DNA of 64,000 nucleotides, from positions 54,319 through 118,318 of the forward strand of contig AZLU01000043.1 in assembly GCA_002224055.1 (NCBI GenBank), written 5' to 3'. The notes under the pieces were generated by a model. It saw only the letters and a list, made by a program, of their open reading frames with translations, was not told where the DNA came from and made no database searches. Numbering within the stretch: position 1 is the stretch's first letter; each line of letters opens with the position of its first letter. Of this stretch, positions 1 through 64,000 are shown in pieces. This DNA is from Pezizomycotina sp. ARF18 (Eukaryota; Ascomycota). Both the position numbers and the translations under genes were made by a program.

Positions 1-391
1 TTGCTGAAAATGTATTGATTTGCTTATGGACGACGAGGTGACGAGCTAGAGGCAGCTGAACGCTTCGTGTCTAGTTCCTTAGACTGAGGAAGCTCGTCGG
101 AGCTTATGACGACGTCGTCACAATCTCGTCGACCTCGTTTTGGGAAGATCGCGCATGTAAAGATCTCAAATGACGTGAAATCCGCTCAAAATTCGCGGAT
201 TGGGGTAACGAGCTCTACTCTTCCGTGGGGGAACCGTTCAGAACGTCATTTTCCAGCTTGGAAAGAGCTTTAGTATCCTTTCCCGTCAACGCAGGCGCCT
301 GTTTCGAGATTGCGGAACGTACGTACATCTGATGGAACGCGACAAAGTACGGAGGGATGAATATTTGCAGGAAAGTATGTACGCTTGGCAA

Positions 392-420
392 TTAGGGCTT
401 AGGGCTTAGGGCTAGGGTTG
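392..420 (+). repeat. TTAGGG-like interstitial repeat
   Basis: Three tandem copies of a 7-base TTAGGGC unit are followed by TAGGG. This resembles the common fungal telomere unit with an added C. It is too short and too irregular to be a chromosome end and is better read as an interstitial or subtelomeric remnant. Confidence 0.5.
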
Positions 421-1364
421 GTATGGCTCACCTGCTAAAAAACTTTGCCAAGCTGGAAGCGAATTTTTTTTCAATATTTTATTTTCACTTTGATCCCGAC
501 TTTGACGACGAACGCGGCATCGCTGCGTCCGTCCTGCACGTTCGTTCTACAGTACTCGTCAAGCATCTGCATCCTTTGTACTCGCTGCTGACGCGCACGA
601 AGACTGTTTGGAAACGCGGTGCGACGAAACGGCACAATACCATTTAAAGATTTCATCAATTAAATAATTTCAGATGCCAACGAAAAAAAAATTGCGCCAC
701 GTGCTTTCCACGTAGCGGCGGGTAGAAAAAAAAAAATCCATTTCTAAGTTCTAGAGAAAGTTACGACGAGAAACTCATGAGGAGGAGTATCTGCGAGACC
801 TCCGTCCCGCTCATCCCACGTCCTCCTCGTGCTTCGTCCTGCCCAGTTGCAGGGAGCCGTAGCATACAGTCACGGCAACACAGAGCGAGGCGCGATCCCA
901 CCGCGTAGACAATTCACAGTAAATTTTTTATAACGCTTGTTAGAAATGAATTTTTCGCCACGTGGGCGCCATGTGGTTGACTAGCGAACAAACAACACTT
1001 TGAATTTCTAAATTACTGGAGATAGAAGATCGTCCTCTGACTACTCGTGGGTCCTGAAGGCTTCGTGGGGAGTCTCTCGCTTCCTGCTACATTCACCTGC
1101 ATGGATCAGGCTGGTTATCCTAAGAAAGGTGATGAAAGAAAACGTACACGAAAAAACTGCGATCGAACATTCGAGCATAAGTATAGAAGTCTTTAATCAA
1201 CATGGTTGTGATTTTCCATCCGCGTGAAAACGTCTCGACCATCGCAACGATCCATTCACAGCCTTGAGGTAAAGGATGATGCCTTGAGCATCGACATATT
1301 AATCCTGGAGAGTGTCTTCATCGAATAGCTGCTTCCCATCAATATATGTCACTTTATATATCAA

Positions 1365-2205
1365 ATAAAAAATGACGTCACGCAGCGGACAAAAATTTCG
1401 CACCTGCAAGAGTTGTGAAAAAGTGGGACGGGCTGAAGATAACGAGCAGCCTTAAATTTCAAAATGCGGGGTAATTATTTTATATCGTGAAAAGTTTTTT
1501 ACTTGTTATATCGTCACCGAGTGTGAGATCATCCAGCGATGCCTCGCAGAGCCTAAAAGATTAAGAAGGCTCGTGAGCCGTGCCGGGCATAGAGCACGCG
1601 CGCGAATGCCTTTAGCTGCTGCGCGTTTTGCTGAGGCCCTCAGTTCTGTAGAGTATCATACGAATTGCGAAGCCATGATATAACAATTTTCATTTTTTTC
1701 CTATATATTGAAAAAAATGCACGATTTAATTCCTTAGAATGGTGTAAGGCTTCATGAGACGATCTCAGCGGCTTCGTGTCCTTTACAAGTGCTTTCCCTA
1801 GGCCGCCGCCTCGACATTGTCAAGTCGGAGAGAAATATCCATCGCCCCTTTTCCCCTCCACATAGTAAGGCAGAGCAACACATGACGTCATCATCATTAG
1901 CAATATCTTGATCTCCACTGTATAGAATCTGTAGCCATATTCCCTACATTGTATGGCCCGAGACTGCCATATTCAAGTAGATTTCACTCTGATCATCCCC
2001 GGTCGTAGCTGCATGTCAGCACGTCGATCGCTTTGTGAGTATCTGTATAGAAATATTTCAAATGACGTTCAAAAATAGAAATTAAAAAATCCGTACCTGC
2101 CAAGAGGTTCGGAAAAGTAGAGATAAGCGAAAAACTTAAACTTCCAAATGGGGGATAATTATTTTATATCGTAAAATTGTTTGTCGTCTCGTCATCAGCC
2201 GTATG
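1365..2205 (+). repeat. degenerate direct-repeat pair
   Basis: About 1365-1535 and about 2055-2205 align end to end with many substitutions. Shared landmarks, in the same order, are 'aaatgacgt', 'acctgc', 'taattattttatatcgt' and 'cgtca'. The spacer is about 520 bases. Neither copy codes for a recognisable protein, and no terminal inverted repeat was seen. It may be an old duplicated fragment of a mobile element. Confidence 0.55.
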
Positions 2206-2795
2206 ATCTTTCTAGCCCCGTTCCACAGTGCACAAAGATCAAGGAGGGACAAGAACCGTCTGGTGCATTGGCCTTCTAAATTGCTTTTGCTTCCCGCGAG
2301 GTTTTCTGGGGAGCGCGGCCCTATTTACCGTAGGATAAATTGCAATTTCGTCATGTGTGGACAATTTTCGCTTTATATAATCAAAAAGAACAGGGCTTTA
2401 TGAAAGAGCATGGCACACACAATGGGAATATTCCAGTAAAATTGTTGCTCCTTCAAGTTCTTACTGCCTTCTTCTAACCTTTCCGTCGTTCAGATCACCA
2501 TGCGCAAGAGAGCAGAAGCAATCGTCCCCTTTCCACGTTATACTGAAATGCAATATTTTACCAAAGGAGCAACCAAATGACGTCATCTATACACCCCGTT
2601 CCAGCTGTAGCTTCACCGTCGCAGTATTCAAGTACGTTTCGATCGATGCACCTCCGTCCACGCCCCACAAGAAGCTGCTACCTGAAAAGGACGTCCACCG
2701 TGAAAAAAAGTCCATGCTGCTGATCCTGATTCTCCATCATGAATTCATCTCCACGATGACGTCACGGCAAGGCCTTCATTAGCATGGAAATATGT

Positions 2796-3903
2796 CTGCC
2801 CTGATTTGCCAAGCGTGACTTGCGAATGCAATTTGCCAAGCGTGAAGACCAAAAAAATACATAAAATAAAATAAGGTTGGCGCAACTGTTCGATTAACTC
2901 CTGGAACGACTTAAACTAGCGAAAACTCGGGGACGGTACGATTCCGACGAAATGACTACCGTGGAGCGTTTCCATGCAAACACGCCGACGCTGCTGATGT
3001 TCGTTTCTCCTCTACAACCATATTGATATCACAAACAGAAATTGATATATTTGGAAAAGCTACAACGAAAATTTTTTTCATGACGACCTCGCGAGGAAAA
3101 GAAAAGTCTGCGTTTAGTGTGGGGATTGTGTGCCCTAATTTGCCAAGCGTGGCTGCAAGGTTAATTTTGCCAAGCGGAGTAGTATAAAAAGGGGAGGAAA
3201 AAATAATAAATAAAATAAGGTTGGGAGCAAATCCGGGGTAAGTGCTCGCTTAAATTAAACTACAAACCATGCCAGGACAATCTTGAGGAATAAATAAATA
3301 CATTGGATCGATTGCGTGAGGGATGGGTCCGTCTCGTCAATTGGAAGATCACGATGCACTTATTTGGCCCATTTTGTACTTGGTAAGGATCAAAACGACC
3401 TTCCGTGCTAGAGAATCAAGCTCTGGAATGAGAAAAGAAAACAAAAAAAAAAAAAAAAAATGAAGAAACGTTGAATTTTCTGGCGAAAAAATCTTGAACT
3501 CCATATTCAAATAACTTCTGCTATACTTTTCATTCGATACTGTCGCCGTGGCAAGGGGAAAACGACCTTAATATCACACGGCATTTACATATATGAAAAG
3601 CCTCCTTTGGTCTTGCATGCTTGTTCTGATGGATACTCGCGTTTCTGTGAACAATCTCCATACATATAATGACAGTGACAGCTCCTCCGTAGGTCCAGCA
3701 ATGCAAAAGAACTTGAACGTGTAATACTGCTGCTTTATCCGATCAAGCTTTATAATTTTTCACATCATCTTTCTTTCTTCTTGCTCCTCCTTCCTCGAAT
3801 CAAATTGAATTAAATGATAGCTTGGCAGTTTCTGCGGCGAAACAAAATTGGAAAAAATGAAAATAAAAATAGCAAACAAGGTTGGCGAGAATCCGGGGTA
3901 AAA
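2796..3903 (+). repeat. three-copy degenerate repeat
   Basis: Copies lie at about 2796-2895 and 3130-3240, with a partial third at about 3838-3903. The first two share the doubled word 'tttgccaagcg', then an A-rich stretch and 'aaataaggttgg'. The second and third share 'atccggggtaa'. No coding frame is evident. The nature of the repeat is unknown. Confidence 0.5.
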
Positions 3904-4772
3904 GTTAAAAAAAAAAAAAAAAAAAAAGGGATAATCCCAACTTCGCTAGGATTTGCCTCCTTCAGCTTCGACGGAGTTGTGGTCTGCAGAACCTGAACAC
4001 TTTTCTTATTCTGCTATAGGGACTATACTTTTTGTTGTGTGTTTCGCGACTGCTTCAAGCTGTTTACTGGGTAAAGGAAGAGGCCCAAAAATACATGCTT
4101 GACCACATTACCTACATTTTTGCACCGATTTACGGTGAATCTGCCGGCAAAGAATGATAGATAGATGGGTTTCTTTGGATGAAGAAAAAATTTTCCGATC
4201 GGGGGCAAGATAAAGATAGAACTATACTTCTGTTTAATTTAGTTACATGTCATGTTTATGAGCGGCGGTTGAAGCTATGCCTTTGCTATTGCCCCCTTCC
4301 ATCTTAATTGAACAAAGTCACCGGCAATGCTTGTTCCTGATTACAGTAGAGACAAAAAATGATTTGGATATCCTTCTAGGTTGAAATGTTGCTACAGATT
4401 TATGCTCCATCTGGTAAACCATTCCTTACAACAATAAGATTGAAAAAAGGTATATCAGATCGATACCTGGCTAAACAAGCGCCGGTAGCTTCCACTTCCA
4501 CCCTGTGCAATTCTTTTCTTCCCTTACTTTTTTTTACTGGATATTCTGAATTTTGAGAAGAAAGTTGCTTTTTCTTGATATTATTCCCGACGAAATCGTC
4601 CTTATTTTTAATAACAACTTCCGACGTCTTTTCTAGCTTCGTCTCCAGAACCATTTCCAATTCTCCTTCGCTAACCTCTTCATTTTATACGATAAAGCAG
4701 CATCGTCAATCAGAATCAGCAATTAGAAAGAAATCCTTTATCGGTATCCCAGCTTGAGCAATCGCCCCAAAA

Positions 4773-6699
4773 ATGCCGCAAATCCGCGTCGCCAAGTTTC
4801 GCCGCCCCCCAAAGCCTTCACCACCACCAATACAACGCCCCATCGTCACATCCCTCGTCACCTGTCCAACCTGCAATACCTGCGCCCACGATTATGACGA
4901 ATGCCCCCTTATCCCCGCAAGCCCACTACAAGGCGACCCTCCTCTTCAAATTTCGACTACTACACCCTCTCCGGCCCGCACGAATTCGAAGGCGTGGAAG
5001 GTTTCTCCAATCCGCACGCGGATAACCGTCCTCCAACTCCAGATATAAACCTCGTCGAGCTACGCGAGCGAGTACGCGTATCCCGTGAAGGGGTCGGCGC
5101 ACGAAGGGTTTACTGTACAAATTGCTGGGAAACGGACGAACATACGGCGGAGAACTGTAATAGAATGAGGATTAGCATTGCCGCGAGGGAGAATGTTAGG
5201 AGGGAGAGCGGGAGGTTGATGACGGATGCGTGGAGGGAAGAGTTGAAGAGAGCAGGGTACGGGACGAGTGGGAGGAGTGCGATGGAGGAGTTTGTGGAGA
5301 GGTATAACGCTATGGCGCCGAAATCGCGAGCTAGGGCGGAGAAGGAACGGAGGGAGACTGAGAAGGAGAAAATGAGAAGAGGAGGGATAGGATGCGAGAA
5401 AGCGGTGGAAAGACAATTTTTGAGGAGAAGAGGGTTGCTTTCCGACTCCCGCGAAGGCAGGGCGAGCTGTATGACTCCGAGATCGAGACGGAATCCCGCG
5501 GAGGAATTAAAAAGACGGGAACTTTGGAAAGGCGTGTCATCAGCACCCGCGCTTCACAAATGGCTATTGCCAAAACAACCATGGAGGAGCAGCGTCGCTC
5601 GGTTCGGTTCTCGGAAAAGACCAAGGGAAACAACGATTTCACGAATCTTGACAGGCCTCCAGCACGTCCTATCAGCGAAGGGGAACAGCTGTATGGGCAA
5701 ACTTGGCATGCCCACGAAAAACCTGCTGCGAACGATCCCCTCGTACTATTTTACGCCGCGCAGACCGTCATGCTGTCTCCACAGAAATGCTTAACAAGTT
5801 CGCTGTTCAAGATAATACCCACAAAGATAGCCGCAGCTTCCAACGGAGAACCCGAAAACAAGCTCCAAGGCTCCCGCAAATCAGGTCATCATCGATCTCA
5901 CGGATGAGCCGACTCGCTCAGCCCACCTTATAAGAAACTTGCATCGAATTCAAACCTTGCAGGACATCGGAATATAATACAAACTGGAGCCGTCGACAGA
6001 TCTCAGTGGGAGAAAAATCTTAGTAAGACCCTACGCGGTATTCAGGATCCTCGTCGTGCCGCGGCAGCGCAATCTCAAAGGACTTTTCATCAAAATACGG
6101 AAAAAACATTCCTGCCGACATTGCTCAAGCTACGACATCTAAACGTCAGCTTTAATCTCCAAAACAGCCACCACTAGCGGCGAAACACGCATCCGGTCCG
6201 GAATATCTCTTCCCAACCTCACCGGTTCTCCATACAACAACAAAAACTTCGAGACCGCCATTAAATCCATCACAGCCTCCCTCCGTCGCTTCCGCTCAGA
6301 AGTCCAACCGAAAGCAACAGAGCTGCGATCCGTCATGAAGCAAATCATGCACCTACTCACCGCCGACGCTTCCATCATAGACCGTATCCGCGCAGAGCTT
6401 GCGGAAACTTCAAGGGAAGAAATTACTTGTTTTATCCGCTCTAAATTGACCGCCGAGCCGCATTACGATGCGGGAATGGTCGAGATGACAAGGAGAAAGA
6501 AGCACTACGATCCGAGGCCGAGGGTTATGTGGGCAAACGTGGCGGATATGTGCGTTGCTGCTGAAGGAGGAACAGCGGCCGTGTGGTTGGGAGTGCGTTT
6601 GGTGGTGGTGGAGTTTGGATGGAGAAATTGAGGGTGTTATGGAGACGGTTGTTAGGGTTGAAACGGAGCTTCGTGCACTCGTGGAGAAACGAGATTAGG
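4773..6699 (+). CDS. NCW zinc-knuckle protein A (2 knuckles, SIM-like motif, helical C-terminus)
   Basis: The start is the ATG at 4773, preceded by an A-rich context. The first knuckle (about 4863) is a canonical CX2CX4HX4C. The second (about 5114) has the family form, C-T-N-C-W, then H, then C, with the tail reading RENVR and later W-x4-L and AGYG. An Arg/Glu-rich segment follows. Near 5882-5905 the peptide VIIDLTDE appears, a textbook-like SUMO-interaction motif. From about 6200 to the TAG at 6699 the protein is rich in predicted helix (IKSITASLRRFRSEV, IDRIRAELAET, and a final VETELRALVEKRD). A few frame changes interrupt the gene. No intron is certain. Function is inferred only: zinc knuckles usually bind RNA or single-stranded DNA. 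It lies head-to-tail with gene B. Confidence 0.7.
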
Positions 6700-7944
6700 C
6701 CCCCCATCCTTACATCGCAAGATGAACATATCACCCAGTGACATTCTTGGGGTTTCGAAAATATATTTCACATGGGTCTCTTTGATTTTCATTTTACTAT
6801 TATGCATTGTTTCACAGCCCTTTTTTTGAGCTGAGGTTTCAAGTTTTCAGTCGGCTATCCCGCAGGAACAGGAAAACAGAAGAGAATAAAAAAGGAAATT
6901 ACGCTGGAAATATCTTCCATTTTGATATTCTTCCTGCTTGAAGCTAAACTATAGCCTTTCGTTTTTGTGACATTATATTACTCATTTTATCAGTATGCAA
7001 GCGTTGATTAGCTTATTCTCTATATATTATATCCGAAATTCAATTCCGGCTAGAGACCGCGAAAAAATTTATCGTTTGGAATATCTATACACGTAGCATG
7101 TCAAAATATTTCATCCAATGACCGCTAACTTTGCCCCATTTCAGCGTCAACTTATCTCTAAGTCGCCAGTAATTCGTCTTCAAGTTGTTTTTAAATAGGT
7201 TTCTAGACTTTTTTTCGGGTGCTGAAGACTTGTTTCTTCTTGAATGGATGATCCGAAAATCCTTGGCTTCGAATTCAGCTTTTAGTTTTTTTTTTTTTTT
7301 TTTTTCTGCCTCATACTAGTATTTTGCTGCACCGATTTCCCCAACGCAAAATAACTCTCAGGGGAAAGGACTTTCTTCGCATACTTGAGCGACAAACAAA
7401 AAATAAAAAATATATCTATCTATCTTCAGAAAATTCAACTCGAACGACACCGCTCCGCTGCGACTTGAGCAGGCGCAAACACCATAAACCAAGGCAATAG
7501 CCACTGCGGTGAGGTTGTATTGTACTTCCACTGGGAAGCGTCCCTCTAAAGACTCTAATTCCTGTCTGCATGAAGATTTTTGAAGCTAACGTACGCATGT
7601 TATATTGTAGGCAATCCTCAATTGGGTATCTCTGGGATCGGACACTTTTTCAAAGAACATCCGGGCCTCCTCGAGGCTGAGAATTGAGTATTGGAAACAC
7701 GACCGGGAAAGTTTATGCTGGCGAGTTTGCTGGCTTGACATGAGAAAATTTGCTCCCCTTCACCGTAAATTCGCTACAACCTTTGCATTTTGTGTTTTCT
7801 TATCGTTTTTCGAGGGATTTCTTATTCAATTTCTTCAAGTATAAAAAGTTTCACAAGTGCCTGCGTGCTAAATCAATATTCTCGGCTTTCTTTGTACGAA
7901 AGGCATACTATCTCTGTCCTGGTTCTTATATTTTCATTTCTAAA
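6700..7944. other. intergenic A-B
   Basis: AT-rich spacer with a T run near 7288-7306. No RNA gene or repeat was recognised. The pyrimidine-rich stretch just before 7945 is likely the promoter and leader of gene B. Confidence 0.5.
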
Positions 7945-10365
7945 ATGCCGAGACTGGCATGCGATCACTGCGGCTCAGCCAGCACCTGGCGCCGCAGTGC
8001 AAGCGATGCCGCTCATGCAATGAATTCGGCCACATCTCCGGCGACTGTCCGCGAAACGGGGGTACCGGCTACTCCACCCTCGTCCATCAACAAGCCACTC
8101 AACTCCACAGGCACTCCAAAAAGGGCAACCACTATACTCTCCCCACCGTCCAAAAGCAGAGCCAGTACGATCTCCCCAGAGCTCAAAACGCATACGGGAA
8201 GTATGGCGATAATCAGCGGGCTCCGAGCTTGACGCTCGTGCACGAACAAACAGTTCAGAACTTCGGGCAGCCTCGTCCAGAGAGGCTCTGCTTCAACTGC
8301 TGGGAGTCCGATCGCCACGACGACTCTTGCTGCCCGCGTCCACGAGAAAGCATGGAGAAGAGGGATCAAATTAGGTACTCCAAGGGCATTCCCCAATTCG
8401 ACAGGTGGAATACGTTACTCGAACGCTGTGGCCTTGAACCTACGGAGGATACGGTTGGTTTCGGAATGCAAAGAAGAGCACGAAGGTTTCTGCTACGTAT
8501 GAGTCTACTTCTGTCTCGAAACAGCAATGTGGTGCTCCCCGTGAGCTCTTTCTCATGGATGATTCGACGACTTCTTCGGTTTCGAGTTTGCCTCCCGCGT
8601 CCTCTCAACCCAAAGAGATAAGACATGGTACTCGCAGACCGGGTCAATACCCTGGTACAGCTCATCAAACTCAATCGACTGTTCAATATCCATCTGCCGA
8701 ATATGAATCTCAACACGCTGAAGCGAAAAAAACCACCGAGCGCCCCAAAGTTCATTTTCAAGGGCTCAACCCAGACGGCAGTATGATCTCGCCACAGCCG
8801 CAGCAGCAGCGTCCTGACGATTTGATCCGGCTTAAAAGTGCACCAAACATGGCGACTAGGCGCGCCGAGGAAAAAGATCGTCACCGCCAAATGCTCTCGC
8901 AAGCCTTGCCGGCTGAATCCACTGCCCAAAATGATGGTTTCGAAGAGGAATATCAGAAACACCTGAAGCCGCCTGTTCCCCTTGTCATTCTTCCTGATGG
9001 TGTAGGACAGATTAGGTTGCCCGCCGATGTTGAAGCAGAAAGGGGGGAGCGTCGCAGGATTAGGAAGGAGAGGTCTGAAGGTAGCAAGACTCAAATTGTA
9101 GCTAAGCCCAACCCACTCGGGTCGACCTCCCAATCGGTATCCGCACGTGCTAGCGAAACTACTCAGAGTGTTGCTGGAAAGGCTACAGCAGGTTCCTCTG
9201 ACGCAATCAGTGTTCCGAGGAGGTCATCTACTTCCACTGTGACCAGCAGCTCCACCATGAAAGCAAACACAACTGCTGCTCCCGTTATCAACAACGCTAT
9301 CGCAATCGGCGAACTATCCGCCACGCCATCCGACAGCTGCGCTTCAATCGATATCACGACACCCTCGAAAGCTCCGCAGACAACGCAGGCGCTGCAGAAA
9401 CCCTCCAAACTCGGAACCACCCTAACCGACCTGGAAGCAGTCTTGAATAGGATCCTCGAAACCCAATCCAACCAGGCCGCCGAAATGCAAAACCTCTTTA
9501 GCTCCCGCGGAGGCGACGACGCATCCATCATCACCGCCTCGAAGAACTAGAATGCCGCAAAGACGAGCGCGACGAATTACTCGACAGCGTCGGCGAGCGC
9601 ATGGAGGAAATCGAAAAGCAACTGGAGACTCTTATATCTTCTAAATCTAAGTCGAGTGCGGAGAAATCTTTGAAGACGCGGAACGTCCCGAAGAGATCTA
9701 TAGCCGTATATTGAAGCTCGAAAATGCGTATAAATTAATACCTTCAATGCGTACTGTCGAATCACGCATTAAAGGTCTCGAGGACAAAATTCGCAACGAT
9801 CCGGCGGCGCACTACGATAATTCAAAAGCCCTCGGTGATGTGCGAAGCTTCGCGAACGACGTCAAATCCCGCCTCGGCGAAGTTGAAAACAGAGGGCTGC
9901 TAATAATGCGCAGACGAACGCGACCATAAGGAATATAATGAACCGGCTTGCGGATTTAGAGGACAATATTGCTACTACAACTCTCACTGGGAATAACGGT
10001 GCTAAAGGCGCGGTAGATGAGGATTTGCTACGCAGGATTGAAGATCTGGAGAAGCAGGCGGGAAATATTCTTTCGCCAAATATTATCATGGAGAGGTTCG
10101 ACGATATCGAGTCCACATCCAGGTTATCAAGAATTGGAAGACTGGAGCAGAAAATTCACTACAGCGAATCCAGAAAGATAACGTGACGAATAGGAAGGAG
10201 TCACTGGGCGATGCGTTAGCTCAGATCGTGGACCTCCAGTATGAAGTCCGTGAGGTTTTGAGGAGGCTCGGAATTATGGAGCGCCTCTGCAAGGAACTCG
10301 AGGACGAGGTCTTTCCTGACGGAGAAGGTACTGGTGAACAGCCGGAATATCAGCTTATTGAGTGA
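7945..10365 (+). CDS. NCW zinc-knuckle protein B (2 knuckles, Ser/Thr-rich linker, long coiled coil)
   Basis: The start is the ATG at 7945 (MPRLACDHC). The first knuckle (about 8007) is CRSCNEFGHISGDC, a canonical CX2CX4HX4C. The second (about 8289) is the family form C-F-N-C-W-x5-H with the tail MEKRDQIRYSKGIP, F-x2-W-x2-L and CGLEP. From about 8480 to 9550 one long open frame gives a Ser/Thr/Gln-rich, probably disordered linker (331 codons uninterrupted from 8555). From about 9550 to 10365 the protein is almost continuous heptad-like coiled coil (RMEEIEKQLETL, VESRIKGLEDKI, LLRRIEDLEKQ, VREVLRRLGIMERL). Several frame changes occur, mostly in the coiled-coil half. This is the clearest example of the family order: knuckles, linker, coiled coil. 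A multimeric nucleic-acid-binding role is inferred. Confidence 0.75.
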
Positions 10366-11707
10366 CTTTCGGGGACTCGGCTCTCGGACTCGCCCTCCAG
10401 TATTTCCCCAATCTTCAACAAAAGACGACGACGGCTGTGCCCATCCTTTTTTTCCTCGGGGATTATTTCCGCTGGGACACAAATATTTTTTTACTACGTG
10501 TTATCACCATTCCTTACTTTTTCAAACGGTTGCTATTATTTCAATAATTTTTCATTCCTCTTCCTTTTCTTTCTCTTATTCCTATACTATAATACCTTTT
10601 CCATGGGCGAAATATTATAACAGCGAATAATTCCTTTTGTACGTAAGAAATAATTTTTAGCAAGCTATAGCCAGATCAATCAAAGACGAATACACTTAAG
10701 GAAAGTATCTATCGTTAGAACTTGTCTTATTATGCGCTTCTTTATATAAGACAAGTTTTCAAAGATTTTATATTGCTCTATCTCTCTGTGTTACTTATTT
10801 CTCTCTATCTCTATCTCTCTCTTTACGCTCTGATTTTTTTAATTTTTTTTTTTCAAATCTGACGCTAAATTGTACAGGGGCAGAATATTTAGAAAGAACT
10901 TTTCCCATTAATACTACAATACTAACATTCTCGTATATATAATGCAATATCTCGAAGTCGTGCCCGCGTGACAGCTACTATTCTTAATTTTTTTTTTATT
11001 TTCTTTTCCCCCAGAACAATCCCGTATAAGATCCGAAGGCTTCCATTCGATACCTCTAACTAAATCACTCATCTGTACGTATTTTTGCCAGGTTACGTAG
11101 ACACAATTTATTATCTAGCCAGTCTTATATCATGATAGATTTTGCACATCAATCTCCCGTGAAAAAATTTTTTCTAGAAAAAGAAAGGCCGTCGAAGGAA
11201 GAACATGAAGGAAACCCCGATTAACTGGTCTTCTTGAGCTTAGGAGGTTTGTAGTTCGCTTATTAGTAGTAGAAACGCTTATCTCCGCGGGACAGACGAA
11301 AGCTTCTGAAGAACATTTCTGTGCCCGGTAAAATGCTCAAATCAATTGAACCTTCCCGCTTGGCAGGCTTCGAAAAACACCACGAAAGTGTGTGGCATCT
11401 TTCCTGCTGCGATATCTCCCTGGTCTCATTCGGCACACTGCACTGTAAGATCACTATATTTTTGTCTATTTGTTGTTTCATCCAACGGGATTTTCTATTT
11501 TATATAGTTTCATTGACTTTGGGGCTCGAAGCTCTACCCTTGTGCCAGAGGAATTCCGTCAAATGAAACAACAATCACAAAATATCCTTCTCTTTTCCGT
11601 TTTTTTTTTTTTTTTCATAAAGGGCCATTTTTGACTTCCGCCAAGATTTCGACAGTTCTGCGGTATTCGGAGCCAAGGACGATCATGAATATCACGTACA
11701 CAAACAT
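10366..11707. other. intergenic B to retroelement
   Basis: AT-rich, with CT-rich microsatellite-like sequence near 10775-10825 and T runs near 10840-10855 and 11598-11616. No gene is supported. A small minus/plus overlapping pair of frames at 11263-11566 lacks any family signal. Confidence 0.5.
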
Positions 11708-11712
11708 ATTTC

Positions 11713-11947
11713 TGTAGGATAAAGATTAAATTGTTAATTATATAAAGAATAAAACTATCTATCGAGAATATATCCTACCATTTATATAAAATAAATTTTA
11801 TAAAATAAATCTTTACGATATTAATATCTTTATATCGATATATACCGTTTATTATAAAGCTAGGCTAAGATTAATTAATATATAGCGCTATAGATAATTC
11901 TCGATATATTATATTATTTAATATTCTTTTACTACTTATATCTAATA
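11713..11947. repeat. left LTR of the large retroelement
   Basis: This 235-base terminal repeat matches 17090-17328 along its length once transitions are allowed. It begins TGTAGGATAAAG and ends ...CTAATA, where the right copy keeps CCAACA. The right copy retains more G and C, so it is less mutated. Confidence 0.85.
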
Positions 11948-12926
11948 GTTTTTTTTACCCGCTATAGGCCGAGGCCTCTCTATCTTTACGATCTAAAATA
12001 AAATATACTTCTAGCGCCTACCTTAGTTTAATAAATATTAGTAGAGCTAGCGGTTTAATAAATATATAGATAACGTTATTAGTCGATATAACGCGCGCTA
12101 GCGCGATCTTATAATCTTTAATTTTCTTTCTAATAAAATAATATTTAATATCGATATATTTAGTTTTTATTAACGTTATAAGCGCGTTTATAGCTAGATA
12201 GTAGACGCCTATATTATTAATTTTAATTTAATAAAAATTATCTTTTTATTACTAGTAGCCCCGATCTATTAGTTCTATAAATAGACTTAACTAGAGTATT
12301 TTTTTAAGCTATATTACCTCTTAATCGCGGTATTAAATACTATATATTCTATCTTTATTATTAATAGTAACGGTAGTTTATTTATAAGATATAACGATAT
12401 TATTTCTCTATATATTATAAAAACGTAGTTATTAACTAAGCGGCAATCTTAACTTAAATAAAGTTATTATTTATATATCTTTAAGGCTATATCTTTCTAT
12501 AGTATTACTCGAGCTAAAGCGTAGGCCGTACTTACGCGTCTTTATAAATAGCGTAGTAACCGCTATATCGCGATATATTATAAGTTCTTTAGATAGATAA
12601 TAAAAATAGCTAATTCTAACTAAGTAAAAGCTAGTTCTAAGTATATTTAAACTATTAATATTAAGTTTTTTTAGTTTACATAATAGTTTTTTAGTTAACG
12701 ATTAATTCTTCTTGAATGGTATAGAGCGGAATATTAAACTATTAGTATTATCGTAACTATATAGTTTTATATACTATAACGTTAAAGTAATCTATTAATA
12801 TATATCTCTTATAATAATATATCGTTCTTTATAATAATTCCTTTCGATTTAAGCTTTTAAGAAGTATATCGCGTTATTAAATTACTTAATATTAACCTAT
12901 TTAAATAGTTTTTTTTAATCTTATTA

Positions 12927-13571
12927 TGTCAGGCGCATCCGGGCGTGCCATGCCGATGTAGGACCTTCCTTAGTAACTAAGCCTACTACTAGGCCAGCTA
13001 GCAAAAAGTGACGAGTAATAAGTACTTATTCGCTTAAAGGTACGCTATAAGGTAGGTAGAGGACTACTACTCTAGTACTTACGGCCGTTATATATAGACT
13101 TAAGCTATCTCGAGGCTTACTACTTATAAGATATTAGCTTATATTATTCCCTTTTAGGCGCCGTTATACCGCGTACGGTACTAAGGCGTCGTACTACTCT
13201 ATATATATATTCTAAAAGGTATAGCCCTTTAGTACTTACCTAGTAAGACTAACGCTAGCGCTAGGCTAAATATCTAATATAGCTAGTTAGTACGTATTTA
13301 CTAAGCGCTAAGGCTTAAACTAAAGGTAAATAGGCTTATTTAGATATTAGGCGTATCTAAGCGTATTATATTAAATGTAGGACCTTTCTTAGTACTATAG
13401 CCTACTACTAGGGCTAGCTAGTAAAAAGGTTAGACGAGTAAATAAGCTACTTATTTGCTTAAAGGCACGCTATATAGGTAGGTAGGGGACTACTACCCTG
13501 GCCACTATACGGCCGTTACGTACAGGCCGAGCTACCTCGAGGCTTACCAATTGTAAGGCACCAGCCTTACA
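12927..13571. mobile_element. miniature LTR element (TRIM-like) nested in the large retroelement
   Basis: Two direct repeats, 12927-13143 (217 bases) and 13345-13571 (227 bases), enclose only about 200 bases of unrelated sequence. The outer edges read TGTCAGGCG and CCAGCCTTACA, fitting TG...CA. The 5-base duplication TATTA lies on both sides (12922-12926 and 13572-13576). At 645 bases with no coding capacity it fits a terminal-repeat retrotransposon in miniature, which would depend on another element for movement. It sits inside the large element, so it inserted later. It is less AT-rich than its host in places, which suggests fewer RIP cycles. Confidence 0.8.
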
Positions 13572-13722
13572 TATTAACTAGTTTATATATATAAATAAAT
13601 AAGTTATTAATAAATATAAAAATATATATATTAATACTTCTTATATTAATATCTCTTAAGCTATAGTATACTATATTATAATAATTAATATAATTCCTAT
13701 ACTAATTAATACTTTATAAAGT

Positions 13723-14134
13723 TACTATTCTAATATTAATAGCGAGATATGTAGGCTATATATCTTAATTTAATAAAATAAATAATATACTACGCTTTAT
13801 ATATTAATTTATTAAAATTATTCTATATTAGTATATACTCTTTAGATATAAATATATTTACTTATTAATTAAGCGCTAAATCCCTCTAAAAAATATAAAA
13901 AATAATATCTTTATATCGTACCTCGAGATTACTATTCTAAATTAATAGCGAGATATGTAGGCTATATCTTAATTTAATAAAATAAATAATATACTACGCT
14001 TTTATATATAATTATTAAAAATTAATTCTATATTAGTATATACTCTTTAGAGAAAAATATATTTACTTATTAATTAAGCGCTAAATCCCTCTAAAAAATA
14101 TAAAAATAATATCTTTATATCGTACCTCGAGATT
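13723..14134. repeat. tandem duplication of about 205 bases inside the retroelement
   Basis: Two head-to-tail copies (about 13723-13929 and 13930-14134) share 'agcgagatatgtaggcta', 'tatactctttag' and 'gcgctaaatccctc'. They belong to the body of the large element, so this is an internal duplication of the fossil rather than a separate mobile element. Confidence 0.7.
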
Positions 14135-17089
14135 TAACGCAGCGGCTATCGCTAAATAATATAATAAAAATTTAACGACTAATAAATAGATATCTATTAT
14201 TTTATTATTTATAAATAGCCTAGAACTATTAGTCTTACCTTATAATAAATAATCTATTCTAAACGTTTTATTTATAGTAAAATACCTACTTTAGCGGTAA
14301 TAAATACTACTACTTAATTCTTTTTAATTTATTTAATTAATTTTTATATACTATACTTTTTAATAAAATAGTCTTTTTTTATTACTACCTATTATTCTAC
14401 TTTTTCCGATAATTATACCAAGCATAAATAAAATATCTAAATCTCTAATATTTATATATAGCGAGAGCTACCGCGTAATAGAAGTAAAAAGCTACTCTAA
14501 GCGATAAACATAAAATATTATACTTTAATTTATTATATAGATTTAATCTAACGCTATTATAAAATAAAAAATTTATAATTTATACCGAGTTAAATTATAT
14601 ACTCTAATATTTTACCGCTATGTTTACAATTCTATATATTTTCTTTTTTTACTCTTATAGCGAGTTTATTAATAAATAATAATTCTTTATCTATATATAA
14701 TATTAATAAAATAGTTTACTAAATTTATTTATAGCCTCGATACGTATAAAGCGTCTATTATAAAGTACTTTTATAAATAATATATTTCTTAATTTATAGG
14801 TTATTAATAGCTTTTTCTATAGAATAAATAGTAGGTCTATATTATAAAATACCGCGCGCGCCTATTATAATAGTTAGTAAAAAGCTTTTACTACTCTTAT
14901 TTAACTAATTATATAATATACCGCTATACTTAATTTTATATAGGCTAGTATATTTTTAAATTTACTATTACTAATTAACCGCTATACTTACCGCCGCTAT
15001 TATAATAAATCGATGAAAATAAAATATAACGGTACTAAATCGCGTCTCTCGGGTTAAAGCGTTTATCATTATTTAGTAATTCGCGCCTTAATCTATTTAT
15101 CTATTATTACTAATTATCTTCTTATTACTATATAAAGTATTTAGCTATATTAGTTATATTATCGACTATATATTAAATCTATTATATTTTTTAAACTTTA
15201 CTATTATTAAGGCGCTATTTATATATCTATATTTACTCTATCTTTATGACGAGCGTTTATATTATATATTAAGCTATTTATAGTAGTTTTTATTATTCTA
15301 TATAGCTATTAAAAATATTTTCTCTACTTAGGCGTTTAAAGAGCGATTTTATCTATTTTATAATATTAAACGTTAATACGTCTTAATCTAAGAGATTAAA
15401 CGTTAGTTTTTATTTAATTAATTATATTATTAATAGTAGCTTAGCTTATCTAAATTTCTTATAATAAGACGTCAGTTATTATAACGACTTTAGTATTTAT
15501 TATTAATATTTACTTTAAGGCGTATATTTTTAATATAAGTAGCTAGAACGACGTAATTATTTTTATATATACGCGGTAAGGCGGTTTAAGCTATACTAAC
15601 TTCGTAAAACCTTTTTATTATTCTATAATATAATTACTATTTATATTTTAATATATTATTAACTATTATAAACTAATATAGTATATTTATAATATTATTT
15701 TAGTATCGTTATTTTACTTATATTTTATAGCTATCTATATTTAGTTTTTTTTTTTTTTAGTTTATAGCTAAGGCGGCGCCTTTTAGCTTTATAAAATAAT
15801 ATAATAGTTAGTAGCGGGTTAGCGTAAAAGGAGTTTACTTTATTTATTTAATATTATTTAAATAATACTACTAGCTGGCGCTATCTCTATAATTAAACTA
15901 GGTTTAAAATCTTTTTTTATTATTAGCGTTAATTATAAGATTAAAATATTTATAGTAGTATTATATATAGCTATATTTACCGTATATATAGTACTATACT
16001 TTTATATTAATACGCTTTATAGTAGCCGTCTTATTAGTTATCGCGGTTATTAAATTCTTCGTAGCTATAATCTTTTTTTTTAGAGAGCGTTTATATTATT
16101 TTAATATATTTTACTTTCTTTTACTACTATCGGTATTTATTTATTATATTAATATTTTTATTTGATATCTATTTTTATTATTATATAGATTATATTATTA
16201 TTATTTTTATTCTTTTTTTTTTTAGCGCGCTTATATTGATGTAAATTTATTATACGTAAGCTTTTATACTTTTTTAATATATTTTTTTTAGCTTAGTAGG
16301 CCTATTATTACTTAAAATTATTATAACGTCTATTATTATTAGTACGTAATAGAGAATAATATATATTATATAATTTAGATAATTTTTTTAAGATATTTTT
16401 AATAAGCTAATTATCGTAGAGTTTTAAGTTAAGAAGCCTTTAGTTACCTATTATTTTTTACGCGTTAATATATATATATATAATATCGTTATTTTTTAAT
16501 ATATACTTATTAATTAAGTTTAATATTTACTGATCGTCTCGTTATTTATAAAGTTTATAAATTTAAAGATTATCTAAACGGCCTATATCCTTTATTTATT
16601 AGCGTTAAAGTAATAAATCTACTTAATTTTTATTATAAAAGAATAAATATATATTATATTATAATAAGCCTATTATCTTTATTAAGCTTCTTATTTAAGA
16701 TCTTAATTTTATATAGTATTAGCAAGCTTTAATATACGAGTTTTTATATTAATTTTTAGAATAACTAGTCGCTATTTTACTTAAGTAGCGGGATAGAATT
16801 ATAGTAAATCGTTTATTATATAATATTAGATAGCTTATAGATTTAGCGCTATATAGTAGATATCTTCATTAGGGTTAGCGGTATAATATTAAGACTATTT
16901 ACTTTATTATAGCCGAGCGTATTTATAATATCTCCGATAGCGCGATAGGTGACGAGATAAAAATAGAATTATTTTTTAAAAATATATTACGTTACGAGCT
17001 TCGCGACGTTACTATCTAAGATCTAGATTATTATTTTATAATAGCGCGGGATATAGCTATTACTTTTTATAATATAGTTATTATTACTA

Positions 17090-17328
17090 TATAGAATAAA
17101 GATTAAATTATTAATTATATAAAGAATAAAACTATCTATTAAGAGTAGTATCTTACCGTTTATATATAAAATAAATCCTATATAAAATAAATCTTTATAA
17201 TATTAATATCTTCGTATCGATACATGCCGTTATTATAGAGCTCGGCCGAGGTCGTCGATATATAGCGCTGCGGGTAATTCTCGATATTTCGTATCGTTTT
17301 GATGTTCCTTTACTACTTATATCCAACA
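17090..17328. repeat. right LTR of the large retroelement
   Basis: This 239-base terminal repeat is the partner of 11713-11947. Its outer half (about 17220-17328) is noticeably richer in G and C than the left copy, giving the best view of the unmutated end, which closes with ATCCAACA directly before the target-site duplication. Confidence 0.85.
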
Positions 17329-17333
17329 ATTTC

Positions 17334-17744
17334 TACGAGTCTTTTGAGATGAAATGTAAGCAGGATGGCGAGAGAAAGTGTCAAGCAATTATTATTTATC
17401 TATGGGTTTTTCTAATTTTTCTTGCATATCTCGTCTCGTCTAATTGCAATTTCGCTTGCTATTTTTAAAAAAAAATCGAGCGACCATCTCTTCGTCACCT
17501 TTTATATATCGTGCCCGACTTATGCATTCGTCCATCATCTTTTCTAGCGAGAGAAGACAACATAAAACGAAGCAACGTAATGCATCCCTCCCGCTCCTCT
17601 TCGATTTGTTAAGTTTCTCTCTTCCACTAATATTCCACCTTTTGAAAAATATTGCAAGATATCAATAAATATACCAAATAAATAAAAACATCTTCCGCCA
17701 ACAAATTATTCCATATCCCCGAGTTGCATTAGCATCCCGCAACT
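17334..17744. other. spacer between retroelement and gene C
   Basis: Ordinary AT-rich sequence. The sharp change in base composition at 17328 marks the edge of the RIP-affected DNA. It contains the 3' flank of gene C. Nothing else is recognised. Confidence 0.5.
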
Positions 17745-19531
17745 TCATTGACCTTCCTCATCTTCATGTACTCGTCCTCCTGATCGACCCGCGTTGTCAA
17801 CCGCGGCGATGGCGGCGCGGAAGCCGCATCGTGAGTTCCTCCGCGGTGGGAGGCTTGTACTCGTACTCGTTGAGCATACGAGGATTTCCTTCAACGACAT
17901 GGAATTGTAGTTTTCGTCGCTATCGTCTTCAGCAGTGGGAGTGGTGGGAATCTCGGGAGAAGTAACACCGACAGCAGCGTTTTCAGAGAGAGGATTTTCG
18001 GAGTGAGTAGAAGCCGGGATGACGGAGGATTCGTTGTCCTGCGCCGGTTCCTCTTCAACGGGCTTCTTATACCTCTTGGGCTGCAAAGGGGGAGCGGGAA
18101 TCTGCCAGTAGGCCAACTGCTGCCTCGTGTAGCTGAAGTCGCCATCGGACTCACCGTCGCTGGGCGGCAGGGCAAGGAGCGGCTTGTTCTTCCTCGGGAT
18201 GTACTTGGGGTGTTTCCTGTTATCGCCGCGCTCGCGAGTCTTCAATTCGGTGGGCTTGGAAGTGCCACAGTGGACATCCAAAGTCTTGAGGCCTCACCCC
18301 TGACGAACCCCTTCATGGCGCCAGCGGTGTTTTTTTTCGGCTCGATGATAACGACGCTATCACTTTTACTACTTTTGCTTTTGACGTCCGCACCCCTGAG
18401 CGACAACATGTCGTCTTGCTCGGGGGTGACCCACTCGCCTTCTTCGGATCCGTTACGACTCCTATCGCCGTCACTATAGACAACAGAAACATCTGGCGTG
18501 TTGATCGTGAGAATCTTCTGACGTTCCTTAGCGGAGCGGAGGATGTCCTGCGTGTAATCGTAGCGCTTGTACGTTCCACCCTTCGGCTTCGCGGGACCAT
18601 CCCAGGGCTTCCCGACCGGTTCTCCGAGGCGGTCAAGGTCCCAGACGTCCTCGGGGCGGATACGGCGGACGTACAAGGTCATCTTCCAGGGAGGGGGAAG
18701 GGGGACGTTTTTCTGCTGGCGGAGGCGCTCGCGCTCGACGATGGGAGCCAGTCCTTGCTGCAGGTGGAGGAAGCATGCGAGGAAGTCTCCCAGCAGTTGA
18801 AGCATGGAAGGAGTTCTTGTTTCCGTCTTGTTGTAGCGACCGGATTGCGGCCGCGTTTGCTGGGGACCCGGTTATTACCAGAGGTCCTACCGTTGTTTTC
18901 GGTGCCGTCGGGATTTCGATGATGTAGACGCCATTTCCTCTCATCCAGGCGTCGAAGTCGATGTTCTCCATCGGGCGGAGACCCTGTTCGACGAGGATTG
19001 GCCCAAGGGAGGCTCAAAGTGATCCCTTCCTGACACGGAGCAACTCGCGCTGGAAATTGGCTCGGCAGGCTTTGAGCAGTGATCGGCGTCGTGGAGGGTG
19101 GAATCCCAGCAATTGAAGCACAGCAACGTTGAGCTGACTTCCTCCCAGTAGCGAGTACTGGGCATTGGAGCTCCAAGAGCACGACGGAGCTGCTCCCTTT
19201 CGGCGATGCTTCGCTCGGGGAACGGACACATCCCACCGTGATCGCGGAAACAGTTCCGCAGATGAGCTGGTCCTCGCGAATGAGATTCATTTCATCGGTA
19301 GTAGCTAGAAGTGAGAGAAGAAAAACATGGTTAGCGATGCTTGTTCCGAAGGAAGGATGGAGATAAGTTCGGATGGCTCTTGAACCTTCCGTTTCAACTT
19401 CGCGGATGACGTTACCTGGGGGCCCCACTCTGTAGGGCCCCGAAGTAGGAGAAAGGGGAGTTTTGCAGTTGTTCTCTTCTCTTTCATAGCTACATCACAA
19501 GGCTTCAAGGGTGCCGAGACTTACCAGCCAT
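17745..19531 (-). CDS. NCW zinc-knuckle protein C (3 knuckles, SIM-like motif)
   Basis: The start is the ATG at 19531, giving Met-Ala and then a GTAAGT donor. The intron (19305-19524) ends with a GCTAAC branch site and CTTCTAG, and the second exon continues in phase with AATTDEMNLIRED. Knuckles lie at about 19224-19261 (N-C-F-R-D-H form, shorter), about 19085-19125 (C-F-N-C-W-D-S-T-L-H) and about 18775-18812 (C-F-N-C-W-E-T-S-S-H). The first tail, REQLRRALGAPM with a later W, is well kept. Downstream is a charged region with SDSVVIIEP (about 18339-18363, SUMO-interaction-like) and a Pro/Glu-rich end reaching the TGA at 17745. Unlike most relatives it shows no long C-terminal coiled coil. Some frame changes are present. 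Confidence 0.7.
19305..19524 (-). other. intron 1 of gene C
   Basis: GTAAGT donor, GCTAAC branch-like site and a CTTCTAG acceptor preceded by a pyrimidine tract. It leaves phase 1 after Met-Ala plus one base. Its position directly after the start codon is common in fungal genes. Confidence 0.7.
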
Positions 19532-21809
19532 TTTTTCAGCTTGCGGCCATCAGATAAGACCAATAGCAATAGACAAAAAAGATATATTCAGGGGAAATCC
19601 CCGGAAGAATCCGGAAGCAGATGGAGGAGTACGAAGATGATGAAATAAATCGACAAATCAGAACAATTCGTAGAATGCGTTGTTCGTTGTTTGTTTTGTA
19701 TTTGAAAAAAGAGAAAAGTGTGGTAGCGCGATAGTTCGTGTTACGCGAGGTTTTCTGTTGGAAATTTTAAAGGTCGAATTATTGTTATTTTTTCTGTAGC
19801 TTGGCACTCTTTTTTATTTTATTTTTTATTTTTTTTCTTCTTTGGCAGCACTACTGCTCAATATTTAACTTCTGGCTAGAAGACAATTGGGTAAGAATGA
19901 ATGATAAAGAAGAGAGCATTGGTTTCATGTTCCTAAGCTCTTCCTGATTCTCATGGTGTGCTTAGATTTCCCAGGTGGTGGCTTTGATCCACACGATTTC
20001 ACGATACCTCTCATGATTGTGATATCGCTGGGCGACCTCACCTCAGAACCCATCGTCAGCTTTTCGGCGCGTCCAAAGAGTATTCTCGCACATTGCAAAG
20101 CTGATACTCTGATTCCCCTCACCGAGGCGGTTTAAAATATGCCCACCTTTCACTATTTTAACGACACTTATCTGCACTGATTTTCAGGTATCGAAGTTGT
20201 ACAGAACCAAACATTCCAACTTTCTGAGGTATATCAAAAGTCGTATCGACGTAGAGTCTGGTATGCATAAGTCAATCCGAGTATCGGAGGCGGACTAAGT
20301 GGTCATAAAACATCTGCTTCTGGGATAGACGTGGTCCACACAGTTTCTGCAATGTAATTTCATTTACAATATTCTAAACACCAAGCTAGTATTTCCAGCT
20401 AATAAACTCCATCCACCAGCCTTTCCGGTTCTCCTAATAAGGGTTAGGTCCTTTCTTCAATTCCGGGGTTTAATCTAGATGATTGAAAACGTACTGCTTT
20501 CTAAGTTCATTCAAACTTTATATACTGAGGCGAAAAATGAGTTAAAAAAAAAAAAAAAGGTGGTATCTATGCGAAAGTGGATTCGACCACAGCTTAACAA
20601 TTGGATTGAGCGTGAATTTCGAGCGATGAGACATAAGCACAAGCAATTCCAGCATATTTTACAGACATTTTCTACGACTACAGAAGAATATTGTGCATTG
20701 AATTTGTATCCTGGGGTGTGACATAGTTCCAACTTTTTTGTGGTAACTTCCGCTCAACTCGTCAAAACTCTCGCTATGAACTCGTCAAACCAGGGTTGAG
20801 TGACTAACGACACGCTACCAAACGTTATTTTGCTCTCCTCCCAACGCCTTCTTACTACTCACGATGCCGGTTCTTCACGGTTGCTGAAAGCCTTTTTGTT
20901 TCTCTCTGCTCTTGAACAGGATCTAGTATTTCTGTGAAATCGAGGGTATATAGCAGGCGGTACAAAAAAATCCGAACCGGCAGCAAATCTACGGAATAAG
21001 ATATCAAAATATCAAGAATATTTAATGTAAACTAATACCAAACGCCGATGTGCAAATACTGCTTCAATGTGGACTCTGGACGGCTGAACCGTTGTCATTC
21101 TGTAAGAAATTCGTATTTTGCTTATTTACCTCCATATTTATTTATTCATTTATTCTTAATAAAAGTGATTGTTGTTTGGTTGCAGATATTAGAATGGGCA
21201 CTCGTAGCGTGCTTTAACGTGGAAAGGATGATTTGAATTCGCTTGTGGTTTAATGTAGATTGATATACAATTGACGTGATGATATTTTGCTAGTATTCTG
21301 TAACGCAAATGGAATCTATAGGGTGTAAGAATCCATTGCGTTTAAGTTTTTCCCATCTTGTGTTTGACCATTCGCATTAGATGCTACTGCTATACAGAAA
21401 TCTGTCCCTGATAATCCTTTTTTCTCCACGATTGAGGGTTAATATATTTCGTGTTAAACCAAGCACCTCGTACAAACAACGAAACATAATATTTAAGCGC
21501 CTTAATAGAGCCCTGTGATATTCAAATGAAGGAAGATTGAGAGTGCAGAACTTGGAAAGAAAAAAGGACGTAGAGAGGAAGAAAAGGAAAAAGAAGAGAA
21601 AAGTAGAAAGGAGAAAAGTATGAGAAAGTAGAGGGAAAGTGACGAATGAATTAAAGGGATTTGCGATTAAGGGAAATGTTCAACTTTTTTGTAGCAAGTT
21701 TTCCCTTGCCTTTCTCTTGTGTGCTAGATAAATGTGATAAAAGGGGAATAAAAGCTTTCTCGTTTCAGATAATGTGAATTTGTCTTTTTACCACCCGTGA
21801 TCAAATCCT
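19532..21809. other. intergenic C-D
   Basis: About 2.3 kb, AT-rich, with GA-rich sequence near 21540-21640 and the 85-base repeat at 21671-21756. A pair of overlapping open frames at 19925-20135 (both strands, 60-65 codons) has no recognisable motif. No RNA gene was found. Confidence 0.5.
21671..21756 (+). repeat. 85-base dispersed repeat, copy 1
   Basis: This matches 38246-38331 almost throughout (shared words include 'aaatgttcaac', 'gtagcaagtttt' and 'ttgcctttctcttgtgtgc'). It lies just beyond the 3' end of gene D. The other copy lies beyond the 3' end of gene H. Confidence 0.8.
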
Positions 21810-23608
21810 TTAGGACGCCTCAAGCTGCGTGACTGCGACGGGCTGTGGAGCCGACACTGGATGTATCCCTCGCAAGATTCTCTCTACCCCTACGAATCGG
21901 CGACGAATCCAAGGCAGAATAGACGGCAACCCCGAATTCCTCCCTCCTCCACCAGTCGGAGAAACGATAGGTTCACGCACCAACGGACGCTGCGGGACGA
22001 TCATCGCATACTCGGATTGGTAACCTCGACTTTCAACGGCGCCGCGGATAAAACGCCAATGATAGTCTTCAGGGATTCGTTGATGGCGTCGAGCTTCGAG
22101 GCGGTTTCGGCTTGCTGGGTGGTGAGGGCTGAGAGTTGCGCTTGGAGGCTGTCGAGTTTGGATTCAAGAGCGGTGAAATTCTGTGCAACGGTAGCAGTGC
22201 CGGGTTTGGGAAGGGGAGGGAGGATGAAGTGGAGGGCTGAATCTTCGGAGTCGGAGTAGTCTTGGACATCTGTGTTAGCCGGATATCGGTGGAGGTTTGG
22301 ATACCACTAGGCAGCTGCATTTAGTAGTGGTAGTATCGTCTGTCTGTGGCTGCAAGACCGGGAACGCGCTCTCGGTGACGCTATCGTCGAAGAGGTTTAT
22401 CTTGTTATTGTTCTGCTGTTGGGTTTCGTTCTGGTGGGTAGTCACATCAGTGGGCCCTTTCAAGTTTTTGCCCCCAGTGCTCTTCGGCTCGGGTTGGGAA
22501 TTTCGGCCGGGAAATCAAGACCGAGCAAAGCAGATAAATTGGTGACGTGATGATCGGTGGTAGGACTCATGACCCTCGGGAGAGGAGGGCTTCGAGGTCA
22601 TCTTCCCAGGCTTCGCGGCTGAGGCACCTGGTTTGGTAGGTTGTTCGTAAGTTCCGCTGGAGTGGCTTTCTGCTGAGTAACGATCTCGATTGGTTTGGTT
22701 GAGACCGGTTTCGGAACAATCTTTGTCTCTTTCGAGGGATAACATCGGCTTTGGCGGCTTTCGACATGTCTTCGAGCTTCTTGACCAGCTGCAGCACGTC
22801 GTCGTCCATATTTGCGTTTGGCTTCTCAGTGTTTGCTTCCTTGGTTTGCGTGCCGTTGATATCCAATTCCTTCACAACGTCCTTGCACATCTCCTGTTCT
22901 TTCTCACGAATCGGATCCTCAAGTGCCGGTTCAAGGCTGGGAGTAATTCCTGAAGTTGCACGTCCTGCTTCTGCGACAAATCCTCCAACGCTTTCTTCCC
23001 TGCGTCAATAACCTCCGCGTTCGGTTTCAAAGTGTTTGTTTCATTCGTTTGCATGTCGCCGGTGTCCGGTTTTCGCGTAACGTCTTTTGCGTTCTCCAGA
23101 TCTTCCGTTTGAGTTGTAGTTTCTTTTTCATGGGAGGTTGAGGGCTGTCCTTTGTTTTGCTCCTGTTATTTTTCCCCCTCGCCAAAACTTTACTACTACT
23201 ACCCGCACTAACTCCCTCCACCCCTTTATTTTCCTCCTTCTTTCCCCCGCCTTCCTTAAAGCCCGCCTCATCAATAACCTTCTTCCAAGCACCTATAATC
23301 CCAATACCCATCTTAATCCTCAACTTCTCCTTTTCTTCAACGCCAAGTTTCTCCTTCGAGCAGGAAGGTATCCGTGCTCCGTGCTAGCCCAGCAGTTAAA
23401 GCACGGACGGTCGCCACGGAGAATGGAGCTGTAGTTGCTGTTTTGCGGACGGGGAAGGTCGAGTTCGATGCGCAGCTCCTCGCGGCTTTGACGGAGAGAG
23501 GGGGGCGCGGGCAGGTTTGTGTCTGGTGCTTGGTGGACCAGCAGTTCCAGCAGCGGGAGTCGCGTTGGACGGGTGCGGTCGTTTTGTGCGCGTGGGATTT
23601 TTCGGCAT
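21810..23608 (-). CDS. NCW zinc-knuckle protein D (2 knuckles, coiled coil)
   Basis: The start is the ATG at 23608 (MPKNPTRTKRP). The first knuckle (about 23535-23560) reads C-W-N-C-W-S-T-K-H then C-P, and its tail REELRIELDLP is partly in another frame. The second (about 23387-23404 onward) is C-F-N-C-W-A-S-T-E-H, followed by EEKEKLRIKMGIGIIGAWKKV and DEAGF. The middle is Lys/Gln-rich with an internal duplicated phrase (N-x3-KPNA...K-x-LEDLS near 23000-23050 and 22790-22840). At about 22060-22200 a clear coiled coil appears (FTALESKLDSLQAQLSAL, AETASKLDAINESL). The stop is at 22001 in one frame, or at 21810 if the Pro/Gly-rich extension in the next frame belongs to it. Confidence 0.7.
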
Positions 23609-23821
23609 CTTGGACGTTAATTTAAAGCTTTGAGTAAAGCTGCGAGAGGACGTTAAGAGAGAGATAAGGAGACGGAACACGGTTGTAGATAACGCCGTAG
23701 AGTATTTACGATGGTTGACGATGATGTATTTCGTTGTTTGCTTAGGTGGTTGGATTCTGACGCGCTGTTCGTAGGTGGCGAAAATACTTCGGCAGAGTGA
23801 ATAGCGGAAATTTTTTCACAG

Positions 23822-23852
<31 letters not shown>

Positions 23853-25295
23853 GGCTTCGTAAGTCACGGTCATATTTTCTTCCTCATCCGCTTGCGCTAG
23901 AGCATACAAAGTACCTTCAACACGCTTCTTGGAAAGAAGTTACTTTAGTAAGTTTCTTCAGGTTCTACTGCTATCTCTAGTCGTTGCGTTCATGCTTTCT
24001 CGTCACATTTGCCTTTCTCTTTTTCCTTTTTATTCAAATAGTATATACTCGTATTTAAATTTTTTTTTTAACAAGCCCTGCTTTTCAGGATAAGGACCAC
24101 ATATAAAATCGCGGCTAGGTCCATATTCACCAGACCGAACCTGGTGAAGATCTATAAGGTCTATTATATGGAGCTGAAGACAATAGTTCGAATATTATAC
24201 GCCGTAGAGAGGTCACTGACGTCGAACTTGAAGAACATTGATATTGGAAGTACCATGATGACATGCCCAAAACCCTTTTCATATCATCTGAAGGTTGAGG
24301 CCATGTCTGCCGGTGTGGGACCTCCTGAAAGAGTTCGATAGAGATTACTTCCGCACGGTATTATCTCTCTTTCTTTAGTAGCGCCATGGAATAATGTGGT
24401 TTTCTTGCTAGATATCACAGATCAAATGTCTTCTAGATATATGTTTGGTAGTTTGACCGTTCTTTATGGCTATAGCACCTCAATATCTCTTTACATTCGT
24501 ACCTCTATAGGTAGGGTTTTTCAATATAATATGGAAACCTATAAAGCTAAATCTGTTTTTATTTTTTTTTTATTTTTTTTTTTTGCTTCCGGGTATCATC
24601 TTCTATGTGTATCTCGTCCGTACTGGCCTGTATAAGATTCGTGATACATCACCAGGCGCATTATTAGGATATATTTGCCAATATAATGTTCATTGTCTTG
24701 CATACTGTTGTAAAATATTGTTCTTTTTTTTTTTTTCCACTCTGCTTTAATGCTACTGCCTGAGAATCCTAAGAGTATGATTTACAAACCCTTAGGCCTG
24801 AAGCTCCGAGGTCTGTTACATGACTCACATGAAATTTCCACTACTGGTGAAAAGAAAAAAAAAAAAAAAAAAAAAAAAGCTCTAATAAAATTTTTTTCAC
24901 AGCGAACCTGCCAAAAATCCCACGATAAATTAAACTGCACGTGCGCGTGCGGAGCAGATACATCGTTACCGAACTATCACCGCATCAATCCCCTTCACTA
25001 CCAGAAAGACCTATCGCTGCCCGTTTCTTCAGCAGGTAAAATACCTTCTTTCTTCCCTTCCTTCCTTTCCTTTCCCTTCCATCCAATCCACAAACACGTA
25101 CATCCAATTTGTATCCCCTTTCATCATTGCTTGTGTTTCCTTTGCGTGAAAAAAAAACCCCATCGTCGTCATTTCTCTCTCTTCTTTGCTGTTTCTCTAA
25201 TACCCCTTTGTTATCTCGTATTGCTTCTATATTAAAAGCCTCTATCGATTAGATTCTTCAGTATATCCCCCTCAAACGAAAAACAGCACGCAAAA
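23609..25295. other. divergent spacer D-E
   Basis: This spacer lies between the 5' ends of gene D (minus) and gene E (plus), so both promoters are here. It contains a 27-base T run (23826-23852), further T and A runs near 24548-24582 and 24857-24878, and a CT-rich leader just before gene E. No gene is recognised. Confidence 0.5.
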
Positions 25296-26937
25296 ATGCA
25301 AGCTGTTCCCGAAGAAAACGCTGGCGGCGGTGGCGCTTTGCAGTTGGCGCTCACTTGCGAAAACTGTTGGCAGACTGGCCACACTTCGGACTTCTGCCCC
25401 CTTCCGAAGCTGTCCGATGAAGCTCGCGATGCCCTCCGCGGTGACCCCGGTCTCATTCAGTCTGGTGAAGTTCCAGCCCCAGCCGAAGCTCAGATCTTCA
25501 GCTTGAAGATCTCTCTGAAGCTGGTAATAGTGTCTCCGGCAACTTGAATGTCGATACTGGTCTCGCCTTGCAGCTCGGTAATGTCAACCACATCAACTTC
25601 AAAGGTGGTCTCGCTTTGCAACCCCATAACACCATCCCTATCAACTTGGAAAAGGGCCTCCCTTTGCGGCCCAAGAACAGTAACTTCCTGATGGTCTCCG
25701 CCAACACTGATCGCCCCACCACTCCCAGGGAGCACAGGGAGCACAACCCGTATCACGCCGTCAGGAACTTCAGCCACCGCAACGGCGAACCCTGCCACAA
25801 CTGCTGGCTCACGGACTTGCACACCGAGAAAACTTGCCCGAGGGCCAGCCGCGGCACTGTCTTCGTCCGCGAGATGGCGAGGAAGGAGCTCAGGGTCCCA
25901 TGACGAAGATCTGGCGCCAGATCCTCCGCGAGAACAACGTCCAGCCGCAGGGTCGCTACAGTGATCAGAAGCCGAAGCAGGCTGTTCTCGTTCAGAAGCC
26001 GAAGCCGGAGCCTAAACCGAAGCCGTTGAGGTTTCCCGCTAAGCTTCAGATTTGCTATAATTGTTGGGCCACTGACGGGCATAAAGTCACCGAGTGCATC
26101 GAAACGAGGCTACACACCCAGGAGCGCGAGGACCTCCGCGTCATGCTCAAGGCGAGGATGGACTGCGTTTGGAAAGCCCACTTGGACAAGCGCGGCATCG
26201 TCCCGAAACTGATCACTGATCCGCGCACCATCGTCGAAACTGAGGAGCTCCCGGACCCGGAAACTGCTCCCGAATTGCAGTGCTGGAACTGCTGGGAGGA
26301 GACTCACGACGAGGAAAACTGCCCGAAAGGCCTTTTGAAAGTTGCCTACCGTGAAGCTTTGCGTTTGGAATTGGGTGCGCCCCGCCCCTTAGATGAAAAG
26401 TACGACATCGAGCTCGCTAGTATCACGTGCAAGAACTGTTGGCTTTCGACTCTCCACAGAACCAGCGACTGTCCCGAGGAATGTCTAGAAACCCACGAAA
26501 GGGAAGTCCTCCGCGCCGCCCGCGTGTTCCGATGTGTCCCGTCTGGGAAACGATTCTTAACCTCGAAGGGATCACCGCCCTCGCCATCCCCCCACGGTCA
26601 CCAAAGCCAAGCTTAGGACCGAACTTCCCCCCCACATCAAGGCCATCCTCGGAATCCGCGATCCTAACGAGCCACTCCCCGAGAAGAAGGTCCCTGCCGA
26701 ACCCACCCCCGAAGAAATTGCGGAGAAGGAGGAGAAAGCGAGGCAGGCTAAACTCGCCAAGGAGGAGGAGCGCAGGATCTTCAACAATTACACCGTCAGG
26801 CCTGCCACCCTCGCGGATTTGGAAACGAAGAAGTTCGTCTTCGTGCTTACATCGATTTCTGCAACGATCTCAACGAGCAGGCACCCAAGAGAAGCGCTGT
26901 CTGGGCTGCTCGTCGCGGCGAGACTCCGGAGGATTAG
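25296..26937 (+). CDS. NCW zinc-knuckle protein E (5 knuckles)
   Basis: The start is the ATG at 25296 in an AAAAATGC context. Five knuckles start at about 25356, 25793, 26053, 26281 and 26428. All are C-x-N-C-W; the second, third and fifth have five residues before His, the first and fourth have four. The tails are well preserved, for example EREDLRVMLKARMDCVW and REALRLELGAPRPLDEKYD. Knuckles 4 and 5 are directly abutting, showing the bare module length of about 49 residues. Between knuckles 1 and 2 is a repeated GLALQL/GLPLRP-type linker. A Glu/Lys-rich helix (EEIAEKEEKARQAKLAKEEER) precedes the end, and the last codons read RRGETPED before TAG at 26935-26937. A few frame changes remain. 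Codon use is GC-rich, unlike the flanks. Confidence 0.78.
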
Positions 26938-28215
26938 TCAATTCATTACAACCTTCTCCTTCAGCTACGGCGAATCCAAAAAAAAATTACGAATAATACG
27001 ATGAGGTCCATGGCGGTTTGACTGGATCTTTCACTAATTTTCTTTATCTTTTTATCATTCATTGGTGGTTCTCATTTCCTTTTAATCTAAATATCGCACG
27101 ACAAAAGATCGCCGAACAAGGATTTCCTACACGAAGCATTCATCAAAAACAAATACACAATGGCGGCCAGAATCTATTTCTACGGCTTTCTCTATTATTA
27201 ACTACAGGAAAAAACAAAATCTTGCTTATGTTTCTGCTCCTTATTATTTCCACCTCTACTCTTTTTCATAAAAACAAACAGACAGAATGGCGGCGGTGGT
27301 CATAACAGAAGGAATTAGTTTCACACATCTAACTATTGCTTTCCTTGCATCCTTGTTTCGTTATTTACGAACCATCTTGATCAAAAAAGGGTCATGTCGT
27401 TAGGAGCATTTTCGATTTTAACCTTCCTCGGCTAGAAAGGCTTTGTCTAGATTGACAGCTGCATGATCAATAGCAGACTTCTTCTCCACTCCAGTTTGTT
27501 TTGCTCCGTTCTGGTGCTCTCTCTTTTTCTAGTTTACGTTTTCTCCCATTTCGTTCGCCTTTCCATAACAGCTATTCTCGGTTCGTTCGCATTGCGTTTG
27601 CTTCTGTGTTTGTCACTTGTGCTTTGGCAGATTCTGTGTTTACTACAGCATTAGAGTTGAGGGCTTTCGCGATCAAATCTGTGAATTCTCTCTCCATTTT
27701 TACTTGTCTAGCAGCGTTAGTGATATTGAACGAGCTCGAGCGGCTAAAAGCACAGACCTGGTGGTGTATTCCTTCATTATACCGCAATTGCTTTTTCTCT
27801 CTCGTTCTTTCTATTCCTGAAGCAGAGATTAAAGGAGCCTCGTTGCAATTTTCCATTAGCAAAGACGACCAATTGTTCACTCATTCTTTTGATTTACAAC
27901 GTAATATAGTAACTGGTCTTCCTGTAAAGATCATGGACAAGGTCTTCTTGTGGCGACTGGAAAAATGTTAGTAAAAAAAAACTCCTTGTTTTCCGTTTTT
28001 TAAAAATCTCAGCTCAACCGTGAAAAAAGTGACAAAAGAGAATTCGCTTCATCCGTTCCCTCTTTTCCTCGTAATTATTCACGATTACTTTCAGCTTCCC
28101 CGACAACCAAATTAATACCTCGCATTCTACACCGCGATCTCAACTTCCCTTTGCGAAATCATCACCTCACACAACTACTTAAAGTAATAACAAGCTTCTC
28201 CCGGCTGTAGTCATC
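26938..28215. other. intergenic E-F
   Basis: AT-rich spacer with the 3' flank of gene E and the promoter of gene F. It includes a weak minus-strand coding candidate, listed separately. Confidence 0.45.
27418..27884 (-). pseudogene. possible small unrecognised gene or remnant
   Basis: On the minus strand an ATG at 27884 starts MSEQLVVFANGKLQRG. Another frame gives QVKMEREFTDLIAKALN and related helical sequence, and a third ends KKSAIDHAAVNLDKAFLAEEG before TAA at 27418. The pieces look protein-like but lie in different frames and lack a knuckle. It may be a decayed gene or a fragment of a family C-terminus. Support is weak. Confidence 0.22.
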
Positions 28216-30062
28216 ATGGTACTACCGCCGATTCCGCCGCGTTCAGCGCTCACTGCTGGAACTGCTGGGACAGCCAGCCACCGAGCGCAGCACTGTCCGG
28301 ACCGAAACGGACAATCGCAGAGCGCGACACTATCCGTATCAAGCTGGGTATCGGTATTTCAGCCCTACGCCCGCGACCCGAACCGCTCCCGCAAGCAACG
28401 CACCTGAAAACTCGAACGCCGCTGGCAACAATAATAAGGACGACGCGCACGATAACAGGAGTAACGACAGCAAACCCGACGAAAAGAAAACGGGGACAAA
28501 CTCCTCTGCTGGAACTGCTGGGACGATCGGCACAGGGACGGCAAGTGTCCTAAGCCGCGCCTCACCATCTCCGCCCGCGAGTCCCTCCGCCTAAGGCTTA
28601 ATGCCCCGAAGCCGCAGGACGAACATTACGATGTATTGCTCGCGGGCGTTCGTTGCGTGAACTGCTGGGTCTCAACGTCCCACATGGCATACGATTGCCC
28701 CGAGACGCGCTTGACGACGTTCGGAGGGAGAAGTTGAGAGTGGAGTGGGGCGTGCCGCTGCACGATACTTGGAGGAGGGAGTTGGAGCGGGAGGGTGTCG
28801 AACCGCTGGATGTTGATACGCGTGCGATTGGGATGAAGGTTTCGGAGTCCGCTGCCGCAGGTGAAAAGAGCGGAGATAAGGGGGATGTTGTATCGCCCGC
28901 GAAGAAGAGAGACACGGGGGGAGAAGCGGCGGATAGTAAAGTGGGTACATACAATCGCGGCAACAGAAACAATAAAACTCTCTGCTGGAACTGCTGGGAA
29001 GAAAGCCACGTCGGCTCCAATTTTAAGTGTCCGAAGGCTCCACTTCCTACCTCGCAGCGAGAACTGCTCGTATTGAACTTGGAGTTCCGAAGCCGAAGGG
29101 AGGAGTACGGCAGGAGGCTAGCGGGTGTGCTGTGCATGAACTGCTGGAAGTCCGTTGCGCATAGTGCGTATCATTGCACGGAACGTAAACGCACTACGGA
29201 GGAGAGGGATGAGATAAGGAGGGATTGGGAATTCCGTTGAGTCATGGGTGGAAGGCTATATTGAGAGGGAAGGGAAGTTGCAGACATGTGGTGATGTGCA
29301 GAGAAAGAAAGAGGGCACGATTGTTCAGAACGGGAACAATACGAAACATGACATCGACGGTAACGCAGCAAATGCCAAAGCTGCCGTTGGTACGCCTTCT
29401 GTCCACACACAGCATGAAACAAAAGGCCAACACCGCGACCCAGAACTGGAAAGCAACGGAAACCAAGCCAAACGCACCCACTGTCGACGGTAACGCGACG
29501 AACGTGAAAACCGCTACAGCCGTAACCACCCTTCGCGGCCAGCTTGAAAACTTTACAAGTGCAAGGAAACCCGAAACCGCTATCCGGCACGGTAAATCTA
29601 CGCAAACCAAATCCAACACTGCCCCTCCCAACGGCAACATCACGAGCACGAAGACTCCCGTAGCGGTACGTCAACACCGTGAGCACAAGCCCGACACCAA
29701 CGGAAACGACTCCGTAAAACCCGTCACATCCGAAGAAATTGCCGAAACCGTCAACCACGTTTACAAAACTACCCTCCGCGCCGTAAAGAATTTCAACAAC
29801 AGCCTAGCCGATTTCAAAGATTATATGAACAATCTGATAGAGATGCCAGCGCGAGCAGAACGCTTTGATGGCGGAGAGGTACGAGTTGGAGAAGGAGGAC
29901 ATGGAGATAAAGGAGGAACCTGGGGTTAAGGCTGACGTGGATAGAAAGAAGGACCTGGAGTCGGGTGACGTGGAGAAAAAGCAATCCGTGGAGAAAATGG
30001 AAGAGATAATTGGTGCCGCGGCGGGGAATGTTCGATGCGGGCTCAGGAAATACGGTATCTAG
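28216..30062 (+). CDS. NCW zinc-knuckle protein F (5 knuckles, coiled coil)
   Basis: The start is the ATG at 28216. Knuckles start at about 28254, 28507, 28654, 28984 and 29133. Four of the five begin C-W-N-C-W or C-V-N-C-W, and three use the identical 15-base word tgctggaactgctgg. The tails are strong (ARESLRLRLNAPKPQDEHYD, REKLRVEWGVPLHDTWRREL then EGVEP, ERDEIRR). An Asn/Asp-rich linker separates knuckles 1 and 2. Knuckles 2-3 and 4-5 form abutting pairs, suggesting pairwise duplication. The Asn/Thr-rich middle is followed by a coiled coil near 29725-29900 (EIAETVNHVYKTTLRAVKNFNN, ELEKEDMEIKEE). The stop is at 30062. An alternative frame to 30274 adds a helix and a hydrophobic end of doubtful meaning. 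Several frame changes occur. Confidence 0.75.
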
Positions 30063-31179
30063 ATTTGATAGGGGGGCGAACGGAAGAGTGGGGGAAAAAA
30101 ATTAACAACATCAGCACGGATGTCCAAAGGCGGGTTGTTCAAAAGACCCGTCATTTCAAATTATTAAATACCCTATCGTTCTACGACATGGGTTCTCTCC
30201 GCAGCCTTGCGCTTCTATTGCTCTTTTTCTATTTTTTAATAGCTTCATTCTTCGCAGATAAGATCTCGAGATAGTGGTTCAGATGATTTTACTTTTATGC
30301 GGCTTGACAGACACCGAAAGATCGTGAAAGTTACGATCGTATTAGTATGTTGAAATATTATATTTCGTAGCTGAGCATAAACATACGGAAAGCACGGGTT
30401 TTTTGATATTGCATTGAAAGCAAGACGAGCGTAGAAATCAGCGCGCTCTATTTAAATTATCTCCATGAAGGATAGCTGGATGATAGAGTTAGCGAGAATT
30501 GCATACTCTCCCAACTCGGATCACGAAACATGTATTCAACAAAATTTAGTAACAAAAAATAATATTAACGAAGAGCATGTATATCTTTTTACTTTCAGGT
30601 TCTTTTCGATTGGCTTTAAGTCATATTAGTAGGCTACATACTTGCTGAAGTTATTTAGTCTCCATCCACGGAGAGCCGCTCGTAATATAAACCCTGCTCT
30701 TTTTTTTTTTTTTTTTCTTTTTTCAAAGCTTGCCGAATGGTTGGTGAGGAATTTATTTTTGAGCAAACTATAGAGCGACCAAGGGCGCACGTCTAACACA
30801 TAACCCATATAACTCTAAAACAAAACTACTGCTTCTGTAATTTGTCTGCTACTTTCGTCTTCATTTATTGCTAGAAGCCAATAGCAAATAGCAATAGGCA
30901 AAAAGCGCAGAAGAAGCGACTCCAATACTTGCGAAGCTCTGTCGCCGTGGATGTTTTGGCTTTGTGTCTTCTCGCTTCTTCCTTTCCTTAAAGCGCCAAT
31001 ATCTTTAAATCTTTCCTTAATTCGCCCGTCTCTCCTAAAATCCTTCCTTGACGCGCTCGTCTCCCTTAACCTCTTGTTACTACGCCGATATTTCATATTC
31101 TTCGTCGGTCCTTTCTCTGTCCTCAACTGAGCCGTCTCATCTATCCTGTCTCTCATATATCGCTCTCATATTTCCCAGC
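30063..31179. other. intergenic F-G
   Basis: AT-rich, with a T run near 30700-30717. The last 130 bases before gene G are pyrimidine-rich and likely hold its promoter and leader. Nothing else is recognised. Confidence 0.5.
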
Positions 31180-34100
31180 ATGTGTTCAACCCGCAAGCGC
31201 CTCGCCCCACCCCGAAACCACCAACTTCCCCGTCCGATGCTGGAACTGCTGGGACCTCACCAGCACGCACGCCGTCAACACCTGTCCGCGCCCAAACTCT
31301 CCTTCTCCTCCCGCGAGCGCCTCCGTATCCACAAGGGCATCCGTCTTCCTGACAATCCTTATATAAACGCGACTCAAACAGCCAACCCACACGCGATCGC
31401 GAGTGTTATAATTGCTGGAACAGCACAACGCACTGCGCGTGGGCTTGTCCGGAAGTTAAAAGGGGAGTCGAAGAGAAGGAGGCGCTGAGGGTTAAGATGG
31501 GTAGGCCGGTTTACGAGCGCCGGGGTGGGATATTAAAGCAGGCTGGTTAGTATTACCGTCTGCTTTACTGTTTTATTCGGATCTATTAGATATAAACCAA
31601 ATGAGTTTTTTTTCTTTTTTTTTTTTTTGTATGAGAGGCTTTAATGTAGAGAAGCTGACGACTTACTATTGTATCAGGTATCACGCAGATGACTGGAATC
31701 CAACGGGCTCCACCACGAAGAAGCAGATTTGCACCGTCGTTACTGCACCACCGCCGAACAAGCGATGCCCCCTGCTTCAACTGTGGCGAGACGCGCATGC
31801 ATGTGACGCTTGCCCGCTTCCACTACTATCCAGCAAGGACCGCGAATTGCTCAGACTTGAGCTGAAAAAGCCAATGTCTCCAGAATGGCAAGCGGTTCTA
31901 GATCTTCCGACTGAAAGCCCGACACTCCTCCACAGCCTCCTCTACCGCCCACGTCTGCACCAACTGTTGGAAAAGTGCCGAACACACCGGCGTCGACTGT
32001 CCCAAACCACACTCTCGGTCGCGGAAAGGGAGGAATTGCGCCGTAGTTTGAATATTCCGTCGAACGCGTTCTGGCAGATCTCTCTTAACGACGCTGGTAT
32101 CCCCGCCAAAGTCCCCGCCAAATTTTACGAGCAGCAGCAAACTGTAGCGAAGTCCGAGGAGATACACCACTGCTTCAACTGCTGGAACGTAACCACCCAC
32201 AACGCGCGCAACTGTCCAAATCCCAAGCTATCCATCGTCCAGAGCGAAGCGTTGAGGTTAAAAAGGGTGCGCCGGCGTACGAGATGTGGAGCCGTATAAT
32301 ACGTGCTCACGACGTACACGCCACGGAGAAAGTCCAGAGCAGGATGTGCTATAACTGCTGGAGCTCCGACGGCCACGAAATGCGCAACTGCCCCGCGCCG
32401 AAGCTTCATAGTATCGAAGCAAAGGAAGCTCTCAGGGGTAAATTGGGAAAGCCGCTGCCGGACAACTGGAGAGTATACTGCATGAGGCTGGCGTTCCTAT
32501 TTTCTGTGGTGTTGAAGTTCAAGTTTGGAAGGAGGAGGGGCGAAGTATAGTGATCCGTGGACGAGCTACAACAGGTCTGCTCAAAGGAACGAGAGTGGCG
32601 TCGGAGCTGTGAAGAAGTATTACTGCTTCAATTGTTGGGAGTTGTGCACCCACCACTGCGATGCGTGTCCGGAGACGAGATTGTCGCCGGCGGAGAGGGA
32701 TATGTTGCGGTATCAGAAACAGATACCGGTGTTTCCGTCCTGGAGAACTATTCTTGATAATGCCGGTTACGTCCCATCGAGGAACGTTCCTATTTTCTGT
32801 GGTGTTGAGTTCAGTTGGAGGAAGGGGGCGAAGATTAGTGATCGTGGACGAGCTACACAGGTTGCTCAAAGGAACGAGGTGGCGTCGGAGTGTGAAGAAG
32901 TATTACTGCTTACATTGTTGGAGTTTGCACCCACCACTGCGATGCGTGTCCGGAGACGAGTTGTCGCGGCGGAGAGGATATGTTGCGTATCAGAAACAGA
33001 TACCGGTGTTTCCGTCTGGAGAACTATTTTTATATGCGTTCGTCCCATCGAGGAACCCGACAACGATTGGCAAATTCGTCTGAATTCGTCCCTTGAGAAC
33101 AAAGCCCGCGAGTCCAGCTGTTGCTGAATGCTGGTCCCACATCGACAGAACTGCCCGGATCCGCGTACTATCGTATCCGCGAACTCTCCGCTAAGTCGGT
33201 GCGGTTAAGCCGTCTGGAATACGTACAACGAATTACTCGGTCGGTTACGTGCTTTAATGTTGGAGTTCGTACGAGCACGACGCTGCGTATTGTATGAGGG
33301 TAGTCCGTACGGATTGTGGAGCGCGGAAGGTACGTGTTATGAATGGCTTGCGATGTGTAAGAGGTGAGGGAGAGGTTAGGTCGTTTTTAGAGTGGCGATG
33401 GGAACAGCAAGGCGGCAGAAGCTGTTCGAAACTTGGTGAAGAGGAAAAGTCCGCAGCGAACGAACCGAGAAGGGACAGAAGCCGATCAAGAACGCCATGA
33501 CGAGTACTACTGGATGTGTAACTGCTTCTCGAAAATCACGTCAGCTGGTTATGTACAGAGTACGAGCCTCGACGCATGTGGAAGAAAACAGGGTGCAGTA
33601 CATCCTCCAGGCGCCCAACGCGGCTTGCTTCATTGTTGGTCCTCGTACAGCCACGAGGCGAAGAATTGCCCTGAAGTTCAACGCAAGACATGCAAGAGGA
33701 GGAGGTCGTGTTCGGAAGGTTGTCGCGCTGGCGAGAGATGGAGGATATCTTGAAGAGGTGGGGAAGCCGGAGATTCTTGGAAGAGGATGAGCCTGATCAG
33801 GAATTGTCGGATAAGAACTGTCGGAAAGGAACTATCGGGAAAGGAGCTGTCGATCAGGACGATCGGAGTGGACGAGGTTGCAGCGCGAGCTCGTAGTTGG
33901 TAGCAAAGGGGACGAGAAGGCACGTCCAAGCGACCAAGAGTGAAGTCGCATCGAGTCGCAAGCTGCCAAAGAACAAAGCCTCGAAAAAGTCAGCGATGGT
34001 ATCGGCGAAGTCAACAGCCAGCTCGCGAGCATGAGGGAGAGCATGAGATGCTGATCGAGCTCGAGGTTGCGAGGAATGCGGGTCCAGTAACCGAAGGTCT

Positions 34101-34188
34101 CCTGGGCCGCGCACAGGAGATGGCTGGTGTCGTTCCTAGCGGATTTTCGAGTTCGACGAGCATCCTCCAACCTTTCTACCCAGAGTGA
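31180..34188 (+). CDS. NCW zinc-knuckle protein G (about 10 knuckles, coiled coil)
   Basis: The start is the ATG at 31180. Knuckles start at about 31238, 31404, 31773, 31956, 32171, 32347, 32624, 32907, 33249 and 33625. The third has Gly in place of the marker Trp. An intron of 132 bases (31546-31677) joins module 2 to module 3 in phase, restoring the tail ILKQAGI. Modules 7 and 8 are a tandem duplication (32489-32787 and 32788-33056). From module 8 on, the frame is lost often. A coiled coil is visible near 33955-34080 (EQSLEKVSDGIGEVNSQLASM). The end is uncertain; the last family-like frame stops at 34188. Either the second half of the gene is decaying or this stretch is poorly sequenced. 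Confidence 0.7.
31546..31677 (+). other. intron in gene G
   Basis: GTTAGT donor, GCTGAC branch-like site and a GTATCAG acceptor. Removing 132 bases joins the codon GG|T and gives LKQAGITQMTGIQ, with the next knuckle in the same frame. The match to the module consensus (A-G-I after the tail helix) supports it. Confidence 0.75.
32489..33056 (+). repeat. tandem duplication within gene G
   Basis: The units 32489-32787 and 32788-33056 each carry one knuckle module. The second is shorter by about 30 bases. Most differences between them are single-base losses, often in short homopolymers, with few substitutions. That pattern is unusual for an old duplication. Confidence 0.85.
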
Positions 34189-35049
34189 AAAAGGCGGCTG
34201 GCTATGCTCGCCGAACTAATACTGGGGATCATGTTCCCTTTCATTTTTTCATGATCATTCGGCTTTCTCGGTATCACTTTTATTTCATATTTAGACATCT
34301 GATGCTTTTTCCTCTGTTGCCTTGTTTCCCCTTGTCTTCTTCCCGTTCAAAAAATTTTGGAAGAAAAAACACTTCCTTCGTCATTTTCATCAACATTTTC
34401 TGTTGCTTCTGGCAGCGGATTTGGTTTCGATGCGTCTTGTTTAACGGCCGTTCTCTTCGGTTCTACGCCTGACGGTTTGATCTCTAGCCTGTTGAACCCT
34501 TGGGGAGTATCCTGAGAGTGTGCATGCCGTGTGGTCCGATGCCTCATCGTTTGTTGTTTGATCGTGGTGTTTTTCAGGCCAAGTCTTCTTGTTGTTTAGC
34601 CTCAATATACCCCTTGTGTCTCTCAATAAAGCAGTCTAGAATAATGCAATAGTAGAAGGGAATATCAAAGAATCAAGGACGAGGTAGATGAAGTAGCTGT
34701 GTGAAATGTCGCGATACTGAAAGTGGTTGAACGTGCGGTAAAAGCATGATATTTAGCGTGTCATTGACAGTCGCGTGGTAGCTTGATGCTGGAGAAAGTT
34801 CTGTGGCTTTTTTTTTTTTGGTGGGGCTGGAAAAAAAAAAGATGAAAAGAGGGCTAACCTCCAAGGGCAAAAACAAAAACGACATCATCGCCAACCACCC
34901 ATACCGAAACGTACACCCTATCAGGGCGGTATGCAGCGCCAACGCGCTCCAACGGGCGGGTACCTGGCGGGTGTCAAGAGTAAAACCTTCCGATTAATAA
35001 GCGAAGAAGATAAGTTTCCCATTCTTTTTTTTTTTGAATTGACGGAAGC

Positions 35050-35060
35050 ACTATAAATTG
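35050..35060 (+). promoter_or_regulatory. TATA-like box of gene H
   Basis: CTATAAATT lies upstream of a pyrimidine-rich stretch and about 380 bases before the chosen ATG, with a leader intron in between. This is the clearest core-promoter signal in front of a family member. Confidence 0.45.
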
Positions 35061-35302
35061 AACCTCCGCTTGACTTTTTTCTCCTTCAACCCTTCTTCTC
35101 CATTCTTGTTCAAATCGTCAACTATCAAATATATATATATATATATACTAACTGTCAAGCATGAGCTCTATCATCACGCTTCAACTTGAAGTTGACGTGA
35201 CCTCTATTCTTTTTTTTTTTTATAGTGTCAATCTTACTCCTCATTGCTCTCATCTTCCCTATATTGTTCACTCCTCTCAATATCTCACTTCGATTGTCAC
35301 AG

Positions 35303-35390
35303 GTAAGTTCGAGCAGACGTCCTCTCTTTTACCTGCAGAGGTTCATTTTATCTGTTTAAGAACACTCCTCTTGCTTACCAATTGAAACAG
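35303..35390 (+). other. probable 5' leader intron of gene H
   Basis: GTAAGT donor and TTGAAACAG acceptor, 88 bases, between the TATA-like box and the ATG at 35430. It is not bracketed by coding sequence, so frame cannot test it. Confidence 0.5.
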
Positions 35391-35429
35391 GAACCTCTTC
35401 TACTAGCCTCACATCTCTACTTGTTCGCA

Positions 35430-37694
35430 ATGACGGTCGTCACCAACTATCCGAAGAACCTGCTATCGCCAGGGATAGGTGTTGGAATTGTTGGTCTACG
35501 ACCACACCAACACCAGGAGCTGCCCTCTCCCACGATGTCAATCATAAAAGCTGAGGAGATCCGAGTCAGCAAGGGAATTCCCAAACCGAGGATCCGCGCT
35601 ACACCGAGATCCTACTTTCGATCACGGCCTGCACAAACTGCTGGGAGACGGCCAGCCACACCAACCCCACCTGTCCGAAACCCAAGAATACGCTCGCCGA
35701 GGCCGACGGCATCAGGTACGCCAAGGGCATTGTCGCTCGCCGGCTGGAAGGAGAAGTTGGAAGCGCACGGATTGTTCCGCTTTCCGGTGGTAAAGCTTCC
35801 CAGAATGCCTCTGGCAGGCGCGGCATCGCAGCCCGCGAGAGGGAGATACTGAGGGTCTCGGAGGCCCTGCCGTCTCGAACCGCAGCGCGGGGTTTGTTAG
35901 GGACGGCAATCCGGGACCGCCGCTCCGCCACCTGCAGTATCGTGCCGTCAGGAACGTCGCCAACGCCCGGGAACCTTGCTACACCTCACAACAATCCGGC
36001 CATTGTCATTCAGAAGAACCCGGTCCAAGATGCAATACCGGCGGGCGTGTTCATAGGTTAACGACGCTGCTGGAACTGCTGGGGCGTCAATCATCTCGTT
36101 CATGCTTGCCCGAAGCCGAGGCTTCGTTTCTGTGATGCTGAGCGTTTGAGGATCGAGTTGAACCTTCCAAACCGACGAATCCGCAATACGACTGGATTCT
36201 TCTACAGAATAGCTGCAACGAACTGCTGGGCTTCTTACGAGCATGATGCGGCGGATTGTCCTAATCCTCAACTTTCTGTCAGTGCTCAGGAGCAGCTGAG
36301 GACAAAAGGGGTATTCCGCTCATGCACCACTGGATCGACATACTTAAGTCAAACGGATTGCGTCCAATCGGCACTAACGATCGCCGTGCGGTCCAAATCA
36401 CTCCAATCAGCGGGATGGCGAATCAAGTACAGCTTGAAGAAGAGCTCTTCTACAACACGAGCTGGAAGTACTACGATCCGCACCTCTCTTCCTCGGAAGA
36501 CGAAGGTAAACAAGGCGAAGACAAGAAACCAAAGCCGGAACCAACCATTACGCTCCCCGGAGGCGTTAGTTGAAGATAAGCGAACTCCCCACGGACGATG
36601 TGGATAAGTGGAACGCGATTTTTAGTAAGAAGATTGCCGTTCAGAAAGAAGGTCGATGAGTTCGTTCAAGCGCCGGAGGCGCCGACGAGTTCTCAGAAGG
36701 AAATGATTGAAAAGTTGCTGCTGGAAATAAGCAGGAAACACTACAAACCATCACAAGCACCCGAGCGTCGCGGGGTGTTATCAACAGGTTCTGGGAAACG
36801 AAGATTGGGACAAACTAATGCCCGTCTCACGAGGAATGTCATACATGCAGCATCAAACTGAGGGTTGGAAAAGGAGAATCCTCAGCCCGCTTTGGAAAAG
36901 TCGCCAATATTCCGAAGCAGCAGCTCCCGTTCCTCAGACTGATAGTCCGCTCAACCTTTTCAATCTCAAGCGGCCGAAAAGACGATGTCAATCAGGCGCA
37001 CCAGGAAACTCAATCCGATAAACCTCAGCCCACCGAAAAGGACAACATCACTCAGCCTACTCCATCTAATGAGCCCTTCAACCTGCACCTGCTGAAGAAG
37101 CCTCTGTTGCCACTCCCATGAATCAAAAGCTCTTCAAGGGCTGAAAATGGGACTGAACGCGAAGCCAGGCGCCAAGAACGCGAAGCCCGCAAGCAAGCTA
37201 GAATGCAGGTACACTTGCAACGCGGCAAATTAGCCATCGAACGAGTAGATCGTTTTACGGAGAAACTGCACGCGGCGATCGTTACTTACGGTGCTGATTT
37301 GGGTCGCGCGGATAAGCCTTCGGAGAAGAAGCCGGCGGTCGAACAGGATATAGGCTTTCGGATGAGGAGTCGGAGACTAAGCGAACATATCGTCAAAGCC
37401 CACCCGAAGAACATGGATCCCTCCGAAGCCCGTCGAAGCTTCGAACCTTCATGGACTCGGTCACCATACCGAAGTCGTTCAACTCTCCAGTCCTCATCCG
37501 GCGCCTTCGCCGCGTTGGAGATGCGGGTTATAGGCCTACCCTTGCTGCTCTTAGAAAGCCTAAGGCCGATATCGAGCAGTTCTAATAATTCGAAAGCCAA
37601 GACTTCGGAGGTCTTCAATTTGGTCAATCTGAAGGAACCTGTCAACAACTTGGAAAAGGCCGGCGGTTACTGTCCGTCTCATTTCCTTTGTTGA
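35430..37694 (+). CDS. NCW zinc-knuckle protein H (4 knuckles, helical C-terminus)
   Basis: The start is the ATG at 35430 (MTVVTNYPKN). Knuckles start at about 35480 (C-W-N-C-W-S-T-T), 35630 (C-T-N-C-W-E-T-A-S-H), 36068 (C-W-N-C-W-G-V-N-H) and about 36213 (N-C-W-A-S-Y-E-H, first Cys unclear). The tails KAEEIRVSKGIP, EADGIRYAKGI, DAERLRIELNLP and AQEQLR follow each. After the fourth module comes LMHHWIDILKSNGLRP, then a long charged, probably disordered region, and near 37160-37290 an Arg/Glu-rich helix (EREARRQEREARKQARM and AIERVDRFTEKLHAAI). The stop is at 37694. Several frame changes occur. Confidence 0.72.
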
Positions 37695-37974
37695 ATTCGG
37701 AGGCTACAAGGATGACTACTACGATTTCCTTATTTAGAAAGTTGCACTTTGTCCTTTTTTTCTACGGCAATTGGTAGAAGCTGGTTTTTTATTATTATTA
37801 TTGTTGTCATTTTTCAAGAATCGTTTCTTTGGAGATGAACAGGAAAAAATAGGGACTTTCATGTTTCTTCTTATCTTTTGTTGCTTTTCGCTACTAACGG
37901 GAAATCTATTTCTATTGGAAGAAAGTCATTATAGGTTTAATAGCACTAGAAGCTGCACACTCCAAGACATATAT

Positions 37975-38014
<40 letters not shown>

Positions 38015-39011
38015 AGATAGATCTTTCATCATTCTAATCAGTAATCCAATTTTTCCGTGTGAACTCACCCCTGTAGGCTCGTATTTGTGACATGAATTCC
38101 TTTTGCTTTTGTCTCTTCTTTCAAATTTTTCTTTTTCTAGACGGACTTCACCAGTTTTGACTGTGTCGGCGGGTGAAATTTTTTTTTTTTTTTTTTTTGC
38201 TCTTCGCCTTCAAGTTCTGTCCCCCTTCCAGGCACATCTAAAAAAAGGAAATGTTCAACTTTTTGTAGCAAGTTTTTCCTTGCCTTTCTCTTGTGTGCGG
38301 ATAGATAAATGTGATAAAAAGGGAATAAAAGAAGAAAGGGATGCCCGTATGCCCTCGAGGCGCTCCCAGAATGTGTATACCCTCGACGTAACCAAATACC
38401 TCCACGCAAAATGGAGGAAAAATTTCCTCTGAATCAAAGGAAGCAGTGCGAAGATGGTGCGACATTTCGCGGTACTGTAATGTTTCCAAGGTCACTCCCG
38501 TAGAAAAGCAATCTCGGCTCGAGGTGACTCAAGATATTAGTACTAAGAGTAGAACTACATAACAATATCTGTTTCGATGGATAGATGGCAAAAAAAAAAA
38601 AGGCAGGAGCAAGAAGTCTGTAACAACCTAGAATCTCCACAAAGGGCTCATCTTGAGCACCTGTGACGAAGTCAATGAGAAGATGAGCTGGCATAGTACA
38701 CGTCGGGAAAGTAAGAAGATGCGCTGGGAATGCGTGCAACCAAATTATTAGTCCTCATGTATCCTGATAGGACGATTCACCCTTACATTAGAGATTCTGG
38801 TAGAGGAGCGCGAAAGTATAGGCCCACTTTGAACAACATTGGCGCTGGTCGAGCCGGCGCAGTTATACATGAAGTAGACTTAGAACGATAAAGGGAGTCC
38901 CGGCGCAACGAATTATTTATATGCACGTTTCCTTCCGGCCTTATGAGCATACAGGATCGACAATTATTATGAAAAACAATGGCGATGAACCTTAACTCCT
39001 TTGTATCAAAA

Positions 39012-39044
<33 letters not shown>

Positions 39045-40319
39045 GGAAGGCTTCACAACGCGTATTCTCGCACGGGTTGTGATCGTAGAACGTGTAAAAC
39101 TCCAAATACCCAACAGGTAGAAAATGCAATCAGTCGTTCGGATCGAAACTTCTTGGCAAAAACAAAAAACAAAAAAGAAAACAAACGCCTTTAAAAGACT
39201 CCTCCGCCTTCCTCCCTTCCTCTGAATGTCGCATCCCTTTTTCCGTCAGCTCATGTTTCCAGCTCCTATCCAAAAATAGGTTTCCCCGGCGCTCCAACGC
39301 GGCACGTACATCTTGAATTGGAGCAATGAAATGACAATGCACCCCTCCCATATCGGAAAAGATAAGGCATATTGCTTCATGTATCCAAATAGAATTACCA
39401 AGAAAACGATTAAATATTCTTAAATCGAAATAAGGATCAAGAAGCGCTATTTCATGGTCTATTCAACGCTCTCATGTATTAATCGAGATCTGTTTCGCAG
39501 GGAGAACAAAATCACACATGTAAATAGCAAAGCTTTAAAGAAGGGAATGGATCGAAGAGATAAACGTACCATATTAATTACACCTTAATAGTATCGTTAT
39601 GCTCTATTTCGTGAAGTTTGACAGAGATCTGAGCCGCCAAAATATTCATCATCAAAAAGTCATTTTAGAACAACCAGTTATCTTGCTAGCTCCTTTGTTT
39701 TTTTTTTTTTTTTTTTTTTCCCGCTTCAACTTCGGCACATGTCGTTATGAGATTCGTTCTAATTTCAATCCCAAACTGTTTTTATTCTACGTGGACCACG
39801 AATATATTGATGTCTGGGTCCCAGATCGACGTGTTTGCAAATTTAGTCGCTATGATCAAATCTTACGCTGAGCCTTTTGGGGAAGAGTCGCAGCGGATAT
39901 ATTTAAAGCTTAAATGGTTCTATTATCCCGAAAATTACATTCTAATAGTGCTATTACTTGGTAAACGGCCAACCAAGCTAGCAGAAATTAAACGCCTTCT
40001 TAAGTAGCTTTGCAAAGAACTCATCTAATTTGGAATCGTTTAAACCCGTATTGCTCAAACAAGGGTGGGGTTTTTTTTTTTTTTTTTTTTTTTCTTCAAT
40101 TGCAAATCCACCTCCTAAAGGTTTTCTCCTCTGAAGCGGAATTTTTCTCAAACAAGCAACCTCACTAAAGATACAACATGCTAACCAATTGCTTATATTA
40201 ATTACTACAACGACTACGTACTTACGTCGCCTTCTCCATCGCTATACAAAACACAAAACCTTTACGCATGCAAGCAACAGAAGTAATGTAAGGGGTGCAA
40301 AAAAACACACACCACTCAT
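37695..40319. other. intergenic H-I with long homopolymers and repeat copy 2
   Basis: About 2.6 kb without a supported gene. It contains a 35-base A run (37979-38013), a 31-base A run (39013-39043), T runs near 38179-38198, 39700-39719 and 40071-40093, and the second copy of the 85-base repeat (38246-38331). An open frame at 39747-40007 has no recognisable features. Confidence 0.5.
38246..38331 (+). repeat. 85-base dispersed repeat, copy 2
   Basis: Near-identical to 21671-21756 with a few small indels. It lies about 550 bases past the stop of gene H. Similarity ends abruptly on both sides. Confidence 0.8.
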
Positions 40320-41666
40320 GAACAGATCACGCGAGGAGACGCAGCCCGGACGCCATGCCGCGAACGCCGCCGCCCACAACGCTCCGGCGCCTGCTGGAAC
40401 TGCTTCTCCCCACACACCAAACTAAGGAATGAGGAGCGCGCCGCCTCACCATGCGCCAAAATGAGGACCTCAGGCTCCAGCTAGGTGCGCCGTTCCCCTG
40501 TGGCGACTACTACGACGTCATCTACGGCGCACTCTGCTGCCACAACTACTCGGATACGACGGAGCACGGAGCTAAAGATTGCAGCGAACCACAATTGTCT
40601 ATGAACGAAGGAGCAATTACGAAGGGGGAAAGAATCCGCTGTCGCCTCATTGGGCTGGTCTGCTTTGGGAACAAGGTGGAGATCGTGGAAAGGCGACGAT
40701 GGGACGCAGTCTGAACATGGCGGAGGGGTTTACACGAACTGCTGGTCGGATGAGCACCGGACGAAATTATACCAGATGTTTACAGAACTATGGCTCAAAA
40801 GAAAAAGCTTCGAAAGGAGTTGGAAATGCCGATCCCGCACAGAAGTACGAAGAGGCTGTTAGGAGGAACTGCACTTGCTTTAATTCCTGGAGACGACAGA
40901 TCATAAAGCTTCAACTTGTCCGAAACCGCCGTGTACGAACAATCGAGGATAGGCTGCGGAGGAGCATGGAGTTTCCGCTGTGCTGTGTTGTGGAAAGCGG
41001 TGTTGCGGGATTCCTCTAGGATGCTTTCGGGGGTTTCGACGGGGAAATAAAGATTGCTGGAGGAAGGGATGCGGAGTGGAAGGATGGCGGAGGACGGCGG
41101 AGAATGAGGACGGCGGAGAATAAAACCGGGGGTAGTTGCGGAAGTCCTGGTGCTGTTGCGATTCATCGAGACGGTCCTATCTCAAAGGAGATTATTAGTG
41201 AATGAAATCCAGTTCGGACGAATCGGACTTGATTCTCATCGACGTGCCAAACTCTTGCTCTTTTTTCCAGAAAGGGCAAACAATTCCCGCCACGGCAATA
41301 ATTTCCACTCACCTCTCCCATACGCGACGATGTAGAACTCGTCGATGAAGAAGTATCATTCGCGGAGATCGGAGTCTCCTCCGGGAATGCACTGAAAGAA
41401 GCCAGCACCTCGATTCAAGATACCGTCACTCAATTGTCTGAAGGTCTAGACGCTGCTTTATGCGCACTGTGCGCGTTCCGCGATGATCTTGCCAAAGGGA
41501 ATAATGCAAAGCAAACTTCTAGAAGCGAGTGGAATGGCAGTCTTCGCCATGCTGCAAGACTGCAACGCCAATATCAAAATTTAGAACACGCCGTGCATTC
41601 GGGAAGGGCATGGGGAGTTTTCAGGATCATCTGGAGGAGATTCGCCACCTGATAGAAGACAATTGA
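40320..41666 (+). pseudogene. NCW zinc-knuckle locus I (4 degenerate knuckles, coiled coil)
   Basis: The likely start is the ATG at 40320 (MNRSREETQPGR). Knuckles start at about 40392 (C-W-N-C-F), about 40534 (C-H-N-Y in place of N-C), about 40727 (Y-T-N-C-W, first Cys replaced) and about 40875 (C-F-N-S-W, second Cys replaced). At least three of the four modules lack a metal ligand, although the tail of module 1 (NEDLRLQLGAPFP) is intact. Near 41209-41256 is SSSDESDLILIDVPN, which resembles a SUMO-interaction motif. A coiled coil follows (ALKEASTSIQDTVTQLSEGLDAAL), and the end reads FQDHLEEIRHLIEDN with the stop at 41664-41666. It is probably decaying, or has lost zinc binding. Frame changes are frequent. 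Confidence 0.6.
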
Positions 41667-42429
41667 GATCCAGATTGAGCATGGATGGGGTATCTTATGG
41701 GAGATAGCTTTCGATATTACACTTCATATCCGAGTTCTCTCGCTTTGCTCATAATTTATTTAAAAATCACACAATGCTATAATTAATTCCGATAGAAAAC
41801 ATTTATCGCTTTACAAATAAAATCGAGAACACTCAATCAACAAAACACAGAGGAAACGTTGCGCAATTAATCCGCCTCCAAAAAAAGTAACACCCCGATC
41901 ACGCGATGTGGAAACGAAGCTGAGTATTATCTGGGGTCGTTGTTGGGGATATAGTGATAGCGGAACAAGCAAGATCTCGTGTCATCTCAAGAAGAGACAT
42001 CGGACAGTTGGATGTTAAGTTTCAAAAGACGTCGCACTGTGGCAGGTATTACGGGACGGCCCGTCGGACATTGTCCTCCCCTCAGGAGTTTAATACAATC
42101 CAAATTGCGTCAATTCACTCGCGATTCACTCGCGATCCCTTTCGTGAAACAAAAAATCACGACATTCACTGTTTTCAGTATTTTCTACGCGAGGGATATT
42201 TTACATCCAATATCAATTAAGTTATGCGAAGGAGCAACTATGCAAGGAGACCTCTGCAAGAAATAAAACCAGGTCGGATCTAAACCAGCGTGGTGTATCT
42301 ATTTATTTAAAGCCTTCTAATATCCTCGCGACAAACTGAATTCTCCAACGCTCGAGTTTCCCCCTTCGACGACCGTCGTTCCTTTATAATATCACAAATT
42401 ATAGTTATCCACAGTCTAGTAAACCCGGC
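41667..42429. other. intergenic I to decarboxylase-like gene
   Basis: AT-rich. A TATA-like TTTATAATA lies near 42381-42390, about 45 bases before the start of the next gene. The open frames at 41954-42266 have no recognisable motif. Confidence 0.5.
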
Positions 42430-43793
42430 ATGGCGATTCTCGCGACTCCTCCGGGAACTGCACCTTCGTGCACATCGACAACGCTCTTTCCCAGCGCGCC
42501 GTAGCTCAATTTGGCGCTGACTTTCTCAAATGGGCGATCGTAGTTCAGCAGCTCGCTGCTTGATCCTTACCCAAACCAACTGGCTCTCTAATTCCAAATC
42601 GCTTTCGCCAATGCCCACCGACAAGCTCCGGAAGACATGGATCGCTACGGCGTCTCCAGTCTCAACGCGTGGCTCCGCTTCATCAACGATAACCTCGTTG
42701 TGTGGATACCTACCGAGGATAACACAGCCCGGAACGTCTATAATCACCTTGTCCTCGAGCATTGGGTTTTAAACCAAGCTCCTGTTGGCGCGCTGCAGAG
42801 TCCGATCGATCCGGCATCATCTGGTAAACCACTCACGCTCCTTTCGCGCTGGATGGTCTGCTTTGCACAATCCATGGGATCACACCTCAGCAGTCTCAAA
42901 GTAACCAACGAGATCGTTGGTAGCTTTAAGAATGCCTACGCGCTCGACTACTACAAGGCCCCTCAGGGCGGGTGGACGTCTATTAACTTTAACGATTTCT
43001 TCTCTCGGGATATAAACCGGAAATACCGCCCTGTTTCTTCGCCGAACGACGATACCATCATTACCGGTCCCGCCGATTCGGTCCTCGATGGCAATGGCCG
43101 ATATCGGCGAAGTCTACTGTCACGTTTAACAGCGGGCCATTTGTCCCGTTCGCACCTAATACGCCTCTTAGAAGGAGACAGGAGATTAACATCAAGGGCG
43201 TTACGTGGAGCATCGACGAACTTCTCGAGACTGGCTCCGCGGGTTTGAAGCAGAAAACCGGCGGTGTAGATCTTAAAGGACTGTTCGCCGGCGGGATATT
43301 CACGCATTCTTTCCTCGGGCCGAATGATTATCATCGCCAGTGGGCGCCGATATCCGGGAAGGTCTTCTACGCGCCGCCGCAGATTCAAGGACAGGTGTAC
43401 CTGCAGGTCGAAAATATACCCGACGCGTCGGGCGTGAAACGGCTCACTCCGTCCGACGCATGACGGGAACGTCATCCACGCTAGCAAGCGAGCGAATAAT
43501 GCGGTCGATTCGCTCGAAGCGCCGGACGAGCCCGGATATCAGTTTTTGCAGACGCGCGGATTGATTATTATCCATAACGATAAAGTAGGTATGTGGCGAT
43601 CATGCCGATCGGTATGGCGCAGGTTTCTTCCGTTGTTTATACGGTGAAGGAAGGGCAGTCGGTTAAGAAAGGGGACGAGATTTCGTACTTCCAGTTCGGA
43701 GGTTCGGACTGTATATTGTTGTTCCAGCGGCAGAGTAACGTGCAGCTCACAGGCAAGGGTTACAAGTATTTGACCGGCAGCAGATTGGGATAG
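42430..43793 (+). CDS. phosphatidylserine decarboxylase-like protein
   Basis: The predicted product is a pyruvoyl-type phosphatidylserine decarboxylase (PSD) family member; such enzymes turn phosphatidylserine into phosphatidylethanolamine after self-cleavage. Visible signatures, in order, are DYYKAPQGGWTSINFNDFFSR-D, matching the family's F-x-S-x2-DFF-x-R region; GPADS; GGIFTHSFLGPNDYHRQWAP, with the conserved D-Y-H-R; GLIIIHN; M-x-Q-V-SSVVYTVKEGQSVKKGDE; and YFQFGGSDCILLF, where F-G-G-S is the self-processing site with the pyruvoyl-forming Ser. About 450 residues, with an N-terminal helical half as in fungal PSD-like proteins. The start is the ATG at 42430, 45 bases after a TATA-like box. 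Two or three single-base frame changes, at least two in C or G doublets, break the frame. It is unrelated to the NCW family. True substrate is unknown. Confidence 0.82.
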
Positions 43794-44593
43794 CTAACCC
43801 CAAGTAGAAACTGAAAATTCGGTTAGAATTAGTAAAAGATCGCGATTTATGTAGCCGTAAAGTGGAATTTTGGTTTCAGGAGCCTATTTCGATCGTCTTA
43901 AAGATAAATCTCAACATGATGAGATAATCTTTCTGAAACTATTCTTCGAGGTTACTGCAGAAAATAGACAATGAATGTATGCACAATATCAGTGTAGTTC
44001 GAGATTTTCTAAACTTTGCTACGATTGCAATGTATCATACTGCTCGACTTAATATTGCTTGTTACTGATGTACTTTTTTGTCGTTAACATTTGATACAGC
44101 TCTACCGTATTATTCCAAGATACGTTGGAATTTTATCTTGAAACTAGAAATCTAACGCATCTTTCCTGTTAACCCACAGAAGTTGTTGTCCTGAGTGGTG
44201 TACCTGCCTATCTAATCGTTACATTTTATCATATCATATTTCTTGTCGTAACATTTACGATATATCACACTGCCTCAAAAATTGATTTTGTATAGTGTGT
44301 GCAGTGGAAACAGCCCGCCAGGCTCATATATTCAAGTTACACTTGGTCATTACAAGAGTTCAATAGTCGAGCTTTTTCTATTGTATTTCAGATAGCGTTA
44401 GTCCGGAAAGAAATACTCTTCCATATAAATCTCCATTTCCTCACAACTACCTTCTAGAACTTGTATGTAATACTAAAGAGAATTTCCTAACCTTCACCGT
44501 ATCTACCAGATTTTCCTATAAAGGATTCTCGACAACAATCAATTACGTTTAACCCCACACGGTCCACATCAAAGCCCAAATCACCTTACCACA
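43794..44593. other. intergenic decarboxylase to SSP1
   Basis: AT-rich spacer. The last 150 bases (CCTTCACC, CACAACTACC, TATAAAGG near 44516) look like the promoter of SSP1. Nothing else is seen. Confidence 0.5.
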
Positions 44594-45170
44594 ATGAAGC
44601 TTGCTGTATTATCACTGCCACTACTCTGATCGCGGCAGCTTCAGCTGGCGTTGCCATGCCAGAGATGGGAGCTCCACGAGTAGCACTCAACATGAGAAAA
44701 TAAAGCCAGGTAGCAGCCGTAAGTCCTTCCTCCCTAACCGTCGTTTTTCCTTAATATATATATATGGCATAATTTAACGCGATTTCCGCTAATCCTGAAA
44801 ATATTTTCTGCTTCAACACAGCCGCTGCAAAGGACGCCGACTGCGTCGAAGGCTCGACTGTAACGCCGTTGCCTATCATGACGGCTTGGTGGGCTGGTGT
44901 GTTCCAGTCACCCCGACCGAATCGGACGGAAAGACATCGTCTCATCACTACCAAAGTTGTGGGAAGACGGGAGACCTCCAAACCGGAGGTTTCTGCAGCC
45001 CATTCGTCCCGTGCTGCGATGGCCAAGGCACTGGCGTAAGAGGTATAGACCAGCACCGGACGATTTGCTGTTGATCGGCTGGAGCAGGATTGTGCACGAC
45101 GCTTGATAAGTATACCATTGATTACTACTTGGATGCTGCCCGCGCAAGCGATAAGCCAGAACTGCATTAG
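44594..45170 (+). CDS. small secreted Cys-rich protein SSP1
   Basis: The ATG at 44594 begins MKLAVL and leads into a hydrophobic, Ala-rich segment (TTLIAAASAGVA) that reads as a signal peptide. A short intron (about 44728-44829) has a GTAAGT donor, CGCTAATCC branch-like site and CAACACAG acceptor. Exon 2 carries DCVEGST, DGLVGWCVP, SCGK, GGFC, PFVPCC and DGQGT, and ends DYYLDAARASDKPELH before TAG at 45168. The Cys spacing and the words DGLVG-x-CVP, CGK, GGFC and PCC match SSP2 downstream. The frame is interrupted as read. Size, signal peptide and paired Cys fit a secreted, disulphide-bonded apoplastic protein. No known family was recognised. Confidence 0.65.
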
Positions 45171-46313
45171 TGTCTAGTATTCTTCTTATATGACTGGTAT
45201 CGGATTTATTAGAGGAACTCCCGTGGATATAAGACTTGTAAACCTATTTTGCGGTATTTCAGATTCGTGAGTAATGGCGGTTCGGAGTCCGTTAGTTCAT
45301 CAGTTACGCACCACGTAGTTAATGATAATTTTTTACCACTATTCCCATACGGCTTTGCCGTGCCTAGCAGCAATGCAGCACGAAATTTTAAAGTTCCTGT
45401 GAAGCTATCGGAGGTCGGAGTAGCCTTCTGGCTTCGGATAAGGTGCAATATAGCATCGCGCGTTACTTGAGACTTACAGGGTACTGATTAGCCATATAGG
45501 CTAGATATCTACCCGCTTACTCCCAACGGCTATGAAAAGTATCAAGTGCATGATCCTGCCCCTAGGCCCTTTTCATCGTAGTTCGTGTCGATTGACGTTT
45601 TCATTCTGAACTATTGACCTAACGGCTAAGCCGGTTTATGCATTGAATTGTCTGCGGGATACGTTACGCGCTATGGCTCAAAATGATATCAAAAAGTTGG
45701 ATAATCTTTTATCGCATGAACATCCTTAGACCCGAGCCCCATTGCTATATCATTGCCTAAATATACGAATCGTAGTGCTTATCCTCCCCGCCTGTTCGAT
45801 GAAATTGTGATCGTAAAAACATTGCTCTTTGCGCCATATCTCGTTTGCACCGCCCGGGGCGGAACGACCAATTGCAAAAGCTATTTACCCGAAGTCTCTT
45901 TCGAATCGGTAATATAAAATGCTTCCAGCTATTTCAGGCAATGAATGAATAGCTAGCAACCTTCAGCGCTGGTCTATAAAGCTTGTATGGTTCTCCTTGG
46001 CCACGAGCTCATTAGTATCAAAGGCACAGGATACTCTCGCAACTAGCCAGGACTATCGTAATAATACCGTCAATAACCATCTTTCTTGCTCACACCTTCC
46101 AGAATCCTGAAGTATACTGTATTTCAGCCTTTTTTTTTTTTTTTTTTTTTTCTTGTCGGGCTTTTGTTTAATCCCAATTTCAACTCCGATATCTCCTGCA
46201 CTGATTCGATCCTCGGAGAGATCGCAGCTCTGATTATCGTACGGCATCAGACAACCACACACCAAATAAAAAACACGCCCCGATTTTTATCAGTCTTGAC
46301 CAAGTTCACCGCC
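45171..46313. other. intergenic SSP1-SSP2
   Basis: No gene is seen. A T run lies near 46130-46151 and the promoter of SSP2 near its right end. Confidence 0.5.
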
Positions 46314-47056
46314 ATGAGGCTGGCTGCAGTCATCGCTCTCTCTGTTTTAAGCACGGTCGCTGCCGCTGCCCCTGGGACCCCTGTAGTCGGTGTTATCGCG
46401 GCTCCGATACACACAGCGATAAGCCTGCCGAAAGCAAGGTTGACGACCACAAGCCTGGTGGCCACAATGTGAAAGGAGGAAGCGGTCGTAAGTAATTCCC
46501 ATTGTCCACACCCAAGCAGCTTTGCGGCAGCGACGAACCAGATAAAAGCGCAAAAATAGAGCAAATAAATTGCAAAATGCAACGCAAAGTGGCTCATGCC
46601 GGTAGTGTACTTTTTACATTCGCTAACATCGCGCTCTTCCCCTTTTTTTCTTTCTCCAAAAAATAAATTTAGTGCACTGCAAAACAACTAGTGATTGCGT
46701 TCTGGTTCCACCTGCAACCCTATGATCGACCCCGATGACGGGTTAGTGGGCAAATGCGTACCCGACCTTAAAGAACACAACAACAGCTCGGGGGAGCATA
46801 AAGGCTGCGGGAAGAATCCTCCGGTGCTAAGGAGCACGGTATCACGAAGGATGACGGAGGCTTCTGCAACAACTCGGTACCGTGCTGTAACGACAAAGGC
46901 ACAAAAGTCGAAGACGTCACTCCGAAGCACATAGTATGTTTTATAGAATCAAAGGACAAGGGCAAATGCCTCTTTCCGACGCAGGCTCAAATCGACATCG
47001 CCAGGGCGAAGCATATACGGAGAAGCACGGAGGCCGAAGCTAAACTCATCTATTGA
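46314..47056 (+). CDS. small secreted Cys-rich protein SSP2
   Basis: The ATG at 46314 gives MRLAAVIALSVLSTVAAA-APG, a clear signal peptide with a likely cleavage after the Ala run. One intron (about 46490-46672) has a GTAAGT donor, TCGCTAACATC branch site and AATTTAG acceptor. Exon 2 carries SDC, GSTCNP, DGLVGKCVPDLKEH, GCGKN, KDDGGFC, VPCCNDKGTKV, IVCF and KGKC, and ends RRSTEAEAKLIY before TGA at 47054. About 160 residues when assembled, with about nine Cys. It shares order and words with SSP1, so the two are tandem paralogues about 1.1 kb apart on the same strand. The frame is interrupted as read. Likely secreted; role unknown, effector candidate by features only. Confidence 0.68.
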
Positions 47057-48429
47057 TTTATTTTTGTAGCTGTGTTTCTAGGGGGCAGTTTATATAACTG
47101 GCACTTCATGGCTTTTGATTACACGGTTCCAAATGGAAGAGTCTCTTTTACGGTCATAGGTGGGTAATTCTATTTCTATATTTCTGTATCGATTGCTTTT
47201 GTTATCGTTGCTCAAGATTTCCGTCTCATCCCTCATTCCCGACTTTCTCTCTTTCTCTTTTTCCTTTTCTACAATCTTCCATTCGTTTTTCTTTTACAGG
47301 GGTTTTGTATGTTGCACAAAGCTCACCAGTAGCTTGCAAATTTCGAAACTTCATTTCCGAGTATTTTTGGTAATTTTTTTTTCAAGTACTCTTTCTATTC
47401 CGTCTGTATACTCATCAGCGGTCTCTATATTATTATTTCCCTTGGTTTTCATTCTCGATCAATTTATGGATATGGATGCATGTCGTTATACTGAAATGTT
47501 ATATTAAAAACTTAAACGGAAAAAAAAATGTCGTGTGAGCATGTGATTACTGAGGCCAAGAGAGAGAGAGTTCCAATAAAACGTACTCCATAGAGCCAAA
47601 TCAAATTAATCAATCGCTTTACAAAAAAATCTAGGAAGGTATGTTTTTTTTCTAGCAGATTCCCTTTGTTTTTTCTGAATTTCTTCTGGTAAAAAATTTC
47701 GTCGCCTTTCGTCATGTTTGAGAAAAAAAAAAAAAAAAAAAAAAAAAAGGCCACGGCAAAAAGGAAAGGGAAATTCAAGGTTCCTTTTTGTCCCCACATA
47801 CTTTTCCTCGTTTCTTTTTTTGCCATATTTTTTTTTTCCCCTGAAATCCATCTTTATATTCATCCCCCGAGCTTCCAACCCCTTCCTCTGACGTAGCTCA
47901 TTTACTAATTACTGTCCCACCCTATCAACTCCTATACTCTAATTTCCCACCCTTTGCTCCTCTACCGTAAATTAATCTCAACGGCATGTGATGATTCGCT
48001 ATTGGTTCGTGTCAACCAAATAATAGAGCGAAAGAAAAGAGATGCTGAACCTTGGCAGCCAGGAGCTATCTGTTTTTTTCTCATATTCCTGCTCCAACTA
48101 TCTAGTAATTGTGTTGTGGACAGTTTAATAAAAGGAAATCCAAAAGCCGGCTAGCATCGCCGCCCACTATAGGGTAAATTACTAAGTCCGGCGGCTCGGC
48201 GGCTAAGCCGCCCAACTGGATCCCAAATCTGTTGCCCAAGCGGTTCATCGGATAAAACGGTTCAGTCAGTCAGTAGTGTGTATAAAACTCTTTTTTCTCC
48301 GCTTTCTCCTCCGATTCTCTGTTCCGCTTCTTTAAACGCTCAGAAGTTTATCTTCCCTTATCACGTCTTTATACCCACGATCGCCTTTTACGAATTGCTT
48401 CACCACCTTCAACTAGCATCCAAATTCGA
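47057..48429. other. intergenic SSP2 to SSP-like remnant
   Basis: AT-rich with an A run near 47723-47748. A GC-rich palindrome (ggcggctaagccgcc) lies near 48193-48207. TATAAAAC near 48281 followed by a CT-rich leader looks like a core promoter for the remnant downstream. Confidence 0.5.
48188..48212. repeat. GC-rich palindrome
   Basis: The word GGCGGCTAAGCCGCC forms a near-perfect hairpin arm in otherwise AT-rich DNA, preceded by a similar CGGCGGCT half. The function is unknown, possibly a terminator-like hairpin or the end of a decayed element. Confidence 0.4.
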
Positions 48430-48462
48430 AGCCACTGCTCCAAGACGAAATTCGCGTCCACC

Positions 48463-48800
48463 GTTATCCTCTGTACCCTGACTACGTTGGCTACCGCCGG
48501 CGTTATTCCAAAGCGAGACGAGCGCTACCGATCATGGCACTAATGGAATAAGCACCTAGTCGGGGAATATCAGGACGTCTTTCTACAGACTAGTCCGGCT
48601 CAAGTTTGAGGAAAATAAAAGAATCTGAGTCGAATGGTGCATCTTATATTTACGCAATACTGACATGGAATCGTTGGCAATTTAGGCACGCAAAGCCCGC
48701 CGCGGAAACATCCGTTGGCAAGAGGTAGTGAAAAAGGCACTGCGGAATGCCAACTTAACAATGCCGCTTGCCAACAAACTAGACGCCATCACTACTAATG
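48463..48800 (+). pseudogene. possible third SSP-like remnant
   Basis: A TATA-like box near 48281 and a CT-rich leader precede a peptide FASTVILCTLTTLATAGVIPKRDE, which has the layout of a signal peptide followed by a Lys-Arg cleavage site. No proper start codon or long frame follows. Near 48760-48830 a Cys-bearing stretch (GTAECQLNNAACQQ) may be a second exon. It shows no clear DGLVG or PCC words, so kinship with SSP1 and SSP2 is only suggested by position and layout. Broken. Confidence 0.35.
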
Positions 48801-49833
48801 GCTTTTAAAACCGGCAAAACCCACCTTTCCAGATACCGGATCAGATATATCCTGATACACCCGCTTTACCGAGTACAGGCTTAATTCCTACTCGCGGCTA
48901 TTTTGAATTCTCTATAGGGACTACGCCTACGAACGTTAATTAGAATGAGGTTACGTCGTAGTTAACCCTTAGCTAGCGGATTGGCGTTTACCTTGAGACG
49001 ACTGTAGTAGCATTCCTTTCAAGTTGTATTATATATATATAATATTCCTTGTTAGGTCTTTCCATATTTGTGGTTATGGAGGAAGGGCGATTCGATTTTC
49101 ATTTTGATCTGATATCGACATACGACGTACTGGCCGAAAACACGTTTTTGTATTTTTTTTAAAAAAAAATACCCAATCTAACTTGGTTACTGAGGGCTCA
49201 CCCTATATCGATTGCTGATGTATGAAAAATGTCAACCGCCGATTTATAGATTAACGAACAGCAAGTATGTGCTTGAAGAAACATTGAAACACTCGCTTTA
49301 TAGGCATGGTATGCGTTCGAACTCACTAAGCACTTTTGCCCCTTGAACCGGTAGCGCAACCTAAAGTTATCTAGTGATGGACTACAGCCAGGTGCTGTAG
49401 AATATGTAGCTAAGAAAATGGAGTTTGGAAGAAGAGCTTTTTTTCTTTCTTTTTGGTGATGGAGAACACTATTTCTCCTTTCGCTTCCATTATTTCTCAT
49501 CCACCCCAGGTCAGAAACCAAAAATAAGAAGAAAGAGAAAAAAAAAAAAAAAAAAAGGAGAGAGAGAGGAGCTTTCTATAGATAGTGAAATAAACCCTCA
49601 ACAAGCGGTAGATATTTAGAAAATGTACTGGATTATTTCGTAAGATAGGAGCAAGGATACGTTAATAACTAAGTAAGCGGGTTCTCAGGCGACCAGGTAG
49701 TTTTTCTCCCTCAGGGGAAGATGGAAATCTTTCCTTGTCTCTGGAAAGAGACGAAACCTCGAAGCGGAAAAAGGGGGAAAAAATGAGAAGAAAACAGATG
49801 AAGGCGGCACAAAATTTTCTCCTTAGCTTTAAG
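48801..49833. other. spacer between SSP region and gene J
   Basis: AT-rich, with an A run near 49541-49557. No gene is recognised. The transcription units on either side converge here (plus-strand SSPs, minus-strand J). Confidence 0.5.
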
Positions 49834-52800
49834 TTAATAATGAATAAAGCAATCTATAGAACATTCCAAAGAACCAGTTCCCGTCACCAGTTTTGCCCGT
49901 GGGCTCTGAATTCCCACCTTAAATGAGTAAGACTCGCTCTCTGGGTCGTTGTCGTCCTCCGTATCAGAGCCCTGCGGGAAGTGGATAATCCTCCGGCTCC
50001 AGATCGTCCGTGTCGGGAATCCTCCGGGCGTGCTTTGTCCTCCGCATTCTTGTTCCAGCTCATTCTTAGTTTCGGCCTCGCTCTCCCCGTCTTTATTGTC
50101 ATTCAGAGCGACAAAAGCGTCTTCCTTGCTTTTAAACGGCTTCTTTAACGTTGTCGGGAGAAGATTTTTCGTGTTTCCTCAGCTTGGCGCCCGTCTTCTC
50201 CGCAGTACTTGTGTCGAAGCTTTGGGATCCTACAGAAGGAACAGGTTCATCTTTGTTCGTGGAGTCACCTGATGTAACAGGAACCCCGAGATGTCGATCG
50301 AGAATGGAGCAACGGAAGCTGCTGGGGCATTAGAAGCAGGTTTAGCAATAGCGACATCCGAAGAATCAGCTGAATTGCCGCTGGAGGATTTGGAATCGTC
50401 GTGAGCGGAATCTTTGCAACTTTCTCTTCGTCGAATCAGTAGCTACAGCGTTGGCTTCTGGCTTATCAGCAACACTGCTCGAACCCTCGTTATCCACATC
50501 GAGTGCACCGGCGGCTGGAATCGCTCCCTTTTCGATTTGGTTTCGGCGGGATTAGCTGTAGCAGCGTCTGTTGGGTTTGAAGATGGTGTTCCTGTCTATT
50601 ATTCGATGATCCGGCGTTGCTGTTGGTGGACTTCGGGTCTTCGGGAGTGCCGTCCTCATCCGCAAGTCCATTGGACTCTCGCTCCTTTTCAATCTCCGGG
50701 TCCGCGACCACATTCTGCTCTTCCGCTTATCAGTTGTGGTGAAGGGCGTATTAATTTGAGCCGGTGAGATGGTATATTCGGTTTTATCCGCAGATTCTGT
50801 ACTTTTCGGTGGGGGATGCTCGATGTTATCGCCGTTACCAACGGAATTGTCGAACTGATCTGACGGCAACGAATCTCCATTTGCAAGATCATCGTCGACA
50901 GTAACCCTCGTATCTGCAAGGCCGGCAAAATCCTCTTCAACCTTTGCAGTATCAGAAAGAGTCTTAGATTCCTGTGATAAATGATCAATCAGATCCTGCT
51001 TCTGTGAACCCTCCGGCACGAAAATCTTTCGTACCCTTGTCGTCGGAGTTATCGGGGTGAGACGATAAATCGAGCTTTAGAACCGGCTGCTCATCCTCGT
51101 GTTTTTCTTTCTCTTCTATCATTTGCCTTCTAAATCTTCTCCGCCGGATTCGGATCCCTCGCTTTCAGCGGATTCAGAATTTTGGGACTGACCAGAAATA
51201 GAGATATTATCATCGTCGTGCTGGCGGCGAAGCGCGGAAATAGATTCAGAGCTTTCGGCCAGAGAGTCCGCGTTGTCGTCATCGCTACCGTTACTATCTT
51301 CTTCGTCGGCATTATCCACTTTACTTTCAACTCCTGTCGGCTGTTCCTGATTTAATTGCTCAACTTCCTGGCAAGTGCAGGTCGTTCTACGGGATCTCCT
51401 TGCAACTGCGGCGCTGCTACTTGGGTAGTAACTGGCTTCTCCTGAATTTTAATCGCTGCAGGTTCGGTATTAATCGGCTTCTCCTCATCTTTGAGCAACG
51501 TTGGTGCGTCCATGGTTTCGTCATCCTTGCGATTTTCGACCTTGGCGGCCCGAGAAGCCTTAGCTTCACGAAGGCGCAAGTTTCCGGCTCTGAGGGCTGC
51601 GTTCCTGGCTAGTTCAATTTCGAGGAGTTGGTGCAGGGGCGCGGTGAGCCTTGCCAGATTGAAGTTGAGCCGATCGAAGCAGGCGGTTACTGTTTCGCTA
51701 GACCTCTCAGCGATTGGCGGAGCTCAACGTCGTTCTGTATATCATTCCGAGCTCGTTTTTCTGATTGCCGTTAACAGGACGATCGTTTGTACCGTTTTCG
51801 CGCAGTGCGTAAAAGATGTCGCATGTGTGGCGGAACAGTGTCGCCCGTTGTATTTCTCTCTAGCTTGCTCTACAAAAGCTGATTTCGCAAGCTTGTCCTC
51901 CCTTTTGTTGACAGAGTCGATGGATGAAATTCAAGCTTTGAGCATCGTTATCCCATGGCCGTGTTGGCGCTATCACGCTCGTCTAGTGGAGTTATACTGT
52001 AGGTCTTGTTAGAGGTGCAGTCTCCAGTGAAAAACAATCTTATTTCAAGCTCAGATTCTATTCCGTACGTACCATCCTCGTCCAACACCCGCTTCCAGTT
52101 GTACGTGAGAGGGACACCCTTTTTGTACCCTCAGCCTTTCCCTTCCGAACGGCAGCAGAGCCGGGTTTGGACAATCCCATGCTCGAATGTGTGATAGACT
52201 CACAGCAGTTCCTGCACATGATGCGGCCAGGATTAGGTCGTACATAACGTCCGTCGGCTTCGGCACGCCGAGCTCGATCCTCCTCATCTCACGCTCCGAT
52301 ATCTTTTGCTCCGGTTTCGGGCCTGATTAAATCCATGGTCTTGCTTTCCAGCAATTCCAGCAACGGAGCGCATCGTTGTTTTCCTTGGCTGCTTTTCGTA
52401 GGGTGGCTTTGGTGGGTGGTCGCTTGTCCATTGTCGAGAAGCCGTGCTTCGTCATGATTTCGTTCCATGCGCGGAAGAGAGGGACACCTTTCGCATGGCG
52501 GACGGCTTCGCTCTGCTCCAGCGGCAGCCTTGGCAAAGGGCAATCTGAGTGTTTGTGGCCGGCGACCTCCCAGCAATTCGGGCAGTGACCGTGAATAACT
52601 TCGTTGCATTCTTCCCTCAAGCGATAACCTTCGTTGACACAAGGTGGAATTAGTGATATTTTCCTAATATTTTTTTTTTTGCCTTCTTCCTTCTTTCTGT
52701 TTTCTCATCCTCTTTGACCTTGAGCAACTACTTACCGTGGTTTCCATGACTTTCTCCCAAGCCGGCCACAATGGCATCTGCATCTCAACCTGAGTTTCTC

Positions 52801-54260
52801 CGTTCGGCAACACTTCGCCATGGTCCAGGGCATTTCGAGGCTTCGTGCTCCTGGGTCTCCCACAATTGAAGCATTCTTTCTTCGCGCCGTCGTTTCTTGG
52901 ATACACCATAGCCTTGCGATCGCGTGAACGAGCCAGAGCTGATTCGGCTTCCATAGAGGCTTCGCCAACCCTTGGAGCAACGCGCCAAAGTTATCCACAA
53001 TCTTCTCCCATGGATGCGCAAATTCGACCGACCTTTCTTGAAGCGTATCATCTCGCTCTGACCGACCGTGAGCAACCTATGCGGGCACGAGGCGTCATCT
53101 GTGACCCATCTCCCAACAGTTGTCGCAGTAAGGGTTCTCGGTGGGATCGGTGCTTGCTTTCCTCGACCTTGGGGCGGATACCTGCCTCTTTCATGATAAG
53201 AAACCATTGGATGGACAGTGGCGCGCCCTTCTTGATTCTTTGCTCTTCTTGTCTCCCGTTTCCGAGCCTTTGAGCCGGACTTTTTCGGTGTTAGCAGTGT
53301 CCGCATTTTATTTTATTTTATTTTATTTATTTTTTTTTTAAAAAAAAGTAATAATTTTGGAATTTTCCGGGATTTTGAAATGTAGCTTAACTTACCAATT
53401 GCCAGCGTGGTGATCCCTGGAGTCCCAACAATTTTGGCAGAGCTTCGTGTCTGTGAACTTGAACTTGCTGCAAACTTCCGCTTTTACCCACGTTCCTGTT
53501 CACTTTTTTGCCGGCTGTATTCCTGTTGACGGTGATAGCTTCGTGCGTTTCCGCCTTTGCACGTTCGACGCCAAAGCGTCGCGCAGCAGGTTGGTCTCTG
53601 GCAACTCTGCCATCGCTTGACGCAGAAACCCGTGCAGCGGCACGCCGAGCTCGCGCCGCAAAGCTTCCTTTGCCGCATCGTTCGCTGTCCATCGAGCAGT
53701 TGGCGTAGTAGTGCCTGCCGGACCAGCAGTTCGCGCATACTATCTCCTTACACGGCCTCGGGTCTTCCAGATCGAGTCCCGGGACGGTTCTGATCACAGT
53801 GCGCCACCAGTCGGTCATCGGAACTTCGAGCTCTCGCCTTAGCAGTTCTTTCGCTGTAATCGACAGCTGCTTGCTAGGACTTTTTTTCCCCCCACGGGCA
53901 CAGATCAGTAAATGATCGACAGCTTGAAGCGGTATAGCACCGAATATGGCTTCTTTTGAATTGCCTCCAGTATCCCTTTTCCTTTCATTGCTTCCGATTT
54001 GATCAGGGGAAAAAAAACCAATGAATATAATGATGATCCTTCGAAACCCAGCAGTTCGCACAAAGCTTCTGCTCCGTCCCCTTTTTTCGTTTCTCCAGAA
54101 CCTTCTGCCACCATTCCGGCGCTGGAACGTCTAATTTACGCCTCAGAGCCTCCCTGGCGGCGATGGAAAGCTGCCGCCCGGCGGGACAAACCCGTGGTCA
54201 TGTCGGTCGCTCTTCAGCAGTTTGCACAGAGTTTTCTTTGTCGATTGCTGTACACCACAT
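49834..54260 (-). CDS. NCW zinc-knuckle protein J (9 knuckles, coiled coil, long acidic tail)
   Basis: The start is uncertain, near an ATG at 54260. Knuckles lie at about 54234, 54064, 53741, 53443, 53128, 52875, 52587, 52356 and 52221 (first Cys). The tails are clear: AREALRRKLDVPAPEWW, AKELLRRELEVPMTDWWRTV, AKEALRRELGVPLHGF, EQSEAVRHAKGVPLFRAWNEIM. The ninth has Cys instead of Trp. An intron (53280-53395) splits the fourth zinc-ligand Cys codon of module 4; splicing gives GNCPAQRL and runs into KKGAPLSIQW and EAGIRPK. A GTAAGTAG donor near 52738 marks a second intron. A coiled coil (HQLLEIELARNAALRAGNL) at about 51560-51670 is followed by a strongly acidic Ser-rich tail (EEDSNGSDDDNADSLAE, DTEDDNDPESES) to the TAA at 49834. 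The tail may be a second gene. Confidence 0.7.
53280..53395 (-). other. intron in gene J splitting a zinc-ligand codon
   Basis: GTAAGT donor, GCTAAC branch site 12 bases before an AAAAAG acceptor, 116 bases. Joining TG to T restores the Cys that closes the knuckle C-Q-N-C-W-D-S-R-D-H-H-A-G-N-C-P, and the following tail stays in frame for about 45 codons. Confidence 0.85.
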
Positions 54261-55590
54261 CGTTGCTTTCAAGGAGAGATAACCAATAGAAGAGCAGGTA
54301 TGAGTCTGCGAACGTGAAGATATAAACTAAAATATGCTTTCTGTCTGGAGAGGATAGAATGCAAACAGCATGATAAGGTTGAGGTGCAGTGTTGGTGGAA
54401 TAATTATTAGGATTTAACAAACAATGATTAAAATGGTTGTTGTTTTTTCTTTGCAAGAGAAAATAATTTCCGGTGTTAGAAGTTGGTGGAAAATTCTTTT
54501 AGTGGAAAGGGTGAGATAATAATAATAAATATTATTTAGGAGTTTCATTTCATTCATGGGAAGTACAATTCACATTAAACACCAAAATTAAAAAAAAAAA
54601 AAAAGGAGTCATCGTTAATTCGCCGTAGGATAAGGGTAGGAATACTAATACCAACGGTGAGCTACAGCTTGGTTGAATCTTAGTACTTTTGTAGAAGTTG
54701 TTCTAAAAACGATTTGAGGTTTGCCAGCTGTGAAGGTTTTAGGTAAAATTCACGAGAAATCGTACGGATCATCCGGTATCATTCATATTAACACCGTGAT
54801 CTATATGAGTGTATACTGTATATACGTGAGTGCCTATGAAATATCAGCAGTTAAAGCATACGAAGCGCCTATCAGATCCAATAAAGGTCATATACGACTG
54901 CTCGTGATTAATCAACGACGAGAAGCATGCATAGTTTACTGGCTACAGCGAAAGAAAAATATCGTCGATGTCGAGACAATAGTAGCGAGAACAAGACCGC
55001 CTATCGCTCTACCGCTCTGAGTATCATGTAAAAACCATAAAGAGAGAAACTGTGACCAAAGATACGGGACGCTCAAAACGGCCGTAGGTAAACAACTTCG
55101 TAATATATAACCTCCATGATCCGTATACCTCACCCTTCACATCTTTTGCTCTTGCTCCATTGGTGATTTCCCCCGAGTTTTACGGACAGTTTACCGAATA
55201 AGATAGAGTCGACGCAGGGATATCGAAGAAGCAGCCTTAAAAAGCAGCAGAGATAAAGGAAATCGTTCTAAAGTATATTTTTTCGGTTGCTTTCTGATAT
55301 AGAGCAGGAGTATCTAGTACTACTTATAATGACTCGACCGCCGAATACAACGGAGAATGTACCTAGCGAGTGAAAACTAATCGCGAAAGAAGAAAAGACA
55401 AGAACAAAGTTAAGGGAATGACTATACTAATAGTATACGATGGGGAAATCCAAAAGAAACAAGTACAAGTAAATAACTATTGAGACAGGCGATCTGTTTT
55501 CATAAGTTTCCTCCGATTTTGCCTGAATTTACCGATTGTACCATCGGCAATGTAAATTTCCACCTAATAATTAATGCGTCCTACCTTTGT
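54261..55590. other. intergenic J-K
   Basis: AT-rich, with an A run near 54590-54604. The open frame 54721-55020 (99 codons, TTG start) has no recognisable motif. Nothing else is seen. Confidence 0.45.
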
Positions 55591-58500
55591 TTACCACCTC
55601 AGCTGGATGATGTTGGCGTTCGCCGTCTCCTTTAGAGCCAGGAAGTCGTAAATCATTCTCTCTACCTCGTCCAGAAGTGCCTCTGAGGCTTCCCACTCCG
55701 CTACTAGTTCCCCGTCTTCATTTAGTAGATCGCCACTTTCATACGTAAATACCCCATCTTCTGCTGTATCCATTCCAACTTATCCAACTGCTTATAGAGA
55801 ATGGTGCGTACAAGCGCATCGATCTCCTCCGAGCGATCGATAGCACTGCGGCGGCTACTAGTGGAGCTCGAGTTGGAATGGTCGGGGTCCTCGTCTCCGA
55901 GTCCGTGAAGAAGGTCTGGTTGAGCTTCTTGTGAAACTTCGAGCTCGTGTTGACTGGCTTCCTCTTGGTGATATAACCGTCGCCGCTGATGATGTCATCG
56001 ACAGGCAAAGGGATCATGTGTGGAGGAGTTTCGACGTCTTTGTCTTCAGCGTTATGGCCTTATCTGCGATTTCTAAAGCAGGAAGATTGTTCTCCGGTTC
56101 CGGGACGAGTGGCTGAGTGATTTGGGGCTGTTCGGGAGTGGTGATAGGCATTTTCGCCGGGCGGTTCGAGAGATCGAGTGATGGTCGATGGAGTCGCAAC
56201 TAGTTGGATAGTTTCGTCCTGCTCCTGTGCTTCCTCGTGTTGGTGGTGACAGCCGCAGCGACGTTTTCGTGTTCTTGTTTATCAAAGTCATCGATTATGA
56301 TCGCAGTGTCAGGTGTGCTCCCTGGAGGTGGCGAACGACTTCTTGGACCTTAGCCTGTTCCTCAGCAATATTCGGCTCGGCAATCTTCGGTTCGACCCGA
56401 GCAATAACTTCGGGTGTTTCGCTAATAATCGGTTCGGGCTGGTCCATCGGAATAATACCTCGCGGTCCAAAACGGACTTCCAGGCTCTGACATTCAAGGG
56501 GATTCCAAGCTCGACCCTCCTCTTCTCCCTTTGCATAGTGCTTAGATACTTGTGCGGACAATGCGTAGCTTCGTGAGTGGTGGACACCCACAATTCTTGC
56601 AACGGATGCCGGCGACCATATTGTCGTAGAGCGGATTCTTGGGTTTGGTAGCGTTTAATTTAATGCGAAGGTTTCTCGCGCTCGGAGATGCGCAGCTCAG
56701 GCTTCTTGCAATTCACACGCCCATGCCCTTCCTCCCAGCAATTCCAGCAACGAAGAGCTCGTACTCGTGGATGAATTTCTGGATGCCGCGGCGTCGTTTC
56801 GAAGCGCTCCTCAGTCGTCATGAACCCGCGCCTGCTCAGGACATCCTTCCAGTCTTGCTCGAGAGGTGCACCTTTGGCAAACCTCAGCTCTTCCTTACCT
56901 CTGATGCTGAGCTTCGGCTTCGGGCAATCAAAGTCCTGTGCAGCCTTTCTCCAGCAATTCTTGCACCAAATTTGCTCAACAGGGCGCAGACCAACGCTGT
57001 CTAGAACCCACTTCCATGAGTCCTCCAACGGAATTTGCATCAAGAACCGGAGGTTCTCTTTCTCCACGATCGTCAACTTTAGTTTAGGGCATGTATTGTT
57101 GTGATGCGTAATTTCCAACAGTTGTTGCAGTATTTACCCAGCGGAGGTTTGTCCTGATACTTTGGAGATCGCATTCTTGTCCACGATAACCTTTTTGCTG
57201 GGACGGTTTCGACTTTAGGGGGTTCTGGTTGGTGAAACGCTACCTCGGCAGTAGGTTTCTCAGTGTCGTGAATTTGGATGGCGACGACCTCCGGCTTCTC
57301 TACCTGAGCGTCTCTCTTGGAGTCGTCCTTGGTGACATCAAGGCTAATTTCGGGAACTTGTTCCTCATCGACGACCTGCTTTGGATTTTCTTCCTGAACC
57401 CCGTTGTCATTGTGAACGGGAGATGCCTTAACAGCGCCGACAGGCTGAACGCCACGTTCGCGTAGGGCTTGTTGCCAGTATGGGCCCGCAGGAACACCTT
57501 TCTTCGCCCTCAACCTTTCCCTGTCAGGAAAGTGACAGCTTAGGCTACCACAGCTCTTGAAGGTGTGATCGTCTGTCTTCTCCCGGCAATTAGTGCAATA
57601 ACCCTTCGTCAGATCGAAGTCCTCGAGTGGTTTAATACGTGCCTCTTCGATGAGGCTCTTCCATGCTGGATGTAAAGACATTTGGAGCTCGTAACGTAAA
57701 TTCTTCCCTGTCTGCAAGCGACAGCCTCTTCTCCGGACAATTCTGAGCGCGATGATTTCGAGTCTCCAGCAATTGTGCAATTGATGTGAATAATTCCAGG
57801 ACGGACGTCGGGGATATTTAATTTCTCTGGAGCAATGAATTTGACTCTTGCGAAATATAAGTGACTTGCGTGGACGGGAGCATGTTGCGCTTTCGTGTGT
57901 TCCGCCCAGTAATTAGTGAGCGGGGCATTGAGGCTACGCCGCAGCGCTTCCTTTTCGGGAATGTTGCGTTCTGGCTCTGGGCAGTTGTAAGAACGATGAT
58001 TCTTTCGACTTCCAACAGTTGACACAGTCGTCATCGTAACGGTCGACCGCGGGGACTTGAACCGGAGCGGCGACGGTGGAACCTTTGGTTCATTACCGTA
58101 GATAACGATTTTTTCGATAGGTGGAGTCTTCTGTTGGACAACCACTGGAACCAATGGCGCTCCGAGAGTATCAAAGATTTTTATCATCGACGTCAAACGA
58201 CACAAGGTTGATCGGCTTCTCAGGCTGTGACGATTCTCTTCGAAGCGACGACTGGCTCCTCAGGCTGCGGACGGTTCCCCTTACAAGCAACACCGAACTC
58301 GTCGAGTTCCCTTCCACGCGCTACTCACCGGAACTCCCTTCTCGTAACGTAAGGCTTCGCACTGCGAAACCGTGAGCAGCGGAGCTTCGCAGAGTAAGTG
58401 AGAGTGACGCGCTCCAGCAGTTTCGCAGAAAGTGGGGAAGAGACTCCTTGCCATTCCGATACCTTTCCTGGCACGGTAGCCTTCTTTCCCGAGAATTTTC

Positions 58501-60831
58501 TGCCACGATGACGGTAAGCCAACCTGTTTGAGGCAGCGGAGCTCTTCCCGCTCTGCGGTCGCGAGCTGGGGGAGAGGACAGTCGGCGGCGTCGTGAGTTT
58601 TAGTGTCCAGCAATTGAAACACTCTTTGTAAGTGATGGGAGTGCTTTTTTAGTAACTGCGGGTATTCGAACGTCCGGGATGGCGTTATTGGTGGCGACTG
58701 GCTGGACCGTGAGCTGTGTGATTATGTTCTTGCTTGCGGGCGTTTGGTTAATGGCAATCTGTTCCGTCGTGGGTTTCGCAACTCGGATAGTACCGTCATT
58801 TGCGGGAGTACTGTTTTCGACCGCTTTCTGGGAATTTTGGGCTGGTGGAGTCGACAATTCGCGACTGGAACCACGCCGGAATTTCCTCTCACGTTCGTCT
58901 CGTTCATTAATAGGCGGAATTCCAGCCTTCTTCAACTCGAATTTCCAGAACGGGTGTAGGGAATACCAGATTGTATCTCATACGTTCCCGCTCTTCTGTG
59001 CTCAGAGCGTCGTAGGGGCAGTCTTTAGGGTCGTGGTCCTGGCTTTTCCAACAATTCTCACACATCTTGAGATATTTATAATGACGAGGGAGAGACACGC
59101 CGAGTTGCTTCCTCAATGCTTCCCTATCTTGGATGCTTAGCTGGGACGGGTGCAATTGCTAGCGCTGTGACCCCTGTGGGACCAGCAGTTCCAGCACAGC
59201 TCGTCGCGGTGGTGTCGGAGATCTGAGGGTCGTGGATGTAATCGCCCCGTTTACGGCCGCTGTAGACGGCTACGCCGTAGTCCGCGAGGACATCCTGCCA
59301 GGAAGGAGTGAGGGGCGGTTGTTGACAGCGCGGAGCTCTTCGGACTCCGTGATAGCGTAGACGGGCGCCCCGCAAAGGTTGTGATGGTGCCCTGTTGCCA
59401 GCAATTTTCGCATACTCGCTTGGGTTCGGTGACGTGGCTTTCGCGCTGTCAGGGACGACTCGGGACGGAAACCGAACTCAATAAGGCATCGTTGCCAGCT
59501 CGGGAAGAGGGGAAGGCCCATGGCACACCTGATCTCTCGCGGCGGCCAATTGAATTCTGGGGCGCTCTGCAGTTCATTGTTTGTGATCGTCCAGCCTCCA
59601 ACAGTTAAAGCAAACTGTTGCAGTTTTGAGCGTCGGGCACTCGTTATAGAATTCTTGTCCCGAAGAATTTGTTTCCAGCAGGGCGGTGCGTCGATGCCGT
59701 GTTCGGTCATATGTTGGTTACTGATTTGAATTCGCAGCCCTGCGCGCGGGACAATTGAAGAAGTAGTGGGTCGTGGAAGCCCAACAATTTGTACAAGAGA
59801 TTTTCGCGGGCTTGGGGCTCGGTTGCCTGGGCCTGGCTGGTTGGGCTTCGCCTGTTCGACTACCTCCACCTGTGGGGGAGAAATTATCACGAGAGATTTA
59901 TCGTCACCTCCTAGTATTTAGTTTTGTTCAATTAGCTTCTGCTCCACAGAAGACAATGAAAACAAAGAAACGAAAGAACCAATAAACCAGGGGAAAGGAA
60001 AGGCAAAGGAAAAAGAAGGCATCGTGTATGTGAAATCTTACCATCCTGTGCTGCCGTCCTGCTCCTCCAGTTAGTGGAGTTCATCGCTCTGTTGGGACCC
60101 TTCAGTTCCGGACCTTCAGGAGTTCCAGGACGGACGCCACCTAACCACGCGCTGACCAGACTGCTGGTGCGCCTGAATTCGCACTGGTTAGGCCTCCAGA
60201 CCGCACGCCCTCTGTAATAATCTCCACTACTGACCGAACGAGCGCTCTGCGACGGATAGCAATCGCTCGGGTCGGATGCGGAGCTGGATATATTGAACAG
60301 GATAGGAATTGTAGTTCGGGATAAATTTCGGACCAGTGGGAACAGCCTTCTCAACCCTACGGGTCCTCCCGTTGCACCCCCGATTCGGGAGTCCGTCGAC
60401 AATCCTTTTCACCACCACTCCATGGGAATATTAAGCCGAATGCGCAACGCTTCCTTTTGGGAGATGGTTAGCGTGGATTGGGGCATTGATCCCATTCATG
60501 TGCGTTGGAGCGCCAGCAGTTGGCGCAAGTTCTAGGCGTATTGTACCGGGCTTTCATTGGGAGCCTGATCTTGAGCTTCTTCCGAAGCGCTTCTCGTTCG
60601 ACTGGGGTAAGTCGAGGCTGCGGCAGGACGTGGAACCGTGGCCCCCGCGCCAACAATTACAGCAAGCTTCTTGAGGTGGCCTCGACGGCGGACGGGGCGG
60701 CAGCTTCACCCCGGGTGAACCATCGCTTTTGAATCGAATCTGTTGAACCAGACACTGGTCAGTAAAGGAGCTAAACGTAGAGCAAGATGAAGAAAACACG
60801 CGGTGATCACGAGATTTGAAATGGAACTCAT
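55591..60831 (-). CDS. NCW zinc-knuckle protein K (16 knuckles, SIM-like motif, coiled coil)
   Basis: This is the largest family member. The ATG at 60831 gives MSSISNL, then a 71-base intron (60740-60810) and IRFKSDGSPG leading in frame to the first knuckle. The 16 knuckles have their first Cys near 60666, 60529, 59799, 59615, 59415, 59199, 59064, 58622, 58430, 58024, 57783, 57601, 57133, 56968, 56753 and 56604. Tails follow nearly all of them, for example VEREALRKKLKIRLP, QDREALRKQLGVSLP, EKEALRRSLNAPLTNYW, EKENLRFLMQIPLEDSWKWVL and GKEELRFAKGAPLEQDWKDVL. A second intron (59870-60041) joins in phase to AKISCTNCW. In module 14 the His is replaced by Gln. After the array come an acidic Pro-rich region, TAIIIDDFDK (SUMO-interaction-like) and a C-terminal coiled coil (EEIDALVRTILYKQLDKLEWIQQKM, SEALLDEVERMIYDFLALKE) to the TAG or TGA near 55591. 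Many frame changes occur. Confidence 0.75.
59870..60041 (-). other. intron 2 of gene K
   Basis: GTAAGA donor and a TCTCCCCCACAG acceptor, 172 bases, phase 1. The join AQDG-GGSRTGEAQP continues in frame through a Pro/Arg-rich linker to knuckle 3 (C-T-N-C-W-A-S-T-T-H). Confidence 0.8.
60740..60810 (-). other. intron 1 of gene K
   Basis: GTGATC donor (weak), TACTGACC branch-like site and a TTCAACAG acceptor, 71 bases, phase 0. It places the ATG at 60831 in frame with knuckle 1. Confidence 0.55.
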
Positions 60832-61346
60832 ACGCCTACAGCACACGTTAACGTCGTTGTAAGTTTGATTATACGTCTTTAGCAATTACCAAGGAGATTG
60901 CCTTTGGTGTTTTGATAACCGTCGATGAAGGAGATCCGGAGTGAAAGAAATTTGGTTGTAGATCTGAGGTGTTTGCTATTTTATTGTTGTTGTTGATTTT
61001 TGGTGTTGGCAAAAAAAAAAAAGATTGTGGAGAGGGTGAAAAGAAAAAATCTCCAGTGAAAATAAATAAATAAACAATTTTTCTCTCATTATTGTAGTAT
61101 TAAAAAAAAAAAAAAAAAAAAAAAAACAGTAGTAGCAAACTAAGGTATGATTTACATATATAAGAGCGCTAATAGTCACCAGCTACTAGATGTCTGGATA
61201 TAAGAAAAGCGCTGGAGTTGGGAAAGCTTCAAGTTGGACCATAATTCATGCGTGTTGCGAAGCCATGATGCATATTTAAACCTTTAAATATATATTGTGA
61301 TAAGATTAAAATATCCTATATATTATTCATAAATCCCGAGGTTTCA
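60832..61346. other. intergenic K-L
   Basis: AT-rich; A runs near 61009-61022 and 61101-61126. Promoter of K and 3' flank of L. Nothing else is recognised. Confidence 0.5.
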
Positions 61347-62329
61347 TTATAGCTCTCCAAGAGATCTCTTTACTTTTAATCTGCAGCCTTCTTTCCTAGA
61401 CAAAATGAACATGAGCTCTCTCAATGACGAGCTAATATCAGACAGCGTATCGTCCATTCTTCCTAGAGTTGTTCTGATCTCGTCCACGGACTCGTTGAGT
61501 TTGCCGACATATTTCGGCAACTTTGGTTGTGGAGCTTCAAGCTCAGCTGCTCCAGCTGTCCTATCGTTCTTCACGACTGGGGATAAGCCGACGAGGCTGC
61601 ATCCCCAGGATCACACCGGCCTCTCACGCCAGATATATCGAGCAAAATGAAGATCAGGTAGTGCTTTCTCTCGCCGAGAGAATAGGAGTGACGATGGCGT
61701 CACCCGTTCCGTCTCTTCTGATCAAAATCGATCAGGTTATCGTCAGCCGAGGCCACTGAAACTGTCGCGCGTTTGGAGGGAGCAGCGGCTTGATATTCAT
61801 CAGTTGACCTCCAGCGTCGTCGAAGAAATCGAATGGTTCATGAAATCCATTATCTTCAGCGGGAATATCTTCAGCTAGAATGGTTCCACGGACTTTATTA
61901 CAGCAAATACCAGAAAGTCCCTCCTCACTGTTTCCTCTTGTGTTTGTGATCTCGGCGCGTTTGCAGTTACATTTTCGTGACTTCATAAACCCAAACGCAT
62001 CCCTCTCCATACCTTCCACCCACAGCGGTATGCCAACCTCATTCTCAACCTCTCCTTATCTTCCATACAGCGCGGAGGCTCGGGACACTGTAATAGCACG
62101 TGTCGCGTAGTTTTCCAGCAGTTCCAGCAGCCGAGGACCCCTAGGACGTTCAGCCGGTATTTTTCGTCGGGTATTGGAATACCCTTGTCGAGGTGGAGAG
62201 CTTCTCGTTGTACGACGGATAGTTTTGGTTCTGGGGAGGGGATTATCCCTTTGCGGGGTGGTCGGAGGACCAGCAGTTCCAGCAGATGTCGTTGAGGTCG
62301 ACTGTGTTGGGATTGTTAAGAGGGGACAT
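61347..62329 (-). CDS. NCW zinc-knuckle protein L (2 knuckles, coiled coil)
   Basis: The start is the ATG at 62329 (MSPLNNPNTVDLND), directly leading to knuckle 1 (first Cys about 62288, C-W-N-C-W-S-S-D-H). Knuckle 2 (about 62131) is C-W-N-C-W-K-T-T-R-H with C-P-E-P. The tail of module 1, VQREALHLDKGIPIPDEKY, and of module 2, KERLRMRL, are intact. The middle is short and acidic (AEDIPAEDNGFHEPFDFFDD). The C-terminus is a compact coiled coil (LNESVDEIRTTLGRMDDTLSDISSSLRELMFIL) ending near 61347. It is the smallest complete member and shows the minimal family plan: two knuckle modules, acidic linker, coiled coil. A few frame changes. Confidence 0.75.
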
Positions 62330-62813
62330 GGAGTTCTTTGGTTGGGGTGGATTATAGAGGGGTTGTGGTTGTGCGTGGTGATAGATTTTTGTTATATGAG
62401 ATGTTCAGTTGTCAACCGGGGATTTATTGCACCAAGATTTGGGAGCAAATTTTTCAAGGGCTATAAACAGTGAAAACTTATTTTTAAAAAAAGAGGGATG
62501 AACAGAGTAGTAGAACAGAGATATATCCAGTATTATTATCATCGCCTTTCTCCAAGGGTCTGCAGGGACATAATACGCTGCTCTAAATTATAGCAGGTGT
62601 TTTGGAACGGTAGTGTAGTTCACTAGTATTTTTTGATTTCCGTTGTTATTCCCTCCACGATTCTGTAGACCGCTTATTCTTATCACCTCTCCTTACTAGC
62701 TGATAGAACAGTTAACACCTCTTCAAGTTCTTTTCGTGCTTGAAGCCTCCAACATTTTTCCTCTTCATCATTAAGTTCGTAACATGCAATATCGATCATC
62801 GTCCAGACTTCTA
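62330..62813. other. intergenic L-M
   Basis: AT-rich; likely promoter of L and 3' flank of M. Nothing else is recognised. Confidence 0.45.
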
Positions 62814-64000
62814 CTACCAGGTAGACCTAGTATCATTACCCAGCGGAAAGAAGAATTTGCTTTCGTCAACGCTCACTGCTAAGACGCGTTTCAGCTCCTG
62901 GACCGCCGGGCTGCGGCGCCAAACGTTAGTCTCCGCTTCGGTACTTCCCATCTTGACCCTATTATGTCCTTCAGTCTCAACCTGGGTAACCTCCTTAGTG
63001 TCCTCGCTCGTGCTAGGCCCGTCTCCGTCGTTCTCGAGTTCATTGCCGCTGACGTCCTGCCCAACGATATCCCGACCAAGCATGACGTTCGGATTGGAGC
63101 TGTTGTGGAGAGTACGACCCCTAGTCGGCGGATTACAGATCGAAAGGAGCTTCTCCAACTTTCGTTAACGTTCGTGAACAAGTTTTCGATACGAACGAGC
63201 GTGTCCGAGACGTTTCGTTTATCTGGTTGATCGAGACGTTAACACTCGCGCGGACGTCCTTGATCTGGTTACAGAGGTCTTCGAATTGTCCGTTCGTCAT
63301 CTGCATGTTACCGCCGTATCCGTCGCGTGCCCGTCCTACCATCTGATAACTACCCATCCCACCACTCCTACCCGTATCCGGAACCGATTCTCCGCGCTTC
63401 AAAAGAGTAAACAAGCTGATACCACCATTACTACCAGCGACGACGCCGTTATTCATACCAGCTCCAACTTCTCCAATAGCAATGCCCTCGTTATCCAACA
63501 TGACCCTCCAATTCCTCGACAGCGGCGCGCCGAGACGAACGCGTAACTCCTCCCTCTCTTTATTCGTAAGCTGCTTCGCGGGACACTCCGTGGCGCGATG
63601 AGCTCTGGAGCTCCAGCAGTTATAGCAAATCCCGTCGGCGAGCATCTGGTCGTACACCGAACCGGGAGGTTTCGGAACACCATGCGGACGCGGATGCGCT
63701 CCCGGTCCTGGACGGTAAGCTGCGGGCTCGGGCAATCAAAACGCTGGTGTCCAGTCCCCCAGCAGTTCCAGCAGCGGCGGTTGTCGCGGCGTTTTGGGAA
63801 GCGGGATTCGGGCTCCAGTTGCTAGCTGTGGTGCTGTTGTACTCGGAGGTAGCAGTGTAAACGCTGCCAAGTTGTTCCTGTTGGTTTGGGGAAGAGGGGA
63901 ACTCCATGGGGATGACGTCGTTAAGTTCGAGCATGCGGCGCCACGGTTCGGAGAGGGGGACGCCGGCTTCGACGCGGAGCTCCTCGCGCTGTTGGACGTT
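62814..64000 (-). CDS. NCW zinc-knuckle protein M (partial; at least 3 modules, coiled coil)
   Basis: The gene enters from the right edge, so its start is missing. The first visible piece is a module tail (QREELRVEAGVPLSEPWRRML). Knuckles follow at about 63777 (C-W-N-C-W-G-T-G-H) and about 63631 (C-Y-N-C-W-S-S-R-A-H), with tails VQDRERIRVRM and KEREELRVRLGAPLSRNWRVML then DNEGI. A Gly-rich linker leads to a coiled coil (FEDLCNQIKDVRASVNVSINQINETSRT and LVRIENLFTNVNESW, the second part in another frame). A charged segment (VGQDVSGNELENDGDGPSTSEDTKEV) ends at the stop near 62814. A few frame changes. Confidence 0.72.

Follow-up and report, generated by a model that had tools for sequence, protein, structure and literature searches.

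A locally amplified family of zinc-knuckle modules with a predicted helical hairpin in the fungus Pezizomycotina sp. ARF18

The window analyzed here, a stretch of 64,000 nucleotides, carries 13 loci that share a family of zinc-knuckle modules. The modules are of two kinds: kind A is a canonical knuckle with the ligand spacing CX2CX4HX4C, and kind B has one extra residue (CX2CX5HX4C). On the forward strand, locus 1 (4901..5794) holds a single B module at 5114, preceded by an N-terminal stretch. Locus 2 (7959..9550), whose span joins two overlapping open reading frames (ORFs) in different frames, pairs a canonical CCHC knuckle at 8004-8051, which exceeded the PF00098 cut-off when the genome was searched, with a B module downstream of it at 8289. 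Five modules are found at locus 5 (25356..26936; at 25356, 25793, 26053, 26281 (A) and 26428 (B)), where the A-B pair at 26269-26532 lies in frame and had its structure modeled, and another five at locus 6 (28254..29929; at 28254, 28507 (A), 28654 (B), 28983 and 29133). Locus 7 (31238..33702) has ten, at least one of them, near 32905, inside a segment (32785-33056) that nearly repeats 32492-32785, with 6 mismatches, 21 gap openings and many gaps of a single base, and is probably an artefact of the assembly. Four modules occupy locus 8 (35480..36319; at 35480, 35630, 36068 (A) and 36215 (B)) and four weak and broken ones locus 9 (40388..40940), where some copies may well be dead. The reverse strand carries locus 3 (18701..19261), with three modules whose implied starts are 19261, 19120 and 18804; locus 4 (23303..23552), with two frame-broken modules, at 23552 (A) and 23403; locus 10 (52111..54230), with eleven modules, several of them broken; locus 11 (56498..60668), with sixteen, which becomes two loci when a 700-nt gap limit is applied and is possibly more than one gene; and locus 12 (62025..62284), with two, at 62284 and 62129. 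Locus 13 (62932..64000, also reverse) has three modules, including an A at 63773 and a B at 63627, together with a glycine-rich linker and a coiled-coil-like C-terminus; its gene starts outside the window near C43:118470 (C43 being the contig that contains the window) and reaches at least C43:117250 (window 62932).

The module family in the window is real. The pattern TGYNNNAAYTGYTGG matches 47 times in the window against 0.01 expected, and a profile built from the window's modules finds, at 11 bits or more, 76 frame pieces that collapse into 66 modules (67 with the threshold at 8 bits). The reversed window gives no match at 11 bits and two at 8 bits, and ten dinucleotide shuffles give one in total at 11 bits; since the profile was trained on the window's own modules, scores within it are high by construction and these controls gauge chance alone. 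Grouping modules of one strand that are separated by under 1 kb yields 13 loci (14 at 700 nt, 11 at 1500 nt), which reproduces the 13 loci on both strands and about 66 copies of the first-pass annotation, as well as its maximum of 16 copies in one locus. Its further claim, that these modules make up most of the coding sequence in the window, is not established: summed over the 13 loci, the module stretches cover 13,925 of 64,000 bases.

A common family is present at all 13 loci, but the single shared module originally described resolves into A and B, mostly in that order. Among 57 readable knuckles the spacing before the His is X4 in 21, X5 in 34 and X6 in two. A precedes B in 12 of 14 readable close pairs, at a spacing of 137-149 nt, and in most such pairs lies about 49 residues ahead. 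The proposed invariant C-x-N-C-W start is not invariant, yet Trp after the second Cys (Cys4) dominates, in 44/47 window modules and 21/26 pieces outside (counting pieces aligned from profile position 4 or before). Conservation among the B rows is partly a product of their having been chosen by B motifs.

Across the genome, profile matches, whose counts are lower bounds, fall mainly on three of 408 contigs, C43, C150 and C187, and the description of a locally amplified family holds. The sequence examined comprises C43 in all but about 24.4 kb, with some 13.7 kb of N in the part examined, 10.5 kb of the 100,348 bases of C150 and 6.0 kb of the 81,072 of C187. That the family is rapidly expanding, as also suggested, is doubtful, because few of the ten repeat pairs of at least 100 nt listed when 208 kb of C43 are compared with themselves fall in module arrays: one lies in such an array and is the probable artefact of locus 7, and two lie at or near divergent relatives at 189-196 kb.

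The fixed helical tail of the earlier description is borne out in predicted form, with helices behind the knuckle in A and B alike. The B module modeled from locus 13 (63463..63639, reverse strand, 59 aa) is predicted with high confidence to comprise a knuckle and a two-helix hairpin, with helices at residues 26-36 and 42-51; the best AlphaFold2 model has a pLDDT of 92.4, and the five models range from 75.6 to 92.4. The A-B pair model, built from an alignment of 7 rows, reaches a pLDDT of 78.0 and a pTM of 0.57. Comparison of the B fold with the PDB gave no convincing match. A C-terminal coiled coil has support at some of the loci tested, but not at all of them. Within the window, three of five hand-picked pieces, from two of four loci, reach p < 0.05 in a heptad test, among them one near 29.8 kb at locus 6 (p 0.016), while the charged C-terminal stretch of locus 5, which lies in other frames, does not. 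All five pieces outside the window pass, two of which (C43:15.3-16.1 kb) may belong to a neighboring gene; overall two of ten pieces, all chosen by eye, fail.

The first-pass annotation could name no family for these proteins, and database searches agree in large part. No Pfam family exceeds its cut-off for the 24 B rows, 14 of which have a complete knuckle, and NCBIfam returns a single weak match. Among the closest known families is PF00098 (zf-CCHC), whose members include Gis2/CNBP, SF1/BBP and the retroviral nucleocapsid. This profile takes some A rows and no B row: one A module exceeds the cut-off (21.7 bits against 20.8), as does one further knuckle of the window, and 4/7 rows of the A-containing alignment A6 have a match with an E-value of at most 1 (lowest 5.8e-4), whereas 0/24 B rows match even at E 1. 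A modules share with zf-CCHC the CX2CX4HX4C spacing, and many also share a position-2 aromatic. The family differs from it in the prevalent Trp, and never Gly, after Cys4 and in the hairpin predicted behind the knuckle, and B modules differ in their X5 spacing as well. In zf-CCHC, Gly usually, though not strictly, follows the second Cys and precedes the His. After Cys4, 65/73 module profile matches have Trp and 0/73 Gly, against Gly in 7/10 other knuckles of the same genome; the count comes from matches to a profile itself trained on Trp, the motif-based searches, which demanded W in one case and W, F, R, L, S or Y in the other, being blind to Gly there. Before the His, Gly occurs in 7/16 A and 3/29 B knuckles against 9/10 of the others. 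The family is thus a zinc-knuckle variant without a name in the libraries searched.

Zinc binding by the modules is inferred from their ligand residues. In nucleocapsid proteins the aromatic residue at position 2 stacks on bases, and here an aromatic is kept there in 11/16 A (W or F) and 15/29 B knuckles (F, Y or W). Mean knuckle charge is -0.31 for A (n=16) and -0.59 for B (n=29), against +1.0 for ten further knuckles found in this genome (A, p = 0.034; B, p = 0.007; both together, p = 0.007). Paralogues count as independent in these tests, and the controls come from five regions picked for their PF00098 score, one of which supplied half of the ten. The nucleic-acid binding put forward at the outset stays hypothetical: the position-2 aromatic is partly kept, but Gly is absent after the second Cys and the knuckles are neutral or slightly acidic.

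We tentatively favor, at somewhat less than an even chance, a locally amplified family of probably intracellular, paired zinc-knuckle/helical-hairpin modules that would form a multivalent scaffold. Two tryptophans, one behind the second Cys and the other in the second helix, may hold knuckle and hairpin together as a single rigid unit, with the A-B pair as the putative binding unit. Serial pairs, together with a C-terminal coiled coil at some loci, would then give a multivalent oligomeric scaffold, its target most likely single-stranded RNA or DNA, contacted through the retained aromatic, with protein targets close behind. Weighing against this reading are the slight acidity of the knuckles relative to the ten others, Trp where Gly is usual, a nucleocapsid match limited to the knuckle, the spread of the five B models and the thin A-B alignment.

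The modules might instead be protein-protein adaptors, the zinc knuckle being a structural cap for the hairpin and arrays plus coiled coil assembling complexes, as the Air1/Air2 knuckles hold Trf4 in TRAMP; we regard this as possible, though on the doubtful side. The neutral to acidic knuckles favor it, and the weak sequence matches include knuckle proteins of RNA-surveillance complexes. ZCCHC8, a member of the NEXT complex matched at best with E 0.039 and 0.14 (not significant), resembles the modules in an acidic knuckle (net charge -2) followed by C-P-x-P-R, the alignment covering the knuckle and some ten residues; no match to the modules extends beyond the knuckle region. ZCCHC8 has one knuckle only, followed by a PSP proline-rich domain. 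The Pfam matches listed for ten ORFs, the B rows and the A6 rows include no PSP family, although a distal domain could be missed because the frames are broken. Air2 gives a weak single-knuckle match (E 1.4). Air1 and Air2 have five knuckles per chain in close succession and are not known to carry a hairpin or coiled coil; here, in contrast, A and B are spaced 137-149 nt apart, in many genes with 1-16 modules per locus. The likeness lies in several CCHC knuckles per chain; Air1/2 knuckles are reported to bind both RNA and Trf4, and Trf4 binding to be decreased in an Air1 knuckle-5 mutant (PMC4361618). The position-2 aromatic, kept in 26/45 knuckles, speaks against an adaptor role.

A bolder reading, which we consider improbable, takes the knuckle-hairpin as a new small zinc-binding fold, A-B as a composite reader and the array as a diversifying recognition repertoire in one gene-rich cluster. 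Copies would vary around a constant framework of Cys, His, Trp and Arg residues, and might serve, for example, as intracellular recognizers of incompatibility partners or of nucleic acid that is foreign or selfish.

It is similarly unlikely that the array is decaying and most copies dead, as broken frames could imply. Modules are split across two frames in 13/67 cases, and two loci read closely shift frame every few hundred bases. However, 11/13 in-module breaks look like one missing base, and the frame breaks are probably assembly errors, because CCT chaperonin genes elsewhere in the genome are broken in like manner (frame changes in both sets being judged by hand). Tandem near-copies that differ almost only by gaps occur both within and outside the family. 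One paralogue pair is under purifying selection by dN/dS, computed with stop codons removed, with 131 codons in each shifted control and on pieces selected by protein similarity, which biases toward low dN. Least probable of all is a captured or degenerate retrotransposon gag origin: knuckle plus coiled coil resembles Gag and the best PDB matches by sequence are retroviral nucleocapsids, but these align over the knuckle only, no Gag family is among the Pfam matches listed for the ten ORFs, the B rows and the A6 rows, the RVT_1 matches listed in the genome, at five places or more, include none on C43, C150 or C187, and neither the hairpin nor a distance of about 147 nt between A and B is to our knowledge a Gag feature; the knuckle by itself may still have been domesticated long ago.

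Zinc knuckles are usually small glycine-rich loops. Here the knuckle is part of a predicted compact 55-residue unit that alternates with a one-residue-longer form and has been amplified into a gene cluster. The family also serves as a warning that assembly indel errors can give a whole family a false look of death. If expressed, it would offer a ready natural set of variants for asking what knuckles recognize, and would represent a binding domain, probably not secreted, that has been amplified as a cluster in a fungus that looks RIP-active.

A degenerate codon pattern for C-x-N-C-W matches the window 47 times against 0.01 expected, and a module profile, with frame pieces merged, places 66 modules at or above 11 bits; both results bear out the module array described in the first-pass annotation. 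The reversed window gives no profile match at this score and ten shuffles give one in all, controls that bear on chance only since the profile was trained on the window modules themselves. Grouping modules that lie no more than 1 kb apart yields 13 loci, the largest of them with 16 modules, the same figures as first reported. Trp follows the second Cys of the knuckle (Cys4) in 44/47 window modules and 21/26 pieces outside the window, and Gly in none of these profile matches. More distant relatives with C-x-N-C-L knuckles lie at C43:189.3-194.3 kb (C43 being the window's contig, AZLU01000043.1), and at one single-frame place there a Cys-x-x-Cys-Trp stands about 47 residues downstream of the knuckle.

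The modules are of two kinds. Among 57 knuckles with readable ligands in the searched DNA, five residues precede the His in 34 (module B, CX2CX5HX4C), four in 21 (module A, CX2CX4HX4C) and six in two. A one-base error would break the frame and not add a residue, which makes misassembly an unlikely source of the X4/X5 difference. Fourteen same-strand module pairs lie 125-170 nt apart, and 12 of them run from A to B with a spacing of 137-149 nt, the remaining two being an X6-X5 pair (166 nt) and an X5-X5 pair (134 nt). The A-before-B order is common to C43 and two further contigs, C150 and C187. The A-B pair looks to be the basic unit, as some short genes seem to begin just before it, an apparent Met standing by eye a few to about fifteen residues ahead (examples near C150:52.6 kb and C43:224.1 kb).

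The helical tail noted in the first-pass annotation is predicted by AlphaFold2 for both B and A-B. The best model of the 59-residue B module (24 window rows; mean pLDDT 92.4, pTM 0.77) consists of the knuckle followed by helices at 26-36 and 42-51; four other models have pLDDT 90.9, 83.0, 80.1 and 75.6. The A-B model (7 rows; pLDDT 78.0, pTM 0.57) has the same elements, with helices 25-35 and 43-52 after knuckle A and 75-83 after knuckle B, the modelled piece ending before the second helix of B. In the B rows, selected by these same motifs, conservation is N 16/16, Cys4 16/16, W5 18/18, H 20/21, R34 23/23 and W45 15/16, and we infer packing of the module's two Trp. The proposed fold search (Foldseek) listed one PDB chain at E 3.1, which is no proof of a new fold because small domains are hard for Foldseek.

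Membership of all copies in one known family, the case that the first-pass annotation had set against its own reading, was not found, PF00098 matching 0/24 B rows (the knuckle is complete in 14 of these rows). PF00098 does exceed its cut-off at an A module (C43:118044-118097) and at a knuckle of locus 2 (C43:62322-62369; locus at window 7959..9550, + strand), and matches 4/7 A-B rows with E no higher than 1 (lowest 5.8e-4). One of the 24 B rows matches NCBIfam, to a 4-Cys prefix domain (E 0.0022). The knuckle half is similar to PDB sequences of retroviral nucleocapsid (E 0.0065) and of ZCCHC8 (E 0.039; 0.14 with B rows alone), and Air2 matches B rows alone weakly (E 1.4). A table row in the section on contracted families of one study names an orthogroup of CCHC type (PMC11412873), which tells nothing about the present family.

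Across the genome (46.36 Mb, 408 contigs), every match of three module queries with E no higher than 0.01 falls on C43, C150 or C187, with one exception (C285:11215-11328, E 1.6e-4), in keeping with the local amplification first proposed. Short stretches of C224 (33.5 bits), C285 (26.0) and C312 (24.8) also carry module pieces, and the DNA pattern counts 163 genome-wide versus 34 for its reverse. On C43 (236,894 bases) the first modules stand at 17 kb and the last at 224 kb or beyond, extra query matches reach 233 kb, and the window (C43:54319-118318) is the core of this range. A stretch of N at about C43:40.6-54.3 kb abuts the window start, and the family may reach into it. Two 290-nt stretches about 80% identical, one at C43:118718-119007, just before the start of the C43:118.5 kb family gene, and the other inverted at C43:184734-185024, may be copies of one promoter segment or of a small mobile element. 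The module family is probably not a retroelement: RVT_1 is listed at five or more places genome-wide, a lower bound, with none listed on C43, C150 or C187. C50 is probably mitochondrial, with a reverse transcriptase encoded in an intron, to judge from reverse-transcriptase matches at C50:156.5-166 kb, one of them with internal TGA codons.

Frame shifts occur every few hundred bases in two closely read loci. They do not count as evidence for pseudogenes, since CCT chaperonin genes, essential in eukaryotes, are split in the same manner; in one of these the frame changes four or more times within about 1.4 kb of coding sequence, counted by hand. Breaks within modules are one missing base in 11/13 and one extra base in 2/13. 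Adjoining near-copies at window 32492-33056 (6 mismatches vs 21 gap openings) and, outside any module array, at C43:155385-155830 (1 mismatch vs 11 gap openings) are probable read errors or assembly artefacts. By reason of the CCT control, the one-base breaks and these gap-dominated near-copies, the assembly offers no basis for judging intactness. A phosphatidylserine-decarboxylase-like gene at window ~42637-43787 likewise has stops inside its match, and introns are seen by eye in one chaperonin gene. Window 12001-16000 is AT-rich (GC 0.24, TA/AT 1.48, (CA+TG)/(AC+GT) 0.12) between flanks of ordinary composition, values which we take to be an extreme RIP signature. Together, the introns and this signature suggest a filamentous ascomycete genome. 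Identity among B modules by codon position is 0.463, 0.517 and 0.335. Two paralogues, one at C43:199.1-200.1 kb and the other at C43:205.0-204.1 kb, align piecewise from knuckle through coiled coil, with dN 0.33 and dS 1.42 over 144 codons, a low estimate of dN/dS because pieces were picked by protein similarity; read one or two bases off, the same pieces give ratios of 1.1 and 2.6.

The full start is visible by eye in few family genes, and those whose start is seen have no obvious hydrophobic leader, which makes an intracellular location probable. Knuckle net charge is -0.31 for A (n=16) and -0.59 for B (n=29), against a mean of +1.0 for ten other knuckles of this genome (p = 0.034, 0.007 and, together, 0.007, with paralogues treated as independent). 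This slightly negative charge disfavours a nucleocapsid-like electrostatic binder, whereas the aromatic residue at position 2 of 26/45 knuckles favours base stacking. The knuckles of Air1/2 are described as binding both RNA and Trf4 (PMC4361618). A protein target, with which the charge and the Trf4 precedent agree and to which the aromatic position 2 is opposed, is a reasonable but lesser prospect. Weighing charge against position 2, with Air1/2 doing both, the modules would likely form a multivalent scaffold, whose target may tentatively be placed as single-stranded nucleic acid, slightly ahead of protein.
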